The notes under the pieces were generated by a model, which was not told where the DNA came from, did not search any database, and saw only the letters and a list, made by a program, of their open reading frames with translations. Positions 1-64,000 of a stretch of DNA of 64,000 nt are shown here, piece by piece. Source of the DNA: Gallionella capsiferriformans ES-2 (GTDB taxonomy: Bacteria; Pseudomonadota; Gammaproteobacteria; Burkholderiales; Gallionellaceae); contig NC_014394.1 in the NCBI RefSeq assembly GCF_000145255.1, positions 992,001 to 1,056,000 on the forward strand, read 5' to 3'. Position 1 is the first letter of the stretch, and the number at the start of each line of letters is the position of its first letter. The position numbers and the translations under genes are program-made.

Positions 1-674
1 AATGGATACATCGACCCCTGACAACCCGCACACCAGAACAGTGTGTTACTGCCAAATCCCATTGATGACATCACACAGTCCGCACCACAAGCAATCTTGG
101 CGACAAGGTTGCCAAATAAAAACGAATCCGGGTTGATGATGCTGGTCATTTCGTCGTCATTCCACAGCGGATCGAGTTCGGTCAGGTAAGCTACGTCAAA
201 CACCTTTTGCTCAAGACACGGGCTATCTATCACCAGTTCCAGTAATACCAACACCGGATCAATATACCAATGGGCTTGGTAAAAAGAACTCATGCTGGAA
301 TTATCTTTAATCTCTTGTGTGCCGTGCGGTGCGTTAAAGCCGGGGTTCATGTCAATACCGCCCAACGATGTCATGCAGAAGGGCTTGCGCACCACATCAA
401 CGTGTCGCACCGGTTCCCAAAAACTGATTTTTAAACCGGGGTTGATGCCGCACATGCAAATCGGCAGTCCACCCGGATTTGGTGTGTCCTCTTGTCCAAG
501 TGAAATAGGTAGCGATAGCGCGCCCGCACCGAACTTGATCGGAAAAATACAACTCCAGCAAATATCGGTAATCAGATTCGGGAATCGTCCCTGGCAATCC
601 AGCGATGCATTCGCATTTTGTGCGCATGCCAGTAATGCCAGCGCACATACCAATGTTCTAATAGCGTAGCTCAT
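1..674 (-). CDS. traU: F-type conjugative transfer protein TraU (3' end outside window)
   Basis: TraU is a periplasmic protein needed for DNA transfer by F-type type IV secretion systems. Reading leftward from the ATG at 674 gives a short signal peptide rich in Leu and Ala, then a cysteine-rich mature region. It contains CWSCIFPIKFG near residues 38-48, the CMCGINPG motif, and later IDSPCLEQ and WCAGCQG. The many paired cysteines are typical of TraU, which has disulfide bonds. About 225 codons are present and the rest lies beyond base 1. The start overlaps the end of traW by 17 bases, so translation is probably coupled. The family call is from recognition of these motifs; function is inferred from the family. 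Confidence 0.9.
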   Translation of the reverse strand, partial: MSYAIRTLVCALALLACAQNANASLDCQGRFPNLITDICWSCIFPIKFGAGALSLPISLGQEDTPNPGGLPICMCGINPGLKISFWEPVRHVDVVRKPFCMTSLGGIDMNPGFNAPHGTQEIKDNSSMSSFYQAHWYIDPVLVLLELVIDSPCLEQKVFDVAYLTELDPLWNDDEMTSIINPDSFLFGNLVAKIACGADCVMSSMGFGSNTLFWCAGCQGSMYP

Positions 675-1278
675 CTATCCTCAACCTCTTTCCTTCTTGC
701 CTCACGATGGCGGGTACTTGGGTGATGGCAAAACGTTTGGTCAGTTTGCCGCCTTGATCGAAATAAATAGTCATCTTCCATTTGCGCATGAGTTCAAGCG
801 GTTCACCCGCTATCAGTACCAATTTGACGGGACGATCAGAGGCCGCAGTGATTTTTTTGCTGAATTCCAACTGTTTGGCATCACGCCCATCCACGAACAA
901 CAGGTATTTGTTCCAGCCGATGTAATCCAGCGGATTGACGCGTGTGCCACGGGGATAAAGGATTTTGCCGGTCGCGTCGGCAATATCCTTGTCGGTTACC
1001 ATCGAGGGGTCGTAGTAGTGGGTATTGGCCGTCGCGGTCGCTTGAATGCCTGGGATGGGTTTGGGGTGCTCAATGCCATCAATGACGCGATTTTTGTAGT
1101 CGTTCTGGAATTTTGCGAGTTCGCCGGTTTTTTCCATGCGCTTTAACTTGTTCTGGATGATTTCAATCAAGTCGCGCTCGGTGATGTCGTATGTTTTACC
1201 GATCACACCAAGATCATCAGACATGGCGGGAGGTGCCGCCAGTAAGATAAGCAGTGTTGTAACAATAAAACGTCTCAT
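658..1278 (-). CDS. traW: F-type conjugative transfer protein TraW
   Basis: This 206-aa exported protein resembles TraW, which acts in F-pilus assembly in the periplasm together with TraU. A signal peptide (MRRFIVTTLLILLAAPPAMS) is followed by LGVIGKTYDITERDLIE, the usual TraW N-terminus. A C-terminal thioredoxin-like region follows, with LLFVDGRD and a C-terminal TQVPAIVRQEGKRLRI, where the protein reads a target off a bound strand. I chose the ATG at 1278 because it overlaps the stop of the upstream ORF as ATGA and puts the signal peptide at the N-terminus. An in-frame ATG 24 bases earlier would add a charged leader before the signal peptide and is less likely. Confidence 0.88.
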   Translation of the reverse strand: MRRFIVTTLLILLAAPPAMSDDLGVIGKTYDITERDLIEIIQNKLKRMEKTGELAKFQNDYKNRVIDGIEHPKPIPGIQATATANTHYYDPSMVTDKDIADATGKILYPRGTRVNPLDYIGWNKYLLFVDGRDAKQLEFSKKITAASDRPVKLVLIAGEPLELMRKWKMTIYFDQGGKLTKRFAITQVPAIVRQEGKRLRIDELRY

Positions 1279-1481
1279 GATTGCCTTGTCGCGATGCGCC
1301 ATACCAACTTGAATGAGCCAATACCCGCATCCGCCGCAATAACGGGTGCAATCTGTCCGATCACCCTCACTACCTCGACATAACTACCCCATTCTGCCGC
1401 AAGCCAAGGAACTTCACAGGATGAGGCGTGCCACATTCCGTTGTGGTATTGGCCAGTAAAAACCTCAATCTGTTTTTTCAA
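1275..1481 (-). CDS. Small hypothetical protein of the transfer operon
   Basis: I do not recognise this 68-aa ORF. It has no signal peptide or membrane segment but has a moderately hydrophobic C-terminal half (VVRVIGQIAPVIAADAG). It lies exactly between the relaxase and traW: it overlaps the relaxase 3' end by 17 bases and shares an ATGA overlap with traW. That tight packing is the main reason to believe it is translated. In F-type operons a small gene (trbI-like) often precedes traW, but TrbI is a membrane protein and this is not clearly one. Function unknown. Confidence 0.6.
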   Translation of the reverse strand: MKKQIEVFTGQYHNGMWHASSCEVPWLAAEWGSYVEVVRVIGQIAPVIAADAGIGSFKLVWRIATRQS

Positions 1482-3411
1482 TTGGTTTACCTTTTCTTGT
1501 TTTGATTGGTGTACTCACAGACGCATTGGGGTTGCCTGAATGGGAGCTGATTACAGGGAGTTTGGGTTTTGTCACCACGGCATCACTTGGATTTGCCTTC
1601 GTCCTGGCTTTTTGGGCTGGTTTCCGAATTGCGCTTGTGGATACCTCTGCTGCAACAGGCTCAGCAATAGAGTCAGCGGATAGGGAAGAGGAAGGCTGGA
1701 CGGTATCTATTGCGGTTTTTTCTGTCGCTTCGCTAACAGGCTGGTCGTCAACAACAAACAATCTACCAACATCAGCGGTTAGCTTGATCGCCTTAGCAAC
1801 CCCACTCGAAAAAACTGCATCGCCAATCTTGGCAACCTCGCTGGCCGGGATCATCCAGCCCATATTGGACAACTCAGTCAAAATCTGTTTTGGCGTAAAA
1901 CCGTAGCCCGCAAACGTATCCGGCCATTTCAAATACACGCAACCATTGGGATCCTTAACGCCCAGATCAGCAAATGACTTCTTGCCTAAGTTGAATTCTC
2001 CGATTAAAACGCGAAGCAACTCACCCATAGCGCCCTCAAGAGAATCCAGGCTGAGGCATTTTTCCGACAAGCGTTCCACAGACGTGCTGGAGACGTGTTG
2101 GGGTTGGGGTGGCATTTCCTCTGCGCGCTCAACATGTTCCACAGACGTGCTGGGGACATTCTGGGATGACGCTTTGCTTGAGTGGATTTGGCCTGAAATT
2201 GGCGGGATGGGCATCGAGCTAATCAGAGCCTGGTCGCGCAGCCTGATCGCTTTGAGTCGCATGTCGGGTATTTTTTCGGTAATCACGTCTGGTGCGATGT
2301 AGAAGAAAGGATCACCTTCAGCTTCGCGCAAAAATGCAATTTCCCTTTCGATCATCATGTCCAGGATGCCGTCTGGGGTCTTGGGCAAGCCCGGTATATC
2401 TTCATCCCTGGTTCGTCGTGCGATTTCTTCACCTGCCATCGGCCAAACAAGGTAGGTTATGCCTTCGATATTCCAAACGCGGGCAGACGGCTCGTTGATG
2501 CGCCAAATACCTTCTTGAACCAGACGGCGCATGATGTCGGTCAAATACCGCTCAATTGGCACGCCGATCTCGTAGCCTGCCATTGCTGCCCCCATGGATT
2601 TCAGGTCACGCTCAACGCTTAACTGGTCAGCCCTTACAACAAAATTATGTATTTGATTACTTGAGCCGGGGTTGTTGTTCAGCGATTCCGTCAGCCAGAT
2701 CAACGCATCGGTGCTGCCATCACTGATCCAATCGAGTGTCTCCTTGCTGATTACCGCATCAATCAAGGTGCTGGAAACATGGGTGTGCTTTTTGCCTCTA
2801 CCTTCTTGCCAGTGCAAAAAATAGTTTTCAATACCGTGGGATATAGCCCAGTCATACAGGCTTTGGTTGTAAGGTCGCCACTTTTGCGAGTTTTCTCGGT
2901 CGGTAACGGTTAAGTCAGTCACCACCTTGCCCAGATCGTGACACAAGCCTGCCAGGAACACAGTGAGCCGCCAACGCGGTTCAATAACCCGTCTTTGTTG
3001 TGGCGTGACCACACCACGTATCAGTTTTCCCTCGGTTTGTTGCAATGACCACAACCCAACTTCGAGAGAGTGACGCAACATGCCGCCCGCACCGCGATGG
3101 TGATGCGCTTGAGAAGCTGGTAACAGTTGCACGAGCGTGGCAAGGCGCAACATCGCGGGGTTGTAGTGCGTCTCCAGCAGTTCTTGATTGGCAATCAGTT
3201 GTTGAATCCCGCCGGTAAGCTCTTTTTGCGTCGTAAGCAGTACCCAGGGCGCGTGGACAGGCAGACCCTCCATGAATGGGGGGTAGCGCGGTATATTGCG
3301 CAAATCTTCGATTCGTTTTACCTGAGCCAGCGCGGAGGAAGCCGAAGCAGCCACCACAACCTTGGGTAGCAAGTTGAACTTTCTCAGCAAGCGATCAACC
3401 AGTGTTGTCAT
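1465..3411 (-). CDS. MobH-family relaxase (TraI_2 type)
   Basis: This 648-aa protein looks like a MobH relaxase, the enzyme that nicks oriT and pilots the strand in many ICEs. The N-terminal TraI_2 domain contains an HHHRGAGGMLRHSLEVG segment near residues 103-119 and an HD pair in LCHDLGK near residue 155, the metal-binding signature of this relaxase class. It also contains WLTESLNNNPGS downstream. The C-terminal region (about 450-560) has the winged-helix fold of TraI_2_C, with KDPNGCVYLKWP. Between them is a low-complexity linker with two near-identical STSVEH/STSVER repeats encoded by a DNA repeat. The tail is basic and Ser/Pro-rich. The gene follows the S26 peptidase with no gap (TAA then ATG). 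Confidence 0.88.
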   Translation of the reverse strand: MTTLVDRLLRKFNLLPKVVVAASASSALAQVKRIEDLRNIPRYPPFMEGLPVHAPWVLLTTQKELTGGIQQLIANQELLETHYNPAMLRLATLVQLLPASQAHHHRGAGGMLRHSLEVGLWSLQQTEGKLIRGVVTPQQRRVIEPRWRLTVFLAGLCHDLGKVVTDLTVTDRENSQKWRPYNQSLYDWAISHGIENYFLHWQEGRGKKHTHVSSTLIDAVISKETLDWISDGSTDALIWLTESLNNNPGSSNQIHNFVVRADQLSVERDLKSMGAAMAGYEIGVPIERYLTDIMRRLVQEGIWRINEPSARVWNIEGITYLVWPMAGEEIARRTRDEDIPGLPKTPDGILDMMIEREIAFLREAEGDPFFYIAPDVITEKIPDMRLKAIRLRDQALISSMPIPPISGQIHSSKASSQNVPSTSVEHVERAEEMPPQPQHVSSTSVERLSEKCLSLDSLEGAMGELLRVLIGEFNLGKKSFADLGVKDPNGCVYLKWPDTFAGYGFTPKQILTELSNMGWMIPASEVAKIGDAVFSSGVAKAIKLTADVGRLFVVDDQPVSEATEKTAIDTVQPSSSLSADSIAEPVAAEVSTSAIRKPAQKARTKANPSDAVVTKPKLPVISSHSGNPNASVSTPIKTRKGKPIEKTD

Positions 3412-3942
3412 TTAGAACAACCTGAATCCACGACCAACCATTGCCTGGTTCGACAGTAAACCTACCACCTTGTATCTGGAGTCGAGGCTTAAGGGATGCT
3501 CACCCATTACATAGTAATGCCCGGCAGGAATTACGCCCTCAAAGTCATTTTCCTGGATGTGTTTGCCAGTAGACGTAGTGGACATTGCCACACCAACTGG
3601 CTTGCCGTTCACAAAAAAATGATGATTTTTCGATTGAACTACATCGCCCGGAACACCCGCCACTATTTTCAAGAATCGCGTGCCTTTCGGATAAATAAAG
3701 TCACTCGGGTAGTAGAACGAGGCGTATTCATCGCGGGTCGGCAGCGTTCCCTTTTCTACAAGGTAGAGCGTGCCAGGTAAGCTGACGCTGACGTTTACCG
3801 AGAACTCGTAGCGCGATGCGAATACCGCATAGCTCAGAACCAATGCGATATACAGTAAATAATGGCTCAACAAGTGAGCGTATGTTGCATCAAGACGCGA
3901 TACGAACCACAGCCAAATTTCGAGGGGCTTCGTATTTTTCAT
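3412..3942 (-). CDS. traF: TraF-like S26 signal peptidase of the transfer operon
   Basis: This 176-aa membrane protein resembles the TraF/LepB peptidases that mature conjugative pilins. One membrane segment (LLSHYLLYIALVLSYAVFAS) is followed by the periplasmic catalytic part. It has SLPGTLYLVEKG with the nucleophilic Ser, FLKIVAGVPGD with the general-base Lys, and MGEHPLSLDSRYKVVG, matching the S26 GD-x-x-x-SxDSR box. I chose the ATG at 3942. A longer reading to a TTG at 4011 would run into the 44-bp palindrome and has no better ribosome site. It is the first gene of the leftward operon. Confidence 0.85.
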   Translation of the reverse strand: MKNTKPLEIWLWFVSRLDATYAHLLSHYLLYIALVLSYAVFASRYEFSVNVSVSLPGTLYLVEKGTLPTRDEYASFYYPSDFIYPKGTRFLKIVAGVPGDVVQSKNHHFFVNGKPVGVAMSTTSTGKHIQENDFEGVIPAGHYYVMGEHPLSLDSRYKVVGLLSNQAMVGRGFRLF

Positions 3943-3972
3943 ACCAACAATTTTGGTGCAACTGAAAATAAT

Positions 3973-4016
3973 AATCCTTGAAATTCCTTGCAAATTTGCA
4001 AGGAATTTCAAGGATT
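3973..4016. repeat. Perfect 44-bp palindrome
   Basis: The 22 bases at 3973-3994 are exactly the reverse complement of 3995-4016, with no spacer. Each arm carries CCTTG twice, 5 bases apart, so the full site holds four CAAGG half-sites in alternating orientation. It lies just upstream of the traF-relaxase operon and downstream (leftward) of the divergent promoter. Possible roles are the operator of the transfer operon, oriT or a single-strand hairpin, a centromere-like site for the element's ParB, or part of an origin. The sequence alone does not decide. Confidence 0.9.
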
Positions 4017-4045
4017 TGCTGGCTTTTCATCGCCCTAAAATTCCC

Positions 4046-4085
4046 ACCTGTTCCACAGCTGTGCTGGGGACGTGCTGGGGTTTTT
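4046..4085. repeat. GTTCCACAG-type repeat, third copy upstream of transfer operon
   Basis: The stretch around 4051-4082 (GTTCCACAGCTGTGCTGGGG followed by ACGTGCTGGGG) matches two copies inside the relaxase gene at 2074-2107 and 2138-2167. The consensus GTTCCACAGACGTGCTGGRG is followed by a second ACGTGCTGGG-like half. The two coding copies encode the repeated STSVE peptide. The intergenic copy is not in a recognised gene, so the repeat may be a protein-binding site rather than a coding coincidence. Confidence 0.55.
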
Positions 4086-4135
4086 AACGGGCTGCCGTCC
4101 CTCGAAAAGTGTAGTGAGTTGCCGCGCGGGGAAAA

Positions 4136-4164
4136 TTGACAGCCATTTTCAATTGCGGTATTTT
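4136..4164 (+). promoter_or_regulatory. Candidate sigma-70 promoter for the rightward operon
   Basis: TTGACA at 4136-4141, a 17-base spacer and TATTTT at 4159-4164 form a good sigma-70 promoter. It points toward the 25-aa gene and recE/recT. A short inverted repeat (ATTGA/TCAAT) overlaps the -35 box and may be an operator. The assignment is by consensus only. Confidence 0.6.
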
Positions 4165-4198
4165 TAAAGCATCTAGTCCGTATGCTTATTGCTCGGAA

Positions 4199-4248
4199 TT
4201 GATATTGGCGGCTGACCAATCCAAACAAACAGAAGACGAGCAATCGTC
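4199..4248 (+). promoter_or_regulatory. Transcription-unit head repeat, copy 1 (TTGATA box, ATTGG/CCAAT, GCAA hairpin)
   Basis: First of three copies of a shared element (others at 9526-9575 and 18504-18553). It has TTGATA, the inverted repeat ATTGG/CCAAT in the next bases, an ACAAACAGAA linker, and at 4235-4248 the hairpin GACGA-GCAA-TCGTC with a GNRA-type loop. Copy 2 has GACGC-GCAA-GCGTC, a compensatory change. It marks the head of a transcript before the first leader switch. Confidence 0.7.
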
Positions 4249-4277
4249 AATGAAGCACCCAAAGCAACACCCAACCA

Positions 4278-4351
4278 CCCACGCGGGGACACTTCTCCGC
4301 TGGGGGCATGGTGTCCCCTTTTTTTGTTTTTAACAAAAGGAGAACACCATG
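4278..4351 (+). promoter_or_regulatory. Leader RNA switch L1 (before the 25-aa gene)
   Basis: Stem B pairs GGGGACAC (4285-4292) with GTGTCCCC (4311-4318), followed by a T-run. Stem C pairs CATGGTGT (4307-4314) with ACACCATG (4344-4351) and CC/TTTT with AAAAGG, so it covers both the Shine-Dalgarno sequence and the ATG. Stems B and C share bases and cannot coexist. Confidence 0.8.
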
Positions 4352-4426
4352 TTCCTGATCATTATCGCTTGCTGCATCACCGGTTACGCCATCAGCCGTC
4401 CAGTAGTTCGGGCATTTGGTTTGTAA
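4349..4426 (+). CDS. 25-aa membrane microprotein, copy 1
   Basis: This short gene reads MFLIIIACCITGYAISRPVV followed by RAFGL. It starts 5 bases after an AGGAG ribosome site and ends at TAA 4424-4426. A second copy of the same length at 27626 differs mostly at conservative positions (MLVVFLACCITGYTLSRPII followed by RMLGL). Conservation of the protein with silent and conservative changes, and a ribosome site at both, argue that it is a real peptide. It is hydrophobic with a twin Cys and a C-terminal SRP-x-x-R motif, probably a single short membrane helix. I know no family for it. Function unknown. Confidence 0.75.
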   Translation: MFLIIIACCITGYAISRPVVRAFGL

Positions 4427-4430
4427 TCAA

Positions 4431-4495
4431 CCCTATCGGGGACACTTCCCCGCATAGGGCTTGTGTCCCCTTTTTATTTCAAGGAGACACAAATG
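4431..4495 (+). promoter_or_regulatory. Leader RNA switch L2 (before recE-like gene)
   Basis: Stem A pairs CCCTAT (4431-4436) with ATAGGG (4454-4459) and CGGGG with CCCCG. Stem B pairs GGGGACAC (4438-4445) with GTGTCCCC (4463-4470). Stem C pairs TTGTGTC (4461-4467) with GACACAA (4486-4492) and extends through CC/GG and TT/AA across the AAGGAG ribosome site. A and C are compatible with each other; B excludes both. Confidence 0.82.
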
Positions 4496-5305
4496 AAGCG
4501 CATCGTCAGAGATTTACCAATAAAAATTTACCACTCCAGTGACGCGATTTCGCACAGTGGTATCGTGCAATTGCTCAAGTCGCCGGAGCACTACAAAAAC
4601 TACAAGGAAGGAATCGTCGAGCCCACACCTGCAATGGAGTTTGGTTCTGCGTGCCACTCATTCATCCTTGAACCAGAGCTGTTTGCCAAGGAATACGTGC
4701 TTGCGCCGAAGTTCGACAAGCGCACTAAAGATGGCAAAGAAGCTGCTGCAAAATGGGATGAGGAAAATGTAGGAAAAATCCCATTGGCTGCCGAGCAGAT
4801 AGACGCGCTTGCCGCAATGCGGGTGAGCGTTTTCAATCACACTGGGACAGCCAAAATCTTGTCCGCAGGTGAGGCCGAAACATCCTTGTTTTGGACGGAC
4901 GAATACACTGGCTTGCAATGCAGGATTCGCCCAGACTGGATGTTTGATCGCGGTATTGCAGACCTCAAAAGCTGCATCACCGCCAGCAAGGACGGCTTCT
5001 CGAAAGCAGTTGCAAACCTTGGTTATGACGTTCAAGCGGCGTTTTATATTGATGGCATGAAAGCAGTGACTGGGAAAACGGTCAATTTCTACTTCATCGC
5101 CGTTGAAAAATCCGCACCGTTCTCGACGGCCTGCTACATGGCCAGTCAGGAAATGGTCGAAGTCGGGCGTGCCAAGTATCGCGGCGCGCTTGAGTTGCTG
5201 AAATGGTGTCAGGAAAACAGTCGTTTCCCCGGCTATCAACCCAGTGGTGAGATTGAGTCAATTGATCTTCCGCGCTGGGCAGCAAGCTTCGAACTCGAAG
5301 CCTAA
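4493..5305 (+). CDS. RecE-like exonuclease (PD-(D/E)XK, DUF3799 type)
   Basis: This 270-aa protein resembles the C-terminal nuclease of RecE, which resects double-stranded ends 5' to 3' to load a RecT annealase. Seen motifs are SGIVQLLKSPEHYKNYK and MEFGSACHSFILEP near the N-terminus, then CRIRPDWM, IADLKSC (the D-x-K part of the nuclease core) and YDVQAAFYIDG. Its partner RecT lies two small genes downstream. I chose the ATG at 4493, 7 bases after AAGGAG. Together with recT and ssb it forms a recombination module that may help recircularise or diversify the element. Confidence 0.85.
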   Translation: MKRIVRDLPIKIYHSSDAISHSGIVQLLKSPEHYKNYKEGIVEPTPAMEFGSACHSFILEPELFAKEYVLAPKFDKRTKDGKEAAAKWDEENVGKIPLAAEQIDALAAMRVSVFNHTGTAKILSAGEAETSLFWTDEYTGLQCRIRPDWMFDRGIADLKSCITASKDGFSKAVANLGYDVQAAFYIDGMKAVTGKTVNFYFIAVEKSAPFSTACYMASQEMVEVGRAKYRGALELLKWCQENSRFPGYQPSGEIESIDLPRWAASFELEA

Positions 5306-5314
5306 GACAGTAGC

Positions 5315-5381
5315 AACCCACTGGGGACACGTCCCCGTCAGGGTTTGTGTCCATTTTTTTACTTAAAGGAGACGCAAAATG
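5315..5381 (+). promoter_or_regulatory. Leader RNA switch L3 (before 87-aa gene)
   Basis: AACCC/GGGTT and GGGGAC/GTCCCC make stem A; GGACAC/GTGTCC makes stem B. TTTGTGTC pairs with GACGCAAA to make stem C around the AAAGGAG site; one G-U pair replaces the A-U pair of L2. Confidence 0.72.
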
Positions 5382-5642
5382 GGCATTCTTATCCTCGTAA
5401 TATTAGCAATGGGCATTTTTACAATCATCAAGTGGATGGTTGCATTCATCGCCCCGCGCATCAAACGCACCAAAGCAAAATCCGCTCGAAGCACTTCTCA
5501 ATCAGTGGCAATACCGATTGAGCCAGGCTGGGACGGTTTTGATAAGCCTGCTTTCATTCGGCGCGGCATTCAGTATCCGACGCTCACCGAAAAGAAACAC
5601 GGTCGCACGCGCAAAGCAAAGCCGGTTTTTGCTGCTGCGTAA
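5379..5642 (+). CDS. Small single-pass membrane protein, unknown function
   Basis: This 87-aa protein starts with a strong hydrophobic helix (residues 1-27, GILILVILAMGIFTIIKWMV), then turns basic (PRIKRTKAKSAR). It ends in a Pro- and Lys-rich tail, so it is probably inserted once with a basic cytoplasmic tail. The ATG at 5379 follows AAAGGAG in leader L3. It sits between the recE-like and recT genes. I recognise no family. Confidence 0.65.
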   Translation: MGILILVILAMGIFTIIKWMVAFIAPRIKRTKAKSARSTSQSVAIPIEPGWDGFDKPAFIRRGIQYPTLTEKKHGRTRKAKPVFAAA

Positions 5643-5644
5643 TT

Positions 5645-5712
5645 TAATCCTTGCAGGGCGATTTGCCTCCTGCAAGGGAAGGTGAATCTCCCCGTTTTTT
5701 ATGGAGGACACT
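5645..5712 (+). promoter_or_regulatory. Variant leader hairpin L4
   Basis: A 9-bp stem CCTTGCAGG (5649-5657) / CCTGCAAGG (5669-5677) is followed by a CTCCCCGTTTTTT run and the GGAGG ribosome site. CTCC with the GTG before it can pair with GGAG and the CAC after it, echoing stem C of the other leaders with different bases. Confidence 0.5.
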
Positions 5713-5937
5713 ATGAACAGGAAAATCACCAAACTCGAACGGATAAAATCCAAAGCACTCAGGATTGCGATGACGGCTTTTCTTGCTGACCCATCATTGG
5801 GTTCGCGCCAGGCCAAATCGCTCTTCTCAGAAATCGTGACCCATTTACAAGCGGGCATGGATGACGAGCAGATCGTACAAACCGTTCTTCAAAATAATTC
5901 GACAACCTCGCCAACCGGCAAATTGTCGCTGAGGTAA
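5713..5937 (+). CDS. Small hypothetical protein
   Basis: This 74-aa basic, mainly helical protein is read from the ATG at 5713, which follows GGAGG with ideal spacing. An in-frame ATG 12 bases earlier overlaps that ribosome site and is unlikely. It contains a long helix (ERIKSKALRIAMTAFLADP) and a second helix (AGMDDEQIVQTVLQ). No family recognised. It lies directly before the leader of recT. Confidence 0.6.
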   Translation: MNRKITKLERIKSKALRIAMTAFLADPSLGSRQAKSLFSEIVTHLQAGMDDEQIVQTVLQNNSTTSPTGKLSLR

Positions 5938-5953
5938 CTGTAGTCGCTGTATC

Positions 5954-6025
5954 ACCCCAACGGGACACTATTCCCGGTTGGGGCATGGTGTCCTTTTTTT
6001 GTTTTTTCCAAAGGAGATCACCATG
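5954..6025 (+). promoter_or_regulatory. Leader RNA switch L5 (before recT)
   Basis: CCCCAAC/GTTGGGG and GGGA/TCCC form stem A; GGACAC/GTGTCC forms stem B. CATGGTG pairs with CACCATG and TTT with AAA to form stem C over AAAGGAG and the ATG. Confidence 0.8.
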
Positions 6026-7075
6026 TCGTTACAAGCACTCAAAAACATCCGCAACACCAACAACAACGCAGGTAAATCCGAGCAACAGCAAGGCTTTCCT
6101 GCGATGCTCGAACAGTTCAAAGGTGAAATTACCCGCGCGCTGCCCAAGCACATTAACCCTGACCGCATGGTGCGCATTGCGCTTACCGCGTTTCGCATGA
6201 CGCCGAAGTTGGCAGACTGCGACCCGCGCAGCGTGTTTGCTGCCGTGATCCAATCCTCGCAGCTTGGACTGGAAGTAGGGTTGATGGGCGAAGCTCACCT
6301 TGTTCCATTTGGCGGCCAGTGTCAGTTAATTCCAGGCTATACCGGATTGATGAAGTTGGCTCGGCAGAGCGGATTGGTCATTGATATCTACGCCGAAGCG
6401 GTGCGTATAAACGACAAGTTCGCGCTCAAGCTTGGTATGGAAAGAAATTTGGAACACGAACCACTAACCGCACCGGGCGGCTTTCCCGCGTCCGATGAAG
6501 AGCGTGGGGATGTGGTCGGTTTCTATGCGGTCGGCGTTTTGAAAGATGGTAGTCGCACATTTGTCGCAATGGGGCGCAAAGAAGTAGAGCGCATCCGTGA
6601 TGGCAGTCGTGGCTACCAGGCAGCCAAGAAATACAAGAAGGAATCCACTTGGGATACCGACTTTGTCGCAATGGGGCTGAAAACGGCAATTCGCCGCATC
6701 TGTAAGTTCTTACCGAAATCCCCCGAGTTGGCAACAGCATTGGCGATGGACGAACAAGCTGGGCGACAAAATCTTAACCTCGACGACGTTATCAACGGCA
6801 GCTACACGCCGGTTGTTGATGAAGACACAGGCGAGATCAAAGAATTGGAGGGCGAGGGTGATTCCAAATCCACCAAAATTCAAACAGCTCCGAAAGCAGT
6901 AACCAAACTCGAAAAACTCGAAAAGGTTGCAGCCGCTTTGAGAACGGCCAGTTCCATCGAGGCGCTGGACGAGGTTTATGTCCGCGCTGAAGGTGAGTTG
7001 GAAGACGCAGAGCTGGAAGTTGTCTTGCGCGAGTATCGCAAATGCAAAGATGCGATTAGCGATAGCCTGATTTAA
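6023..7075 (+). CDS. recT: RecT-family single-strand annealing recombinase
   Basis: This 350-aa protein is a RecT homologue, an annealase that coats single strands left by RecE. Diagnostic stretches are RMVRIALTAFRMTPKLADCD, FAAVIQSSQLGLEVGLMGEA, LVPFGGQCQLIPGYTGLMKL and the ARQSGLVIDIYAEAV strand. The conserved core fills residues 30-240. The C-terminal 100 residues (after DVINGSY) are acidic then basic and less conserved, perhaps for binding partners. The ATG at 6023 follows AAAGGAG. Length is near the family norm, with an extended tail. Confidence 0.92.
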   Translation: MSLQALKNIRNTNNNAGKSEQQQGFPAMLEQFKGEITRALPKHINPDRMVRIALTAFRMTPKLADCDPRSVFAAVIQSSQLGLEVGLMGEAHLVPFGGQCQLIPGYTGLMKLARQSGLVIDIYAEAVRINDKFALKLGMERNLEHEPLTAPGGFPASDEERGDVVGFYAVGVLKDGSRTFVAMGRKEVERIRDGSRGYQAAKKYKKESTWDTDFVAMGLKTAIRRICKFLPKSPELATALAMDEQAGRQNLNLDDVINGSYTPVVDEDTGEIKELEGEGDSKSTKIQTAPKAVTKLEKLEKVAAALRTASSIEALDEVYVRAEGELEDAELEVVLREYRKCKDAISDSLI

Positions 7076-7087
7076 CAAGCAACATCC

Positions 7088-7154
7088 ACCTTACGGGGGC
7101 ATTTCCCGTAGGGGTTGTGTCTCCTTTTTATTTTAATTTTGGAGGCACAAAATG
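7088..7154 (+). promoter_or_regulatory. Leader RNA switch L6
   Basis: TTGTGTCTCC pairs with GGAGGCACAA as a 10-bp stem C (one G-U) directly over the GGAGG ribosome site. Here the ribosome site and its partner both differ from the AAGGAG type and still match. GGGGGCA can pair with TGTCTCC as stem B through two G-U pairs. Confidence 0.75.
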
Positions 7155-7343
7155 GGCGCATTGTTTGATATGAAATCATTTTTTGCATGGCTTGAAAGCG
7201 CAGGTGAACATGAGCTTCTGCAACGCAGGGATCAGTTGCAATACGCGATCAACCACAAACTTACCGAGGGCGGTGTAATTGCCGATGCCAGGTATTTGCT
7301 CAAGGAAATCGAGCAAGAAATGCTGGCTAGGACGATGAGATAA
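7152..7343 (+). CDS. Small hypothetical protein
   Basis: This 63-aa acidic helical protein (MGALFDMKSFFAWLESAGEH at the N-terminus) begins at an ATG that closes leader L6. A long predicted helix covers residues 20-60. Its 3' end overlaps the convergent gene at 7327 by 17 bases. No family recognised. Confidence 0.6.
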   Translation: MGALFDMKSFFAWLESAGEHELLQRRDQLQYAINHKLTEGGVIADARYLLKEIEQEMLARTMR

Positions 7344-7644
7344 GCTTCAACGAAAGCGAGTTGCGTCGACCAATTACATCGCTCAGGCGGTTGTATTCGT
7401 CGGTGTCACCGTCAATGATCGCCAACACTAAATTGCGTTCCAAAGCATCTTTGGCATTGCAACGTAGTCGTCTGGCAATCAACGGTTCAACATCTGCAAG
7501 TCGAAGGTCTAGCGAATCGCAAAGGCTTTCAAATTCTTGTTGATCGAGAACTTCAGGCGTGGAAAACAGGATGTGTTTTTTGCATTCCAGTTCTTCTTTG
7601 CCTCCAGTAATAACCGTGAAGGATGGTTTTCGTGATTCGTTCAT
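7327..7644 (-). CDS. Hypothetical protein, convergent to its neighbours
   Basis: This 105-aa acidic protein is the only leftward ORF I accept inside the rightward block. It begins MNESRKPSFTVITGGKEELE and continues with LDLRLADVEPLIARRLRCNA, which has the look of a folded helical domain. No leader switch precedes it. A TTGATC...TTAGACT stretch just upstream on its strand could be a promoter. It might be a small regulator or a moron-like insertion. No family recognised. Confidence 0.5.
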   Translation of the reverse strand: MNESRKPSFTVITGGKEELECKKHILFSTPEVLDQQEFESLCDSLDLRLADVEPLIARRLRCNAKDALERNLVLAIIDGDTDEYNRLSDVIGRRNSLSLKLISSS

Positions 7645-7667
7645 GCGTCCAGTCTAACACGATCAAA

Positions 7668-7748
7668 ACCCAACGCGGGATCACCATATCCCGGTTGGGG
7701 CATGGTGCAAACGTTTTTTAATGCAAATCAAAAAGGAGAAACACCATG
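7668..7748 (+). promoter_or_regulatory. Leader RNA switch L7 (before ssb)
   Basis: This copy has lost GGGGACAC, but stem B is kept by other bases: CACCAT (7682-7687) with ATGGTG (7702-7707). Stem C pairs CATGGTG (7701-7707) with CACCATG (7742-7748), which includes the ATG. CCCAAC/GTTGGG and GGGAT/ATCCC form stem A. The replaced stem B is good evidence for its pairing. Confidence 0.82.
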
Positions 7749-8177
7749 CTGAACAAGGTACAACTCATCGGTCGTCTGGGCAAAGACCCGGAAGTTCGTT
7801 ACACCACCGAAGGCGAAGCAGTTGCCAATGTTTCGATAGCAACGACCGAAAGCTGGAAAGACAAAGCCGGCGGAAAACAAGAGAAAACAGAGTGGCACAA
7901 TCTGGTTTTTTACCGCCGTCTTGCCGAAGTGGTGGGTGAACACCTCAAAAAAGGTGCGCTCATCTACATTGAAGGCAAGCTCACAACCGAAAAGTATCAA
8001 AAAGACGGAGAGGATCGTTACATCACAAAAATTGTTGTCTCCGAGATGAAAATGCTCGGTGGCAACAAGGTGTCAGACGAACATCAGGTTGCTGAACCCG
8101 TAGCGAAAACAAGCGCTCGCAACGGCAATAATGGTGCTGGAAAATCCGCAAAACAGGCGGGGCCAGAACCTTTTTAA
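7746..8177 (+). CDS. ssb: Single-stranded DNA-binding protein
   Basis: This 143-aa OB-fold protein begins [20 protein letters not shown] and contains [21 protein letters not shown] and [20 protein letters not shown], all standard SSB signatures. The OB domain ends near residue 107; a short Asn/Lys/Ala linker leads to the tip GPEPF. The tip keeps the terminal P-F but is less acidic than the usual DDIPF, so its contacts with host proteins may be weaker. It is probably the element's own SSB, acting with RecE/RecT and in the recipient. Confidence 0.95.
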
Positions 8178-8185
8178 TTGAAGCA

Positions 8186-8327
8186 CTCACCCCGGGGGGA
8201 AACATTCCCCTTGGGGATGCTTCCTTGCTGGTGGCTTAAAAACTACCCGCCCACACGGGACACACCAAAACATCCCGTCGGGTGCTTTGGTGTGTCCCAT
8301 GCGGGATTTAACCAAGGAGGCATCATG
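8186..8327 (+). promoter_or_regulatory. Double leader hairpin L8 (before primase)
   Basis: Two units lie in tandem. The first (8189-8216) is CCCC..GGGGA/TCCCC..GGGG. The second has a 13-bp stem GGGACACACCAAA (8258-8270) / TTTGGTGTGTCCC (8287-8299) and an alternative ACGGGA/TCCCGT stem. No T-run follows, so this copy does not look like a terminator. The ribosome site is AAGGAGG. Confidence 0.65.
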
Positions 8328-9398
8328 GAAGCGAAAGAGTTGAAGCAATTGGCATCTGGACGCTGGAAAAGCATTGTGACATCGCTCGCCCCGCAGTTAG
8401 GACTAGCCATAGAGCGATTACCGCACCACGTTTCATGTCCAGTGCATGGCGGCGTAGATGGTTTTCGCCTGTTCAAGGATTTTGATGAAACAGGCGGCAG
8501 CGTATGCAATACATGCGGTATCCAGAATGACGGATACGCGACGCTGATGTGGGTAAATGGATGGGATTTCAAGACCACTCATAGAGCGATACACGACATG
8601 TTGTTGGGCGACAGGGCGAACCAATATCGACCACCAGTAGCACCGCCACAAGTCGTCAAAAAAGAAGTGGAAGTGAATGTTCAATCCATACGCGATTCAC
8701 TGAATCATGTATGGAAGCACAGCATTCCCTTGTCATCCTCAGAAGCACGGCCAGCAAGAATGTATTTGGCGAACCGAGGCATCAGGCAAATTGACTATCG
8801 GAAAATTGATAGCAACATGATCCGCTTTGCTCCGCTTCTTGAATATTACGAAGAGGGGAAGCTGCTCAACAAGTATCCCGCTATTGTCACGATGGTATGC
8901 GATTCAGACGGTCGTCCTTCGACGGTTCATCGCACCTACATCACTGACAGCGGGACAAAAGCACCTATCCCGTCGCCAAAGAAAATGATGCGGCACTGTG
9001 CCGACAATTTATTTGGCGCGATGAGGATAGCGGTACAGGGTAACAGCAAGGTGTTGGCAGTTACAGAAGGCATCGAAACAGCACTGGCTGTCATGGGCGT
9101 TTTTAACGTACCGGTATGGGCAGCTGGTAACGCCTACTTGCTGGAAAACTTTGTGCCACCCCAAGGGGTTGATGTGGTGATCTATGCCGACAAAGACCGG
9201 CCATCCAGGCAGCATCCGGATGGACACGGCTTGAGTGCGGCGAAGTTGCTGCTCAAACGCTTATGGAAAGAGGGTATCAAGGCAAGCATCAAGCTACCCG
9301 GCAACGAGATTCCGCAAGGGATGAAATCGGTTGATTGGCTTGATGTGGTCAACGGCAATGTGCCTCAAGCACCCGCCGAAAAAACCGCTACACGGTAG
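8325..9398 (+). CDS. Zinc-finger/Toprim primase
   Basis: This 357-aa protein combines a P4-type primase zinc finger (CPVHGG ... CNTCG, residues about 36-66) with a C-terminal Toprim domain. The Toprim part has VLAVTEGIETALAV (the catalytic Glu) and VVIYADKDRP (the DxD metal site). Such proteins prime replication of plasmids, ICEs and phages, and may prime the transferred strand. The ATG at 8325 follows AAGGAGG. A longer reading upstream would run through leader L8 and is rejected. A terminator follows at 9444. Confidence 0.85.
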   Translation: MEAKELKQLASGRWKSIVTSLAPQLGLAIERLPHHVSCPVHGGVDGFRLFKDFDETGGSVCNTCGIQNDGYATLMWVNGWDFKTTHRAIHDMLLGDRANQYRPPVAPPQVVKKEVEVNVQSIRDSLNHVWKHSIPLSSSEARPARMYLANRGIRQIDYRKIDSNMIRFAPLLEYYEEGKLLNKYPAIVTMVCDSDGRPSTVHRTYITDSGTKAPIPSPKKMMRHCADNLFGAMRIAVQGNSKVLAVTEGIETALAVMGVFNVPVWAAGNAYLLENFVPPQGVDVVIYADKDRPSRQHPDGHGLSAAKLLLKRLWKEGIKASIKLPGNEIPQGMKSVDWLDVVNGNVPQAPAEKTATR

Positions 9399-9443
9399 GC
9401 GCAACCAATCTCGCATTGGCCAAGTAAACCGATGGCCGTTTTA

Positions 9444-9463
9444 CCCCGCTTGCGGGGCTTTTT
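9444..9463 (+). terminator. Intrinsic terminator after the primase gene
   Basis: A perfect CCCCGC-TT-GCGGGG hairpin is followed by CTTTTT. It ends the first rightward transcription unit. Confidence 0.85.
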
Positions 9464-9575
9464 ATGGCGCACTCCACGAGTGCGTCACAAAAAGAAAATT
9501 CATGCTCATCGCGTAATGCCTTGAGTTGATATTGGTGGCTGGCCAATCGAAATAAACAGAAGACGCGCAAGCGTC
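9460..9575 (+). promoter_or_regulatory. Transcription-unit head repeat, copy 2
   Basis: About 105 bases here are nearly identical to 18436-18543. They include the TTTATGGCGCACTC start, TTGATA at 9526-9531, ATTGG/CCAAT and the GACGC-GCAA-GCGTC hairpin at 9562-9575. The hairpin stem differs from copies 1 and 3 at both partners (A-T to C-G). The copy directly follows a terminator, so it probably starts a new transcript; no good -10 box is visible, so an activator may be needed. Confidence 0.72.
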
Positions 9576-9616
9576 ACTAAGGAATTACCAATAGCAGCAC
9601 AAGAAGCATTTAATTT

Positions 9617-9686
9617 AACCCAACCGGGGACACTCTCCCCCTTGGGGCATGGTGTCCCTTTTTATTTCAAAAAGGAGATCACCGTG
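9617..9686 (+). promoter_or_regulatory. Leader RNA switch L9
   Basis: CATGGTG pairs with CACCGTG across the GTG start, where a U-G pair replaces U-A. CCTTTTT pairs with AAAAAGG over the ribosome site (stem C). GGGACAC/GTGTCCC is stem B. Confidence 0.78.
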
Positions 9687-10334
9687 AAACAGGTTTTTCA
9701 TTTTTATGCCGACCCCGGACACGGCTGGCTTGCCGTCAAGAAGCATTATCTGCATTGTTTTGGCATCGCTTCTCAAATCACGCCATACAGCTACCAACGT
9801 GGCGATACGGCCTACCTTGAAGAGGATTGCGACTTGTCGATTTTCCTGGCTGCACTCAAGGAGGCTGACATCGAAGCAGACATCAGATCGCATCACACTG
9901 ATCGTCAATCCAGAATTCGCGGATATAACTCGTATCGTTGCCAAGATACGGGCATGTGCAAGATCGAAAAAGTATCCGAGGGTCTTTGGCTGGTACGCAA
10001 CGAAAAAAATGAGCGTATCGGCGAGGTCTTCGGCATTAAAGGAAAATTTCAGGCGCAAACCATGACGGGTGTTTTCGTCGCAAACGGCAGAACATTGTGT
10101 CTGGCGGCGAAACTTCTGGATTCTGCTCAATACCATGTGGTCGCCATTGTCCATGATCCGCGTACCAACGAAGGCATGAAGGATGTACCGACAATGGGGT
10201 ATTACAACGAGTCGCGCGACATTGCCTTGATTCAAGCAAGAAGGTGGGCGAATGATGGTTACTGGACAACGGTGTACAACACGGTGTCTGGTGAAGCTCT
10301 CTACGACTTCCCTCCGTATGGAGGCGTCCAATGA
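9684..10334 (+). CDS. Hypothetical protein of the element
   Basis: This 216-aa soluble protein starts at a GTG that completes leader L9. It begins VKQVFHFYADPGHGWLAVKK. A central RGYNSYRCQDTGMCKIEKV segment is followed by a C-terminal ALIQARRWANDGYWTTVYNT segment. The N-terminal 70 residues resemble uncharacterised plasmid and ICE proteins in style, but I cannot name a family. It overlaps the next gene by 4 bases (ATGA), so the two are translationally coupled. Confidence 0.65.
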   Translation: MKQVFHFYADPGHGWLAVKKHYLHCFGIASQITPYSYQRGDTAYLEEDCDLSIFLAALKEADIEADIRSHHTDRQSRIRGYNSYRCQDTGMCKIEKVSEGLWLVRNEKNERIGEVFGIKGKFQAQTMTGVFVANGRTLCLAAKLLDSAQYHVVAIVHDPRTNEGMKDVPTMGYYNESRDIALIQARRWANDGYWTTVYNTVSGEALYDFPPYGGVQ

Positions 10335-10627
10335 GGCACACACAAGGCCCTTGGCATAACGTCGCCAACACCGAAATCAGAGCGCGTTTCGCAAGCCAGA
10401 ATGGCGATCACATCGCAACGGTCTGGGCTAACGGGGAATCAGAATCAGCAGCGAATGCAAGACTCATCGCTGCCGCACCTGATTTGCTGGAAGCACTCAT
10501 CATGGCCGAGCTTTTTATACTCGGTTTTGAGGATGACGAAACGCAAAAAGGTATTTCCAACAAACTGCTTCAGATACGTGCAGCCATTTCAAAGGCCACA
10601 AAGGGAGGCCGCAATGCCAACCCTTAA
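10331..10627 (+). CDS. Phage-type small protein (NARLIAAAPDLLEAL motif)
   Basis: This 98-aa protein has the layout HTQGPW near the N-terminus, then AANARLIAAAPDLLEALIMA, found in many small phage and prophage proteins of unknown role. No catalytic residues are apparent. It is coupled at both ends: an ATGA overlap with the gene before and a 14-base overlap with the gene after. The motif recognition is from memory of phage proteins. Confidence 0.7.
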   Translation: MRHTQGPWHNVANTEIRARFASQNGDHIATVWANGESESAANARLIAAAPDLLEALIMAELFILGFEDDETQKGISNKLLQIRAAISKATKGGRNANP

Positions 10628-10964
10628 AACTTTTGATGGCTACAAGCGCACAACCTTCAGCTTCAACGAAGGTTGGAAGGACGACGATGTGCATGAGTAT
10701 GTCGGGAAATTCCGAATTCTCAAAATCAGGCGCATCGCTGAAATTGACACGGCTAACGGAGAAGCGGAAGGGCGTATCTATACCGTAGCAGCTCCAAAGG
10801 ATGTATCCAAAGCGGACGTTATTAACGTTCTGCAAGGCGCATTCACTCGGCATTGTCGTTGCGAGCATGATTGTTGCGGACATCTGTTGATTGGCGTTTC
10901 TTCGATTCGTCGAACAAAGCGCAGAGAGTGGTTGGTTGAGGTTGCACGTCGCTATAACGTGTAA
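10614..10964 (+). CDS. Cysteine-rich hypothetical protein
   Basis: This 116-aa protein starts at the ATG at 10614, 6 bases after GGGAGG. Near its C-terminus it has a dense Cys/His cluster (RHCRCEHDCCGHLLIG) that could bind a metal, then a basic tail. It completes a three-gene coupled unit with the two genes before. No family recognised. Confidence 0.6.
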   Translation: MPTLKTFDGYKRTTFSFNEGWKDDDVHEYVGKFRILKIRRIAEIDTANGEAEGRIYTVAAPKDVSKADVINVLQGAFTRHCRCEHDCCGHLLIGVSSIRRTKRREWLVEVARRYNV

Positions 10965-11023
10965 CAAATAAACGCTGAGCATGAGTGGTTTTACATGCAC
11001 AGCGTTCGACGAGGTTTTTTCTA

Positions 11024-11094
11024 AACCCTAGCGGGGACACATCCCTGCCAGGGGCTTGTGTCCCCTTTTTTTGTTTAAAAAGGAGACGCAAGTG
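11024..11094 (+). promoter_or_regulatory. Leader RNA switch L10 (before helicase gene)
   Basis: CTTGTGTC (11055-11062) pairs with GACGCAAG (11085-11092) and CC/TTTTT with AAAAAGG, giving about 15 pairs of stem C over AAGGAG and the first base of the GTG start. Stem B is GGGGACAC/GTGTCCCC. The extended CUUG/CAAG end is specific to this copy and matched on both sides. Confidence 0.82.
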
Positions 11095-13755
11095 AAACCA
11101 ATGAGATTGAAAAAAATTAGCGCAGCCCTCATGTGGCTGCCGGGTTTTGAGCCGGCAGACAATATGCCTGTTGTATTGCAAGGGCCAGATGTTCCGCATC
11201 AAGAAGCTGAAATCATCCGGTTTCCCAAGTCGGTAGCTGCCGTAGTTGAAAAAATCAAGGCAGTGTGGCCGTGTCTTAATGCCGTTACCTTGTCCAGTCT
11301 ATCGGGCAACGTTTCAAAATTCGACGCGAACATTGCCGCAATCGAACTCCTGCGCAAGCTGGAAGACGAAAAAAGGCAACCCACCACGGAAGAACGGGAC
11401 ATTCTCAACCGTTACACAGGGTGGGGCGGTATTCCGCAAGCGTTCAATGATGACCAAAAGGATCAAGCATGGGTTACTCGTGCTGCACGCATCAAGGCGC
11501 TATTGAACGAAAGCGAACACAAATCCGCTGAAGCCAGCACACCGAATGCGCACTACACCGCACCAGAAGTTATCGAAGCGATGTGGCGCATGGTGGAACG
11601 GCTGGGTTTCAAGGGTGGCCGCGTTCTTGAACCCTCTGCGGGAACTGGATACTTCCTCGGCGCGATGCCGCAAGAAATTGCCCAAAAAAGCACTGTCACA
11701 GCGATTGAACTCGATCAACTGTCGGCGCGTATCCTGAAAACTCTATACGGGGATTTTGGGGTAAACGTCATACAAGACGGGTTTGAGGCCACAAAGCTGC
11801 CAGCGGGGTTTTACGATCTGGCGATCAGCAATGTGCCATTCGGGAATTACCAAGTACCGGAATTGCGTAATGTGCCTTACGCCAATTTCCTGATTCATGA
11901 CTATTTCTTTGCGAAAGCGATGGAAGTTGTCAGGCCGGGTGGGTTGGTGGTGTTCATTACGTCCTCCGGGACAATGGACAAGCATGACGATAAGGTGAGG
12001 CAGTATCTTGGCAGCAAGGCTAATTTGGTGGCCGCAGTTCGCTTACCCAATACCGCTTTCAAGAAAATCGCCAACACCGAAGTCACCACCGACATACTGG
12101 TATTGCAAAAACCGATGGAGGGACGCAGCAGTAAAAAAGGCTGGATGGAAATTATCACCCTGCCTGAATCGTCCCCGATCTACGAGCCATGCAAGGAATA
12201 CTGGAGAAGGCAGTCAATCGCCTGCAACCAGTATTTTGCCGCGAACCCTCAATGGGTTATCGGCAAGCTAACGCTGACAGAAAACGGCTACAGCAAATCA
12301 ACAGGGTGTGTATTCGAGGGAGACTTTGAAGAAACACTGGCTCAAAAGGTGTCCTTGTTACCGGAGAATATTTACACGGCAATTCAAAACAGCGAACAGC
12401 CGAAAGAGCTAAAACCCACACTCCTGGGGTACAACGAACAAGGTCGCCCAGGTTTTCGGGTGATTAACGGACAGGTGTATGAAACAACAGACGGGTTGGA
12501 AGCGTTGCAGTTCATCGCGCCGCAGAAGACCTTGGAACGCATCATGGGAATGTGCAGTATTCGTGATGCGGCACGCAAGATTATTCGGTCACAAGTAGAA
12601 ACGGAGAATGAGGCGATTCTTGCCACTTATCGGTTGATGCTGAACATTGAGTATGACAACTTTGTTGCCCAATACGGAAATATTTCCGAGAAGGCAAACC
12701 GGAGAGCTTTCAAAAGCGATCCCGATCTGCCGTTGCTGATGTCGCTGGAACGCTGGGATGAGGAAACTCAAAGCGCCGAGAAAGCAGACATATTTACTCA
12801 GCGCACGGTGGGGGTGTTCAAACGGGTTGATCATTGCGAAACATCGCAAGATGCGTTGCTGGTTAGTCTGTCCGAGTGTGGCAGCATCGTCGAGAATCGG
12901 ATTGCTGAATTGCTTGGGAAACCGAGTTGCGCAGCCATGAAGGAACTCGAAGAGAGGGGCGCAGTGTTCCTTGATCCAGAAACTGACCATTGGGAAACCA
13001 AGGACAGTTATTTGTCAGGTGATGTCCGTAAAAAACTCTCTGCCGCTAGGGTGTCGGGTGAGCGTTACTGCCGAAATGCGCAAGCGTTAGAGGCCGTGAT
13101 TCCAGACGATTTAACACCCGGCGAGATCGGTGCGCGCATCGGTTCAACGTGGATACCAACCGGTGATTACGAAGCCTTCCTTGATGAAACTTTGGAGTGC
13201 AACGGAAACGCCGTGACGTTCAACCAGGCAGCCGGCGCGTGGAATATTGAAACGCACTACAGCACCAAATATTCGATACCAGCCACGCAAAAGTTTGGCA
13301 CTGAACGGGTCAATGCAGCAGATCTGTTCGACCAGGCGTTGAATCAAACCGTGCCGACCGTGTATGACCCTGACAAAGTTAATCCCGACAAGCGTGTGGT
13401 CAACCAAAAGGAGACCATCGCAGCACGGGAGAAACAGCAATTGCTCAAGGATACATTTCAGGAGTGGTTGTGGAAGGATCAGGAACGGGCAACAAGATTG
13501 GCAAGACTTTACAACGACACCTTCAATTGTGTTGTGTCACGTCAGTACGATGGCCAGCATTTGGTATTGCCGGGATTCTCTCGGATATACCGTTTGCACG
13601 ATCATCAGAAAAACGCGATCTGGCGTATTGTTGCAAGTCAACGTAACACCCTGCTTGCCCATGTTGTAGGGGCTGGCAAGACACTGACTTGTATCTGTGC
13701 GGGTATGGAGTTGCGTCGTTTGGGCAGAGCCAGTAAACCGATGTATGTGGTTCCA
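11092..13755 (+). CDS. DNA methyltransferase-helicase, exon 1 (split by group II intron)
   Basis: The N-terminal 888 residues of a giant protein common on plasmids and ICEs. An N6-adenine methyltransferase-like domain shows RVLEPSAGTGYF (S-adenosylmethionine motif I, near residue 178) and AISNVPFGNY (catalytic NPPF-like motif, near 245). The start of a superfamily 2 helicase shows LLAHVVGAGKT (Walker A, near 859). The reading continues KPMYVVP and is then cut exactly at the intron boundary. Joining 13755 to 16156 restores VVPNHMLHQF, the expected family sequence. The start is GTG 11092 in leader L10. The role is unknown; protection of the element's DNA or work during transfer are guesses. Confidence 0.88.
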
Positions 13756-14371
13756 GTGCGACGTGATGTCGTGTAAGTAATTGTTTATTAGCATAAATTT
13801 GCTATATAAACCTGTCGTTTTCCCGGCAGTAGCCTAAGAGGGCAGGCGTAGCTGGTAACGGCTGGGTCTGAAGCCCCTCTGACAATGTAGCCCATTCCGA
13901 AAGGATTAAGCTGAAGCCGTGAGGTGGATGTGTAACTGCGAGCATTACGTGGTAGGGAACTAGGCTTGGAAGTATGGTGAACGTAAGTGAAGTGGTAATA
14001 AATTCCGTAACATACGATCTGCCAAAAATGCTGACAGGCAGTAACCAAAATGGTAAGGGAGTGGTCTTGAGATTTGGTACTTCTCAAGCGGAAACAAAGT
14101 CTCCCCGGAAAATAGCCACCACCTAACCTTCCAGTGTTATTTACATGGAACACGATAAGCCCGTATATCCGCCCGCAAGGGCAAGTCAACCGCAAGGAAG
14201 ACTGATGGATGTGCGGGTATAGGATGCCAGAAAAAGCGAATGTCGGCCTGTAATGGGTTGAATAGGGATTGAGGCGAAAGCTAACATTATCCTACCCGAA
14301 AGGGTGCAGACTTCTGGTTGGTCTCTCTTTGCAAGAGAGTTTGAAGAACCTTTTAAATGGAGGTAAAGCAA

Positions 14372-16042
14372 ATGACGACTATGAATCTTGTAGTTGGAGC
14401 GATCTCTAACGAGGAAGTGGATTGGCACAGTTTCGACTGGGCGAAGATTCATCAAATCGTAAAGAGGCTGCAAACGCGTATTGCAAAAGCAACACGGGAA
14501 GGAAAATACGGCAGGGTAAAAGCCTTGCAGTGGATTCTGACTCACTCGTTCAGCGGCAGAGCATTAGCTGTAAAACGAGTTACTGAAAATCAAGGCAAAA
14601 AGACACCGGGCGTGGACAAGGTTGTATGGGACACACCGGAACTAAAAGCTGAAGCTGTTATGTCACTCAAGAGAAAAGGCTATCAGCCTCAACCTTTGAG
14701 AAGGGTATTTATACCCAAAGCAAACGGAAAGATGCGTCCGCTAGGGATTCCGACGATGAAAGACAGAGCTATGCAAGCGTTGTATTTGCAAGCACTAGAA
14801 CCCGTCTCGGAAACCAAAGCAGATCCAAATTCTTATGGATTTAGACCCATGAGAGCGAGCAGAGATGCGGCAGCACAATGCTTCAACTCGCTGGCGCAGA
14901 AATACGCTGCAAAATGGGTGTTAGATGCTGATATATCCGGCTGCTTCGACAACATCAACCACGACTGGCTGCTGAACAACATCCCTATGGATAAAGTAAC
15001 GCTTCAGAAATGGTTGAAATCTGGCTTCAAATGGAATGGACAGTTGTTCAATACGGAGGCAGGAACGCCGCAAGGCGGAATTATTTCGCCAACGTTAGCG
15101 AACATGACTTTGGACGGAATGGCAGAAATGCTCCAGAAACGCTTCGGCGCAACGGGGAGCAGAGAAGCCGCAAAGTACAAGGTCAACCTGATTCGATATG
15201 CAGACGACCTCGTAATAACTGGTACAACGAAAGAAGTATTGGAAGAGGTGAGGGAATTGATGGCGGAATTTTTGAAGGTCAGAGGATTAACGCTGTCCGA
15301 AGAGAAAACCAAAATCGTGCATATCGAAGAGGGCTTTGACTTTCTCGGATGGAACGTGCGCAAGTACGATGGAAAATTGCTCATCAAGCCTGCGAAGAAA
15401 AACGTGCAAACGTTTATGCGTAAAGTCCGAGGGATAATCAAAGAATCCAAGACAGTGAAGCAAGAAAATCTGGTGAAAATGCTCAATCCAGTAATCAGGG
15501 GTTGGGCGAATTATCACCAGAACCAAGTGGCGAAAGAAACCTTTTCCAAGGTGGATCACGCTATTTGGAAACAGCTTTGGCAGTGGGCTTGCAGAAGACA
15601 TCCCAACAAATCAGCGGCATGGGTGAAGTCGAAATACTTCATGCGTGATGGCTTGAGAAATTGGGTGTTTGGTACAACGGTTGAGGATGATAAAGGCGAA
15701 GAGAGAAATGTGAAGCTGGTGAAAGCCAGTGACACACCGATTAAACGCCACGTCAAAATCAAAGGAACAGCAAACCCTTATGACCCTGAATTTGAGACAT
15801 ACTTTGAAGAAAGGCTCGGCCTATCTATGAAGGAAAGTCTCAGGGGAAATAACAGGTTGAAAGTTCTGTGGTATGCACAAGACGGTTTATGTCCGAAATG
15901 CGAAGAGAAAATAACGAAAGAAACGGGATGGAATCTTCATCACGTCCTTCCAAAAGCTCAAGGCGGTGACGACAAAATGACTAACTTGGAATTGCTGCAT
16001 CCGAACTGCCATAGGCAGCATCACAGCCAAGAAAGGAAGTAG
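14372..16042 (+). CDS. ltrA: Group II intron reverse transcriptase/maturase with HNH endonuclease
   Basis: This 556-aa intron-encoded protein has all expected domains. The reverse transcriptase has [30 protein letters not shown] and catalytic [12 protein letters not shown] near residue 275. A maturase (X) domain includes [13 protein letters not shown]-terminal HNH endonuclease has [18 protein letters not shown] and [11 protein letters not shown]. All catalytic residues seem intact, so it could promote splicing and retrohoming. The ATG at 14372 follows GGAGG; an ATG 15 bases earlier overlaps that site. The gene lies in intron domain IV. Confidence 0.93.
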
Positions 16043-16080
16043 TGGGCTGGCTCTGGTTAAACAGGGCTTTGCAGAGGCTT

Positions 16081-16114
16081 GAGCTGTATGCGGGGAAACT
16101 CGCACGTACAGTTC
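16081..16114 (+). ncRNA. Group II intron domain V
   Basis: A 34-nt hairpin, GAGCTGTATGCG ... GAAA ... CGCACGTACAGTTC, with an AGC catalytic triad in the 5' strand and a two-base bulge opposite. This is the catalytic core of the ribozyme. Confidence 0.9.
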
Positions 16115-16155
16115 TTAGGGGGGGATGGTGCAGTAATGCACTGTCTCTACCCGAC

Positions 16156-18408
16156 AACCACATGCTTCACCAGTTTGCAGCCGAGTTCCTGCGCGCGTAT
16201 CCCGGTGCGAATATTCTGATTGCGTCGAAAGATGATCTTCAGGGCGACAAGCGTCGTCAGCTTCTATCTCGTATCGCTACCGGCGATTGGGACGGTGTGC
16301 TGATTACACATGCTTCATTCGAGCGTATCAAAATGAGCGATGAGTTCATGGAAGAATATATCCAGAATGAAATCGACCAGATTGAAGATGCTATGTGTAC
16401 CGAAAAGCAGGATCGCGGCAATCGCATCATCAAAGAACTAGCCCGTGCGAAAAAATCATGGGAAGCAAAACTGGCGAAACTGTCAGGGGCAAATAAAAAG
16501 GATGACATTCTGTCCTTTGAACAGCTTGGTATTGATTGGCTGTTTGTAGATGAGGCGCACATGCACAAAAACTTGTGGAGATTCAGCAAGATGACACGGG
16601 TCGCCGGATTGCCTAACAGCAATTCGGAGCGGGCATTCGACATGTTCGTCAAAACTCGTCACGTCATGGAAAAACACAAGGGCAGGGCTGGCGTTGTGTT
16701 CGCAACTGGCACGCCGGTATCCAACAGCATGGCCGAGATGTGGGTGATGCAGCGATACCTGCAACCGAAGACGATGGAAGCCTACCAGGTGGGGATGTTT
16801 GACACTTGGGCGGGAAACTTTGGGGAGTCAGTAACGGCTCTGGAGCTTGCTCCAGATGGTAGGGGGTATCGGATGCACACCCGCTTTGCGCGATTCGTCA
16901 ATTTACCTGAACTGATGTCTATGTTCGGCGAGGTGGCGGATATTCGCACGGCGGAGATGTTGAAATTGCCTGTGCCGACCACGCACAAGGAAACGGTCAC
17001 AATCAAGCCGACAGCGGATTTGAAAGCGTTTGTCCAAACCCTTGTGGCGCGGGCAGAAGCGATCAGAAACGGCAACGTTAGTCCTTCCGTGGATAACATG
17101 TTGGCGATCACCAACGAGGGTCGCAAGGCTGCGTTGGATATGCGTTTGATTGATTCATTCGCTGAAGTCGAGGATGGCAAGGTGAACCATTGTGCCGAGA
17201 GAGTTTTCGGTATCTGGGGGGAAACCAAGCTGTTCCGTGGGACACAAGTCGTGTTTTGCGATTTGTCCACACCGCTTGAAAACGGGCGTTTCAGTGTATA
17301 TCAGGCTTTGAGAGGTAATTTAGTTGAACGAGGGGTTCCAATCGAGGAAATTGCCTTCATTCACGACTACGAGAGTGACTCCGCCAAGGACGATCTGTTC
17401 AAAGCCGCGCGTGATGGGCGTATCCGCATTCTTCTGGGCAGCACGCAGAAGATGGGGGTTGGAACCAACATTCAGACTCGACTAGCCGCGTTGCATCATC
17501 TGGACGCGCCGTGGAGACCCTCGGACGTAGAACAGCGGGAAGGGCGCATTGTTCGCCAGGGCAACCTGAACGAAAGCGTGCGCATCTACCGCTATGTCAC
17601 AGAAGGCTCGTTCGATGCCTACATCTGGCAAACACTTGAAACCAAGGCAAGATTCATTGCTCAGGTCATGCAAGGGGATACCGGGATGCGTAGTGCAGAG
17701 GACGTTGAATTGGCCGCGCTGTCGTATGCCGAGGTGAAAGCCTTGGCATCAGGAAATCCGCTGGTGTTGGAAAAAGCAGGTGTTGATACCGAGCTTGCCA
17801 AGCTGTCGTTGCTCCGCTCTCAATGGGATCAGCAACAATGGCGCAACAAGCAGGAGCTGGCGACGTTGCCAGGTCGTATCGAACGTGTCCAAGCCAGAAT
17901 TACCGGCATTGAATCCGACATGGCTGCTCGACAAGATGTATCTGGTGGCAAATTCCTGATGGAAGTTGAAGGGAATCGCTATACAGACCGCGTTGAGGCG
18001 GGCAAGGCAATACTCCAAGCCGTGTACGGAAACAAAGCTAAACGTGATCGGAACATTGGCCAGATTGCCGGATTCCCTATTGCTGCGAAAGTGACAGTGC
18101 TTGAAGGAATGGTGCTGGTGATCCTGGGTGGTATTGAGTATCGCTGCAACCACGCGGAATCAGCACAAGGTTTTGTGCGTGTACTCGAAAATACGCTCAA
18201 CCGGATGGAAATGGTACTTCAGGAAGAACTGGAGTATTTGGCCAGAACCGAAAAACGCATGGCTGATATTCATGCCGAAGCCGCAAAGCCGTTTGATAAG
18301 GCTGCGCGGTTGGAGTGGCTGAAACAACGGCAACGAGAAATCGAAGCCGAGCTTGACTTGAACAAGGGCGAAAACACCGCTGTTGAAGAAACGGCGGAAG
18401 TCGTCTAA
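16156..18408 (+). CDS. DNA methyltransferase-helicase, exon 2
   Basis: The C-terminal 750 residues of the split gene (about 1638 aa when joined). It starts NHMLHQFAAEFLRAYPGANI and has the DEAH-type box DWLFVDEAHMHKN, the helicase motif III-like FATGTPVSNSMAEMWVMQRY and the C-terminal helicase motifs MGVGTNIQTRLAALHHLD and EQREGRIVRQGN. A coiled-coil tail follows. An in-frame TTG or ATG inside the intron could start a shorter product without splicing, but that product would lack Walker A. A terminator follows at 18416. Confidence 0.88.
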   Translation, partial: NHMLHQFAAEFLRAYPGANILIASKDDLQGDKRRQLLSRIATGDWDGVLITHASFERIKMSDEFMEEYIQNEIDQIEDAMCTEKQDRGNRIIKELARAKKSWEAKLAKLSGANKKDDILSFEQLGIDWLFVDEAHMHKNLWRFSKMTRVAGLPNSNSERAFDMFVKTRHVMEKHKGRAGVVFATGTPVSNSMAEMWVMQRYLQPKTMEAYQVGMFDTWAGNFGESVTALELAPDGRGYRMHTRFARFVNLPELMSMFGEVADIRTAEMLKLPVPTTHKETVTIKPTADLKAFVQTLVARAEAIRNGNVSPSVDNMLAITNEGRKAALDMRLIDSFAEVEDGKVNHCAERVFGIWGETKLFRGTQVVFCDLSTPLENGRFSVYQALRGNLVERGVPIEEIAFIHDYESDSAKDDLFKAARDGRIRILLGSTQKMGVGTNIQTRLAALHHLDAPWRPSDVEQREGRIVRQGNLNESVRIYRYVTEGSFDAYIWQTLETKARFIAQVMQGDTGMRSAEDVELAALSYAEVKALASGNPLVLEKAGVDTELAKLSLLRSQWDQQQWRNKQELATLPGRIERVQARITGIESDMAARQDVSGGKFLMEVEGNRYTDRVEAGKAILQAVYGNKAKRDRNIGQIAGFPIAAKVTVLEGMVLVILGGIEYRCNHAESAQGFVRVLENTLNRMEMVLQEELEYLARTEKRMADIHAEAAKPFDKAARLEWLKQRQREIEAELDLNKGENTAVEETAEVV

Positions 18409-18415
18409 AGTTCTT

Positions 18416-18441
18416 CCACCCCTTGATTGGGGTGGTTTTTT
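18416..18441 (+). terminator. Intrinsic terminator after the helicase gene
   Basis: CCACCCC/GGGGTGG (7-bp stem, TTGATT loop) is followed by six Ts. It closes the second rightward transcription unit. Confidence 0.85.
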
Positions 18442-18553
18442 ATGGCGCACTCAACGAGTACGTCACAAAAAGAGAATTCATGCTCATCGCGTAATGCCTT
18501 GAGTTGATATTGGTGGCTGGCCAATCCAAATAAACAGAAGACGAGCAATCGTC
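18436..18553 (+). promoter_or_regulatory. Transcription-unit head repeat, copy 3
   Basis: Nearly identical to 9460-9567: TTGATA at 18504-18509, ATTGG/CCAAT inverted repeat, and the GACGA-GCAA-TCGTC hairpin at 18540-18553. It follows a terminator, as does copy 2. Confidence 0.72.
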
Positions 18554-18580
18554 AATGAAGCACCGAAGCAATATCCAATC

Positions 18581-18650
18581 AACCCACACGGGGACACTTC
18601 CCCGTATGGGTTCGTGTCCCCTTTTTTTGTTAAAAAGGAGATACGAAATG
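18581..18650 (+). promoter_or_regulatory. Leader RNA switch L11 (before radC)
   Basis: TTCGTGTC (18611-18618) pairs with GATACGAA (18640-18647). Compared with TTGTGTC/GACACAA in L2, bases on both strands have changed and pairing is kept. CC/TTTTT pairs with AAAAAGG over the ribosome site. Stem A pairs AACCCA with TGGGTT and ACGGGG with CCCCGT. Confidence 0.83.
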
Positions 18651-19265
18651 ACTTACCAAACCATCGCAGCACAAAGCCTCAGTACCCCCGACTTGCTGAC
18701 TATGTTGGTCGGGAAAGATAAGGCTCAAGCACTTTCGCATACTTCGCTTTCCGTGTTGTTTGGAATGCGCGCCAGCCGCCAAACTACGGTTGTCTGCGAA
18801 AAGCAACCTCACTACGCTCCAGCAGCAATCATCTCAGCAGCAAAAGAGCTGGTTATGCGTGCGCTATCCGAGGACATCACACAAAACCCAATCAACCTCA
18901 ATAATCCAGTTGAAGTTAAGAAATATCTGAAGTTGTTGTTGGGTGGGCGGCAGCAAGAGGTATTTGTGGTGTTGTTTCTCGACACGCAACACCGATTGAT
19001 CGCCGCCGAAGAGTTATTTCACGGCACGCTGACGCAAACCAGTGTGTATCCGCGCGAGGTTGTAAAACGTGCGCTGATGCACAACGCGGCGGCAGTCCTA
19101 TTGGCTCACAACCATCCTTCCGGTCTGGCCGAACCAAGTCAGGCCGATCAACTATTGACCAATGCGCTGAAACAGGCATTGGCACTGGTAGATGTGCGTG
19201 CGCTGGATCACTTCATTATTGGTGACGAAAGCGCATTGTCATTCGCCGAAAGGGGGCTGATATGA
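18648..19265 (+). CDS. radC: RadC-like JAB/MPN protein
   Basis: This 205-aa protein has the JAMM motif of the RadC/YeeS family: [18 protein letters not shown] (H-x-H plus downstream S and D), with [14 protein letters not shown] and [19 protein letters not shown] before it. RadC proteins are common on plasmids and islands; their biochemical role is still uncertain despite the name. The usual N-terminal helix-hairpin-helix part is replaced here by about 80 residues of unclear fold. The ATG at 18648 closes leader L11. Coupled to the next gene by ATGA. Confidence 0.88.
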
Positions 19266-19498
19266 ACAGTATCGCCTATGTTGGGAGTTGTCCGGTTACC
19301 AAGGGCGATTTAAAACGCTTGAAGAAAATGTCTCGACTGTCCAAGCAATTTGCCTCGCTACATTCTGGGTTATCAGACGGATGTAATTACGCGCTGTTTG
19401 AGATGCACTGCGAAAATTCCTCCGTGAATCACATTGCATGTGTCATACAGGACGTTACAAACGAGGCAGTTGATAGTCTGACAAAAGCGTTTCATTAA
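19262..19498 (+). CDS. Small hypothetical protein coupled to radC
   Basis: This 78-aa protein overlaps the radC stop by 4 bases (ATGA). It has a basic stretch ([17 protein letters not shown]) and a C-terminal half with [20 protein letters not shown]. No family recognised. The coupling suggests that it is made in step with RadC. Confidence 0.6.
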
Positions 19499-19501
19499 CC
19501 A

Positions 19502-19571
19502 CCCAACTGGGGACTTCGTTCCCCTTGGGGCGTGATGTCTCCATTTTTTTCATTAAGAGGAGATCACCATG
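19502..19571 (+). promoter_or_regulatory. Leader RNA switch L12
   Basis: GTGA pairs with TCAC and TCTCC with GGAGA around a 2-base bulge (stem C). TCTCC here matches GGAGA perfectly where most copies have a mismatch. Stem A is CCCAA..GGGGA / TCCCC..TTGGG. The stem-B 5' arm is altered to GGGGACTTCG. Confidence 0.68.
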
Positions 19572-20405
19572 TTTTTTGAAACGACGATAGACAAGCGCAG
19601 CAAAAAAGCGATGATTGATTTTTTGGCTGGTCATTATAGATACAACACCATGAACGGCTGGAATCACTCAACAAGCTATGCGCACTGCATAAAGGTCAAT
19701 AAACTTGGCCTGACTTCCGAACAATCGAATGCGGCATACGACATGCTGCAAACAGATTTTTGGAATGAAATTGACGAACCAATTGCAGATTTCACCTCAG
19801 AAATGAGTGGGAGCTACACGATTGGAACTAACGGACGATCCAACGGCTACCTCGTTCTCTATAAAAGCGAGTATGAATTGACTGGATTCAAATCTTATTG
19901 CCGCACCTGTGGGCAACGAAACTTCAAGCTGGTGCATGATGCTGCGAAGTCAGCGGATCATGCCTTTATTGAGGCGTATGTGTTTCGCAATGGCGGGTGT
20001 TGGGTAGATGCAATTTACCTGGCAGAACCCGCCATCGCAGCAATCGAACTGTCGGATGAGGAGAAACTTTCCATGGTTCAATCAGCGAAACTTGCTTGCA
20101 AAGACGCGACAATCGGCAATAAGTGTGGTGCATGTGGCACTGAAGGCGAACATGGCCGTGTTAATTACACGCGACCACAAAAACGCTTGTCAGTGTCAGG
20201 AAAGAATGTTGACCAGAATGAAGATTTTTCTGAATGGTCGTTGCCTGAACTTCGTAATCGCGTTGAACTGGTTCGCCGGTTCGATCAAGCGTGTGACGAA
20301 ATTCGGGATAATTTCATTGGGCTTATTAGCACCTGTAAGGTTGTCGAAGAGGTCGTAATGATCCCAAAGACTGTGAAGCGGATTGAATGCTGTCACGCAT
20401 CTTGA
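19569..20405 (+). CDS. Hypothetical protein with two CxxC pairs
   Basis: This 278-aa soluble protein begins MFFETTIDKRSKKAMIDFLA. It contains two likely metal-binding knuckles, CRTCGQ (near residue 113) and CGACGTEGEHG (near 182), and a central SGSYTIGTNGRSNGYLVLY. It may be a zinc-binding DNA or RNA protein, but no family is recognised. The ATG follows GAGGAG in leader L12. It stands alone as a monocistronic unit between two leader switches. Confidence 0.65.
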   Translation: MFFETTIDKRSKKAMIDFLAGHYRYNTMNGWNHSTSYAHCIKVNKLGLTSEQSNAAYDMLQTDFWNEIDEPIADFTSEMSGSYTIGTNGRSNGYLVLYKSEYELTGFKSYCRTCGQRNFKLVHDAAKSADHAFIEAYVFRNGGCWVDAIYLAEPAIAAIELSDEEKLSMVQSAKLACKDATIGNKCGACGTEGEHGRVNYTRPQKRLSVSGKNVDQNEDFSEWSLPELRNRVELVRRFDQACDEIRDNFIGLISTCKVVEEVVMIPKTVKRIECCHAS

Positions 20406-20435
20406 AATAAGTAATTAGTCGGTTGATCCGACTCC

Positions 20436-20507
20436 AACCCAACTGGGGACACCTCCCCATTGGGGCATGGTGTCCCTTTTTTGTTTCATCAAAAGGAGAA
20501 TGCCATG
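20436..20507 (+). promoter_or_regulatory. Leader RNA switch L13 (before ardC)
   Basis: CATGGTGT pairs with ATGCCATG (two wobble pairs) and CC/TTTT with AAAAGG (stem C over the ATG). CCCAA..CTGGGGA / TCCCCA..TTGGGG is stem A and GGGACAC/GTGTCCC is stem B. Confidence 0.78.
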
Positions 20508-21368
20508 CAAGAAATATCAAATCGCCCCGATTGGGGCAAGCTGTTTTTGGACGCTCTTTCCTGCCCAGGAAAGATTTCTGAGGCGTACTCGGTATTCCAT
20601 GAGTACAGCCTTGGCAATGCAATTCTTGCTGCGCTTCAATTAACAGCCAGAGGTTTGCAGCTATCGCCCATAGCCTCCTTCAATAAATGGAAGCAATTAG
20701 GGCGGTGCGTTCAAAAAGGCCAGAAGGCAATCGCTTTGGTGATGCCAGTTACCGTCAAAGCCAAGTCGAAAGACGAGGATGAACGCGGTGCAGCTAACGC
20801 AGAAGTAGATGCCAACACGCAAGCCAAGGGTTCGGGACGCACCATTTTCATCCTGAAAAATAACTGGTTTGCGTTAAGCCAGACAGAAGGCGCGGAGTAT
20901 GCGCACGAAGTCGTAATTCCTGAATGGGACAAGGCGCTAGCCCTGTCTGTACTGGAAATCACGGAAGGGCACTTCAATTTAACGGATGGCAATACCCAAG
21001 GGTACGCAGTCCCGAACGAGAAGCGCCTGGCGATCAACCCGCTTGCCGCAATGCCGTGGAAGACGTTGTTTCACGAAATGGCTCACTGCCTGATGCACTC
21101 GAAAGAGGCGCAGATGGCAGACGGCAACGTGTTGCCACGAGACATCAAAGAGGCCGAGGCTGAATCGGTGGCGTATTTGTGTTGCGCAACACTTGGATTG
21201 CCGGGGTTGGATGAAAGTCGCGGCTATATTCAGGGCTGGCTGGGTTCAAAGGAGCGATCCGATGAGTTCGGCAAGAAGAGCGCGGCACGGGTGTTTTCTG
21301 CGGCTAACAAGATACTCAAAGCAGGCACGGAAGCTGTGAAAGCCGGGGAGGTGTGCGATGAGCAATGA
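20505..21368 (+). CDS. ardC: ArdC-family antirestriction/metallopeptidase protein
   Basis: This 287-aa protein resembles ArdC, which protects incoming plasmid DNA from restriction. The N-terminal domain (GNAILAALQLTARGLQLSPI, NKWKQLGRCVQKGQKAIAL) is the single-strand-binding ArdC_N fold. A zinc metallopeptidase-like domain has LFHEMAHCLMH (HExxH, near residue 190) and EAEAESVAYLCC, the third ligand helix. The ATG at 20505 follows AAAGGAG in leader L13. Its likely role is to shield the element on entry into a recipient. Confidence 0.87.
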   Translation: MQEISNRPDWGKLFLDALSCPGKISEAYSVFHEYSLGNAILAALQLTARGLQLSPIASFNKWKQLGRCVQKGQKAIALVMPVTVKAKSKDEDERGAANAEVDANTQAKGSGRTIFILKNNWFALSQTEGAEYAHEVVIPEWDKALALSVLEITEGHFNLTDGNTQGYAVPNEKRLAINPLAAMPWKTLFHEMAHCLMHSKEAQMADGNVLPRDIKEAEAESVAYLCCATLGLPGLDESRGYIQGWLGSKERSDEFGKKSAARVFSAANKILKAGTEAVKAGEVCDEQ

Positions 21369-21585
21369 AGTCAAAACAGAAATCATGCACGCGTTCTCCG
21401 AAGGCGTTCGTTTTTTAACGCCGACCGGATGGAAGGTTTTGTGCGATGGACATGGTGATGCCCGCTTAACGGGTGGTGTTTGGATGTACAAAGGCGACAA
21501 AGAAGAAGCACATCGAATGCAGCAAGAGCGATGGAAGGAAATCAAAGCTCGCTCTGATCGTTACTACTCCCAATGTTGGGTGTAG
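21358..21585 (+). CDS. Small hypothetical protein after ardC
   Basis: This 75-aa protein overlaps ardC by 11 bases and starts at ATG 21358 after GGGGAGG. It has TPTGWKVLCDGHGDARLTGG then a helical, charged C-terminus. No family recognised. Confidence 0.6.
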   Translation: MSNEVKTEIMHAFSEGVRFLTPTGWKVLCDGHGDARLTGGVWMYKGDKEEAHRMQQERWKEIKARSDRYYSQCWV

Positions 21586-21600
21586 CAGCTAATTAACTAA

Positions 21601-21666
21601 CCCACACGGGGACACTTCCCCGTCAGGGTTTGTGTCCCCTTAATTTTTTTAAGGAGACACAACATG
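21601..21666 (+). promoter_or_regulatory. Leader RNA switch L14 (before PRTRC parB)
   Basis: TTGTGTC (21630-21636) pairs with GACACAA (21656-21662). The inner pair is TTAA/TTAA, where other copies have TTTT/AAAA, so the inner stem has also covaried. Stem B is GGGGACAC/GTGTCCCC; stem A is CGGGG/CCCCG with CCC/GGG. Confidence 0.84.
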
Positions 21667-23352
21667 CAGCAACAAAACATTTCACACATGCGTGTGAGCA
21701 ACATCCGCCAGGGGAGAAATCCCCGTGCTTATTTTGATCCAGTCGAAATGGCCGAAATGGAAGCGTCAGTCTCTGCAAAGGGAGTGATTCAACCAATCTT
21801 GATTCGTCCGGTTGAAGACTGGTTTGAAATTGTTGCCGGTGAGCGTCGTTGGCGTGCAGCTAAGAATGTGCATGGTGACAATTACGAAATCCCCGTCCTT
21901 GTGAAAAACATCACCTCGGAAGAGGCCGATGAGCTGGCTCTGATTGAGAACATTCAGCGCGCCAACATGAGTCCAACCGAAGAAGCCGCAGCAGCAGCCA
22001 GAATTCTTGGTCGTTGTGAAGGTAACCGTGACGAAGCAGCCAATCGTCTGGGTTGGACACGCAAAACGCTGGATAAGCGTCTTGCGCTGATGAACTGTAG
22101 TCTGTCTGTGATGACTGCCCTGAATGAACGCAAGATCCAACTAGGTCATGCCGAATTGCTGGCGGCCACACCGAAGGATAGACAGGAGAAGGTGATTGCC
22201 AATCTGCTTTCACGGCCATCGCTTCCGACTGTCGCTATATTCAAAGCGGGTTTGGAAGAAATTTCCCAAGCGATGTCCTTAGCAATTTTCGATAAAACAG
22301 ACTGTGCAAGCTGTCATCACAACAGTGGGAACCAACAAGCATTGTTTGCCGAGGCGGTATCTGCGGGGCATTGCACAAATAGCGAGTGTTTCAACAAGAA
22401 GACCGAGGACGTGTTGGAGGCCAAGAAGAAATCCCTGGCAGAAAACTATCCTTGCGTTGTCATCGTCCGCCCGGGCGAGAACAACACAGTCATCAAGTTG
22501 GTCGCAGAAGGTGCGACAGGCGTTGGTGCAGAACAAGCAGCAGCTTGCCGTAGTTGTAAGTCATACGGCGCGGCAATCAGTGCGGTACCCGGCAAAGTGG
22601 GTAACGTATATGAATCGCAATGCTTCGATTCCTCATGTCACACAAGGAAAGTCGGTGAACATTTGTTGGCGGAAAAGAAATCGGCTGAAAATCCGACGAC
22701 TGTTCCAACAACGGCTAAATCGGCTAATTTGAAGGTTGTGACTGGGAAGGGGGCGGAGAAATCCACAACCACACCAAAATCTGCCATGACCTCTGTTCAG
22801 GACACTCAGCGTGTCGTGGAGTATCGGATCGGCATCTGGCGTAAGGCGTTGAAGAAAGAATTATTCGCAGATCCACATAAGAACTTGTGCGTGCTCATCG
22901 GTGTAATGATGACGCGCGGAGGGACGAATGTGTCATCTACAAAACTGGCAACCGGTTTTGAATCGCTAACATCGCAAAAGCCACCCGTCAGTAATGTCGG
23001 TGATGCGGCTGCGATGGTTGCGAATGCGAACGACACAGTGCGCGCTCAAATGCTGTCTGGGATCGTAATTTCAATCACGGACAGCATCGAGAAATCGCAT
23101 CTGCCGGAAATGCTCAAATTCATGCAGGTGGATTTGGTAAAACACTGGAAACTGAACGCAGAGTTCCTTGAATTGCTCACCAAAAGCGAGATAGAGGTCA
23201 TTGCGGAAGAACTCGGACTGAGGGCCGCGCTTGGCGAGAAATACGCTAAAGCAATCGGCGGCAAAAAGGACGAGATGATTAAAGCACTCTTGGCGGTCAA
23301 AGGCTTCGTTTACGAAGGCAAGATTCCAAAGGCTTTGCAGTTCACTGCTTAA
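21664..23352 (+). CDS. PRTRC-system ParB-family protein
   Basis: This 562-aa protein is the ParB member of the PRTRC (ParB-related, ThiF-related) cassette. The ParB/Srx domain has GVIQPILIRP and IVAGERRWRAAKN (near residue 60), then LALIENIQRANMSPTEEA and a helix-turn-helix (NRDEAANRLGWTRKTLDKRL). The C-terminal two thirds is specific to PRTRC ParBs. It has Cys clusters CASCHH...CTNSECF and CRSCKS...CFDSSCH, probably two zinc sites. It may bind a site on the element and recruit the rest of the cassette, but this is inference. Confidence 0.9.
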   Translation: MQQQNISHMRVSNIRQGRNPRAYFDPVEMAEMEASVSAKGVIQPILIRPVEDWFEIVAGERRWRAAKNVHGDNYEIPVLVKNITSEEADELALIENIQRANMSPTEEAAAAARILGRCEGNRDEAANRLGWTRKTLDKRLALMNCSLSVMTALNERKIQLGHAELLAATPKDRQEKVIANLLSRPSLPTVAIFKAGLEEISQAMSLAIFDKTDCASCHHNSGNQQALFAEAVSAGHCTNSECFNKKTEDVLEAKKKSLAENYPCVVIVRPGENNTVIKLVAEGATGVGAEQAAACRSCKSYGAAISAVPGKVGNVYESQCFDSSCHTRKVGEHLLAEKKSAENPTTVPTTAKSANLKVVTGKGAEKSTTTPKSAMTSVQDTQRVVEYRIGIWRKALKKELFADPHKNLCVLIGVMMTRGGTNVSSTKLATGFESLTSQKPPVSNVGDAAAMVANANDTVRAQMLSGIVISITDSIEKSHLPEMLKFMQVDLVKHWKLNAEFLELLTKSEIEVIAEELGLRAALGEKYAKAIGGKKDEMIKALLAVKGFVYEGKIPKALQFTA

Positions 23353-23354
23353 CA

Positions 23355-23427
23355 ACCCAACCGGGGACACTTCCCCGCAAGGGCATGGTGTCCCTTTTTT
23401 GTTTTTCCAAAAAGGAGATTTACCATG
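23355..23427 (+). promoter_or_regulatory. Leader RNA switch L15 (before PRTRC E)
   Basis: CATGGT pairs with ACCATG over the start, and CCTTTTT/AAAAAGG covers the ribosome site. GGGACAC/GTGTCCC is stem B. Confidence 0.76.
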
Positions 23428-23892
23428 TTTACTGTACTTCAAACTTTGCTGGCCACCTTGGCTAGCTTGACTGTCTCTCTGGCCGCAAACACGGATGGCA
23501 CCATTACGGTGACTGTCATCCCGAAAGGTGGCAAAGAAGGCAACATTCTCGATACACCGCTGACACTCACCGGCACTGCCGCTGAGTTGGATGAGGGATT
23601 CGCTGGCATCTTGACCAGCTATGCGAACAAGCGTCAAAACTTGTCCGAGCAACTAGCTGCGACAGAAGCGATTCTGGAAGCTGCACAAAAGGAAGCTGCT
23701 GACAAAGCGAAGAAGTCCATCGCCAAGCCGGCCAATAAAACATCCGCACCGATCACTGATGAGGAAGCAGGTTCGGGTGACGAGGACGATGATGATGAAG
23801 GGGGCGCAAGCTGCACCGCGCCCACATCACCGATTTCTACAGAAGCTTGCACACCTGCGGCGGCACCAGATGCCAAAGCCTTGTGGGATTAA
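23425..23892 (+). CDS. PRTRC system protein E
   Basis: This 155-aa protein starts MFTVLQTLLATLASLTVSLA, then has ITVTVIPKGGKEG and LTLTGTAAELDEGFAGILTS, matching PRTRC protein E. A helical charged stretch follows, then a very acidic tail (EDDDDEGG). Its role is unknown. The position between ParB and protein C is the usual order. Confidence 0.85.
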   Translation: MFTVLQTLLATLASLTVSLAANTDGTITVTVIPKGGKEGNILDTPLTLTGTAAELDEGFAGILTSYANKRQNLSEQLAATEAILEAAQKEAADKAKKSIAKPANKTSAPITDEEAGSGDEDDDDEGGASCTAPTSPISTEACTPAAAPDAKALWD

Positions 23893-23907
23893 GGGGAGGA
23901 TGACGAA

Positions 23908-24117
23908 ATGGCTATCCAAACTACAACCCTGACTCGCTCATTTTCGTATGGCGGCATGACGCTTCCTGATCCTGGGAAAAGTTTGTCGCTTGAAGACGTC
24001 CGCGATGTTTATGCAGCCGCTTACCCTGAACTGGTCTCTGCTTCCATTGAGGGGCCGGAAAAGAGGGGCGACAACCTGATCTACACGTTCAAAAAGGGCG
24101 TGGGAACGAAGGGGTAA
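23908..24117 (+). CDS. PRTRC system protein C (ubiquitin-like)
   Basis: This 69-aa protein matches PRTRC protein C, which belongs to a prokaryotic ubiquitin-like (beta-grasp) family. Seen are RSFSYGGMTLPDPGKSLSLE, then VRDVYAAAYPELVSASIEG and the ending KKGVGTKG. The terminal Gly is what an E1-like enzyme would activate. With the ThiF, B and A proteins downstream it would be the tag of a conjugation pathway. The family link is from knowledge; conjugation has not been seen here. Confidence 0.87.
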   Translation: MAIQTTTLTRSFSYGGMTLPDPGKSLSLEDVRDVYAAAYPELVSASIEGPEKRGDNLIYTFKKGVGTKG

Positions 24118-24169
24118 ATCATGGAGTCATCAGTGAGAGCAAGGTTAAAAGCCTTATCAAAGGGTGACT

Positions 24170-24230
24170 CCCCAATCAGGCGGGCAGGGCTAGTGATAGT
24201 CCCGCCTGCTTCTCAAGAGGAGCAAGCATG
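24170..24230 (+). promoter_or_regulatory. Hairpin leader before PRTRC F
   Basis: An 8-bp stem CAGGCGGG (24177-24184) / CCCGCCTG (24201-24208) overlaps an inner alternative GGGCTA/TAGTCCC. TGCTT and CTC then can pair with GAG and AAGCA across the AGGAG ribosome site and start. The layout matches the leader switches but the bases do not. Confidence 0.5.
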
Positions 24231-25295
24231 CGTAATAGCATTGGTTCAACTCGTGCATTCGTCAAAAAATGCACGAAAGGAAGACCTGTTGCTGCCTCCT
24301 CCGGGGGCGTTGCCACTTGTTTTCTGACGCTGCCCTTCATTTCTCAGAACGTACCATTTCGCTCGGTGCATGAAGAGAATGACAGGAAATGGTTGCAGGC
24401 TGCCAAGTTGTGTGCCGAGCTGGTTGGGGATGATGAACTTGTTATCAACAGCAAAACGACAGCGCGCGACATCATCAGTCAATCATTATCTGTATGGGCT
24501 TCCAGGCACTGCGCAGATATTCAGGTGTTGGACAGCTTCGAGCTTCTGGCTGCGCTGGATCATGATGCGTTCGATCTGGACTACGAACAGAAGCCTGAAA
24601 AGGATCTTCTGTTAATCGGAATTCAGTCACAGCAAGCAACGCCATACATCAACGTCAAAGCGAAAGTCGAGAGGTTGGAAGCGGAGTATCCGGGGCTCGG
24701 TCGAACTGCGATCAATTATGCAGAGTTGGCCGGATACCGGACGTTCACGGCGTTTACGCCGCAAGTGGCATTTCATCACGCCTCATACCTGTATTGGTAT
24801 GGGACGGACAGTGATGAAGATTTCGAGCAAGAGCGGGGCGCGTTTGGTGATGAGGACGAGATTGATGAAGGCAGCTTGATGCCCAGTCAGTTTTTAGCTT
24901 CATTTCCAGACTACCTCTTAAATGGAGAAGTATTGGAACGCGATGTGATTCAACGCATCGCGTCCGGCACGGACGAAGCGGGTGAAACGGCTAAGGTCAT
25001 CTTGTCCATCATGGACTTGATAGACCAGGATGTCAGATTGCCTTATTCCAACAACTACTGCGGTGAGTCTGCCTTTTTCTCCTGTTATATGGGAGCCGGG
25101 GACGACATGCTTGGACGTGTGCTGGATGATTTTTATCAAAGCACCGGCGATGGCGAATACACCGACATGTACGGAATTGCAGAAGTCAAACTCGACAAGC
25201 GGTCATTTCTGAAATGGAAAACCGAAATGGAGAAAGGCTTTGCGCTCTACACACAACTGGATCGCCTGATGCGTTGCATCGGCGATGTTCAATAG
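24228..25295 (+). CDS. PRTRC system protein F
   Basis: This 355-aa protein corresponds to PRTRC protein F. It begins with a basic leader, then LTLPFISQNVPF, and has ARDIISQSLSVWASRHCADI and a highly acidic middle (TDSDEDFEQERGAFGDEDEI). I used the ATG at 24228 after AAGAGGAG. A 68-codon ORF at 24121-24327 also starts after a fair ribosome site but overlaps this gene by 100 bases; I regard it as spurious. Function unknown; alpha-helical. Confidence 0.83.
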   Translation: MRNSIGSTRAFVKKCTKGRPVAASSGGVATCFLTLPFISQNVPFRSVHEENDRKWLQAAKLCAELVGDDELVINSKTTARDIISQSLSVWASRHCADIQVLDSFELLAALDHDAFDLDYEQKPEKDLLLIGIQSQQATPYINVKAKVERLEAEYPGLGRTAINYAELAGYRTFTAFTPQVAFHHASYLYWYGTDSDEDFEQERGAFGDEDEIDEGSLMPSQFLASFPDYLLNGEVLERDVIQRIASGTDEAGETAKVILSIMDLIDQDVRLPYSNNYCGESAFFSCYMGAGDDMLGRVLDDFYQSTGDGEYTDMYGIAEVKLDKRSFLKWKTEMEKGFALYTQLDRLMRCIGDVQ

Positions 25296-25307
25296 GAGGA
25301 AGACATC

Positions 25308-26039
25308 ATGCAAGTTCCAGCAGCATGTATATCAAGCACACAGAAGGTGTACGAGATGTCCAGTGCGATCTTGTTGTACAGGGAACGCCACGGACAGACC
25401 GTATTTGCTTCGGTGCATGACGTGAAAGTAAGCAAAGAGGGCGCTGCAACCATCGAAGCGGGCACGCCGGTTTCCAAGACTGGCCTCATGAAGATGATGC
25501 AAACGCTCGTGCCGGAGGATTGCGCGCCGGCACAGTTGTTGGGGGATCACATCCTTGCCAAAGGGAGCGACCACCTCGCGTGGTATTGCAAACCTCAAAA
25601 GCGACAGGTGTGGTTCAAAAACGATGAGCTTGGGCAAGATGTAAGCGCAACAACCGATCATCCAGGGCTGGTGTTCATCATTGGCAAGGGGCATTGGTAT
25701 GTGTTCGCCGTAAAAGGCAACGAGCGCCCAACATCGGGCACACCACTTTTTGTTTCTCCATATCTCAACGTATGGAAGGGTGGGCATATCTGTACCGGGA
25801 ATATCGAAACGCCGAAAGGCGCGATGAAGTTCAGTACGGAGGCGTGGGAAGAAGCGTTTTTCAGGAGCTACTTCACCCATCCTAACCAGCATGAAAAAGG
25901 TGCGCTGACCAAGTATCGCGGCGGGATATTCGCTCTCTGGCGTGCGTTGATGAAAGGTCGAGCATTTCCGACTAAATCATTGGTGTCGTCAGGCGAGACG
26001 CTTGGTCAGGTATTTGAAAGGACGGTGAAGCGTGGATAG
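25308..26039 (+). CDS. PRTRC system protein B (E2-like)
   Basis: This 243-aa protein matches PRTRC protein B, assigned in the literature to a prokaryotic E2-like (ubiquitin-conjugating) family. It has SSAILLYRERHGQTVFASVH near the N-terminus. A conserved block VSPYLNVWKGGHICTGNIET follows, whose Cys is the candidate thioester residue. The ATG at 25308 follows AGGAGGAAG. It overlaps the next gene by 8 bases. E2 activity is inferred from the family. Confidence 0.85.
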   Translation: MQVPAACISSTQKVYEMSSAILLYRERHGQTVFASVHDVKVSKEGAATIEAGTPVSKTGLMKMMQTLVPEDCAPAQLLGDHILAKGSDHLAWYCKPQKRQVWFKNDELGQDVSATTDHPGLVFIIGKGHWYVFAVKGNERPTSGTPLFVSPYLNVWKGGHICTGNIETPKGAMKFSTEAWEEAFFRSYFTHPNQHEKGALTKYRGGIFALWRALMKGRAFPTKSLVSSGETLGQVFERTVKRG

Positions 26040-26634
26040 CCGTGATGTTGCGCTGCAAAGCGTGATGCCCACGGTGATGGTGCCACGCTACGCTGAACTG
26101 GAAGAACTGGACACGCCGGGCAATCGAATTTTGATGGCCGAAAACGGTGTCTGGCTGGAAGTTTGCCACGCGTGGCTGTATGCGCGCATTCCGGTTTCAC
26201 TCCCTTTGCGCATCCCGGTTCCATACGGGGTGATTTACGAGGAGTTGCGATTCGGTTTTGGCAAACTGCCCAAGGCGATGGTCGCTCAGTTCATCGAGCA
26301 AGCCAGAGTTCGTAGTCCAAATGAGTGTGCGGCATGGGGTGTCTGGAATCAACGGACGGACTCGTGGAAGCTGCTGATGCTCGAAGAGCGTTCAGTCGGA
26401 ACCGATCATATCGAAGTCAACCTGCCCACACTGGAGGAGGGCGAACATAGGGTGATGGATCTGCACTCACATGGACTGCACGATGCTTTCTTTTCCAGGG
26501 AAGACAACCAGGATGACCGAGGCGAGACAAAAATCGCCGGAGTCATTGGAAATTTAGATAAGCCAGAGGTGACAGCATCTTTTCGCCTCTGTGCGAACGG
26601 GGTGTTTCTGCCGCTTCCATTTGAAAGCCCGTAA
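26032..26634 (+). CDS. PRTRC system protein A (JAMM protease-like)
   Basis: This 200-aa protein starts with GTG 26032, inside the end of protein B. It carries the full JAMM zinc-protease signature: a Glu in SPNECAAWGVW, then MDLHSHGLHDAFFSREDNQD (H-x-H, S and D ligands). Such proteins remove ubiquitin or ubiquitin-like tags. In this cassette it would process or remove protein C, which is inference. Upstream is a beta-rich PVSLPLRIPVPYG segment. Confidence 0.86.
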   Translation: MDSRDVALQSVMPTVMVPRYAELEELDTPGNRILMAENGVWLEVCHAWLYARIPVSLPLRIPVPYGVIYEELRFGFGKLPKAMVAQFIEQARVRSPNECAAWGVWNQRTDSWKLLMLEERSVGTDHIEVNLPTLEEGEHRVMDLHSHGLHDAFFSREDNQDDRGETKIAGVIGNLDKPEVTASFRLCANGVFLPLPFESP

Positions 26635-26651
26635 GGGCGGAAAGGAAACAC

Positions 26652-27479
26652 ATGATCCATAACATAGATTCACGCCTGCTCACGCGGGCAGTAAAGGTGG
26701 TGTTGGTCGGAGCGGGTGGTACTGGCTCGCACGTCTTGCGACGGCTGGCCAACATTCACCTCGCTATGGTCGAGCTAGGGCATCCGGCAGGTTTGGATGT
26801 CATTGTTATCGATCCAGACACGGTGTCTAAAACCAACGTGGGGCGGCAGAATTTCTGGCCCTCCGATGTCGGGCAGTCGAAGGCTGAAATACTGGTCAAC
26901 CGCTGCAATATGTTGATGCAAACGGGATGGGTAGCTGAAGCCGCGAAAGTCACTGACGATACGCAGTTTTCCAATCCGGACATCGTGATCGGTTGCGTCG
27001 ATAACAGGAAGGGCAGGGCTGGGATACTCAAGGCGCTCAAACGCAGTGTGTATTCATCAGCCTACTACCTGGATATTGGCAATCGTGAGCATGATGGACA
27101 GGTGGTATTGGGCGAGGTCTTCGGGGCGAGCTGCAAACGGGAAAATCGTTTGCCTCACGTTGCCGACCTCTATCCAGACATTATTGATGGGTCGCGAGAC
27201 GATACGGACGATACGCCCAGTTGCAGTTTGGCTGAGGCGTTGGAAAAGCAGTCCTTGTTCATCAACGACACGATGGCGAATGCGGCATGCAATTTGTTGT
27301 GGGAACTGTTCCGTTACGGGCAGCTCACGCATCACGGCCAATTCGTCAATATCAGGTCAGGGCGTGTAACGCCGCTGGCAATTGACCCCGAAACGTGGAA
27401 ACGTTTTGGGTTTGAAGCAAAGCTCAAACCAAAGCGGTGCAGTAAGGTCGCAGAGGTGAGGGTGGCGCAGGACAGGTAG
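26652..27479 (+). CDS. PRTRC system ThiF-family (E1-like) protein
   Basis: This 275-aa adenylating enzyme has the Rossmann motif VVLVGAGGTGSHVLRRLA (residues 14-31), IVIDPDTVSKTNVGRQNF with the ATP-contacting Arg, and VIGCVDNRKGR. The later DTPSCSLAEALEKQSLFIND holds the candidate catalytic Cys. These are the features of ThiF/E1 enzymes that adenylate a C-terminal Gly. It is the last gene of the cassette. PRTRC protein D (actin-like) is not present in this window. Confidence 0.9.
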   Translation: MIHNIDSRLLTRAVKVVLVGAGGTGSHVLRRLANIHLAMVELGHPAGLDVIVIDPDTVSKTNVGRQNFWPSDVGQSKAEILVNRCNMLMQTGWVAEAAKVTDDTQFSNPDIVIGCVDNRKGRAGILKALKRSVYSSAYYLDIGNREHDGQVVLGEVFGASCKRENRLPHVADLYPDIIDGSRDDTDDTPSCSLAEALEKQSLFINDTMANAACNLLWELFRYGQLTHHGQFVNIRSGRVTPLAIDPETWKRFGFEAKLKPKRCSKVAEVRVAQDR

Positions 27480-27484
27480 CAACG

Positions 27485-27628
27485 AGTCCCATCCTCGATT
27501 TTGAGGATAGGGTCACGATGAATCCCCTTGTTGGTTAATAGCCAAGAGGGGGCTTCACCAAGTTTTTTGCAGACTTGGTGAAGCCTCTTTTTGGCTTCCT
27601 TATCAATTAACCCAAGGAGATCATTATG
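27485..27628 (+). promoter_or_regulatory. Divergent leader switch L16 (before second 25-aa gene)
   Basis: Three stems are stacked: CCTC..GAGG (27491-27508), CCCCTTG..TTGG/CCAA..GAGGGG, and a 13-bp GGCTTCACCAAGT/ACTTGGTGAAGCC followed by TCTTTTT. CTTCCTT can pair with AAGGAG. The scheme of competing hairpins and a ribosome site is kept with other bases. The 13-bp hairpin with its T-run may also act as the terminator of the PRTRC operon. Confidence 0.6.
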
Positions 27629-27703
27629 TTAGTCGTATTTTTGGCTTGCTGCATCACCGGTTACACCCTTAGTCGTCCAATCATTCGGATGCTTGGTCTG
27701 TAA
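27626..27703 (+). CDS. 25-aa membrane microprotein, copy 2
   Basis: Same length and design as the gene at 4349. Both contain the core ACCITGY, then SRP, an Arg and a terminal GL. DNA of the two copies differs at many third positions, which indicates selection on the peptide. It follows AAGGAG and is followed at once by another ribosome site and ORF. Function unknown. Confidence 0.75.
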   Translation: MLVVFLACCITGYTLSRPIIRMLGL

Positions 27704-27714
27704 GGAGATTCATC

Positions 27715-27868
27715 ATGTCGCTATCTGTCGAAATAAAAGTATTTTTTGAAAAAGTGGCCAGCAAATTTTAGTCTGGCCTGTGACGTGTACCATGTTTTTT
27801 TGACTGGCAAAGAAGTAACGCCAGATGTGCGAAACAAGGTGCCGCAAGCGCTGCGTCTTGCAGCCTGA
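27715..27868 (+). pseudogene. Small gene needing a +1 frameshift
   Basis: The ATG at 27715 has an ideal GGAG site and reads MSLSVEIKVFFEKVASKF before TAG at 27769. The +1 frame continues without a stop to 27868 as SLACDVYHVFLTGKEVTPDV and ends RLAA. Joining them gives a 50-aa protein. The junction TTT-TAG allows Phe-tRNA to slip by one base, but a plain mutation is equally possible. Confidence 0.4.
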
Positions 27869-27889
27869 TCGTAGGTCGCAGTGTCAATA

Positions 27890-27921
27890 ATTCAAAACCA
27901 GCGCATTTGTTGTTGCGCTGG
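27890..27921 (+). repeat. 32-bp hairpin direct repeat, left copy
   Basis: ATTCAAAACCAGCGCATTTG and the 12 bases that follow are identical to 31496-31527. It folds as CCAGCGCA/TGCGCTGG with an 8-base loop and is followed by eight Ts, so it is also an intrinsic terminator. Sequence outside the 32 bases is unrelated between copies. Confidence 0.85.
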
Positions 27922-27929
27922 TTTTTTTT

Positions 27930-28206
27930 GCACTTTTTATGCCGATTCCAACGAACTCCGCCACCCACTACGAAACCAAACACACCATCTGTTACGAATA
28001 CAAACCTGCCACTGAATTCAACTGAAAACAGCTACCTGAAGTATTACAAGTAGTGTCGTTATGTGAACGACCGTTAACTGATAGAGGTCAGATTGTGCAG
28101 TGATTGGCATCCATCAAGCGAGACGGAACGGCCATTCGCCGGAGGCTTTGTGACCGTCTAATCGGCCTAAGCGGAAGTATTCAGGTTCTATCGTCAGCGT
28201 CCATAC
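27930..28206. other. Intergenic, no gene recognised
   Basis: I see no convincing ORF between the terminator repeat and the IS end. Just before the IS, GCGTCCAT at 28197-28204 is the mirror of the IS end ATGGACGC, so the insertion point itself is palindromic. Confidence 0.6.
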
Positions 28207-29606
28207 ATGGACGCCCACTTTTGCCAAGCTTTCAATCGATGATTTTGAGAAGGTAAAGATTGCAGCCATACATCCGGATTTTTAATGAGGCAATCGCCTC
28301 TATCCCTGATGGAATACGCTGAGTAGCTCCTGATCACTATAGCGTGCTTCACGCACTGTGGACCTCGTAGGTTTTGCCACTCACGGTCTGACCAGTCTCG
28401 CCATCACTTCATGATTGCCTATGCAATCGGTGGTATTGCTCCTTCAACTCGTTAAAATTGGTTTTACTCAACCGCCTCGATCACATTCCGACAGCGACAG
28501 CTGCCGGGGTGTAATCGGGACGGAATATTCGATCATGGGCCAAGAGCGCCCACACGATCCGTGCATTCTTGTTCGCCAGGGCTACCGCCGCTACGTTCTT
28601 GTTGCGCCTGGCCATCAACTTTCTCAACCAGCTCTCCGACTCTGCCTTGTTCTCGGCAAAGCGGATCACCGCTCGCGCACCGTGAATCATCAAGGTGCGC
28701 AGGTAAGTGTCGCCACGCTTGCTGATGCCCAACAGATTCTGCTTGCCACCACTGGAGTGCTGCCGGGGCACCAATCCCATCCAAGCAGCCAGCTGACGAC
28801 CATTCTTGAATTCTCGTGCTTCGCCCACGGTCGCCACGATCGCACTCGCCGTGATCGGCCCCAGCCCCGGAATTTCTGCCAGCTTGCGGCTCGCTGCATT
28901 CTCGCGGTGCCACAACTGTATTTGCGCTTCCAGTTCTTTGGCCTGACGATCCATCTCCTTCAGGTTCTCCGTCAGCCGTTCGAGCAAATTGCGCATGGTG
29001 CCAGGCAATCCGTTCTCGCCATCTTCCAGAATCTCCGGTATCTGCTTCATGATCGAGCGGATGCCCTGCGGGATGATGATCCCGAATTCCGAGAGCAGGC
29101 CTCGTATCTGGTTACCCTGCGCCGTTCTGGCTTTCACGAATCCCTGCCGTGCCCGGTGCACCGACAGAATCGCCTGTTGTTCTACCGTCTTCATGGCTAC
29201 AAAGCGCATGTTCGGTCTGCTGACTGCTTCACAGATCGCTTCCGCATCGGCCATATCGTTCTTATTGGTTTTGACATAGGGTTTGACGAATTGCGGTGCC
29301 ATCAACTTGACCGTGTGCCCGTATCCTTCCAGCTTCCTCGCCCAGTGATGCGCACTGCCACAAGCTTCCATGCCGATCAAACACGGTTCCAGGTTGGCAA
29401 AGTAAACTGACATCTCGGCACGCTTCAGTTGCTTGCGTATCGCTACCTTGCCGCGCTCATCCACACCGTGAATTTGAAAAACCAACTTTGCCAAATCAAT
29501 GCCAATTGTCGTAATCTTCATTTCGGATGCCCCTTTCTAATTTAGTGGTAAGTAAAGCCACCACCACTTTGGCACTTCGATGCCGGTTTAGGAAGTGGGC
29601 GTCCAT
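28207..29606 (-). mobile_element. IS1111-group (IS110 family) insertion sequence
   Basis: A 14-bp inverted repeat ATGGACGCCCACTT (28207-28220) / AAGTGGGCGTCCAT (29593-29606) brackets the transposase. Subterminal inverted repeats are a mark of the IS1111 group. About 260 bases between the transposase stop and the left repeat are non-coding. In this group that region encodes the guide (seek/bridge) RNA. The exact tips may lie a few bases outside the repeats. No target duplication is expected or seen. Confidence 0.85.
28481..29521 (-). CDS. IS110-family transposase (DEDD/Ser recombinase)
   Basis: This 346-aa protein has the RuvC-like DEDD domain: TTIGIDLAK (first Asp), GMEACGSAHHW (Glu) and KNDMADAEAI (two Asp). 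The C-terminal Transposase_20 domain has LAEIPGLGPITASAIVATVG and the conserved serine region PRQHSSGGKQNLLGISKRGD. All expected catalytic residues are present, so the IS may be active. The start is ATG 29521. Confidence 0.94.
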   Translation of the reverse strand: MKITTIGIDLAKLVFQIHGVDERGKVAIRKQLKRAEMSVYFANLEPCLIGMEACGSAHHWARKLEGYGHTVKLMAPQFVKPYVKTNKNDMADAEAICEAVSRPNMRFVAMKTVEQQAILSVHRARQGFVKARTAQGNQIRGLLSEFGIIIPQGIRSIMKQIPEILEDGENGLPGTMRNLLERLTENLKEMDRQAKELEAQIQLWHRENAASRKLAEIPGLGPITASAIVATVGEAREFKNGRQLAAWMGLVPRQHSSGGKQNLLGISKRGDTYLRTLMIHGARAVIRFAENKAESESWLRKLMARRNKNVAAVALANKNARIVWALLAHDRIFRPDYTPAAVAVGM

Positions 29607-29714
29607 TCCATTATATATGGCGGATAGCAGACGAAGGTTTCTAGTCAATCAGGGGTGATTCAAGCTTTTACTTCGCCCAGCATAAAGTGGGAACACTATT
29701 TACTCGTCAACGAA

Positions 29715-29790
29715 GTAACAAATTTTCGAATGATGCAGAGAAAAGGCCTTGCTTTGTGATAACATTTCGATACGAGTAACAAAATTTCGA
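29715..29790 (+). promoter_or_regulatory. Repeated operator-like motifs upstream of fic
   Basis: GTAACAAATTTTCGAA (29715-29730), GATAACATTTCGA (29758-29770) and GTAACAAAATTTCGA (29776-29790) share GTAACRAAATTTCGA. The last lies 6 bases before the start codon. Two more copies follow the gene at 31306-31321 and 31371-31381. The CGAAATTTCG core is palindromic, suggesting autoregulation. Confidence 0.6.
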
Positions 29791-29796
29791 GGTCGC

Positions 29797-31287
29797 ATGA
29801 TTCCCGTCGGATACGCCTACCTAATCCAACTGCTTGGTCTACAGGTTCGCCAGCTCGAACGCCCAGCCGCGATTACCGGTGCTGTCAACAAGCGAATTGA
29901 CTCAGCGACGCGAGTACTCTTCCCTCGCGGTGTTGCCATTGATGACAGTATCACCGGTCATCTTGAGTTCGCGCTACGGCACGAGGGTGTCAACCTGGAA
30001 GTAATTGATGCCGTGTTCGAGCATCTTGCTCCGAACGAGCTGGTAGAACGGCTCGCGGCCACGCCAACCGGTGCACACATCCGGCGCATCTGTTTCCTGT
30101 GGGAATGGCTGACGGGTCAATCCCTGCCAGTCGACGCAGTATCGACGGGTGGCTACGTCGACCTATTTCCTGCCGATCATTATGTTGTGGCCGATGAGCC
30201 TGTGAACAGTCCCAAGTTCAGGGTGCGGGACAACGCCCTGGGTACGCGCGACTTCTGTCCGACCGTGCAACTCGCATCCGTACCGACTACCCCACCATTC
30301 GCAGACCTGCTTGCCGAAGCTGACCGTGCCTTGGCATCGGTCACTGACCCTGCACTGTACGAACGCGCGCTGAGCTACCTTTACCTGTCTGAGACCAGGA
30401 GCAACTTCGCCATTGAGCGGGAAACTCCTAACGCCGATAAGCAGGAGCGCTTCGTACAGCTTCTGCAGCACGCCAGCGATACCGAACTCGTCACTGAAGA
30501 TTGGCTGGTTGAACTGCAAAACCTTGTGGTTCGCGATGTATATAGCCAGGAAGCCTCATATCGAACCCGGCAGAACTGGCTCGAAGATAGCACGGGGCGC
30601 GTAACGTTTTTTCCGCCGGCACCGGATGACATGCGGATAGCCATGAAGGGATTGGAAGCTTTCATCAACGGGACCCGTTGCCGGAACCCGCTACTAAAAG
30701 CGGCTGCGAGTGGCTTTGGCTTCGTGTACCTGCATCCATTCATGGATGGCAACGGCAGGCTGCACCGCTTCCTGATACACCATGCCCTGGCCCGAGCACA
30801 CGCAAGAGAGAACGGGGTTGTAGTGCCGGTGTCTGCTGTGATGCTCAAGAACATTCCGGACTACCTCTCCGTGCTGTCTGGCTTCTCCAAACCAGTCACG
30901 CGTCTGTGGAGCTATACACGCGGCGACATCACTCCAATCGTCACGGAAGCGGCGAATGGCCGGAGCTACCGCTACATCAACTTCGATCGCGAGGTGACAT
31001 TCCTCCATACCATGATCCAGAAAGCAGTGCAGGAGGAAATCCCGCGTGAGCTGGCGTGGCTCGTCGGCTATGACATTGCTTTTCAGCAGATTGAGGCCCA
31101 ATTCGACCTGCCGAACAAGGACATCTCAGCCCTTATTCGCATGATTCAGTCCAATCAGGGCAAACTCTCGGAGAACAGGCGCAAGCAGTTCTTTCACCTG
31201 CCTAACGATGTTCTTGACTGTATCGAAGCTATAACTCGGGATGCATTTGGCAGCGAGACTGAGCATAACGATAATTTGATGGTCTAG
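29797..31287 (+). CDS. Fic-family AMP/nucleotide transferase
   Basis: This 496-aa protein has the Fic core VYLHPFMDGNGRLHRFLIHH (HPFxDGNGRxxR, near residue 322), with the catalytic His and nucleotide-binding loop intact. YLYLSETRSNFAIERETPNA near residue 205 sits where the inhibitory helix of such Fic proteins lies, though its motif is not exact. The N-terminal 180 residues are unassigned; the C-terminal part is probably a winged helix. I used ATG 29797 rather than an upstream start, which would read through the operator motifs. Possible role: toxin or self-regulated modifier. Confidence 0.85.
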   Translation: MIPVGYAYLIQLLGLQVRQLERPAAITGAVNKRIDSATRVLFPRGVAIDDSITGHLEFALRHEGVNLEVIDAVFEHLAPNELVERLAATPTGAHIRRICFLWEWLTGQSLPVDAVSTGGYVDLFPADHYVVADEPVNSPKFRVRDNALGTRDFCPTVQLASVPTTPPFADLLAEADRALASVTDPALYERALSYLYLSETRSNFAIERETPNADKQERFVQLLQHASDTELVTEDWLVELQNLVVRDVYSQEASYRTRQNWLEDSTGRVTFFPPAPDDMRIAMKGLEAFINGTRCRNPLLKAAASGFGFVYLHPFMDGNGRLHRFLIHHALARAHARENGVVVPVSAVMLKNIPDYLSVLSGFSKPVTRLWSYTRGDITPIVTEAANGRSYRYINFDREVTFLHTMIQKAVQEEIPRELAWLVGYDIAFQQIEAQFDLPNKDISALIRMIQSNQGKLSENRRKQFFHLPNDVLDCIEAITRDAFGSETEHNDNLMV

Positions 31288-31737
31288 CGTCTGATCGACA
31301 CTTTTGTAACGAAATTTCGAACGCTGGTAGGCTTTTTCGAGTCAGGCAGCTCAGGCGCAGTAATCCTCACAATATTTCGAAGTGTCCAACAGGTCCGGCG
31401 ACCTTTGCGGAAGAGATAGAATTTGAGTCGCCCCGAGTCACTAGACACCTTAGTCTGCAATCCCCCGTATAGTGGATGCTGTTTGACAGCCAACCATTCA
31501 AAACCAGCGCATTTGTTGTTGCGCTGGCTTTTTCGATCAACCGCGTATTAAACCCGCCCCCCAAATACTCCAGCTGTTTAAATCGAAACCGGCCAATTTT
31601 TCCAAAAAACACCAAGCACAGACTGTAAATATTGTTTACAAGCGCCACTATGTAAATGTAATATACAAATACAGGGCTGTAAATTATCTTTGCAGCCCCC
31701 GATTTGTATTTTTGCAAAGTTCATAACGGAGGAAAAA
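31288..31737 (+). promoter_or_regulatory. Intergenic region between fic and hipBA1, with hipBA1 operator candidate
   Basis: There is no gene here. It holds two of the fic motifs, the right copy of the 32-bp hairpin repeat (31496-31527), and an AT-rich region with TGTAAA-TATTG-TTTACA (31624-31640) and a related TGTA..TACA at 31651-31667. These are probably HipB binding sites around the hipBA1 promoter. Confidence 0.55.
31496..31527 (+). repeat. 32-bp hairpin direct repeat, right copy
   Basis: Exact copy of 27890-27921. Followed by CTTTTTC, so it can also terminate transcription. The two copies enclose the IS1111 element and fic (about 3.6 kb). Confidence 0.85.
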
Positions 31738-32130
31738 GTGAACTATTCCATTAAGCCCCTCAGCCAGCTGCCCTTAATGCTCAAGGGGTTTCGCAAGGCG
31801 CGAGGGCTCACTCAGGCTGTCATGGCCGAAAAGTTGGGAATCACTCAGCAAAGTTATGCCTACTTTGAAGCCAATGCGGCGACAGCCACGCTTGACAGGC
31901 TTTTTATGGTGCTGCGCATATTGGGTGTTGAAATCTCTCTAGATCAGGCCGCTTCCGTTACGAGCAAGAGTTTCCCCCCACCTGTTGCCGTCGGCGAGAA
32001 TATTCCTGCTTATAAACCCTCGAATCAGAAGATCGGCCAAACAGCCAGCGCAGAAACGATTCAGAAAAAGAAACCGTCAGCGGCTATAAAACCGGAGCGC
32101 ATTATTTCCATCACACAGGAAAATTGGTAA
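31738..32130 (+). CDS. hipB: HipB-like XRE antitoxin 1
   Basis: This 130-aa protein starts at GTG 31738, 5 bases after GGAGG. The helix-turn-helix spans LKGFRKARGLTQAVMAEKLG and ITQQSYAYFEANAATATLDR (residues about 14-55). A long basic tail (IQKKKPSAAIKPERIISITQ) may insert into HipA, as in known HipB proteins. It would neutralise the kinase and repress its own promoter. The gap to hipA is 2 bases. Confidence 0.87.
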   Translation: MNYSIKPLSQLPLMLKGFRKARGLTQAVMAEKLGITQQSYAYFEANAATATLDRLFMVLRILGVEISLDQAASVTSKSFPPPVAVGENIPAYKPSNQKIGQTASAETIQKKKPSAAIKPERIISITQENW

Positions 32131-32132
32131 TC

Positions 32133-33470
32133 ATGGGACGCCGCTCAACGACAAAAAAGTTGAACGTCTGGATGAACGGCATCCCGGTAGGATATTGGGA
32201 GACCACCCGACAAGGCGAACGACTGCGCTACTTCGATGATTGGCTAACGGATGAGCAAGCCCGCCCTTTATCGTTATCGCTGCCCTTCCTGCCGGGCAAT
32301 GCGCCTTACAAGGGGCAGATCGTTACTGACTATTTCGACAATCTCTTACCCGACAACGACGCCATTCGCCGTCGCTTGGCTATGCGTCATCAAACAGGTG
32401 GCATTGATCCCTTCCAATTGCTGGCGAAGCTAGGCCGTGACTGCGTTGGCGCAATACAACTTCTTCCCGAAGAGGAGACACCGTCGGATGTGTATGAAAT
32501 CAGGGGCGAGGTGTTGAACACAGCGCGGATTGCTCAACGACTACGCAATACCACGTCGGCTCAAGCCTTGGGGCAACATGATCACGACGAGGACCTGAGG
32601 CTTTCCATCGCGGGCGCGCAGGAAAAAACCGCCTTGTTGCGCCATAAGGGGCAATGGTGCCGGCCTCATGGAAGTACCCCGACAACGCACATTTTCAAAC
32701 TGCCCTTAGGTCTGATCGGCCATATGCAGGCCGATATGCGCACCTCGGTTGAAAACGAATGGCTGTGCTCGAAAATTGTGAGTGCCTACGGAATTCCCAT
32801 AACGCGGTGCGAAATTGAACACTTCGAGGAGCAGAAAACGCTTGTTGTCGAGCGATTCGACCGAACACCATCCAGCGATGGAAGTTGGATTATCCGTCTT
32901 CCGCAGGAAGATATGTGTCAGGCAACGGGCGCGTCACCGCTACGCAAATACCAGTCAGACGGCGGACCTGGCATCGCTCAGATCATGGAGCTGCTGCTCG
33001 GATCTGACCATGCCGAACAGGACCGCAGGAACTTCTTCAAGACTCAGCTCATTTTTTGGGTGCTTGCCGCCACTGATGGCCACGGAAAAAACTTCAGCAT
33101 TGCTCATCTGGCAAGGGGCCGCTACCGCGCCACACCCATCTATGACGTACTTTCTGCTCATCCCGTCATAGGAAAAGGAAAGAATCAAATCCCGCCGCAG
33201 AAAGCCGAACTCGCCATGGCGGTGCGGGGAAGTACTAATTACTACCTGATCGAGAAAATCCAGCGTCGGCACTGGATTGCCCAGGCGCAACAAGTCGGGT
33301 TTGGTGCTGCTGCGGCAGAACAATTGATTGAAGAAATCATTGAGTCAACAGAGGCTGTGATTGCTGACGTGAGCAGACTGTTGCCCGGCAACTTTCCTAA
33401 GGATCTCGCAGAGGCGATTTTCAGTGGAATGAAAAAGCATTGCATCAAGTTGGCTACTGTTCGCGGTTGA
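32133..33470 (+). CDS. hipA: HipA-like serine/threonine kinase toxin 1
   Basis: This 445-aa kinase has LSIAGAQEKTALL (P-loop-like region, near residue 158), LVVERFDR (near 239), ATDGHGKNFS (catalytic Asp and metal Asn, near 315) and IYDVLSAHP (metal Asp, near 337). All key residues of the HipA fold are present. Known HipA proteins phosphorylate glutamyl- or tryptophanyl-tRNA synthetase and slow growth. The usual activation-loop serine region was not resolved. A strong terminator follows. Confidence 0.92.
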   Translation: MGRRSTTKKLNVWMNGIPVGYWETTRQGERLRYFDDWLTDEQARPLSLSLPFLPGNAPYKGQIVTDYFDNLLPDNDAIRRRLAMRHQTGGIDPFQLLAKLGRDCVGAIQLLPEEETPSDVYEIRGEVLNTARIAQRLRNTTSAQALGQHDHDEDLRLSIAGAQEKTALLRHKGQWCRPHGSTPTTHIFKLPLGLIGHMQADMRTSVENEWLCSKIVSAYGIPITRCEIEHFEEQKTLVVERFDRTPSSDGSWIIRLPQEDMCQATGASPLRKYQSDGGPGIAQIMELLLGSDHAEQDRRNFFKTQLIFWVLAATDGHGKNFSIAHLARGRYRATPIYDVLSAHPVIGKGKNQIPPQKAELAMAVRGSTNYYLIEKIQRRHWIAQAQQVGFGAAAAEQLIEEIIESTEAVIADVSRLLPGNFPKDLAEAIFSGMKKHCIKLATVRG

Positions 33471-33586
33471 CACACACCTGATACAGAAACCAGCAATTTA
33501 ATCATTACGTGAATACCCGTTGCAGAAGTTGAGCTTGATACTATGTGACGTGCTGTTGCTTTATCCGTATTGAGCCACGCAAAGCC

Positions 33587-33632
33587 AAGTATCATTCCTG
33601 ATAACTCCTATTATCAGGAATGATACTTTTTG
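33587..33632. terminator. Strong bidirectional terminator after hipBA1
   Basis: An 18-bp perfect stem (33587-33604 with 33611-33628), 6-base loop CTCCTA and T/A runs on both sides. Confidence 0.88.
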
Positions 33633-34059
33633 CGTTTAAGTCGGCAGTCTGCATTTAAGCTTGGTGCAAAAACAGGTCAAAGTGCCTGAAAACATGCAAT
33701 TTGTGTCTTTACTCCGACACACAAGGAAATTCAGCATGCCTCGTCTCAGACCCCCTACTTTTTCATTTTTGCCCACAAATTTTTTTGCTAATGCCAGGGA
33801 TGCTGCTGTTTCGGCGATACGACCTCATTGGAGTGTAAGCAGTTGCCTCGGTATTTTCTTGTTTTTGTAGTGCAAACGATGATATACAAGGCATTGCTAC
33901 CTGTGTAATAATAACACTACAGGTCATGCAAAAAAGCCGATTGAGACAGTTCGCTTGCTGCGTGACCGACATAGTGTGTGTGGATCTTCGCCAAATGCCC
34001 GTTAAATGAGTTAGATGGTTCGATAGCCCTCCCGTAGTTTGGCGGGGGGGGGGGTAGTG
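33633..34059 (+). other. Intergenic upstream of GGDEF-EAL gene
   Basis: No gene accepted here. A 50-base segment at 33865-33914 is about three quarters identical to 41341-41390 upstream of cheV (shared TTGTAGT, CAAACG, TGATAT, CAAGGC, ACCTGTGT), perhaps a shared regulatory site. A run of 11 Gs lies at 34044-34054, 5 bases before the next ATG. Confidence 0.45.
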
Positions 34060-36786
34060 ATGGATCGCAGGAGTGGGCAGATAGGGCGTATTCACCGCCT
34101 GATGTGGGGCGTTGTGGGTTCGGTGTTGCTGACGGTGGCGCTGGGCGGCTATTGGTTTACTCAGGTGGTGGCGCAGCTGGGCACGGCGGCGCGGCAGGAA
34201 CGGGTGCAATTGCTGGCGCTGGAAGCGGCTGTGGGCGAGGCGATGGCGGAGTTGTCCGAGCAGACCCAGGAGTGGAAGGATATCCTGTTGCGTGGCCACG
34301 ACCCCGTGCTGCGCGAGAAACATCAACACGCCTTCGAGGCGCATGCGCTGTCGTTGGGGGCAGAATTGGTCAGTGTGCAACACGCTGCGCGCGAGCTGGG
34401 GCTGGATACCGACGATATCGCCGAATTTTCCCGCCAGCACCAGGCGCTGATGACGGATTATCGCGCCGCACTCACCCTGTTTGACCCGAAAAATCCGCTC
34501 TCTTTCCGCCTGGTAGATCAGCGTGTGCAAGGCCGTGACCGGCTGTTGCGCGATGGCTTGCGCCGCGAGCGGGAAAAACTGGAGGTGCAGATCGCCGCGC
34601 GCGAACAAAGGCTGAGTGAACGCGGCGTGCTGGGGCAGCAATGGTTGAAGCTGGGCGCGCTGGCGGCGTTTCTGCCGCTGCTGTCGCTGTGGTTTTTCTG
34701 GCAGGTTTATCGCGCCTTGCGCGAGATCGTGTTAAGCGATGCGCGCATCCGCGCCATTTATCAAGCCATCGGCGATGCGGTGCTGGTCGCGGACATGCAG
34801 GGCAGGGTGGAATCCATCAACGCCACCGCGCAAAAACTGCTGGGCTGGCGCGAGGGCGAGGCGCGCGGCAGGCTGATCAGCGAGGTGTTCGAACTTTATG
34901 ATGTACACCATCAACAGCGCGTCGAGTCCCCGGCGGAGAGCGTGCTGCGCGATGGCTGCCCGATTCCGATGTCGAACGGCATGATGCTGCGCCGCCGCGA
35001 CGGCAGCGAGCTGGCGGTGGAAGATTCCGCAGCGCCGGTGCGTGATGAGCATGGCCAGGCAGTGGGCGTGGTGATGGTGTTTCATGACGTATCGAAACGT
35101 TACGCCCTGCTGGCCGAATTGCGTGCCGCCCGCGCGCAATTTGAAACGTTGTTTGAACAATTGCCGGAAGGCGTGCTGCTGTTCGATGAAAATCTGGCTG
35201 TCATCATGCATAACCGCGAGGCGGCGCGTTTGCTGGAATACAGCAGTAAAGAGACGCTTCAGTTGCGGGTGTTCGACATCGAGGCGATGGACGACCAGGC
35301 CGCCATCGTGGCGCGCAGGGAAAAATTGCAGCAAACGGGGCGCGATGATTTTGAATCGCGTTATCGCACCCGCAGCGGTCGTCTGCTGGAGGTGGATGTG
35401 TCGGTGCAGGTCGTGCAATTGCCCGATGGCCGGATTGCCTTCCAGACCCTGTTCCGCGACATCACCGAGCAAAAACAGGCCGCACTGCAAATCGAGCATC
35501 TGGCCTATCACGACCAGCTCACCGGCCTGCCCAACCGTCGCCTGTTGCACGACCGTCTGAGTCATGCGATCAGCAGTGCGGTGCGCCGCGATGCGCAACT
35601 TGCGGTGATCTATCTCGACCTGGATCACTTCAAGGACGTGAACGACAGCCTGGGTCACGGCACGGGAGACGCCTTGCTGCAAGTGGTTGCGGAACGCTTG
35701 CTGGGCTGTATCCGCGCCGATGACACGCTGGCGCGCATGGGCGGAGATGAGTTCGTGCTGATGTTGAACGACCTGAATGATGCGGATTCCGCCTCCACCG
35801 CCGCAGAAAAAATCATGCACGAACTGTCGCGGCCGGTATGCATCGGTGGCGACGAATTGCGCATCACCCCCAGTCTGGGCATCAGCCTGTGTCCGGGAGA
35901 CGGGCGCGATGCGGATGAATTGCTTAAATATGCCGATGCGGCGCTGTATCAGGCCAAACAACAGGGGCGCGCCACGTACCGTTTTTACACGCAAGCGTTG
36001 CATGACCAGTCGGTGGAGCGCGTACAGCTGGAACGGTTGCTGCGCCATGCACTGGAGCGCCACGAATTTGAGCTGTATTACCAGCCTCAAGTGGATTTGC
36101 GCGACGGGCGTATTATCGGTTGCGAAGCGCTGATACGCTGGAATCACCCCGGTATGGGACAAGTATCGCCGGGACGCTTCATCCCGATTGCCGAACACAG
36201 CGGTCTGATCATCGACATCGGTAACTGGGTGATGCAGGAAGCGTGCCGTCAGCCCAAACGCTGGCACGATCAGGGCCGGGACATCAAGGTCAGTTTCAAC
36301 GTTTCTGCACGCCAGTTCATGCGTCCTGCGGAGTTGATGCAATCGCTGAAGGCTGCGCTGGCGGAAAGCGGTGTGGATGCGACGCGCATGGAAGTGGAAT
36401 TGACCGAAAGCCTGTTGCTCGACCCGCAGGGGATGGGCGAGGTGCTGCACGAGATTCGCGCGCTGGGTATCCAGCTGGCGCTGGACGATTTCGGCACCGG
36501 CTATTCCAGCCTGTCCTATTTGCGCCGCTTCCCGATCAATATTCTCAAGATAGACCAGTCGTTCGTCAGCGATGCCGACAACAACCCGGACGATGCGGAG
36601 ATGGTCAAGACCATCATCGGCATGGCGCACAATCTGCGCATGAGCGTCGTCGCGGAAGGCATAGAGACTGAAGCGCACCGCGCGCTGCTCGCGATGCAAG
36701 GTTGCCGGGTCGGGCAAGGCTACCACTACAGCCGCCCCGTTCCGGCGGAGGAGTTCAGCCGATTGTTGCAGCGCGGCAGCGGGTGA
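34060..36786 (+). CDS. Membrane PAS-PAS-GGDEF-EAL protein (c-di-GMP turnover)
   Basis: This 908-aa protein has two membrane helices (about 15-36 and 198-217) enclosing a helical periplasmic sensor. Two PAS domains follow, with AIGDAVLVADMQGRVESINA and LPEGVLLFDENLAVIMHNRE. The GGDEF domain has LTGLPNRR and RMGGDEFVLML near residue 561. The EAL domain has GCEALIRWNHP near 688, then LDDFGTGYSSLSYLRRFP near 808 and VVAEGIETEA. Both catalytic motifs look intact, so it could make or degrade c-di-GMP; one activity may dominate. It starts at ATG 34060 right after the G tract. A long antisense ORF is a codon-bias shadow. Confidence 0.93.
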   Translation: MDRRSGQIGRIHRLMWGVVGSVLLTVALGGYWFTQVVAQLGTAARQERVQLLALEAAVGEAMAELSEQTQEWKDILLRGHDPVLREKHQHAFEAHALSLGAELVSVQHAARELGLDTDDIAEFSRQHQALMTDYRAALTLFDPKNPLSFRLVDQRVQGRDRLLRDGLRREREKLEVQIAAREQRLSERGVLGQQWLKLGALAAFLPLLSLWFFWQVYRALREIVLSDARIRAIYQAIGDAVLVADMQGRVESINATAQKLLGWREGEARGRLISEVFELYDVHHQQRVESPAESVLRDGCPIPMSNGMMLRRRDGSELAVEDSAAPVRDEHGQAVGVVMVFHDVSKRYALLAELRAARAQFETLFEQLPEGVLLFDENLAVIMHNREAARLLEYSSKETLQLRVFDIEAMDDQAAIVARREKLQQTGRDDFESRYRTRSGRLLEVDVSVQVVQLPDGRIAFQTLFRDITEQKQAALQIEHLAYHDQLTGLPNRRLLHDRLSHAISSAVRRDAQLAVIYLDLDHFKDVNDSLGHGTGDALLQVVAERLLGCIRADDTLARMGGDEFVLMLNDLNDADSASTAAEKIMHELSRPVCIGGDELRITPSLGISLCPGDGRDADELLKYADAALYQAKQQGRATYRFYTQALHDQSVERVQLERLLRHALERHEFELYYQPQVDLRDGRIIGCEALIRWNHPGMGQVSPGRFIPIAEHSGLIIDIGNWVMQEACRQPKRWHDQGRDIKVSFNVSARQFMRPAELMQSLKAALAESGVDATRMEVELTESLLLDPQGMGEVLHEIRALGIQLALDDFGTGYSSLSYLRRFPINILKIDQSFVSDADNNPDDAEMVKTIIGMAHNLRMSVVAEGIETEAHRALLAMQGCRVGQGYHYSRPVPAEEFSRLLQRGSG

Positions 36787-36943
36787 AGCATGAACTGGAC
36801 AAGAAATATAGAACATTCTTGAGCATAATTTAACCGTGGCAGACGAGAAAGGAAATGCGTGAGCAGGTAAGCCACAAAGCATGGATTGTTCGCAATCCTC
36901 GCTCTACCTCACCAGCATAGTGCTGATGTTTCACGCGCAAAAA

Positions 36944-37300
36944 ATGAAAAATATTTCATTGTCTTTAGGCAGCATTGTTTTTGTTTTTTCCTGTGCTTCA
37001 GTATTCGCAGGAACGTGCGACATCAATTACACGCGCACAGCGTGTCCGGGAAAAGAAGCTATCAGTTTTAAGAAATGCGATGGCAAGGCTTCTTGTGTCA
37101 AAACGGGAGCTGCGGATACAGCGGAAGCCTGTCGCGTCAAGGCGGTTGCCGCCTGTGCCAATGACCGCCTCGATATCACCAAGAGTAAGGTGATTACGGC
37201 AACGTTCAATGGCAAATCCGTTACGAATAAGGCGGGCGGTGCGGATCATTGCGCGGACTATGCGGAACGTGCAGTGGAATTTGACAAGTGCGGCATGTAA
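36944..37300 (+). CDS. Exported cysteine-rich hypothetical protein
   Basis: This 118-aa protein has a clear signal peptide (MKNISLSLGSIVFVFSCASV then FAG). The mature part has about eight cysteines in loose pairs (TCDINYTRTACPG, KKCDGKASC, EACRVKAVAACAND) and is probably a disulfide-bonded periplasmic protein. An upstream ATG would add 21 residues before the signal peptide and is rejected. No family recognised. Confidence 0.65.
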   Translation: MKNISLSLGSIVFVFSCASVFAGTCDINYTRTACPGKEAISFKKCDGKASCVKTGAADTAEACRVKAVAACANDRLDITKSKVITATFNGKSVTNKAGGADHCADYAERAVEFDKCGM

Positions 37301-37330
37301 TACAAAGCAGTCGGCAACATAATAATAATC

Positions 37331-37372
37331 GCCCCCCTTTGTGCCATCCATAGATGGTGCAAGGGGGCTCGT
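37331..37372 (+). promoter_or_regulatory. Hairpin before the MCP gene
   Basis: CCCCCTTTGTGCCATC and GATGGTGCAAGGGGG form a 15-bp stem with one bulge and loop CATA. There is no T-run, so it is more likely a leader or mRNA-stabilising hairpin than a terminator. Confidence 0.5.
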
Positions 37373-37393
37373 ATCAAACCGGAGGAGAGTGCC

Positions 37394-39052
37394 ATGTTAA
37401 AGAATATAACGCTCAATCGCAAACTCATTGTGATGCAAAGTGTTTCCATCATCGTGCTGATCGGCGCACTGGCATTTTGCCTGTTTCAATTGGCCGATCT
37501 TTCCGATCAAAATAAAGCCGAAATTCTGAATGCGCATGACACGCTTTCGGTGATGATCAAGCTGGACAATATGAACATCGCGGTGATTAGAGAGGCGAAA
37601 GCGGCCAAAGATGTTTGGTTGCGTGGCAACGATCCAGACGAAAAAGAAAAATACAAAATGGAATTTACCGATCAGGTCGATATTTTCAATTCGGGCGAGG
37701 CAACCACCGCCGAAATATTGAACAAGTTATCCGATGAAGATTCTTCTTTCCTCCCCTTAATTGAAGCATTGAGCAAGGTTTCGGTCGAACATAAAAAAAT
37801 AAGCGAAAAATATTTGGCACAGATCATTGATCATCTAAATGCAGCCGATTCCGATGCAAAGGTAAAAGGTATCGAAAGAGCATTGTTCAGACAGATTCAG
37901 GAATTGCGTAGCACCCTGGTCAAAATAGTCGAAGCAAAAGGCGCGCAGGAAATAGCTTTGGTGGACGAGCGTTTCAATGCTCGCCGCAACACCCTTGCTG
38001 TGGTTGCGCTGCTTTCCGTTGCGCTGCTGTTTGCAATGTCCACAGTGGTCGTGCGCTCAGTCGCCAGGCAATTGGGGGGCGACCCGCAAGACGTGCTGGA
38101 GGTTATTGAAAAAATGGCTTCCGGCAACCTGTTGGTACACTTGCACAAAAAACCGGCTGATGACAGCGTGCTAGATCATCTTTGCTCTATGCAGAGCAAC
38201 ATCCGCGACATGATTGCCAAAATCAAGGTGCAGGCTAACAACGTTGGCGACATGGCGCACAGCCTGGCGAGTGCGGCACAGCAGATTGCCGAAAACGTCA
38301 ATCATGAGTCAGATGCGGTCTCCAGCATGGCGGCGTTAATTGAAGAGTTGAGCGTATCCAGTGGTCATATCAGCGAGCAGGGTAGTGGTGCACGGCGTAT
38401 TGCCACCAGTTCGCGCAGTAATGCCGAGCAAGGTGCGCAAGTGGTGCATAAAACGGTGACCGGTTTGCTGGCCTCAGCGCAAGAAATTGAATCGGCATCG
38501 TCTGAGGTGTCGCGTCTGGGTGAAGATGCCTCGCACATCAGCGAAGTGGTAAAAGTCATCAAGGAAATCGCCGATCAGACCAATTTGCTGGCGTTGAATG
38601 CCGCCATTGAAGCGGCGCGCGCCGGTGAGCAGGGGCGCGGATTTGCCGTGGTGGCGGATGAGGTGCGCAAGCTGGCCGAGCGTACGGCCAATGCCACGAC
38701 TGAAATCAACCAGATGTCCGGCAAGATCGGTGAAGTGGCGGCGCATGCCTTGAATGGTATGGGCAAAGTGGTGGCGACCACTCGCCAGGGGGTATCGGAT
38801 GCCGAGACGGCACAAAGTTCGATTACTCTGATCCAGCAATCATTTTCTGAAGTGGGCGGCGCCATCGACGAGATTTCCAATGCGCTTGCGGAACAAAATA
38901 TAGCGGCTGCGAATTTGGCGCAAAGCACGGAACGCGTCGCCGCGATGTCCGAAGAAAATGCCAACGCGGCGCAAAGTCTGTTGAGTCTGGCGAAGGATCT
39001 GGAAGGCGGGGCACGCGAAGTCCGGCAGGCAGTGGATGTGTTCAGTGTGTAA
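37394..39052 (+). CDS. Methyl-accepting chemotaxis protein
   Basis: This 552-aa receptor has membrane helices near residues 11-30 and 196-216. They enclose a four-helix-bundle sensor ([20 protein letters not shown]). A short HAMP region and the cytoplasmic signalling hairpin follow. The tip [20 protein letters not shown] and [20 protein letters not shown] is canonical and would bind CheA and CheW/CheV. The start at 37394 follows GGAGGAG. The N-terminal sensor motif DVWLRGND is also seen in the GGDEF-EAL protein upstream (DILLRGHD), so both may sense a similar signal. Confidence 0.95.
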
Positions 39053-39221
39053 GAGCGATTGATGAAATAACTGGCCATTCGACTAAGGCGTCAAGCCAGC
39101 AAATGGCTTCATTAGGACGCGTACTTCAGGTTATTTGAATTTTATTTTCAAGGCGTGTAAATATGAAAAAGTCTGATCGGTTACGTAATTTTGTTGCAAC
39201 ACGTGTTACAACAGCGACACC

Positions 39222-41129
39222 ATGAATCAGTTCGTAAATCAGAAATTTGCAGACCTTAAAGCGAATGGTAATTTGCCGTCTCCGCGTGGCGTGGCGCTGC
39301 AAATCATTCAGTTAGCCGATAAAGAAAATACCACTACGCAACAAATTGCACGTCTGATCAGTAGTGATCCTGCGTTGGCCGGGCGTATCATCAAAGTGGC
39401 TAATTTACTTGTCCATCGAGAGGGGCGACCAATCGCATCCATCATGGATGCGGTGACGGTGCAGGGCATCAAGTCGGTACGTCAATTGGCCCTGAGCCTC
39501 TCCTTGGTAGCTGACTTTCGTTCGGGTGCGTGCTGCGGTTTTGATTATCAAAAATTCTGGGCTCATTCGGTTTGTACCGGCATTGCTGCGCAACAGATCG
39601 CGGCCAAAATGCACGTCGGCGTTGCGGATGAAGCATTTTTGCTGGGTTTACTGTCCCAGATCGGCCGCCTTGCCTTGTCCACTCTCTTCGCCGAGGAGTA
39701 TTCACAGGTATTGGAGCATGCCACCACTGATAACCTCTCCGAATTGGAAAGTAATGCCTTTGGTATCAATCACAATCAGATAACGGCATTGATGTTGTCC
39801 GACTGGGGGATGCCTGCGCTCTTCCAGGACATCGCCTTGCATATTGAACAACCCGAGAGTAGCGAATTTCACGAAGGTGAACGTAACTGGCGCTTGCTGC
39901 ACCTGTTCCATTTTTCGGATCGCCTGGCTTCAGTCTGCATGTTGGCACCTTCGGAGCGTTACCGGCAGATACCCAAGCTCATGCTGGTGGCTACCCGTGT
40001 CGGCATTGAAACCAGCGCACTCATCGAGATTGGTGATTCTGTCATTCGTGGCTTGCGAGAATGGGCTGATTTACTCAATATTGAGATTCCGGATATTCCA
40101 CCCTTCGATGAAATGTTGAATTCCGCTTCCATTGCATCGGAATTGATGAGTGTTGACGCACAACCCAGCGTACAACCCGCCATCTTCAAATTACACATTT
40201 TATTAGTAGATGACGACCGTGCCATTCGGTTACTCTACAAGGCGTTGCTGGAAAAATCCGGGCACAGCGTGACGACTGCCAATAACGGGCGAGAAGCATT
40301 GGAAAGCGTTAAAGCGAGCCCTCCCCAGCTCATCATCAGTGACTGGATGATGCCCGAAATGGATGGTATCGAGTTTTGCCGTGAGCTGCGCAAGAACCCG
40401 GATTGGCACAGAATTTATGTATTTATCGTTACCGCACAAGAAAGCACCGAGAAGTTGATTGAGGCTTTTGAAGCGGGTGCCAATGATTACCTTTCCAAAC
40501 CAATCAATCCCAAAGTTTTGGCAGCCAGGTTGCGTTCTGCGCAACGCATCGTCCAGATGCAGGAAGCTCAGGAAGAAGATCGTTTGCAACTGCGTCAGTT
40601 TGCCGATGAGCTGGCTCTATCCAACAAACGCCTGCAAGCACTGGCGGTGACCGATGCGTTGACCGGCTTGCCGAATCGCCGCTACATGATGGAGAGACTG
40701 GAGCAGGAGTGGGCACTGGCGACTCGGGCCGGACGTCCGGTTTGCTGCATGATGGTGGATATTGACCATTTTAAAATGATCAATGATACCTATGGGCATC
40801 AACTGGGCGATGAGGCACTCAAGTTAGTGGCATCCAGCCTGCAACAGGCGATGCGTAAACAGGATGTGCTATGTCGCGTGGGTGGAGAGGAGTTTATGGT
40901 GATCTGTCCGGATAGCGATAATAAAGCCGGCTTTATCTACGCTGAACGTTTGCGCCAGCACGTGGCTTTTCAGCCCGTGCTGGCATCAGGGAAATCACTG
41001 CGTCTCACGGTCAGCATTGGCCTGGCCGATAACGCAGGTTTGGCAAGCCCTGAAGCGATGATGCACCAGGCGGATTTGCGACTGTATGCCGCAAAGGCGG
41101 CTGGACGAAATTGCACGATTATCGGCTAG
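39222..41129 (+). CDS. HDOD-REC-GGDEF response regulator
   Basis: This 635-aa protein begins with an HDOD domain (NLPSPRGVALQIIQLADKEN, LLGLLSQIGRLALSTLF; residues 10-280). A receiver follows: HILLVDDDRAIRLLYKALLE near 323, phospho-acceptor in LIISDWMMPEMDG near 372, VTAQES and LSKPINP. A GGDEF domain ends it, with LTGLPNRRYMMERLEQEW and RVGGEEFMVICPD near 554. GGEEF is an active form, so phosphorylation may control c-di-GMP synthesis. It sits between the receptor and the che genes. Confidence 0.93.
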   Translation: MNQFVNQKFADLKANGNLPSPRGVALQIIQLADKENTTTQQIARLISSDPALAGRIIKVANLLVHREGRPIASIMDAVTVQGIKSVRQLALSLSLVADFRSGACCGFDYQKFWAHSVCTGIAAQQIAAKMHVGVADEAFLLGLLSQIGRLALSTLFAEEYSQVLEHATTDNLSELESNAFGINHNQITALMLSDWGMPALFQDIALHIEQPESSEFHEGERNWRLLHLFHFSDRLASVCMLAPSERYRQIPKLMLVATRVGIETSALIEIGDSVIRGLREWADLLNIEIPDIPPFDEMLNSASIASELMSVDAQPSVQPAIFKLHILLVDDDRAIRLLYKALLEKSGHSVTTANNGREALESVKASPPQLIISDWMMPEMDGIEFCRELRKNPDWHRIYVFIVTAQESTEKLIEAFEAGANDYLSKPINPKVLAARLRSAQRIVQMQEAQEEDRLQLRQFADELALSNKRLQALAVTDALTGLPNRRYMMERLEQEWALATRAGRPVCCMMVDIDHFKMINDTYGHQLGDEALKLVASSLQQAMRKQDVLCRVGGEEFMVICPDSDNKAGFIYAERLRQHVAFQPVLASGKSLRLTVSIGLADNAGLASPEAMMHQADLRLYAAKAAGRNCTIIG

Positions 41130-41480
41130 CTGGGGGCGTCTCTGAAACAGAAATTAAACCCGGCGGATTTAATTCTGAAGTGCAACTTTTGCGTATCTTG
41201 ATTTGTGGATGTTGACGTTGACTTACTGGCCAGTGATGGGTCTTGCCTTTTGCCTGTGATCGACAAGCAAAAGGCAACCCCCCCCATTCCTGTGTGACCG
41301 AGGAGGCAGGGAGGGGGTGTAACCACCCCCTTGTAGTTCATTGTAGTTCAAACGGTGATATTCAAGGCGCCATCACCTGTGTGAATATTCGCCCAAGAGG
41401 ACTGGCAGACAAGTGTTGAGTGGTGAGTGGAAACGGTTTTCACTTCCTACTCACTACTTGCCAAATTTAGGGAGCAATAA
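41130..41480 (+). other. Intergenic upstream of cheV genes
   Basis: No gene. It holds an 11-bp inverted repeat TTGCCTTTTGC/GCAAAAGGCAA (41250-41280 region), GGGGGTG/CACCCCC (about 41313-41330), and the 50-base segment 41341-41390 shared with 33865-33914. Confidence 0.5.
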
Positions 41481-42425
41481 ATGTCAGATCTGTTAAAAAA
41501 CATTGATGCCAGAACCAAGCTGGCTGGAACGAACAAGCTTGAGATCCTGATGTTCTCGCTGGGCAAAGATTTGCGCACCGATCGCGAAGAAACCTGTGGC
41601 ATTAACGTGTTCAAGGTGCGCGAGGTGATGCGTATCCCTGCTATCACCCGCGCGCCAGAGATGCCGCCTTCGGTCGAAGGGATGGTGAGTTTGCGCGGTG
41701 CGCTGGTGCCGGTGATCGATCTGGCGAAATACATCGGTCTGGTCACGGAAACCAAGCCGGAGATCATGATCGTGACCGAATACAACGCCCACACCCAGGG
41801 CTTTCTGGTCAAGGCGGTGGATAACATTCTGCGTCTGGACTGGTCTGCCATGCGCGTGCCGCCTGCCATGCTGGTGGCGGAGCTGGGCGGACTGGTCACG
41901 GCGATCACCGAACTCAAGGATAAGCGTCTGGTGATGATGATCGACGTGGAAAAAGTGCTGGCGGAGACCGGTCACTTCGGTACCGATGAGATGATTTTTA
42001 ACGCAGTGCAGCCACTGGGTCGTGAAAATCGCACGGTATTTTTTGCCGACGATTCTTCGGTGGCACGCAATCAGATCGCCCGCACACTGGATGCGATGGG
42101 CGTGAAGCACATCTCGGCGATCAATGGTCGTCAGGCATGGCTCGAATTGTCAAAAATGGCCACCTACGCCGAAAGTGCCGGCACGCCATTGAAGGATTTT
42201 GTGCAGGTGATCCTGACTGACGTGGAAATGCCCGAGATGGACGGCTACATGCTGACGCGCAAGATCAAGGAAGACAAACGCTTTAACGGCATTCCGGTTT
42301 TGATGCACTCTTCATTGTCCAGTACCTCGAACCAGCAATTGGGCAAGACTGTCGGCGTGGATGAATATGTGCCGAAGTTTGAGCCGCAAAAACTGTCGCA
42401 AACACTGGCGAGATTGTTGGCCTAA
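41481..42425 (+). CDS. cheV: CheV-type coupling protein 1 (CheW-REC)
   Basis: This 314-aa protein joins an N-terminal CheW domain (residues 15-165: ETCGINVFKVREVMRIPAIT, MVSLRGALVPVIDLAKYIGL) to a C-terminal receiver. The receiver has TVFFADDSSVARNQIARTLD, the phospho-Asp in VILTDVEMPEMDG and VLMHSSLSS. CheV couples receptors to CheA and can be phosphorylated for adaptation. The receiver carries an extra loop (LSKMATYAESAGTPLKDFVQ) typical of this CheV type. A paralogue follows after 9 bases. Confidence 0.94.
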   Translation: MSDLLKNIDARTKLAGTNKLEILMFSLGKDLRTDREETCGINVFKVREVMRIPAITRAPEMPPSVEGMVSLRGALVPVIDLAKYIGLVTETKPEIMIVTEYNAHTQGFLVKAVDNILRLDWSAMRVPPAMLVAELGGLVTAITELKDKRLVMMIDVEKVLAETGHFGTDEMIFNAVQPLGRENRTVFFADDSSVARNQIARTLDAMGVKHISAINGRQAWLELSKMATYAESAGTPLKDFVQVILTDVEMPEMDGYMLTRKIKEDKRFNGIPVLMHSSLSSTSNQQLGKTVGVDEYVPKFEPQKLSQTLARLLA

Positions 42426-42434
42426 GAGAAATAA

Positions 42435-43382
42435 ATGTCATATTCAGATGAAATGATGGGCAGCAGTGAAGATGGTTTGCTCGACAATATTGATGCCAGA
42501 ACCAATCTGGCCGGGACCAACAAGATGGAAATCTTGTTGTTCAGTCTGGGCAGCGAAGAGAAATTCGGTATCAATGTGTTCAAGGTCAAGGAGGTCAGCC
42601 AGGCCGGCAAGATCACCCGCACGCCGAATATGCCGCGCGGGGTGGATAGCATTGTGTCCTTGCGCGGCCACGTGATGCCGGTGTTGAATCTGGCCGAATT
42701 TATGGGGATGAAGCCTGCCAGTCCCCATCAAACCATGATGGTAGCGGAGTACAACACGCATATTCTGGGCTTTTTGGTGGAAGGTGTAGATCGAATTATC
42801 CGCGTGGATTGGGATAAGGTCAGGGCTGCCGAAGGCATGTTGTCCGATAAGGGGGCGCTGATTACGGCGATCACGGAACTGCCTGACGGTTCGCTGGTGT
42901 CCTTGCTGGATGTCGAGCAGATTTTATCCAATGCGTTCGGTGAGGCGATCGTCGGCAACGTGGAGCGGGTAGAGTCGGGTCACGACTTGTGTGTGTTTTT
43001 CGCCGACGATTCGATGGTGGCGCGCCGCAAAATTGCCGAAGTGCTCGACAAGATGGGCGTAAAGCACATACAGGCGAATAGTGGTCGCGAAGCCTGGGAC
43101 AGGCTCAAGACGATGGCGGATGCAGCCCAAAGTACGGGCGTGCCCTTGCATGATCAGGTGCAGGCCATCCTCACCGATGCGGAGATGCCCGAGATGGACG
43201 GCTATGTGTTGACACAGCATATCAAGGCAGACCATCGTTTCGATGGTATTCCGGTAGTGATGCACTCGTCGCTGTCCTCCGATGCCAATCGGGCGATGGG
43301 CAAACGTGTGGGGGTCGATTACTATGTACCGAAATTTGATTCAATGATTTTGTCAACGACGCTCAGGCCGTTGCTGACGTAA
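42435..43382 (+). CDS. cheV: CheV-type coupling protein 2 (CheW-REC)
   Basis: A 315-aa paralogue of the gene before it with the same two domains: FGINVFKVKEVSQAGKITRT and IVSLRGHVMPVLNLAEFMGM, then LCVFFADDSMVARRKIAEVL, ILTDAEMPEMDGYVLTQHIK and VVMHSSLSSDANRAMGKRVG. Both open with LDNIDARTNLAGTNKMEIL-like sequence, so a tandem duplication is clear. The two may couple different receptors or different signals. Confidence 0.94.
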   Translation: MSYSDEMMGSSEDGLLDNIDARTNLAGTNKMEILLFSLGSEEKFGINVFKVKEVSQAGKITRTPNMPRGVDSIVSLRGHVMPVLNLAEFMGMKPASPHQTMMVAEYNTHILGFLVEGVDRIIRVDWDKVRAAEGMLSDKGALITAITELPDGSLVSLLDVEQILSNAFGEAIVGNVERVESGHDLCVFFADDSMVARRKIAEVLDKMGVKHIQANSGREAWDRLKTMADAAQSTGVPLHDQVQAILTDAEMPEMDGYVLTQHIKADHRFDGIPVVMHSSLSSDANRAMGKRVGVDYYVPKFDSMILSTTLRPLLT

Positions 43383-43480
43383 ATACAGGATTTAGGATTC
43401 GGGATCAAGGATTCAGCTAAAAGCAGCTTCGAGGATTTTTCTGTATCCTGCATCCTGAATCCTGCAATTAGGAGATTGAA
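43383..43480 (+). promoter_or_regulatory. Repeat-rich spacer before cheY
   Basis: The spacer is made of GGATT/AATCC units (CAGGATTTAGGATTCGGGAT, later ATCCTGCATCCTGAATCCTG). GGATTCAG and CTGAATCC can form a hairpin. It may be a dispersed repeat or an mRNA hairpin that sets cheY level. Confidence 0.5.
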
Positions 43481-43870
43481 ATGGGAATAGAAAGTACGCG
43501 ATTTTTGGTGGTGGATGATTTTTCGACGATGCGACGCATCGTGCGGAATCTGCTCAAGGAGTTGGGATTTGTCCATATGCAAGAGGCTGAGGATGGCGTT
43601 GAGGCGTTGAGAAAGCTGCGTGCGGATACGTTTGACTTCGTGGTGACAGACTGGAATATGCCAAATATGTCGGGGATCGAGTTGCTGCGGGCGATTCGCG
43701 CGGATGCCAAGCTCCGTCATTTGCCGGTGTTGATGGTAACGGCTGAGGCGAAGCGCGAAAACATCATCGAGGCCGCGCAGGCGGGCGCTTCCGGCTATGT
43801 GGTCAAGCCTTTTACGGCAGCCACGCTGGACGAGAAGCTGAAAAAAATATTCCAGAATATAAATAAGTGA
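43481..43870 (+). CDS. cheY: CheY chemotaxis response regulator
   Basis: This 129-aa single receiver has [20 protein letters not shown] (acidic pocket DD), the phospho-acceptor in [26 protein letters not shown] (the conserved Thr) and [11 protein letters not shown] (Lys). It matches CheY that switches the flagellar motor. The ATG follows TAGGAG. It is coupled to cheZ by a GTGA overlap. Confidence 0.96.
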
Positions 43871-44613
43871 GCACTGAGATGACGACGAAGAAAGAATCAG
43901 ATGATGATCTTGAGTTGCTTTTTGAAAGTATTCTTGCAAAGAACACCCCGGAGAAATCGGTTGATGGTTCAGAAATAGTCGCTTGCAACATGGTAGGCAA
44001 GGAAATCGCAGACCAGGATCGCATGATAAATCAGCTGGGGAAAATAACGCGAACGTTGCACGACACCCTGCGCGAGTTGGGCTTAAATAAGCAGATTGAG
44101 CGGGTCACCTCTTCCATTCCCGATGCGCGTGACCGGTTGAATTATGTGGCGACGCTGACGCAGCAAGCCGCAGAGCGGGTACTGAATGCGACAGAAGCTG
44201 CGCAGCCGCTGGTACAGAATTTGGAAATTGAAGCACTGCATTTGGATGCGCAGTGGCAAAAGATGTTTGCGGGTGAATTAAGTAGTGACGCTTTTAAATC
44301 ATTGATCATGCGCAATAAGGTGTTTCTTCAGAATATACCCAACAAAACTACGATGGCGAATGGATATTTGATGGAAATCATGATGGCGCAGGATTTTCAG
44401 GATTTGACGGGCCAAGTTATCAAAAAAATAATTGATCTGACACAAAATATGGAAAAGCAGTTGCTGGCGTTGTTGCTGGAACAAGCGCCCGTTGATGTGA
44501 AGGCTGAACTTGATGCTTGCTTGCTGAACGGGCCTGTTATCAACTCGAACGGACGGAATGTAGTGACTAGTCAGGATGAGGTTGATGACCTGTTGGGTAG
44601 TTTGGGATTTTAA
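43867..44613 (+). CDS. cheZ: CheZ phosphatase
   Basis: This 248-aa helical protein has the CheZ catalytic segment [20 protein letters not shown] (the Gln that attacks phospho-CheY), and ends with the CheY-binding tail [13 protein letters not shown] chose the GTG at 43867 because it overlaps the cheY stop as GTGA; an ATG at 43879 is possible. It removes phosphate from CheY. Confidence 0.94.
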
Positions 44614-44652
44614 AATAGTTAACAACTATTAACTCAGGGCTGAGGTTACAAA

Positions 44653-46164
44653 ATGAGCGATTTTGCATGCGGTGTGGAACGGATATTTGATGATTTTAAT
44701 GCTGCGATGGTTGCTCAGAATGTGGCGCGCAGCAGTCCGGATTCAGAGAGCCGGTCTGACCAGACAAACGCCGCTCACGCACGGGAAAGTGTGAATTGGG
44801 AAGCGTTATTTACTGAGTTGACAGGTACGGACATCGTTACTACGGTGGGAGCGACCCGCGATCCGGAACAAATTGCCGAGGCCTTGTCGGAAGAAGAATC
44901 GACCAGGAAGGCGTTTGGTCGTCGTACCAACGATGTGCCGGGGGCGACGGTCGGCCGCCGCGATGGCGATGTGATGGTCAAGGAAGCAAAAGAGACCACC
45001 ATCCGGGTCGATACCGAACGTCTGGATCAGGTGTTGAACTTGTCCGGCGAAATCGGCTTGACCAAGAACCGGCTCAATCATCTGCGCTCCGACATTTTGC
45101 AGGGGCGGCACGATGCGGATACCTTGCGGGAACTGGACCAATCCGTCACGCAATTGGATATGCTGGTGGTGAATCTGCAAAATGCGGTGATGAAGACGCG
45201 CATGCAACCGATCGGGCGACTGTTCAAGAAATATCCCCGTCTGGCACGCGATCTGGCGCGCTCGCTGGGCAAGGATGTCGAGCTGGTGTTGACCGGTGAA
45301 GAGACCGAGATGGATAAAACCATGATCGAGGATCTGAACGATCCGCTGGTCCATCTGGTGCGCAACGCGGTCGATCACGGTGTCGAAACCGTCGAAGGGC
45401 GCATCGCTGCGGGCAAGCCTGAGAAAAGTATGGTGGAATTGAGTGCGCGCCATGAGGGCGACCATATCCTGATTACCATCGCCGACGATGGTCGCGGCAT
45501 GCGGCCGGAAGTGATTCGCGGCAAAGCCATCGAAAAGGGCTTGCTCACCTCCGAGGTGGCCAATACCCTGGATGAGAACCAATGTCTGGAACTGATCTTT
45601 CTGCCGGGCTTCTCCACCAAGGATGAAATTTCCAGTGTGTCCGGGCGCGGTGTGGGCATGGATGTGGTGAAGACCAATATTCAGAAACTCAACGGCTCGA
45701 TCAATATCGACTCGATTCCAGGCAAAGGCAGCGTGTTTACGATTTCGCTGCCGCTGACCCTGGCGATCCTGCCGGTGTTGATTTTGCGTCTGGGCGACCA
45801 GTCTTTTGCCGTGCCGCTGTCCATGGTGCGCGAAATCCTCTCCGTGACACCGGGGCAATTACAAAGAATCTCGGGTCGTGCCACCATGGTGGTGCGCGGC
45901 GAGGTGTTGCCGGTGTTGCCGCTGGCTCAGTTGATCGGTTGGGATGCTTCCGACAAGGAACCTGAAGTGGGTGTGCTGATGCAATTCGGCAACAGCAGCT
46001 TTATCTTGTCCGCCGACGGTTTTGCCGGTCACGACGATGTGGTCATCAAGTCGCTGGATACCTTCCGCCCCAAAGGCGTGGCAGGGGTCACCATGTCCAG
46101 CGAGGGCGACATTGTGTTGATACTCGACATCAAGGAACTGCTGAGCGACGTTCGGGGCAATTAG
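44653..46164 (+). CDS. cheA: CheA-like kinase lacking the Hpt (P1) and P2 domains
   Basis: This 503-aa protein has P3 (TERLDQVLNLSGEIGLTKNR), P4 and P5. P4 has the N-box HLVRNAVDHGVE near residue 233, DDGRGM near 277 and GRGVGMDVVKTN near 332. P5 is a CheW-like domain near 370-500. The first 115 residues are low-complexity and contain no Hpt helix bundle and no H-x-x-KG motif. Common CheA proteins have 650 or more residues. It resembles the P1-less half of split CheA pairs (as CheA4 of Rhodobacter). It would need an Hpt partner elsewhere. Confidence 0.9.
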   Translation: MSDFACGVERIFDDFNAAMVAQNVARSSPDSESRSDQTNAAHARESVNWEALFTELTGTDIVTTVGATRDPEQIAEALSEEESTRKAFGRRTNDVPGATVGRRDGDVMVKEAKETTIRVDTERLDQVLNLSGEIGLTKNRLNHLRSDILQGRHDADTLRELDQSVTQLDMLVVNLQNAVMKTRMQPIGRLFKKYPRLARDLARSLGKDVELVLTGEETEMDKTMIEDLNDPLVHLVRNAVDHGVETVEGRIAAGKPEKSMVELSARHEGDHILITIADDGRGMRPEVIRGKAIEKGLLTSEVANTLDENQCLELIFLPGFSTKDEISSVSGRGVGMDVVKTNIQKLNGSINIDSIPGKGSVFTISLPLTLAILPVLILRLGDQSFAVPLSMVREILSVTPGQLQRISGRATMVVRGEVLPVLPLAQLIGWDASDKEPEVGVLMQFGNSSFILSADGFAGHDDVVIKSLDTFRPKGVAGVTMSSEGDIVLILDIKELLSDVRGN

Positions 46165-46221
46165 TCGCCTCTCAAAAATAAAAATTATGAGCATGAATAT
46201 GAAAAAAGTCATTATTGTTTT

Positions 46222-49200
46222 ATGTGGGTGGCAGGCTTGATGCTCTCAATAGAGACGCTGGCGGTGGCCTGTACCAGCGTAGCCGCTAGTCAGACGGATT
46301 GGAATAAAACGGCGGCATGGAATGCAGCGTGTGGTGGTCAGCCACCTGTTGGAGCGACGGTCATTATTGCCAATGGTACGAATATTTTGGCTGATGCAAA
46401 TACGCTGAATGTGACCAACGTCACTGTGCAAGCGGGCGGAACACTGGCAATCAAGTCGGGCAAGACCATCAGCTTGAGCGGCAATTTTACCAATAACGGC
46501 ACGTTCACTGCACCGGTGAATAGCACGGTTTCACTGACCGGAACAAATCAGACGATTACCGGAAATGTTACGTTTGCCAATCTTACCGTGGCAGCATCTA
46601 CTCAATTGACATTGACGGGCAATATCATTGTTAACGGAACGACTAATCTGACACAGGCAAGCATTGCTTCTACATGTCCAGCGAATTTTTCGATAACAAA
46701 TGGCGCAGGCACGGTTGTTAGTCAAAGTTGTGCAGGCGGTGGTGCGGGCGGTGGAGGCGGCGCAGCTACGAGCTGTAATCTGACTGCCACGGCAGCAGGC
46801 CCTACCCCGATCATGGCGGGCGCAAATAACCTGACATACGGTAATGGCACAACAGTTAACGGAGGTGCGGGTGCTGTCGTGGTTACAGGGTCGAATAACG
46901 CTATTCCCGTTAGCGGGGGGACCGTGCTACCTGCGCCGACTATGTACGCCTTGCCGCCAACACCATTCCCGCTGGCGGGTGGTGCAACCGTCAATAATGC
47001 GGCCTTGGTAGCTGCGGGTACTTATGGCACTATTAACGCAACGGGCAATCCGACCGTTTTTAGCGGCGGTACTTACTATATTAAAAGCCTCAATACGACT
47101 GGCTCAATCCAATTGGCGGCAGGAACCTACTACATTAACAGTCTGAAACTGAGCGGTAATCTGATCGTGACGGGTGCGGTGAAGTTGTATATAGGCAACC
47201 AGATTGATCTGAAAAACAAAGGCATTTCGCTGAATGGGGGTGGTAATGCGGGAAATCTGCAAGTTAGTTTGTATAGTGGCGCGCAGTTTGATGCTGGCAA
47301 AAACAATACATCCTTCACTGGTTTGCTCTACAGTCCGTTCGCTAATTCACAAGTACAGTTCGATAACAATGCAGTGATTACGGGTGCGATCATTACTACG
47401 GGGGAAGTTCAGCTTGGCAATAACGTCGGGATTAATTTTAATTCTGTTGTTCAGGCACAAATCAACGGGGTGGTCTGTCCCGGTGCGGCCGTTCAGGATC
47501 ACATCGAGATTCAGCATGGTGGTACGGGACTGACTTGTTCGCCGCAGACTATCACTCTGCGCGCTTGTGCCGATGCGGCTTGCGCCACGCTTTATACCGG
47601 TGGCGGATTGACGGTTACGCCCACTCCGGGCGGTGTGCCTGTGGTGATTGGGGCGACTGGTGCTGCAATTGCCACCGTGCAGCAAGCAACAGCAGGGGGT
47701 GTCACGCTGGGTGCGACATCCAATCCTGCTTCGGCTGCGGCGACGACCTGTTTGAATACCGTTACGGGAGCGGCAAGCTGCGCCATGACATTTAATAATT
47801 CCGGCTTTCTGGTAACAGTGCCGAATCAGTTTTCCTGCATCAATGTATCGGCCACGATTGAGGCGGTGCAGACCGCACCGGCTACAGGACGTTGCATACC
47901 TGCTTACCAGAGCGTGACCCGCGCGGTGCAACTCTATACTAGCTATACCAATCCAGCTACGGGTACGCTGAGGGTAACAGCGTCCACTGGTGTGGTGAGT
48001 ACTGCCGCGCCTGGTACAGCACATAACTTGTTGTTCGATGCGACGGGTAAGGCGACGATTACGCTGAGTTACCCTGATGCAGGTCAACTTACGCTGACCA
48101 CTACGGGCACTGCACCTAGCGGTGCCGCCATGACCGGCAGTGGCACATTCATCGTTGCGCCCGCATCGTTTGCGTTCAGTGCGATTCCCGTTGCTCCGCT
48201 GACCGCAGGGCTGGCATTCAACGCGACCGTGACGGCGAAGAATGCCTGCGCCACGCCCTCACCAACGCCGAACTTCAATAGCATGTTGACGATCACTTCC
48301 AGCAACCATTTGCCAGGCATCGGCAATGCCACTGTAATCAACACAGCGCTGACAGGTTTCGTCGGCGGTGTGGTGAGTACCAATCTGACCTGGAATGAAG
48401 TTGGCACGGTAGATTTAAATGCCGGCATGAGTACTTATTTGGGATGGGCGCTGCCCACGGCAGTGGCTGGCACGCAAGCTTCTGTCGGGCGTTTCCATCC
48501 GGCCTATTTCGACACGGCAGTCACACCCGCCTGCGGAGCATTCACCTATGCGGGTTCAACAGCTCCGATCAAGGCTGGCCAGCCGTTCACGACCACCGTT
48601 ACAGCAAAGGCTGCAGGCGGTGGCATTACGGCGAATTATACGGGCTGGAATGCTTACTTCACTACTCTGTCGAACGCGGGTGCAACGACTGGATTTACAA
48701 GCAACACGATTGGGGCTGCTGGCTTTGCCAATGGCGTCGGCAGTGCAAATGTGACGTATGCTGTGGCTACCCCGCAAACCGCACCGCTTACGCTTACCCT
48801 TCGCGCCACTGATGCTGATACAGCTCAAGTCAGCTCTTCGGGCCATATCGAAGGCACAACGGAAATTCGCAGCGGTAGAGTTAAGCTGCTGAATGCCTAC
48901 GGTTCGGAGTTGCTCAACATGGCAGTGCCATTTACTGCGGAGTATTACACTTCAACACACGGATGGATGCTTAACGCGTCCGATAGCTGCACGATCACTA
49001 CTTTACCCATATTGACGTTACAGCCGAGTGGGGTTGTTGTAAGCAAAAGTGTAAATTCACCTTTTGTGGGTGGCAATGGGAATCTCTTACTGTTCATGCC
49101 TAACGTAACCGGGTATGTTGATGTCGTTGCGACGGTAATGCCATGGTTGCAATTTGCTTGGAGCGGTGCAGGTGTGAGCAATCCATCCGCACGCGCTACC

Positions 49201-49257
49201 TTTGGTGTGTATAAGGGTAATAATTTGTTTATTTATCGCGGACGACGTGGTCGTTGA
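46222..49257 (+). CDS. MshQ-like surface protein with DUF6701-type C-terminus
   Basis: This 1011-aa Ala/Thr/Gly/Asn-rich exported protein resembles MSHA-pilus protein MshQ. It has an N-terminal repetitive beta-helix (NTLNVTNVTVQAGGTLAIKS), a Gly-rich linker (AGGGAGGGGGA), and a second beta-helix-like part (GTYYINSLKLSGNLIVTGAV). The C-terminal domain has VKLLNAYGSELLNMAVPFTA and ends RATFGVYKGNNLFIYRGRRG. No other msh gene is near. The visible start (MWVAGLMLSIETLAVA) is a signal peptide lacking its basic N-region; this and a possible A6/A7 slip are treated in the findings. Confidence 0.8.
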   Translation: MWVAGLMLSIETLAVACTSVAASQTDWNKTAAWNAACGGQPPVGATVIIANGTNILADANTLNVTNVTVQAGGTLAIKSGKTISLSGNFTNNGTFTAPVNSTVSLTGTNQTITGNVTFANLTVAASTQLTLTGNIIVNGTTNLTQASIASTCPANFSITNGAGTVVSQSCAGGGAGGGGGAATSCNLTATAAGPTPIMAGANNLTYGNGTTVNGGAGAVVVTGSNNAIPVSGGTVLPAPTMYALPPTPFPLAGGATVNNAALVAAGTYGTINATGNPTVFSGGTYYIKSLNTTGSIQLAAGTYYINSLKLSGNLIVTGAVKLYIGNQIDLKNKGISLNGGGNAGNLQVSLYSGAQFDAGKNNTSFTGLLYSPFANSQVQFDNNAVITGAIITTGEVQLGNNVGINFNSVVQAQINGVVCPGAAVQDHIEIQHGGTGLTCSPQTITLRACADAACATLYTGGGLTVTPTPGGVPVVIGATGAAIATVQQATAGGVTLGATSNPASAAATTCLNTVTGAASCAMTFNNSGFLVTVPNQFSCINVSATIEAVQTAPATGRCIPAYQSVTRAVQLYTSYTNPATGTLRVTASTGVVSTAAPGTAHNLLFDATGKATITLSYPDAGQLTLTTTGTAPSGAAMTGSGTFIVAPASFAFSAIPVAPLTAGLAFNATVTAKNACATPSPTPNFNSMLTITSSNHLPGIGNATVINTALTGFVGGVVSTNLTWNEVGTVDLNAGMSTYLGWALPTAVAGTQASVGRFHPAYFDTAVTPACGAFTYAGSTAPIKAGQPFTTTVTAKAAGGGITANYTGWNAYFTTLSNAGATTGFTSNTIGAAGFANGVGSANVTYAVATPQTAPLTLTLRATDADTAQVSSSGHIEGTTEIRSGRVKLLNAYGSELLNMAVPFTAEYYTSTHGWMLNASDSCTITTLPILTLQPSGVVVSKSVNSPFVGGNGNLLLFMPNVTGYVDVVATVMPWLQFAWSGAGVSNPSARATFGVYKGNNLFIYRGRRGR

Positions 49258-49380
49258 GTGTAAAAACCTATTTTATTTCACATAACCCAATTACGCTGAC
49301 TTTGTATGGATAAACTGAGAATTTGACGGATCGCATGTCGCTAGATGCCGTTCAGCAAAATTCAACTAAGTGGAAAAACA

Positions 49381-49442
49381 CAATAAACTTGCCATAGAGA
49401 AGCGGATTAAACGTGCTATAGTAATGCGCAATAAACTTGCCA
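49381..49442 (+). promoter_or_regulatory. Direct-repeat operator candidate before fic2
   Basis: CAATAAACTTGCCA occurs at 49381-49394 and 49429-49442, 48 bases apart. A TTAAAC..TATAGT promoter-like stretch lies between. The second copy touches the ribosome site. The N-terminal winged helix of the Fic protein is a candidate binder. Confidence 0.6.
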
Positions 49443-49451
49443 AGGAATATT

Positions 49452-51014
49452 ATGTCCACCCCAAATGAAAAGCTGGCAGTTTCGTTGAAACTCTTGAAAA
49501 TCGAGCAAGATCGGGGGCTGCACGTATTTCAGAGTAAAGACTTCAGTCGTGTTCATCGTGATCGACTGGTTGCGGCAGGCTTCATGAAGGAAGTCATCAA
49601 GGGTTGGTATATCATTTCCAATCCGGCAGAGAAGACAGGGGAGTCAACGGCGTGGTATGCGTCTTTCCATGAATTCGTTACCGGATACTGCAACGTCCGG
49701 TTCGGCAACGACTGGTACCTGTCGCCCGAAGCCTCTCTACAAAGGCACGCCGGCAACACAACAATCCCTCGTCAGCTGATGATCCACACCAAAACCGGAT
49801 CGAACAACAATCTCACACTCAAATTCGAGACAGGTCTTTTTGATTACCGTTCAAAGGACTTCGCCTCCGGGGCGGATATCGTCGTCAAGGAGGGAATTCG
49901 TCTGCTCTCGTTGCCGGCATCGCTGGTACGTGTGTCACCGACCTTCTTCGCGACGAACCCGATTGATGCGCAGATCGCGCTATCGCAGATCGCGGATGCA
50001 TCCGAGATTCTGGTCAAGCTACTCGAAGGTGGCAATTCGGTCGTCGCCGGGCGAATCGCCGGTGCGATGCGCGCAATGGGTCGCGCCAATGAGAGTGATC
50101 GTATCGTCCGAACCATGCGTGATGCGGGTTATGCGGTCACTGAGAGCGATCCCTTTCAGGTTACGCTGACATCATTATTGACTCTGGCGCGAGCGGAATC
50201 AGCGTGTGCGATTCGAATCAGGCTGATGTGGGAATCGATGCGGGGGGAGGTGATTAGCGCATTCCCGCCAGCACCGGGAGTGCCGGATGATGTCGAGTCC
50301 TACATCGCGGATGTCGATGACCGGCATATCGAAGATGCCTATCATTCATTGTCAATCGAGGGCTATCGTGTGACGGAAGCGCTGATCGCCAAGATTGCAT
50401 CCGGCAAATGGAATCCTGAAGAAAATAGCGACGACAAGAATGACCGCAACGCGCTGGCAGCCAAAGGCTACCATCAGGCATTTGTTGAGGTTCGCAAGAG
50501 TTTGTCGAGTATTCTGGAACGGAGTGAGCCTGGCGAGGTGATTCGGCGCGACCATCATGACTGGTATCGAAAACTCTTCGAGCCTTCCGTCATGAGCGGT
50601 ATCCTCGAAGCTAAACATCTCGCCGGCTATCGTTCCTGGCCGGTATTCATTCGCTATGCCCGGCATGTTCCGCCCTCCTATGAATCAGTGCGAGATGCCA
50701 TGCCGGTTTTTTTCGACTTGATCTCGAAGGAGCCACAAGCGGCAGTCCGCGCAGTGCTAGGCCATTTTATCTTCGTCTATATTCACCCTTATGGGGATGG
50801 CAATGGACGCATGGCGCGGTTTTTGATGAATGCTATGCTCGCATCTGGCGGATACCCGTGGACGGTCATCCATGTCGAAGATCGAGACGGTTACATGACC
50901 GCGCTTGAACAAGCCAGTGTGAATGAAAATATCAAGCCGTTTGCCGACTTCATTAGCACAGACGTGCAAAGACAAATGGATAAAGTGTCGGCGGTATCAC
51001 CATTCCGCCCTTAA
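49452..51014 (+). CDS. Fic-family protein with N-terminal AbiEi-like winged helix
   Basis: This 520-aa protein starts with a winged-helix region (VFQSKDFSRVHRDRLVAAGF, EVIKGWYII) and an AbiEi-like middle. The Fic core is IHPYGDGNGRMARFLMNAML near residue 443 with all catalytic residues. AYHSLSIEGYRVTEA near 297 fits the inhibitory motif (S/T)-x-x-x-E-G of class II Fic proteins, so activity is probably self-inhibited. The ATG at 49452 follows AAGGA. It forms a unit with the HExxH gene that follows. Confidence 0.88.
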   Translation: MSTPNEKLAVSLKLLKIEQDRGLHVFQSKDFSRVHRDRLVAAGFMKEVIKGWYIISNPAEKTGESTAWYASFHEFVTGYCNVRFGNDWYLSPEASLQRHAGNTTIPRQLMIHTKTGSNNNLTLKFETGLFDYRSKDFASGADIVVKEGIRLLSLPASLVRVSPTFFATNPIDAQIALSQIADASEILVKLLEGGNSVVAGRIAGAMRAMGRANESDRIVRTMRDAGYAVTESDPFQVTLTSLLTLARAESACAIRIRLMWESMRGEVISAFPPAPGVPDDVESYIADVDDRHIEDAYHSLSIEGYRVTEALIAKIASGKWNPEENSDDKNDRNALAAKGYHQAFVEVRKSLSSILERSEPGEVIRRDHHDWYRKLFEPSVMSGILEAKHLAGYRSWPVFIRYARHVPPSYESVRDAMPVFFDLISKEPQAAVRAVLGHFIFVYIHPYGDGNGRMARFLMNAMLASGGYPWTVIHVEDRDGYMTALEQASVNENIKPFADFISTDVQRQMDKVSAVSPFRP

Positions 51015-51054
51015 GAACTGACAACAACGTATCGTTTAGTCCAGCATCAAAACA

Positions 51055-51879
51055 ATGAATATACTGCAACGAACTGAAATTGAACGTTTTCTCACCAGTG
51101 GCGAGTACGACAACTCATTTGAGATATGGTCTGGCTGCACGTTCGTAGCTCGGGCGAAAAGTGGCAGTGCCGCACTCCGGGGTGCGCTTATTTCGGAAGT
51201 TTCCACACTGACCGACCGGGTTTCTGTGCCTGAATGTCATCATTCTGGTTTGGACATAAATGCGCGTGCGAAATTTGCGCCTATGGTGAGAGGGCTGTTT
51301 CCACAGGTCGAGCAAATGATCATTCTCGATATGCTTGAGCATTCGGTCGTATTTCTCACGCCGATAACGATAATTGCCACCCTTGAAAAGACGAGATGGC
51401 TCCATACAGCATGGGAGCTGGCGAACCTCTACCTTGCAAGTTTGGATGCAAAACTGCTCAGTGACACCGCGTCAGGACTTCTTGGCTTGAGCGAAGAGAC
51501 GACCTGCTATGTGTCCATGAAGTATTTTGGCAACAATGATCCGTTCGACGATTACGTGATTCACGAAGCGGCCCACATCTTCCATAACTGCAAACGAGAA
51601 ATGGTCGGACTGTCTGAAAGCCGTCGTCGTGAGTGGTTGCTCGAGATTGATTATGCAAAACGTGAAACCTTCGCGTATGCCTGCGAAGCTTACAGCCGAA
51701 TTCTTGAGTTGGGCGAAACCCGTTTAGCGCGTATCAGGCTGTTGTCAGAACTTGCCGAAGCATCGATGCCGCCCGACAAACGGGTTCAAGGTGATGAGTA
51801 TGTCGATATACTTCGGGAGGCCGTCGCCGCCAGAAATGGCTGGAAACGCATTCTTGAGCGATGCTCACCACCAAAGTAA
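51055..51879 (+). CDS. Putative zinc metalloprotein (HExxH) following fic2
   Basis: This 274-aa soluble protein has YVIHEAAHIFHNCKR near residue 172, an HExxH zincin-like motif. About 38 residues later it has RETFAYACEAYSRI, which could supply the third ligand. No signal peptide. I do not know the family. It lies 40 bases after fic2, so it may act on the same target or on the Fic protein. Peptidase activity is inference. Confidence 0.6.
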   Translation: MNILQRTEIERFLTSGEYDNSFEIWSGCTFVARAKSGSAALRGALISEVSTLTDRVSVPECHHSGLDINARAKFAPMVRGLFPQVEQMIILDMLEHSVVFLTPITIIATLEKTRWLHTAWELANLYLASLDAKLLSDTASGLLGLSEETTCYVSMKYFGNNDPFDDYVIHEAAHIFHNCKREMVGLSESRRREWLLEIDYAKRETFAYACEAYSRILELGETRLARIRLLSELAEASMPPDKRVQGDEYVDILREAVAARNGWKRILERCSPPK

Positions 51880-52011
51880 ACTGCTTTTGTGAGTGCCAGT
51901 GCTTATTGGCTATCGTAAGGTGCAGGTTTAAAAAGTCTTCGTGAATAAGGTGATGACGCATCGGGAATACGATGAATGGAACAAGCTTTATCGAAAAATA
52001 AAAGGCTAGTC

Positions 52012-52200
52012 ATGCACGCATCACACACTCTGTTCGACGATATGCTAGCCATTCAATCTTCCTGGCATGCATTTGATACAATGGCGCAAAGCTACACACG
52101 TATGACGAACCTGATGAAATTCCTGTTGGCCGCCGCCGGTGACGACGAAGACCTCCCGCTGTCTGGCCAGCTTGATTTGGTGGGTGATTTGTATATATAG
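52012..52200 (+). CDS. Small hypothetical protein
   Basis: A helical 62-aa product from ATG 52012, which has AAAGG at good spacing (an in-frame ATG at 51976 would add 12 residues). It contains [20 protein letters not shown] and an acidic end. It precedes ihfA by 8 bases, so it may share its transcript. No family recognised. Confidence 0.5.
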
Positions 52201-52208
52201 GGAAAAGC

Positions 52209-52514
52209 ATGACATTGACTAAAGCAGAACTCGCGGATTTGTTATTTGAAAAAGTTGGCCTGAACAAGCGTGAAGCCAAGGATATGGTGGAAGCGTTTTT
52301 CGAGGAGATTCGCGTCAAGCTTGAACAGAGTGAAGAGGTTAAATTATCCGGCTTTGGTAACTTTCAGTTGCGCGACAAACAGCAACGCCCCGGTCGCAAT
52401 CCCAAGACTGGCGAAGAAATTCCCATCTCTGCGCGGCGCGTGGTCACTTTTCATCCCAGCGCGAAACTAAAAAACTTGGTTGAGAAAAATTATCATGGGA
52501 TAACAATTGCCTGA
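52209..52514 (+). CDS. ihfA: Integration host factor subunit alpha (extra or displaced copy)
   Basis: This 101-aa protein is a full IHF-alpha: [20 protein letters not shown], then [20 protein letters not shown] and [20 protein letters not shown], with the DNA-intercalating Pro. It bends DNA at recombination sites and sigma-54 promoters. In most proteobacteria ihfA lies after pheT; here it sits among unrelated accessory genes, so it may be an additional copy belonging to an island. Confidence 0.93.
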
Positions 52515-52570
52515 TTTTTGGCGGCCATAATCGATATTCTGATTCTTTCGCCTTCGAACGGTTAGCTAAT

Positions 52571-52891
52571 ATGGGATTTTCCAAAGAACCTACTGACTAT
52601 AACAAAACTGCGCTTTCAGACCTGCAAAGTGCATGGGCTGTATTGAGAGACGCTGTCGTCAATGATTTTAGCTTCCCAAATTCAGACACACTCCTGTTTT
52701 ACATTGATGAGGCGATGAGTTTGGAGTTTGTGAAGAACTTGAAAATGATGAAGGAATTACTTCTGTTGATTTGCAATATTGCCAGTCAATCTGCACCGGA
52801 AGAAATCATCAAATTGGCTGAAATGGTAAGAGAGGGCTTGGAAGATGTTTTCTCGGCAATCGCGGAAGGTGAAAAACTTTACCAGAGGTAA
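52571..52891 (+). CDS. Small hypothetical helical protein
   Basis: This 106-aa acidic all-helical protein has YNKTALSDLQSAWAVLRDAV and LKMMKELLLLICNIASQSAP. It has no recognised family, signal peptide or membrane segment. The start is the ATG at 52571; no strong ribosome site was seen. Confidence 0.5.
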   Translation: MGFSKEPTDYNKTALSDLQSAWAVLRDAVVNDFSFPNSDTLLFYIDEAMSLEFVKNLKMMKELLLLICNIASQSAPEEIIKLAEMVREGLEDVFSAIAEGEKLYQR

Positions 52892-52957
52892 CTTAATTTA
52901 GTGCATTTCGTTGTGAATCCGCGATATGTTAAAAAACACTTATCGGCGTAATAACGA

Positions 52958-54226
52958 TTGCAGCACTATAACAATAAAAAAATTGATGCCGGACTGCTCG
53001 GCAAAATCGTACTCGCCCGCTTTCTGGAGTTGCCGCTACGGACTTTCGACCGTCTCGTAACCCAAGTGGAGTTATCCACCGGGTTCGACGCCCTGCGCCC
53101 CTGGGTGACCGTGAGTCAATTGGAAGGCGCGCAGGTGGAGCATGATGCGGGCGAAGCCCCTCAAACCCAAGCCTCCCCGGTTCTGGGGAAGATACACGAT
53201 ATGAAAAACTTGTATCCCGGCACTGGGGCGAGCAGGGGGCTGATGTTTCTCTACCACTGCGACAGTTACGTGCGGGAATACCGGTTCGATGAAGAGGGTG
53301 TGAGCCTCATGATGTCTCGCCCGGACTTCCCTGCGGAACTAGCGGGCGTATTGCGCAGGTTGCGCCTCATCAATACCCGAAACCGGCTCACCCACGCACT
53401 GATGCAGGCAGTGCTGGTATCGCAAGCGGCATATCTGCGTTCTGGGCAGGCTTTGGCGCTCTTGCCCATGACCCAGGCGGAGATTTCCGCCCGGCTGCGA
53501 TTGGAGTCGAATCTTTCCGTGGTGGCAGATCCGGGCCGGATTTCCCGATTGGTGCGCGTATTGTCCATCGCACTGCCGAACGGCGAAACGGTGCCGATGG
53601 GCGGACTTTTTCCGAAGCCTCGGCAGGTTCATTGCCATTTCGTGGATCATGTGATTAAAATGGAAAAAGTATGGATGCTCCAAGAGGAATTGCGGGAGCC
53701 GCTGACGGATGGTGCCATCGTCGCCATCCTTGAGTGTGAATATGGCCTTCGTTTGTTGCGGCGCACGGTGGCCAACATCCGGCACGATTTGGCGATTCCC
53801 GATTACCGGAGTCGTAGCCAGCGCATGAATTATCTGGCGGCGACCGAGGGGTTTACCGCACTGCTACCGTTGACCCATCAAGCGCTGCGGACTGCGGTTC
53901 CGGCACAGCCGGGTGTGTACGAAATCCGGGCGGCGTTGGTCTCGCCCGCGAGTGAAGCAAAAGCGGGATGGTTTGAGAAAGGCGCGCCGCCGGGGCCGCA
54001 TAGCGTAGTGTATATTGGCTCGACTGGGGATTTGCGCAAGCGACTGGGGGATCACCTGCGCGGCAGTAGCGATAATGTGTTACTTTATAATCATCTTGCA
54101 GATGGTGCTGCACGGGTGCGGTTTCGCCTGATCAGCGAAGGATGGCGCTGGGCGGAACGGGATTTGTACCGGGTGTTTTGCGAAACCTTCGGCACGCCGC
54201 CGTTGTGCAATCGCATGAGCCCGTGA
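52958..54226 (+). CDS. Sigma-54 (RpoN) C-terminal domain fused to GIY-YIG nuclease
   Basis: This 422-aa protein has two parts. Residues about 130-295 follow the C-terminal part of RpoN: RNRLTHALMQAVLVSQAAYL, then GRISRLVRVLS (the helix-turn-helix), and LLRRTVANIRHDLAIPDYRS, a near match to the RpoN box ARRTVAKYR. Residues about 325-415 are a GIY-YIG nuclease: GVYEIRAALV then SVVYIGSTGDLRKRLGDHLR. The N-terminal activator-contact region of RpoN is missing. Only a TTG (52958) or later start is available. It might cut at -24/-12-type sites; that is a guess. Confidence 0.8.
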   Translation: MQHYNNKKIDAGLLGKIVLARFLELPLRTFDRLVTQVELSTGFDALRPWVTVSQLEGAQVEHDAGEAPQTQASPVLGKIHDMKNLYPGTGASRGLMFLYHCDSYVREYRFDEEGVSLMMSRPDFPAELAGVLRRLRLINTRNRLTHALMQAVLVSQAAYLRSGQALALLPMTQAEISARLRLESNLSVVADPGRISRLVRVLSIALPNGETVPMGGLFPKPRQVHCHFVDHVIKMEKVWMLQEELREPLTDGAIVAILECEYGLRLLRRTVANIRHDLAIPDYRSRSQRMNYLAATEGFTALLPLTHQALRTAVPAQPGVYEIRAALVSPASEAKAGWFEKGAPPGPHSVVYIGSTGDLRKRLGDHLRGSSDNVLLYNHLADGAARVRFRLISEGWRWAERDLYRVFCETFGTPPLCNRMSP

Positions 54227-54310
54227 GAAAGAGAACCGCCAGAGAAGAAGATGTCATATCAGAGTCTGGCGCAAAACGTGAACAAGAATAAATAAAAGTT
54301 GGGACATATC

Positions 54311-54406
54311 GTGGAAAAAATATTGCGCAAGCAAGCAAGCAAGCAAGCAAGCAAGCCTGACGTCCATCTCACCGTCTGCGGCTCTATAGCGGGAGTCGGA
54401 CTATGA
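54311..54406 (+). CDS. 31-aa leader ORF across an AAGC repeat
   Basis: A GTG at 54311 opens a frame through the (AAGC)7 tract (KQASKQASK) and stops at TGA 54404-54406, which overlaps the next gene's ATG as ATGA. Gaining one repeat would end it at TGA 54358; losing one would end it at a TAG near 54386. The layout suggests translational coupling, but the GTG has no strong ribosome site. Confidence 0.4.
   Translation: MEKILRKQASKQASKPDVHLTVCGSIAGVGL
54329..54356 (+). repeat. Tetranucleotide repeat (AAGC)7
   Basis: Seven perfect AAGC units, 47 bases before the start of the globin-coupled sensor gene. Tetranucleotide tracts of this length are prone to slipped-strand changes. Confidence 0.9.
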
Positions 54407-56607
54407 ATCTCTCGGACGAGGCCGTCGCCGCGCTGGCCCGGGCGGTCAGGATAGACGCGCAAGAAATCGCTCGGCGCAAGGAGTTCCTGAAGTTCGACGA
54501 AACCGATGTCAGCTTGCTCACGGGGCTGCACGCGCGTCTGCAAAATGTGTCGCGGCGCTTCGTGGAGGACTTTTACGCCCACATGCTCAAGTTTGAGGAA
54601 ACCCGTCGTTTCATTCCGGATGCTCCCTCCCTTGAGCGTCTGAAGCGAACCCAGATGTCATATTTTGACAGCCTGACTGCGGGCGACTACGGCTCCGAAT
54701 ACATTCTTCACCGCTTGCGGGTAGGCGTTGTTCATCAGCACATCGGGCTCGAACCCAAGTGGTACCTCGGCGCTTACAGCAAGTACCTGGCAGGATTGCT
54801 CCCTGAACTCTGGCAGCAGCTAGGGAAAGAACCAGAGGCTTTTGTCGCCACCTGCCAGTCTCTGATCAAGATCGTCATGCTGGATATGGGGCTTGCCCTC
54901 GACACCTATATGCAGACTGACCGGGATACTATTCTTGGCCTCAAGCGCTACGCCGAGGATATCATCGCGAGCCTTCCTGCGGGGCTGATCGTGGTGAACG
55001 ATACCCTCAAGGTGCGGAGTGTTAACCGCTCCTTCCGCGAGATGTTCGGACTGAAGAACGGAGAAGATGTTTCCGGGCGCGAACTCGAAGACATCCTGCC
55101 GCTACTCAATCTGCACCAACAGGCGCAAGTTGTCCTCACCAGCGGGATTGCCTTGCGTGGCATTGACGCTGCGCTGGGCGAAAAATGGCTGCGCCTCACC
55201 ATCACTGGAATCCGGCTTGCAGAAGAAGAAGAAGAAGAAGATCTGCTGGTCATAGTGGAGGACATCACTAAGCTTAAAGCGCAGGCGGTTCATATTGAGC
55301 AACTCGCCTTTTATGATTCTCTAACCGGCCTGCCCAACCGTAGCCTGTTGCGGGATCGCGTGCAGCGTGTGCTGGCCCACAGCGCACGCCACAAGAACCA
55401 TGGTGCAATCCTGTTTATTGATCTGGACAACTTCAAGGCACTTAACGATACCAAGGGTCACAACATCGGTGATCTGCTGCTGATTGAGGTCGCCAAACGT
55501 CTCCAGGATTGCGTGCGCAACAGTGATACGGTCGCCCGAATGGGTGGCGACGAGTTCGTCGTCGTGCTTGAGGAACTGAACGAAGATACCCAGCAAGCGG
55601 TAGCACAAGCCCAGGATATTGGAGAGACGGTTCTTGCCTCCCTTAACCGGCCCTTCAATCTTCAGGGGTTTGAACACTACAGCTCCGCCAGTATTGGCAT
55701 CAGTTTGTTCCGTGACAACGAGATCGGCATGGATGACGTGTTCAAGCACGCCGATACCGCAATGTATCAGGCTAAGACCTCTGGCCGCAACACCCTTCGT
55801 TTCTTCGATCCGGACATGCAGGCATCGCTCGAAGCCCGTGCTGTGCTTGAAATCGACTTGCGCCACGCACTTTCCCTGCAGCAATTCAAGCTTTTCTTCC
55901 AGATACAGATGAATGCCGCTAATCAGCCCATCGGTGCTGAAGCATTGCTGCGCTGGCTGCATCCCAAACGCGGTCTGGTCTCGCCGCTGGACTTCATCTC
56001 CCTGGCGGAAGATACCGGGCTGATTCTGCCCATCGGGCAATGGGTGTTGGAAACCGCTTGCACCCAGATCAAGGCTTGGGAAGCAAACCCGTTGGCATGC
56101 GAACTGCAACTCGCCGTCAACGTGAGCGCGCGGCAATTCCACCAACCGGACTTCGTCGAACAAGTGCGTGCAGCCCTTGAAAAGACCGGTGCCGATCCGG
56201 CCCGGCTCAAGCTCGAACTGACCGAGAGCGTGGTGCTGAACAACATCAATGATGCTGTCATCAAGATGAGCGACCTCAAGGAGGTCGGCGTGCGTTTCTC
56301 CATGGACGACTTTGGCACAGGCTATTCATCACTATCTTACTTGACACAACTTCCGCTTGACCAACTGAAAATTGATCTGTCTTTCGTGTATAATATTGGC
56401 ATAAAACCCACTGATGCAGTGATCGTACAGACCATCATCAGCATGGGCAACAGCCTGGGAATGGAAGTGATTGCGGAAGGAGTAGAAACCGAGGCGCAGC
56501 GTGACTTCCTCGAACGTAATGGCTGTCACGCGTACCAAGGTTATTTGTTTAGCAAACCCGTGTCGATCGGAGAGTTTGAGGGATTGATTCGTCGAATGCC
56601 GATTTGA
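54403..56607 (+). CDS. Globin-coupled sensor GGDEF-EAL protein
   Basis: This 734-aa protein begins with a protoglobin heme domain (residues 20-170). The likely proximal His lies in RVGVVHQHIGLEPKWYLGAY near residue 111. A PAS domain follows (ASLPAGLIVVNDTLKVRSVN), with a six-Glu run encoded by GAA/GAG repeats. The GGDEF domain (RMGGDEFVVVLEE near 381) and EAL domain (GAEALLRWLHP near 512, MDDFGTGYSSLSYL near 633, VIAEGVETEA) look intact. It probably senses O2 or redox state and sets c-di-GMP. Start ATG 54403. Confidence 0.94.
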   Translation: MNLSDEAVAALARAVRIDAQEIARRKEFLKFDETDVSLLTGLHARLQNVSRRFVEDFYAHMLKFEETRRFIPDAPSLERLKRTQMSYFDSLTAGDYGSEYILHRLRVGVVHQHIGLEPKWYLGAYSKYLAGLLPELWQQLGKEPEAFVATCQSLIKIVMLDMGLALDTYMQTDRDTILGLKRYAEDIIASLPAGLIVVNDTLKVRSVNRSFREMFGLKNGEDVSGRELEDILPLLNLHQQAQVVLTSGIALRGIDAALGEKWLRLTITGIRLAEEEEEEDLLVIVEDITKLKAQAVHIEQLAFYDSLTGLPNRSLLRDRVQRVLAHSARHKNHGAILFIDLDNFKALNDTKGHNIGDLLLIEVAKRLQDCVRNSDTVARMGGDEFVVVLEELNEDTQQAVAQAQDIGETVLASLNRPFNLQGFEHYSSASIGISLFRDNEIGMDDVFKHADTAMYQAKTSGRNTLRFFDPDMQASLEARAVLEIDLRHALSLQQFKLFFQIQMNAANQPIGAEALLRWLHPKRGLVSPLDFISLAEDTGLILPIGQWVLETACTQIKAWEANPLACELQLAVNVSARQFHQPDFVEQVRAALEKTGADPARLKLELTESVVLNNINDAVIKMSDLKEVGVRFSMDDFGTGYSSLSYLTQLPLDQLKIDLSFVYNIGIKPTDAVIVQTIISMGNSLGMEVIAEGVETEAQRDFLERNGCHAYQGYLFSKPVSIGEFEGLIRRMPI

Positions 56608-56844
56608 TGGAGCAACCGGTTTCATCGGTCTATAATTCTCATCGTGCAACAGAAATACAAACTACACCGAATGACGGGTTTCTGGATGGATGTATCGGCT
56701 CAGTTGATAAACGACATCCGTAGCTCTTAACCGGATTCCGTTAATTCCTGAAGGAACTTTGCACGAGCATAATGAAGATGGTTTTCATCAGGACACGTAC
56801 TGTTGACCCGATAGCATGGCATACCAACTAAGCAAGAAGAAAAC

Positions 56845-57069
56845 ATGGACAAACTACTGGATGGATTGGAACGCCCTGAGCGGATGGCAAACATCATCGC
56901 TCAACAACCTGAATACATCAGGGATGACATCGCAAGGCTTGTGGTGGCAGAACAGAAGTCTGGATCGTTTGGTGATCTGATTAAACGTTCCGTTGGACTG
57001 ACAGAAGCTCACAAGGCATATCAGGGCTCGAACGTGGTGTCGATGATCGGCAGACAGCTCACGAAATAA
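56845..57069 (+). CDS. Small hypothetical protein
   Basis: This 74-aa soluble helical protein has RMANIIAQQPEYIRDDIARL. Its ATG follows AAGAAGAAAA. A TTGACC stretch about 45 bases upstream may be a -35 box. No family recognised; it precedes the alpha-CTD-like gene. Confidence 0.55.
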   Translation: MDKLLDGLERPERMANIIAQQPEYIRDDIARLVVAEQKSGSFGDLIKRSVGLTEAHKAYQGSNVVSMIGRQLTK

Positions 57070-57130
57070 TGATGATTGTTTTTTTGAGTTTGTCTAATTT
57101 GGGTTGGAGTGCTTGGAGGAAGTCGCAGTC

Positions 57131-57529
57131 ATGTCTGGTCTGTGCGATCAAATAACGACGGAACGAGAGGTTCGCCGCAAACGGGATCAGGAAATCGTCG
57201 CGGCTCGGGAAACGGGCCAATCCTATGCTGCCATCGGTCGCGCGTTTCAAATGTCGGGTGACAATGTCAAAGATAGAATAGAGCGATTCCACCGAAACAA
57301 ACGAATGCATGAAAGCATTGACCCGTTCGTCAAGCTTACTCCGAGAACATTGCGCCTTCTCCATGAAGAAGGGTTGGCGACAGTAGAGAAAGTTGTCGAG
57401 CTTTATCGAAGAAACGAGCTTTTTCGTATTCGCAATTTCGGGAAAAAGAGTTTGAGGGAGATCGAAAAATGGTTTCCTGTAAAACCCGCCAAGAGTCAGA
57501 TAGCGCCATCTATAATAAACGATCGTTGA
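57131..57529 (+). CDS. HTH protein with RNA polymerase alpha-CTD-like domain
   Basis: This 132-aa protein joins a helix-turn-helix (AARETGQSYAAIGRAFQMSG, residues 24-43) to a C-terminal segment LTPRTLRLLHEEGLATVEKV and RRNELFRIRNFGKKSLREIE. The latter matches the helix-hairpin-helix pattern of the alpha subunit C-terminal domain (NFGRKSLNEI). It may bind DNA and stand in for, or compete with, alpha-CTD at a promoter. I used ATG 57131 after GGAGG. Its stop codon lies inside the operator of hipBA2. Confidence 0.7.
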   Translation: MSGLCDQITTEREVRRKRDQEIVAARETGQSYAAIGRAFQMSGDNVKDRIERFHRNKRMHESIDPFVKLTPRTLRLLHEEGLATVEKVVELYRRNELFRIRNFGKKSLREIEKWFPVKPAKSQIAPSIINDR

Positions 57530-57580
57530 TTTTTTATTGCATTGAGGGTTAGTGCAAAGTAAAATTCAACGATCGTTTAT
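57515..57580 (+). promoter_or_regulatory. Paired operators of hipBA2
   Basis: ATAAACGATCGTTGA (57515-57529) and TCAACGATCGTTTAT (57566-57580) are exact inverted copies, each with the palindromic core AACGATCGTT. A TTGCAT box lies between. The second site ends 4 bases before the hipB start codon. Confidence 0.8.
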
Positions 57581-57584
57581 CTTT

Positions 57585-57833
57585 ATGGTGGTGGCTATGG
57601 CGCACAGGGAAGTTAGCATTTCTTCTGTCAGCGAATTAGGGGATATCCTTCGGGCTGTTCGCAAGGAGTCTGGCCTGACTCAGCGTGATGCTGCTGCGCT
57701 GTGTAATGTTAGTCTGCCATTTCTTAACGGTCTGGAGCAAGGGAAATCAACTGCACAGATCGGGAAAGTTTTGTCCGTTTGTAGTCGTTTTGGCATTGAT
57801 GTCAGGCTGAGGCTGCCGGGTGACACTACATGA
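57585..57833 (+). CDS. hipB: HipB-like XRE antitoxin 2
   Basis: This 82-aa regulator has LGDILRAVRKESGLTQRDAA and LCNVSLPFLNGLEQGKSTAQ, a standard helix-turn-helix, and ends VDVRLRLPGD. ATG 57585 follows the operator; ATG 57597 is the alternative. It overlaps hipA as ATGA. It would repress via the AACGATCGTT sites and hold HipA inactive. Confidence 0.87.
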   Translation: MVVAMAHREVSISSVSELGDILRAVRKESGLTQRDAAALCNVSLPFLNGLEQGKSTAQIGKVLSVCSRFGIDVRLRLPGDTT

Positions 57834-59182
57834 GTGCTTTGATCGTCTCGGCCAATGGGATACCGGTTGGAACCCTTGAAATTAAGCAGGGACAGTGGAA
57901 ATTTGACTACTCGACTGAGTGGAAAGATTATGCACTTTCGCCGATTTTTCCGATCTCCACCCGAGCGTTCGAAGATACCGCGAATGCCAGGACGGTCGAG
58001 TGGTTCTTCGAGAACCTGTTGCCCGAAGGTCGGCTGCGAGACCTGATCGCCTTACGGGACAGAATCGATCCTCGGGATACGTGGGCGCTACTGATCCGAC
58101 ATGGACAGGACACTGCGGGGGCGCTTTCGCTGACGCCAGAAGGATACACTGCCGCGACAGAGGAAATTCTGATTCCACTTTCACAAGAGGCACTTCAGGA
58201 AAAAATTAAGGCTTCCAGGGCGCGCAATCTCCCTCTGATGGCCTCATGGGATGAAATCCACATGTCCCTGGCAGGTGCTCAGGAAAAACTCGGGCTGCGT
58301 ATTGACACCGATGGTGCGCTGTTCCTGCCTGAAGGTTCGGCACCCTCGACCCATATCGTCAAACCGGAGAATGCCAGTGCGGACTTCCCGTATTGCCCGG
58401 CCAACGAATTTTTTTGCATGCGCCTGGCTCATGAGCTGAAAGTTTCAGTTCCCAACGTCGGCTTGCTGCATCTTCCCGAACCACTTTATGTCATTGAGCG
58501 GTTTGACCGTGAGCCATTGAGTGCTGAGAAAGGCCTTGGCAGGGTATTCAGGCGGCTCCACCAGATAGACCTGTGCCAAACATTGGGTGTGCCACCGTCG
58601 AAAAAATATGAGAGTGAAGGTGGCTTGGGGCTGCATCACCTGTTCGAGGTTCTCAGAGGCACCTTCATCGAACGTCCAATCGTAGCGGCCAATGCCGTTG
58701 TTCATTGGATTGCCTTTAATTATTTAATCGGTAATCTGGATGCACACGCAAAAAATATTGCTTTCCTGATGCGTGGACAAAAAGCGGCAGTAGCGCCGTT
58801 CTACGACATGCTTTGCGTGGAGGCCTATCTGCCAAGGCAGACGATGGCGATGTCTATCGCAGGAGAGAATAAGCCGGGATGGGTGGAAGGGGCGCATTGG
58901 GATGCAATGGCCTATGAGACGGGTGTCGCGCCTCGACTTGTTCGTAGTGTCTTATCGCGAATGAGTGCGGATTTACCGGAAGCGATCTCCAGGGTAATCG
59001 GTGATGAACGACTGACCAATGAGGAGCGAGTATTTTTGCGAGAAAAAGTGCTCACCGTTATTGATGAGCGAAGAGGGTTCGTAGCTGATGCACTCAAGTC
59101 TCGACCGTCTTCGATCAATGAATTATTGAACAGTCGGGAATTTGATCCGTCAGTACTGGCGCGGTTGTCCAAGCTTTCGTGA
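57830..59182 (+). CDS. hipA: HipA-like kinase toxin 2
   Basis: This 450-aa kinase has MSLAGAQEKLGL (near 146), STHIVKPE, YVIERFDR (near 221), IGNLDAHAKNIAF (catalytic Asp and Asn, near 301) and PFYDMLCVEAY (near 324). All key residues are present. It is more distant from HipA 1 than its partner gene order suggests, as its N-terminal domain differs and it has a longer C-terminal lobe. It is coupled to hipB2. Confidence 0.92.
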   Translation: MSALIVSANGIPVGTLEIKQGQWKFDYSTEWKDYALSPIFPISTRAFEDTANARTVEWFFENLLPEGRLRDLIALRDRIDPRDTWALLIRHGQDTAGALSLTPEGYTAATEEILIPLSQEALQEKIKASRARNLPLMASWDEIHMSLAGAQEKLGLRIDTDGALFLPEGSAPSTHIVKPENASADFPYCPANEFFCMRLAHELKVSVPNVGLLHLPEPLYVIERFDREPLSAEKGLGRVFRRLHQIDLCQTLGVPPSKKYESEGGLGLHHLFEVLRGTFIERPIVAANAVVHWIAFNYLIGNLDAHAKNIAFLMRGQKAAVAPFYDMLCVEAYLPRQTMAMSIAGENKPGWVEGAHWDAMAYETGVAPRLVRSVLSRMSADLPEAISRVIGDERLTNEERVFLREKVLTVIDERRGFVADALKSRPSSINELLNSREFDPSVLARLSKLS

Positions 59183-59233
59183 TGTGTAGTGAAGAGCCAG
59201 TTTTCGCGACCGGTGGCAAATATTGAGGAAAAA

Positions 59234-59770
59234 ATGATTGAGGCACCCATCAGCACTCCACCGCAAGCGTACATGGATATTATTGGTTCGCTGATCGACA
59301 AAGCGCGCGACTTTCTGGAGGTCGGCGAAAAGCTTCAAGCGCTCGCCTTCGTTGGCAATCTGACCAGCAAGCAAATCATCCCAGTGATGATTCAGTCGGG
59401 AAGCATCAAGGACAAAGATCACTCTGCGCTGGCGATACAGTCAGCGGCGTTGGCCTTGGATGCTGATTTTGTGTTCACCATCACGGAAGCATGGTCACTG
59501 CGGTCAGATAAAATACGGCAGATGAACGCGATCCTTGATAAGTACGGCAGTATCGGCGCCTCGCCTTACGCGATAGACGTGTGCATGCTTACGTTGGAAA
59601 CAAGGCGCGGTGTGTGGGTCGCGCAACCGCAAATCAAGCCCAAGGGAATTTCCAAGAAGAAGCGGACAATTGGCGTGGTTGAATTCCGCTATTACTCGGA
59701 AGTGAAAGGCCGACTTTCGCATCTGCTGCCCAGGAAGGACGATGACGAGATGCCGACAATTTTACATTGA
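59234..59770 (+). CDS. Hypothetical protein following hipBA2
   Basis: This 178-aa soluble protein has LIDKARDFLEVGEKLQALAF and AALALDADFVFTITEAWSLR in the middle, then a basic KPKGISKKKRTIGVVEFRYY end. ATG 59234 follows GAGGAA; an in-frame GTG at 59189 is possible. It lies 50 bases after hipA2. No family recognised. Confidence 0.6.
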   Translation: MIEAPISTPPQAYMDIIGSLIDKARDFLEVGEKLQALAFVGNLTSKQIIPVMIQSGSIKDKDHSALAIQSAALALDADFVFTITEAWSLRSDKIRQMNAILDKYGSIGASPYAIDVCMLTLETRRGVWVAQPQIKPKGISKKKRTIGVVEFRYYSEVKGRLSHLLPRKDDDEMPTILH

Positions 59771-59876
59771 TGGAAATTGATGCATAAAGCTGGATTGTGG
59801 GTATTTAAGCTGCAGCTAGCAGTGGAAGTATTCATTGATCAGAACGACTACTTTTTAATCACATGATCGTATTGCC

Positions 59877-60416
59877 ATGAATTTTTCAGATGTCCTTAAA
59901 GCGCTGAATCAGGCCTCTGCCTTTGAACTTTACCGTATGCGGGCTGCCATCGACAGGGTGCTGGATGAGCCGCGCTGGGTGCAGGCGATTCATGCTCGGT
60001 TGCAGATTGGGCTCGCCATTGAATATTTTGATTCTCAAGCCAATACCTTGCGTCGTGGAAAAGTTCTTGAACTTCGTCGGAAACAGGCTGTTATTCTGGA
60101 TCAGAATGATGGGCGACGCTGGCTGATTGCTTATGCTGCCATCAATCTGGATGGCACGGATGTACAAATTCGTGAACAACCGCGACAAGGTCTGGGTCGC
60201 AACGAGGTGGCCATCGGCGATGCGGTGGGTTTTGTTGATCGAAACCAGCAGCAACGCAGTGGCCGTATCATTCGTCTCAACGACAAGACGGTCACCTTGC
60301 TCTGCGGGCAGCAGCAATGGCGAGTGGCTTACGCCTATCTGCATCGCGTGATGGATACAGACACGATTGAGCAGAATGTGCTTGAGCTTGATGTCACACC
60401 ATTGGAGATAAAGTGA
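59877..60416 (+). CDS. Tandem SH3-like repeat protein, first gene of a three-gene operon
   Basis: This 179-aa protein has two similar halves: GLAIEYFDSQANTLRRGKVL ... WLIAYAAINLDG and GDAVGFVDRNQQQRSGRIIR ... WRVAYAYLHRVMD. Each looks like a five-strand SH3/KOW-type barrel that could bind nucleic acid or protein. An N-terminal helix precedes them. The next gene begins 6 bases after the stop. Function unknown. Confidence 0.65.
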   Translation: MNFSDVLKALNQASAFELYRMRAAIDRVLDEPRWVQAIHARLQIGLAIEYFDSQANTLRRGKVLELRRKQAVILDQNDGRRWLIAYAAINLDGTDVQIREQPRQGLGRNEVAIGDAVGFVDRNQQQRSGRIIRLNDKTVTLLCGQQQWRVAYAYLHRVMDTDTIEQNVLELDVTPLEIK

Positions 60417-60422
60417 GCCGGG

Positions 60423-61583
60423 ATGAGTGAATATCAATATTACGAATTTGTCGCCATTGATCAGCCGTTAACGCCGAGGCAAATGGCCGAATTGCGTGCC
60501 TGTTCCTCGCGGGCATCCATTACACCGACCAGCTTTGTTAATGAGTACCACTGGAGTGGCCTCAAGGGTGATCCGGATGACTGGATGCGGCGCTATTTCG
60601 ATGCGCATGTCTATGTTACCGATATGTGTGTCTGCTGTTTTATGGTGCGTGTGCCGCGTGAAATTTTTGATGGCGCAACACTCAATGCCTTTGCGACCGA
60701 GTCTTCGATCTACATCAATCACAGTGAATCGCACTGGATTATCTCGTGGAACCTCAACGAAAGTGAAAATTATGACCGCTTCTGCGAGGACGATGGCCGG
60801 GGCTGGATGGGGCGACTGATCGCGTTGCGGGACGAATTGTTGCGTGGCGATTTGCGTTCATTATATTTGGGCTGGTTGGCCGGAGTAACGGCGGGCGAAG
60901 TAGAAGAGGGCGAGAGCGAACCACTTCCGCCTCCGGGGTTGTCACGACTGACGCCAGCCCAGCAGGCTTTGGTCGAACTTTTGGAGATTGATCCTGACCT
61001 GATTGCCGCAGCCGCCAATGGTGATGTCGGAATAGATGCGGAATCGGATGATACCGACAGGCAAATGGATGTGTGGATTGCAGGCCTGTCTGCCGATGAC
61101 AGCCGCCAGGTACTCAAGCTGCTGCTTTCCGGCCAATCTAATCGGGCCGAGCGTCAATTGAAATCCCGTTTTTTGACGTGGCAGAAGGAAAATTCCGCAA
61201 CGCGCGTGACAGCCCCTGTCCTGCGCACCGTCGCGAATCTGCGGGAACTCGCCGAGTCCGCTGAAAAGGTACGTCGGCAATGGGAAGCCGAGCAACACAT
61301 CAAGCTCAAGGCAGAACAGCAAGCCCAACGCGATGCGTATCTGCGCACACTGGCTGCGAACTTCGACCGCTGCTGGCAGATGCTGGATAAGAAAGCGGAA
61401 CGAGGTATTGCCTCGGCCTATGACGAGGTCAGCCGGGCTGTCGTTGATCTGGCCGAGGCTTACAAACTCTGTTCTTCAGGAATTGAGTGGAACCATGCCA
61501 TGCAGTGCTTCATGGCGCGACACATCAAGCGCGGTGCCTTGGTGCGGCGACTGGTGGAGGCAGGCTTATGGAAAAAATCATGA
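60423..61583 (+). CDS. Conserved protein with YYEFxAIDxPLT N-terminus, second gene of the operon
   Basis: This 386-aa protein begins QYYEFVAIDQPLTPRQMAEL and has SSRASITPTSFVNEYHWSGL. I have seen this N-terminus in uncharacterised proteins of other bacteria, often beside SWIM-type zinc proteins, but no function is known to me. The C-terminal half is a long charged helix with a coiled-coil look (QWEAEQHIKLKAEQQAQRDA). It overlaps the next gene by 16 bases. Confidence 0.65.
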   Translation: MSEYQYYEFVAIDQPLTPRQMAELRACSSRASITPTSFVNEYHWSGLKGDPDDWMRRYFDAHVYVTDMCVCCFMVRVPREIFDGATLNAFATESSIYINHSESHWIISWNLNESENYDRFCEDDGRGWMGRLIALRDELLRGDLRSLYLGWLAGVTAGEVEEGESEPLPPPGLSRLTPAQQALVELLEIDPDLIAAAANGDVGIDAESDDTDRQMDVWIAGLSADDSRQVLKLLLSGQSNRAERQLKSRFLTWQKENSATRVTAPVLRTVANLRELAESAEKVRRQWEAEQHIKLKAEQQAQRDAYLRTLAANFDRCWQMLDKKAERGIASAYDEVSRAVVDLAEAYKLCSSGIEWNHAMQCFMARHIKRGALVRRLVEAGLWKKS

Positions 61584-62794
61584 AAATTACTACCGAAAAG
61601 CATAGCTGGGAATTCACGCCACGATTTCGTCGTGGTGCTTTCGGTTGGCGTTCTCAACCTGCCATTACCCGCATCAAGGAAGCGGTTGCCGAGATTAAAA
61701 AAGTCGCCCGGAAAGAGCCTGTGCTGGCAGCCGAGGGCGCTGTGCTGTTTTTGGAAAAAGTCTCCCCAGCCTTGCAGAATGTCGATAGTTCCTCGGGTGC
61801 CATCGGTAGTGCCGTCAATCGGGCCATCGCTGATCTGGTACCCATTATCGCCCGCGCGAATGTCGAAAAAAATCTACGTGCAAAATGGCTGGAGCGCTTG
61901 TATGAAGCCCATGCCGCTGACCAGGTTCCTTACATCGAAAGTCTGGGTGGGTACTGGGGTGAGCTATGCGCCACACCTGAGCTGGCAGCCGTATGGGCAG
62001 ATCGTTTAATGAGTGTTGTAGAACAAGTCTGGTCTGGCAGTAAGGAAAGTTCCGGCTTTTTCCATGGAACGTATATGTGTTTCTCCGCGCTGCTTCGGGC
62101 CGGGCGCTACGATCAGTTGCTGGCTTTGCTCGAAAAGGCACCGTTTGTTTGGTGGTATGACCGGCAATGGGGTGTCAAGGCACTGATTGCCCAAGGCAAG
62201 AAAGCCGAAGCCTTGCGCTATGCGGAAACGTCGCATGGCCTGAACAACAATCCGGAAAGCATCGCTCAAGCCTGTGAGGAGATATTGCTCTCATCAGGTA
62301 TGGCGGATGAAGCCTATCAGCGCTATGCGATAGCAGCCAATCAAGGAACGACCTACCTGTCCACGTTCCGTGCTATTTGCAAAAAATATCCGCACAAATC
62401 ACCAGCCGATATTCTCAACGATCTGGTGGCCAGTACGCCCGGCCAGGAAGGTAAGTGGTTCGCCGCTGCCAAGGATGCGGGGTTGTATGATTTGGCGATC
62501 AAGCTGGCCAGGCAGTCGCCGGTTGATCACCGTACCTTGAACCGCGCGGCGTTGGATTTCATTGAAACCCAGCCGCTATTCGCGATTGAAGCTGGATTGC
62601 TGTCGTTACGCTGGATACTCGCGGGCAGGGGATACGAGGTTACGGCAGGTGAGGTGATGACTGCATTTGATGCGAGCATGCGTGGGGCGAGGGTGGCGGG
62701 AAGTGTCGATCAAACTTTATTGCGAGTTCGGAAGTTGCTGGATGCTTATCCGCAAGACAGTTTTGTACGCGGGGCGTTGGCGAGGTTGCTGTGA
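61568..62794 (+). CDS. Helical-repeat protein, third gene of the operon
   Basis: This 408-aa protein starts at ATG 61568 after GGAGG, inside the end of the previous gene. It is built of helical pairs resembling TPR or HEAT repeats (GRYDQLLALLEKAPFVWWYD, GKKAEALRYAETSHGLNNNP, LYDLAIKLARQSPVDHRTLN). It probably works as a scaffold with its two partners. No enzyme motif seen. Confidence 0.65.
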   Translation: MEKIMKITTEKHSWEFTPRFRRGAFGWRSQPAITRIKEAVAEIKKVARKEPVLAAEGAVLFLEKVSPALQNVDSSSGAIGSAVNRAIADLVPIIARANVEKNLRAKWLERLYEAHAADQVPYIESLGGYWGELCATPELAAVWADRLMSVVEQVWSGSKESSGFFHGTYMCFSALLRAGRYDQLLALLEKAPFVWWYDRQWGVKALIAQGKKAEALRYAETSHGLNNNPESIAQACEEILLSSGMADEAYQRYAIAANQGTTYLSTFRAICKKYPHKSPADILNDLVASTPGQEGKWFAAAKDAGLYDLAIKLARQSPVDHRTLNRAALDFIETQPLFAIEAGLLSLRWILAGRGYEVTAGEVMTAFDASMRGARVAGSVDQTLLRVRKLLDAYPQDSFVRGALARLL

Positions 62795-63165
62795 GTGAAG
62801 TGTTGAGTAACCCGTTCAGATGGGGTAATCAAGTGGCATCTGACATGATCAACACGCATTCACGCCAGATTTCGAACTAAACTTTCGATAAAGTGTAACG
62901 AGATGGCGCGATTTCTATATATCGCGCCATATAAAGCTGCTGCGTGGCGTAATTTGGCTGTTGCGCGCCAAATAACATGGCGCAATCCGGTTACCTCACC
63001 TGCGGCTCAAGCTTTATTGATGACTTTCTCAGGGAATTAGAATCCTTTCATCCGTAAGGATTTCATATTTTATTCCTGCGCGAACGAATAAATCTGCGCG
63101 ATCTTGCGGATTTTCACGCAAAACTCTCAAGATATGCAATAATCCTCATGAACAAGGGGATTGCA
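62795..63165 (+). promoter_or_regulatory. Intergenic region upstream of hipBA3 with tandem inverted repeats
   Basis: No gene. Two inverted repeats with the same 8-base spacing lie in tandem: ATGGCGCGAT/ATCGCGCCAT (62903-62930) and ATTTGGC/GCCAAAT (62952-62973). TGGCG units recur around them. They may be operators of hipBA3 or a terminator pair for the preceding operon. Confidence 0.55.
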
Positions 63166-63429
63166 ATGAAGATACCACTCAACAGTGCATCTGATGTCGG
63201 CAAGATTGTCCGTGCTACCCGAAAGGCTCAAGGGCTTCGTCAGGACGACACGGCCGGCAGTATCGGTCTTAGCGAAAACTTTCTCGGCAAGGTCGAGAAA
63301 GGGAACGAGTCTGTGCAATGGGGTAAGCTCTTCCAAGCCATGAAAGGTTTGGGTATTCGCGTCTATCTTGATGTGCCGGACGGCATCGCGCTGCAAAATA
63401 ATGAGCAGAACCAAAAGAATAAACCATGA
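63166..63429 (+). CDS. hipB: HipB-like XRE antitoxin 3
   Basis: This 87-aa regulator has VGKIVRATRKAQGLRQDDTA and IGLSENFLGKVEKGNESVQW, a helix-turn-helix of the HipB type, then GIRVYLDVPDG. ATG 63166 follows AAGGGG; ATG 63148 would add six residues. It overlaps hipA3 as ATGA. Confidence 0.85.
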   Translation: MKIPLNSASDVGKIVRATRKAQGLRQDDTAGSIGLSENFLGKVEKGNESVQWGKLFQAMKGLGIRVYLDVPDGIALQNNEQNQKNKP

Positions 63430-64000
63430 GCGAGCGTACCTTGCTGGTTTCCCTCAATAGCGGTCCGATCGGCACGTTGCGGGACGAAAACGGGATCTGG
63501 TCTTTCAAGTACGACAGCGCCTGGCTCAACGACCAACAACACTTCGGCCTGAGTCCATCCCTGCCGTTGCAACACGCGCCGCTGCTGGATCTGTCATCGA
63601 AGCGACCCGTGCAGTGGTATTTCGATAACCTCCTGCCCGAAGAGCATCAAAGAAGATTGCTGGCCGGTGATGCCCGCATCGATGTTGCTGATTCATTTGG
63701 GTTGCTGGGCTACTACGGTGCCGAGTCTGCCGGCTCGCTCACCCTGCTTGCACCTGATGCTCAGAATCAAATAGAGGAAGCACTGCTCCCCTTGTCGGAT
63801 GTCGAGCTTAACGAACGGATACTCGCACTACCCCGTGTGCCGCTCACGCACGGTGCAAAAAAGCGCATGTCGCTGGCGGGTGCACAACATAAGCTGGCAG
63901 TCGTATTGCAGGATGGGGCGCTTTTCGAGCCTGCAGGTGCAACACCCTCGACGCATATTATCAAGCCTGATCACCCGGATGCCGACTATCCACATTCTGC
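63426..64000 (+). CDS. hipA: HipA-like kinase toxin 3 (3' end outside window)
   Basis: The frame is open from ATG 63426 to the window edge (about 191 codons). It reads MSERTLLVSLNSGPIGTLRD, then WYFDNLLPEEHQRRLL, GLLGYYGAESAGSLTLL and KKRMSLAGAQHKLAV, followed by ATPSTHIIKPDHPDADYPHS. These match the N-terminal half of HipA. The catalytic Asp lies beyond the window, so activity cannot be judged. Confidence 0.88.
   Translation, partial: MSERTLLVSLNSGPIGTLRDENGIWSFKYDSAWLNDQQHFGLSPSLPLQHAPLLDLSSKRPVQWYFDNLLPEEHQRRLLAGDARIDVADSFGLLGYYGAESAGSLTLLAPDAQNQIEEALLPLSDVELNERILALPRVPLTHGAKKRMSLAGAQHKLAVVLQDGALFEPAGATPSTHIIKPDHPDADYPHS

Follow-up and report, generated by a model that had tools for sequence, protein, structure and literature searches.

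The window examined here, i.e., the whole 64,000-nucleotide stretch of Gallionella capsiferriformans ES-2 DNA, contains a mobile element with many genes preceded by copies of an RNA leader with three competing stems (A, B and C), and with gene groups headed by a second structured RNA (Table 1). The preliminary description had put the number of leaders at about 15 and placed one before nearly every unlinked gene from 4.3 to 23.4 kb. The family stands and each copy then listed was verified, but the count is 13. Three other genes differ: 8325 has a variant leader; at 5701 the preceding hairpin is, by reading, unrelated to the family; and at 27628 reading reveals a Shine–Dalgarno(SD)-like repeat without hairpin A. 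As had been stated, the genes after 28 kb lack the leader, with A+B+C in 0 of 22 genes between 28 and 64 kb. Ten of the 13 leaders are members of the region's first-listed direct-repeat family. A 121-nt repeat, itself a structured RNA and missed in the earlier account, precedes three leaders (4276, 9616 and 18580).

Table 1. Leaders, operon-head RNA copies and adjoining signals, in window positions.
Feature	Position	Strand	Parts or score	Context
Leader 1	4276..4348	+	A 4278-4304, C 4307-4351, T-run 4319-4325	precedes 25-aa micropeptide 4349-4426
Leader 2	4429..4492	+	A 4431-4459, C 4461-4492	precedes DUF3799 PDDEXK-like nuclease
Leader 3	5314..5378	+	A 5316-5344, C 5345-5377	
Leader 4	5952..6022	+	A 5955-5983, C 5984-6025	precedes RecT
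Leader 5	7085..7151	+	A 7089-7113, C 7115-7150	
Leader 6	7668..7745	+	A 7669-7699, C 7701-7748	precedes SSB
Leader 7	9616..9683	+	A 9619-9646, C 9648-9686	follows head 2
Leader 8	11023..11091	+	A 11026-11053, C 11054-11093	precedes gene 11092, with a methyltransferase-domain match too weak for the Pfam cut-off
Leader 9	18580..18647	+	A 18582-18611, C 18612-18646	follows head 3, precedes RadC
Leader 10	19499..19568	+	A 19502-19529, C 19531-19571	
Leader 11	20434..20504	+	A 20438-20464, C 20466-20507	precedes ArdC-like gene
Leader 12	21599..21663	+	A 21600-21629, C 21630-21662	precedes ParB-domain gene
Leader 13	23353..23424	+	A 23356-23383, C 23384-23427	precedes PRTRC protein E
Variant leader	8250..8305	+	single long hairpin, fold without C stem	precedes Toprim/primase-like gene 8325
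Operon-head RNA copy 1	4177..4251	+	model R1, 77.3 bits	
Operon-head RNA copy 2	9505..9578	+	model R1, 85.9 bits	
Operon-head RNA copy 3	18483..18556	+	model R1, 86.9 bits	
Sigma-70-type promoter	4136..4164	+	TTGACA-17-TATTTT, 10/12 consensus matches	before head 1
Intrinsic-terminator-like hairpin	9444..9457	+		before head 2
Hairpin T2	9458..9494	+	5' arm is the terminator T-tract; predicted fold	before head 2
Intrinsic-terminator-like hairpin	18416..18435	+		before head 3
Hairpin T2	18436..18472	+	5' arm is the terminator T-tract; predicted fold	before head 3

Across 39 related element loci, some of them near-identical, 175 of the 382 SD-led genes on the gene strand carry A+B+C, as do none of the 153 on the opposite strand and only 2 of the 160 genes in 12 control stretches. 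The leader family is real and its range is wider than first noted, the named strains Sulfuricystis multivorans J5B and Simplicispira suum SC1-8 (complete plasmid records) being among its carriers. Stretches of Thiothrix and Polaromonas plasmids had A+B+C in 0 of 25 and 0 of 24 genes, respectively; the first 50 kb of the IncA plasmid pRA1 hold 50 genes, four with A and none with A+B+C. A 231-base head-plus-leader DNA query found no match in the plasmid collection. Membership in Rfam, a check that the preliminary description had proposed, came out negative: nothing in the window scored above the gathering score except two group II intron matches. Relaxing the limit to E<=10 gave two hits overlapping leaders, to a plant microRNA model (opposite strand, 4303-4355, E 0.79) and to the PhrS model (19535-19626, 15.6 bits, E 5.6); they lie far below cut-off and are taken as chance. 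No printed description of the leader or the head RNA was recognised among the literature matches listed, which for several searches were the best 12-20 of more, with subscription journals mostly outside the scope.

The minimum-free-energy fold is A+C in all 13 window leaders (-22.0 to -40.1 kcal/mol), with the translation start inside or adjoining stem C. That C covers the SD and often the AUG, as had been proposed, agrees with the predicted folds, where pairing takes in 3 or more of the 4 SD bases in 12 leaders and 2 or more bases of the AUG in 8. The five stem-C pairs quoted earlier and the CACCAT/ATGGTG change at 7668 were likewise read in their places; in the latter leader this pair replaces the B arms. 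For prefixes ending with the T-run, B is the best fold in 11/13 window leaders, in keeping with the GC-rich hairpin and immediate U-tract of an intrinsic terminator. The T-run lies directly 3' of B in 11/13, the exceptions by reading being 7668, where B does not adjoin it, and 21599, where it is interrupted.

An alignment of the 13 window leaders (MAFFT + RNAalifold) predicted stem B plus an inner hairpin rather than A+C, and its covariation term was low, at 0.21; since MAFFT misplaces the 3' part of the leaders, we used arm swaps between leaders instead. Among 82 leaders, matched arms were better than swapped ones for both C (z -9.0) and B (z -12.5), each stem tracking its own partner with 0 of 5000 permutations as good. 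A stricter, non-redundant set of 62 leaders, which still includes some false hairpins, gave z -5.7 for C and -9.4 for B, and there the match also holds for swaps within one element. In the same set the upstream-versus-y control was flat and the upstream-versus-x control (x being the segment after A) gave a weak signal (75/5000). Stem C, for which a lack of covariation in homologues had been named as a refuting result, does covary, and the three competing stems of the preliminary description are borne out. The statistic "SD paired in the fold" was dropped because controls score alike (39/62 leaders vs 50/92 control genes).

From the 82 leaders we chose 44 in which both B and C are strong; in 35 of these B is better than A before the SD, and in 38 A+C is better than B at full length. 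When folding was predicted for 31 leaders chosen from the 62, 24 passed through B and 25 finished as A+C, giving a predicted order of A, then B, then A+C. Hence, the earlier view of A+C and B as alternative states is upheld as to their competition but not as to B being a stable, start-free state. As B is preferred mainly during transcription of the T-run, when the SD is not yet made, it more likely acts on RNA polymerase; the modeled folds give B the look of a hairpin that terminates or pauses transcription, and A+C that of a lock against ribosomes. The frequency of T reaches 75% at the three positions just 3' of B in the 44 chosen leaders, with at least 5 T within 8 nt after B in only 26 of them. 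TTTT is absent between A and the SD in 45 of the 62 non-redundant leaders, and B is still matched there (z -7.8); thus, B must have some role beyond classical termination.

The head of each gene group bears a covarying operon-head RNA, which is a new finding of this study. It has the loop YRGCUGR and the linker AAAYAAACAG. In 80 distinct copies, with the alignment fitted to the model, 91.8% of helix cells are paired (58.0% shuffled) and covariation is 0.790 (0.185 shuffled), with 0/500 shuffles as good in either case. Matches to its model fall on the gene strand in 118 of 120 cases, with none in the 12 control stretches, and its helices contain 63 G-U against 17 A-C, favouring an RNA of the gene strand. 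A leader hairpin with an SD-led start directly follows the head in 106/112 cases; a stricter gene-based detector finds a leader after only 54/112 (6.8 expected). Three of the six heads without a leader are promoter-linked (L016 1945, L038 7190, L042 6049). In the 229 genomes of the class searched, the model scored strongly in the own genome, and 11 others at 20-23 bits are taken as chance. An exact head pattern matched one of 398 genomes of the phylum and missed the own genome, whose heads have AGAAG where the pattern has AGCA. The Simplicispira and Delftia plasmids combine leaders with only weak head-model matches, and of 16 pattern matches in viral contigs only L111 is supported by both the head model (E<0.001) and leaders.

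Head 1 begins 12 nt after the -10 box of its promoter; a similar promoter placing is seen at some other heads. Hairpin T2 also occurs in the folds of other internal heads. A promoter or terminator lies upstream of heads above control levels, with 13/48 heads having neither by the criteria used. A sigma-70 score of at least 9 is reached at only 6/48 heads of other elements, and the mean best promoter score upstream of heads, 7.36 vs 7.16 in shuffles, shows no enrichment. In the two regions scanned, which lie on either side of 12.0-18.3 kb, terminator-like sites on both strands number 29 and 17, against 10.4 (sd 3.3) and 7.2 (sd 2.7), respectively, in shuffles. For promoter-like sites there is no such excess (2 vs 7.0 and 4 vs 4.1), and the promoter claim therefore depends on good individual sites.

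At the level of sequence comparison it is established that A, B and C exist, that B, C and the head RNA covary, and that the head lies just before leaders. We tentatively advance, with a confidence that stops a little short of even, the reading that the leaders are co-transcriptional two-step locks which the head RNA likely equips RNA polymerase to pass. Briefly, an ordinary polymerase reaching the T-run would be halted or made to pause by B, and a transcript getting past B would refold to A+C, hiding its own SD and start, with A taking the 5' arm away from B and thereby releasing x for pairing in C. Many serial hairpins behind few promoters would starve distal genes; hence, polymerase would have to become resistant to them, and the head RNA may confer this resistance. 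It sits where an antitermination signal of the put, nut or conAn type would, after the promoter and again after internal terminators: in the window, a cis RNA near a promoter has the hairpins at 9444 and 18416 and the B hairpins downstream. From this placing alone, processive antitermination in the element is likely, and the head RNA probably decides whether a gene group is read. Ribosomes might gain access to C through the action of a coupled ribosome or of a factor, or might have only the brief interval during which B lasts. With both steps locked there is no obvious ON state, which counts against the two-step lock, as do the many leaders lacking TTTT.

The wider reading, of an element-wide RNA system in which the head RNA lets polymerase pass gene-by-gene locks that first terminate and then hide the SD, is a more doubtful possibility, held at well below an even chance. 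Locks at every gene together with the head RNA would have a module of roughly 20 kb expressed all together or not at all. The single element-wide signal of the preliminary description is, its trigger aside, plausible, given that a common operon-head RNA exists. There are, then, two RNA families with covariation for which our Rfam searches gave no match, one before most module genes and one at operon heads. If true, the proposal would show how a mobile element silences a long run of genes for recombination, anti-restriction and partition and then opens it all at once; to combine a transcription lock with a translation lock in one leader of 70 nt would be an uncommon and easily tested design.

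The lock can be turned around into the translation switch that the preliminary description proposed, or into a timer, with B as the ON state, since the SD emerges free while B persists, the mRNA later decaying to A+C and shutting off, and the T-run being a mere pause or unstructured loop. The retention of B even without a T-run, its exclusion of C, and the predicted nascent order all suit such a device, but in most window leaders the T-run follows B directly at the very point where B is the best fold, and full-length B mostly loses to A+C; we regard it as unlikely, if a serious contender. A riboswitch, in which a ligand or protein binding A (or C) sets the state of all leaders, is improbable. 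The same architecture does recur before many genes, often with a CCC/GGG lower stem, although CC..GG/GT is among the detector's own requirements. Against this, 70 leaders chosen from the 82 have no conserved core in or beside A, and apart from the letters that the detector demands no block of sequence stands out, the conserved block residing instead in the head RNA. The A loops and stems, moreover, differ among leaders of one element, for which reason a single sequence-specific ligand for the leaders is rejected.

Control by the ribosome finishing the previous gene, which would cover the 5' arm of A and let B form, accords with the 7 of 12 window leaders with a same-strand upstream gene whose A lies at most 17 nt after its stop codon, but in the remaining five the distance is 32-325 nt, no gene precedes leader 1 on its strand, and the three head-linked leaders follow a non-coding RNA. 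No SD-led short frame ends near A in 10/13 window leaders; the exceptions are the micropeptide upstream, a single short frame, and a segment of the preceding gene read in frame. Leader-peptide and upstream-ribosome control are therefore not general among the window leaders, and we consider such coupling a poor candidate. Poorer still, and very improbable, is a signal at the DNA level used on conjugative entry, of the Frpo/ssi type, i.e., single-stranded promoters or primosome sites. The recombination and anti-restriction genes, the hairpins before genes near a relaxase and the strand specificity would fit, but stem C tracks the start codon region, the head helices prefer G-U over A-C, and head 1 has a double-strand sigma-70-like site in front of it.

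Among known systems, translation attenuators of the ermC kind use alternative hairpins, the last of which hides the SD; unlike these, the leader pairs 1:2 + 3:4 versus 1:3 rather than 2:3, and most copies lack a leader peptide. The loop of the head RNA is GGUAGCUG-like, which we take to resemble JUMPstart/ops. As in the JUMPstart/ops-RfaH system, long operons acquired by horizontal transfer have a hairpin near their 5' end, but neither in the window region nor in L016 3000-3800 did the JUMPstart model (RF01707) give a match at E<=10. The whole genome has a single NusG-family gene (PF02357) and hence no specialized paralogue, for which reason RfaH-type control is rejected; a factor of another family is possible.

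RNA-based processive antitermination includes HK022 put, EAR and the bipartite conAn of plasmid pLS20, which serves a conjugation operon (PMC8955417). As described there, these too are structured RNAs near the promoter of a long operon with many terminators; here, the RNA is another one, the hosts are Gram-negative and the head recurs after internal terminators. In addition, each terminator-like hairpin here has one arm in common with an SD lock, and antitermination is the putative function. The JUMPstart stem-loop and the STAXI motif of repeated pseudoknots are both mentioned in PMC2864571, the latter being, like the leaders, near SSB, antirestriction and integrase genes, although no such family has an Rfam match here.

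The radC RNA motif (RF01754) likewise precedes genes of mobile-element type (PMC2864571). The leader itself is unmatched by it, with no hit in window 4000-28000 at E<=10 and 0/41 in relatives, the own genome included, so the leader is not the radC RNA. Rather, the latter is the upstream neighbour of some leaders in other elements: its model matches 4/299 genomes of the phylum, all of one genus, and among seven matches in one genus, that in L061 stands directly before a leader in which the detector finds all three stems; after L058 (in L069) it finds A and B but a weak C, and some others show, by eye, an A-like hairpin.

In each leader, an RNA of about 70 nt before a gene, stems A, B and C compete, and C covers the Shine-Dalgarno (SD)/start region. 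We took thirteen of the copies reported in the preliminary description of the window, each cut from A to the start codon; in isolation all 13 are predicted to fold as A followed by C (-22.0 to -40.1 kcal/mol), with three or more of the four SD bases paired in 12/13 and two or more of the AUG bases in 8/13. The family also comes first among the direct repeats of the window's first 30 kb, with 10 copies. Among the leader-bearing genes are those for a DUF3799 PDDEXK nuclease, RecT (sharing 99% identity with its counterpart in a Gallionella sp. assembly), SSB, RadC, an ArdC-like protein, a ParB-domain protein and PRTRC protein E. In line with the earlier statement that leaders cease after 28 kb, A+B+C leaders occur at 0/22 genes of window 28-64 kb. 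The host genome is 3.16 Mb in one contig. A different leader, a long single hairpin, lies before the primase-like gene 8325, and similar ones precede the toprim gene in pSTJ2 (Sulfuricystis multivorans J5B; L016) and in locus L017.

A RecT search of genome contigs yielded 36 loci, including Gallionella, Nitrotoga, Rhodocyclaceae, Nitrosomonas and Accumulibacter; Sulfuricystis multivorans and Simplicispira suum have the module on plasmids too, where the leaders diverge strongly in sequence. Our detector asks only that hairpin A stand ahead of an SD-led start, B and C being scored thereafter with a cut-off of -9 kcal/mol. Across 39 loci, some near-identical (window 1-28 kb, the two plasmids and the 36 RecT loci), A was found at 251 and A+B+C at 175 of 382 gene-strand genes, as against 17 and 0 of 153 genes on the opposite strand, and 22 and 2 of 160 genes in 12 control stretches (six from the same genome, six from two others). 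One strand of a Delftia plasmid gave 14 and 8 of 24 genes; the first 50 kb of pRA1 (IncA) gave A+B+C at 0/50.

That B and C covary, as proposed earlier, is borne out by arm swaps between leaders, used because the sequences are too divergent for column counts. Here C is tested as the 14 nt following A against positions -17 to +3, and B as A's upper 5' arm plus loop against the same 14 nt; some false hairpins remain in the leader set. For 82 leaders (<80% identity), matched C averages -10.84 versus -8.35 swapped (z -9.0), and B -11.88 versus about -8.39 (z -12.5), with 0/5000 permutations reaching either; the 62 leaders of <75% identity gave z values of -5.7 and -9.4, and swaps confined to single elements (43 leaders) -4.3 and -6.9, again 0/5000 each. 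The AUG-side part of C by itself retains z -4.0 (0/5000; 25/5000 within elements), and the loop part of B z -3.0 (16/5000). A control segment gave no signal against y (z +0.9), and a weak residual one against x, the segment after A (z -2.2, 75/5000). Both stems are thus under selection in the leader family.

Of the alternative states claimed earlier, A+C stands as the predicted fold of the complete window leader (13/13); B wins mainly before the SD is made, being the best predicted fold of the prefix ending with the T-run in 11/13, with the leaders of genes 7746 and 18648 as exceptions. A subset of 44 of the 82 leaders was selected for the strength of B and C: in 35 of them B outcompetes A before the SD is made, and in 38 A+C outcompetes B afterwards; among 31 chosen from the 62, 24 pass through B (mean phase 21 nt, where present), 25 finish as A+C and 19 go from A through B to A+C. 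Directly after B, T reaches 75% at three positions in the 44 leaders, 26 of which have at least five T in the next eight nt. Between A and the SD, TTTTT occurs in only 9 of the 62 non-redundant leaders and TTTT is absent from 45, in which B is still matched. From these predictions we conclude that the conserved feature is probably the folding path, B doubling as a putative terminator, most clearly in Gallionella-type elements.

A 121-nt repeat precedes three window leaders, and a profile of its copies found matches in related loci. The operon-head RNA comprises HP0, HP1 (variable stem, loop YRGCUGR) and a linker, AAAYAAACAG; Gallionella/Nitrotoga-type heads also have HP2, with a GNRA loop, one of its pairs being A-U in 8/15 and C-G in 7/15. 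Pairing in HP0/HP1 across 22 aligned copies reaches 90.0% of cells, versus 73.3% in shuffles (0/500). R1, a model of the head, gave 120 matches at E<=1, spread over 61 sources; of these, 118 lie on the gene strand, and the 12 control stretches and the 8 stretches around radC RNA have none. Eighty-five matches (80 distinct, 26 of the 61 sources) were aligned by fitting to R1 itself, and the alignment scores 0.790 for covariation versus 0.185 shuffled (0/500); pairs changed on both sides are not separated there (170/500 shuffles reach the count), and in the analysis that covered HP2 such changes were matched by 95/500 and further pair types by 380/500. For each of the three counts, the sliding controls collapse. 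Heads match at E<=0.001 in 9/41 genomes of the host's genus, the host's own included (five strongly, at E 1e-18 or better, and four more weakly), a patchy distribution consistent with a mobile element.

Neighbourhoods were counted for 112 of the 120 matches, the eight weakest dropped; the counts are not independent, as some loci are near-identical. The gene-based detector places a leader within 150 nt after 54/112 heads (6.8 expected); without its gene-length demand, hairpin A and an SD-led start follow within 190 nt in 106/112, versus 186/1120 random positions on the gene strand and 61/1120 on the other, and C and B each reach -8 or better after 97. Upstream, a sigma-70 site (at least 9 of 12, ending 9-16 nt away) precedes 6/48 non-redundant heads versus 3/1000 controls, and a terminator-like hairpin within 120 nt precedes 27/48 versus 40/1000; with promoters called at a score of at least 8, eight heads have only a promoter, 25 only a terminator, two both and 13 neither. 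Taking the heads together, best promoter scores do not exceed those of shuffles (7.36 vs 7.16). In the window, head 1 follows TTGACA-17-TATTTT, and heads 2 and 3 each come after a terminator-like hairpin whose T-tract pairs into the next hairpin, T2. The tract's partner in T2 is an A-rich or GGAAA stretch further downstream; this hairpin is also seen in folds before internal heads of other elements. Six heads are leaderless, three of them promoter-linked; that in pSTJ2 is followed by a tRNA-Asp gene.

As a head behind a terminator without a clear promoter serves only polymerase that came through, we propose antitermination by the head RNA, its placement being the main reason. The reading that fits most observations, which we hold tentatively, is a double lock plus a polymerase-changing head RNA: B would stop or pause ordinary polymerase, A would then recapture its 5' arm and free x for C, C would hide the translation start, and the head RNA would act by loading or altering polymerase. 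Against the double lock stand the want of an obvious ON state for translation and the retention of B even without T-runs; the latter favours the main rival, in which B is itself a short-lived ON state, an explanation we consider rather unlikely.

By analogy, the leader/head architecture may work like put, EAR and conAn control of long operons (PMC8955417); ermC-type control differs in having leader peptides, which most window leaders lack. Membership of radC RNA or JUMPstart was rejected, model searches of window 4-28 kb giving no match at E<=10, as was RfaH-type control, the genome having no RfaH paralogue. Among seven radC RNAs (RF01754) in one genus, one is directly followed by a full A/B/C leader according to the detector and another by A and B, so different head RNAs may share leaders of this kind.

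The first gene after head 1 encodes a conserved hydrophobic micropeptide of about 25 aa, with two window copies (MFLIIIACCITGYAISRPVVRAFGL; MLVVFLACCITGYTLSRPIIRMLGL); relatives occur in 20/24 other loci scanned, twice in some, and are absent from the listed features of L016 and L017, where the plasmid gene table is incomplete. A group II intron (RT-maturase-HNH protein) lies between gene 11092-13776 and a helicase gene of the module. For one terminator-like hairpin the Leu_leader model gives 35.1 bits, short of its cut-off of 50. A chemotaxis cluster (MCP, CheW, response regulators, CheZ, CheA-like) lies outside the leader module, as do two HipA-like genes.

Positions of the features discussed, in the window unless a locus is named
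Feature	Position
Operon-head RNAs 1, 2, 3	4177-4251, 9505-9578, 18483-18556
Terminator-like hairpins before heads 2, 3	9444, 18416
T2	9458-9494, 18436-18472
Long single-hairpin leader	8250-8305
Similar leaders before toprim gene	L016 9335; L017 11379
Promoter-linked leaderless heads	L016 1945; L038 7190; L042 6049
Head to tRNA-Asp gene, pSTJ2	L016 1945-2371
radC RNA, then A, B, C	L061 (L064 9952)
radC RNA, then A, B, weak C	L058 (L069 13373)
Micropeptide	4349-4426, 27626-27703
Group II intron	13811-16155
Leu_leader-like hairpin	27846-27928
Chemotaxis cluster	37394-46164
HipA-like genes	32124-33470, 57830-59182
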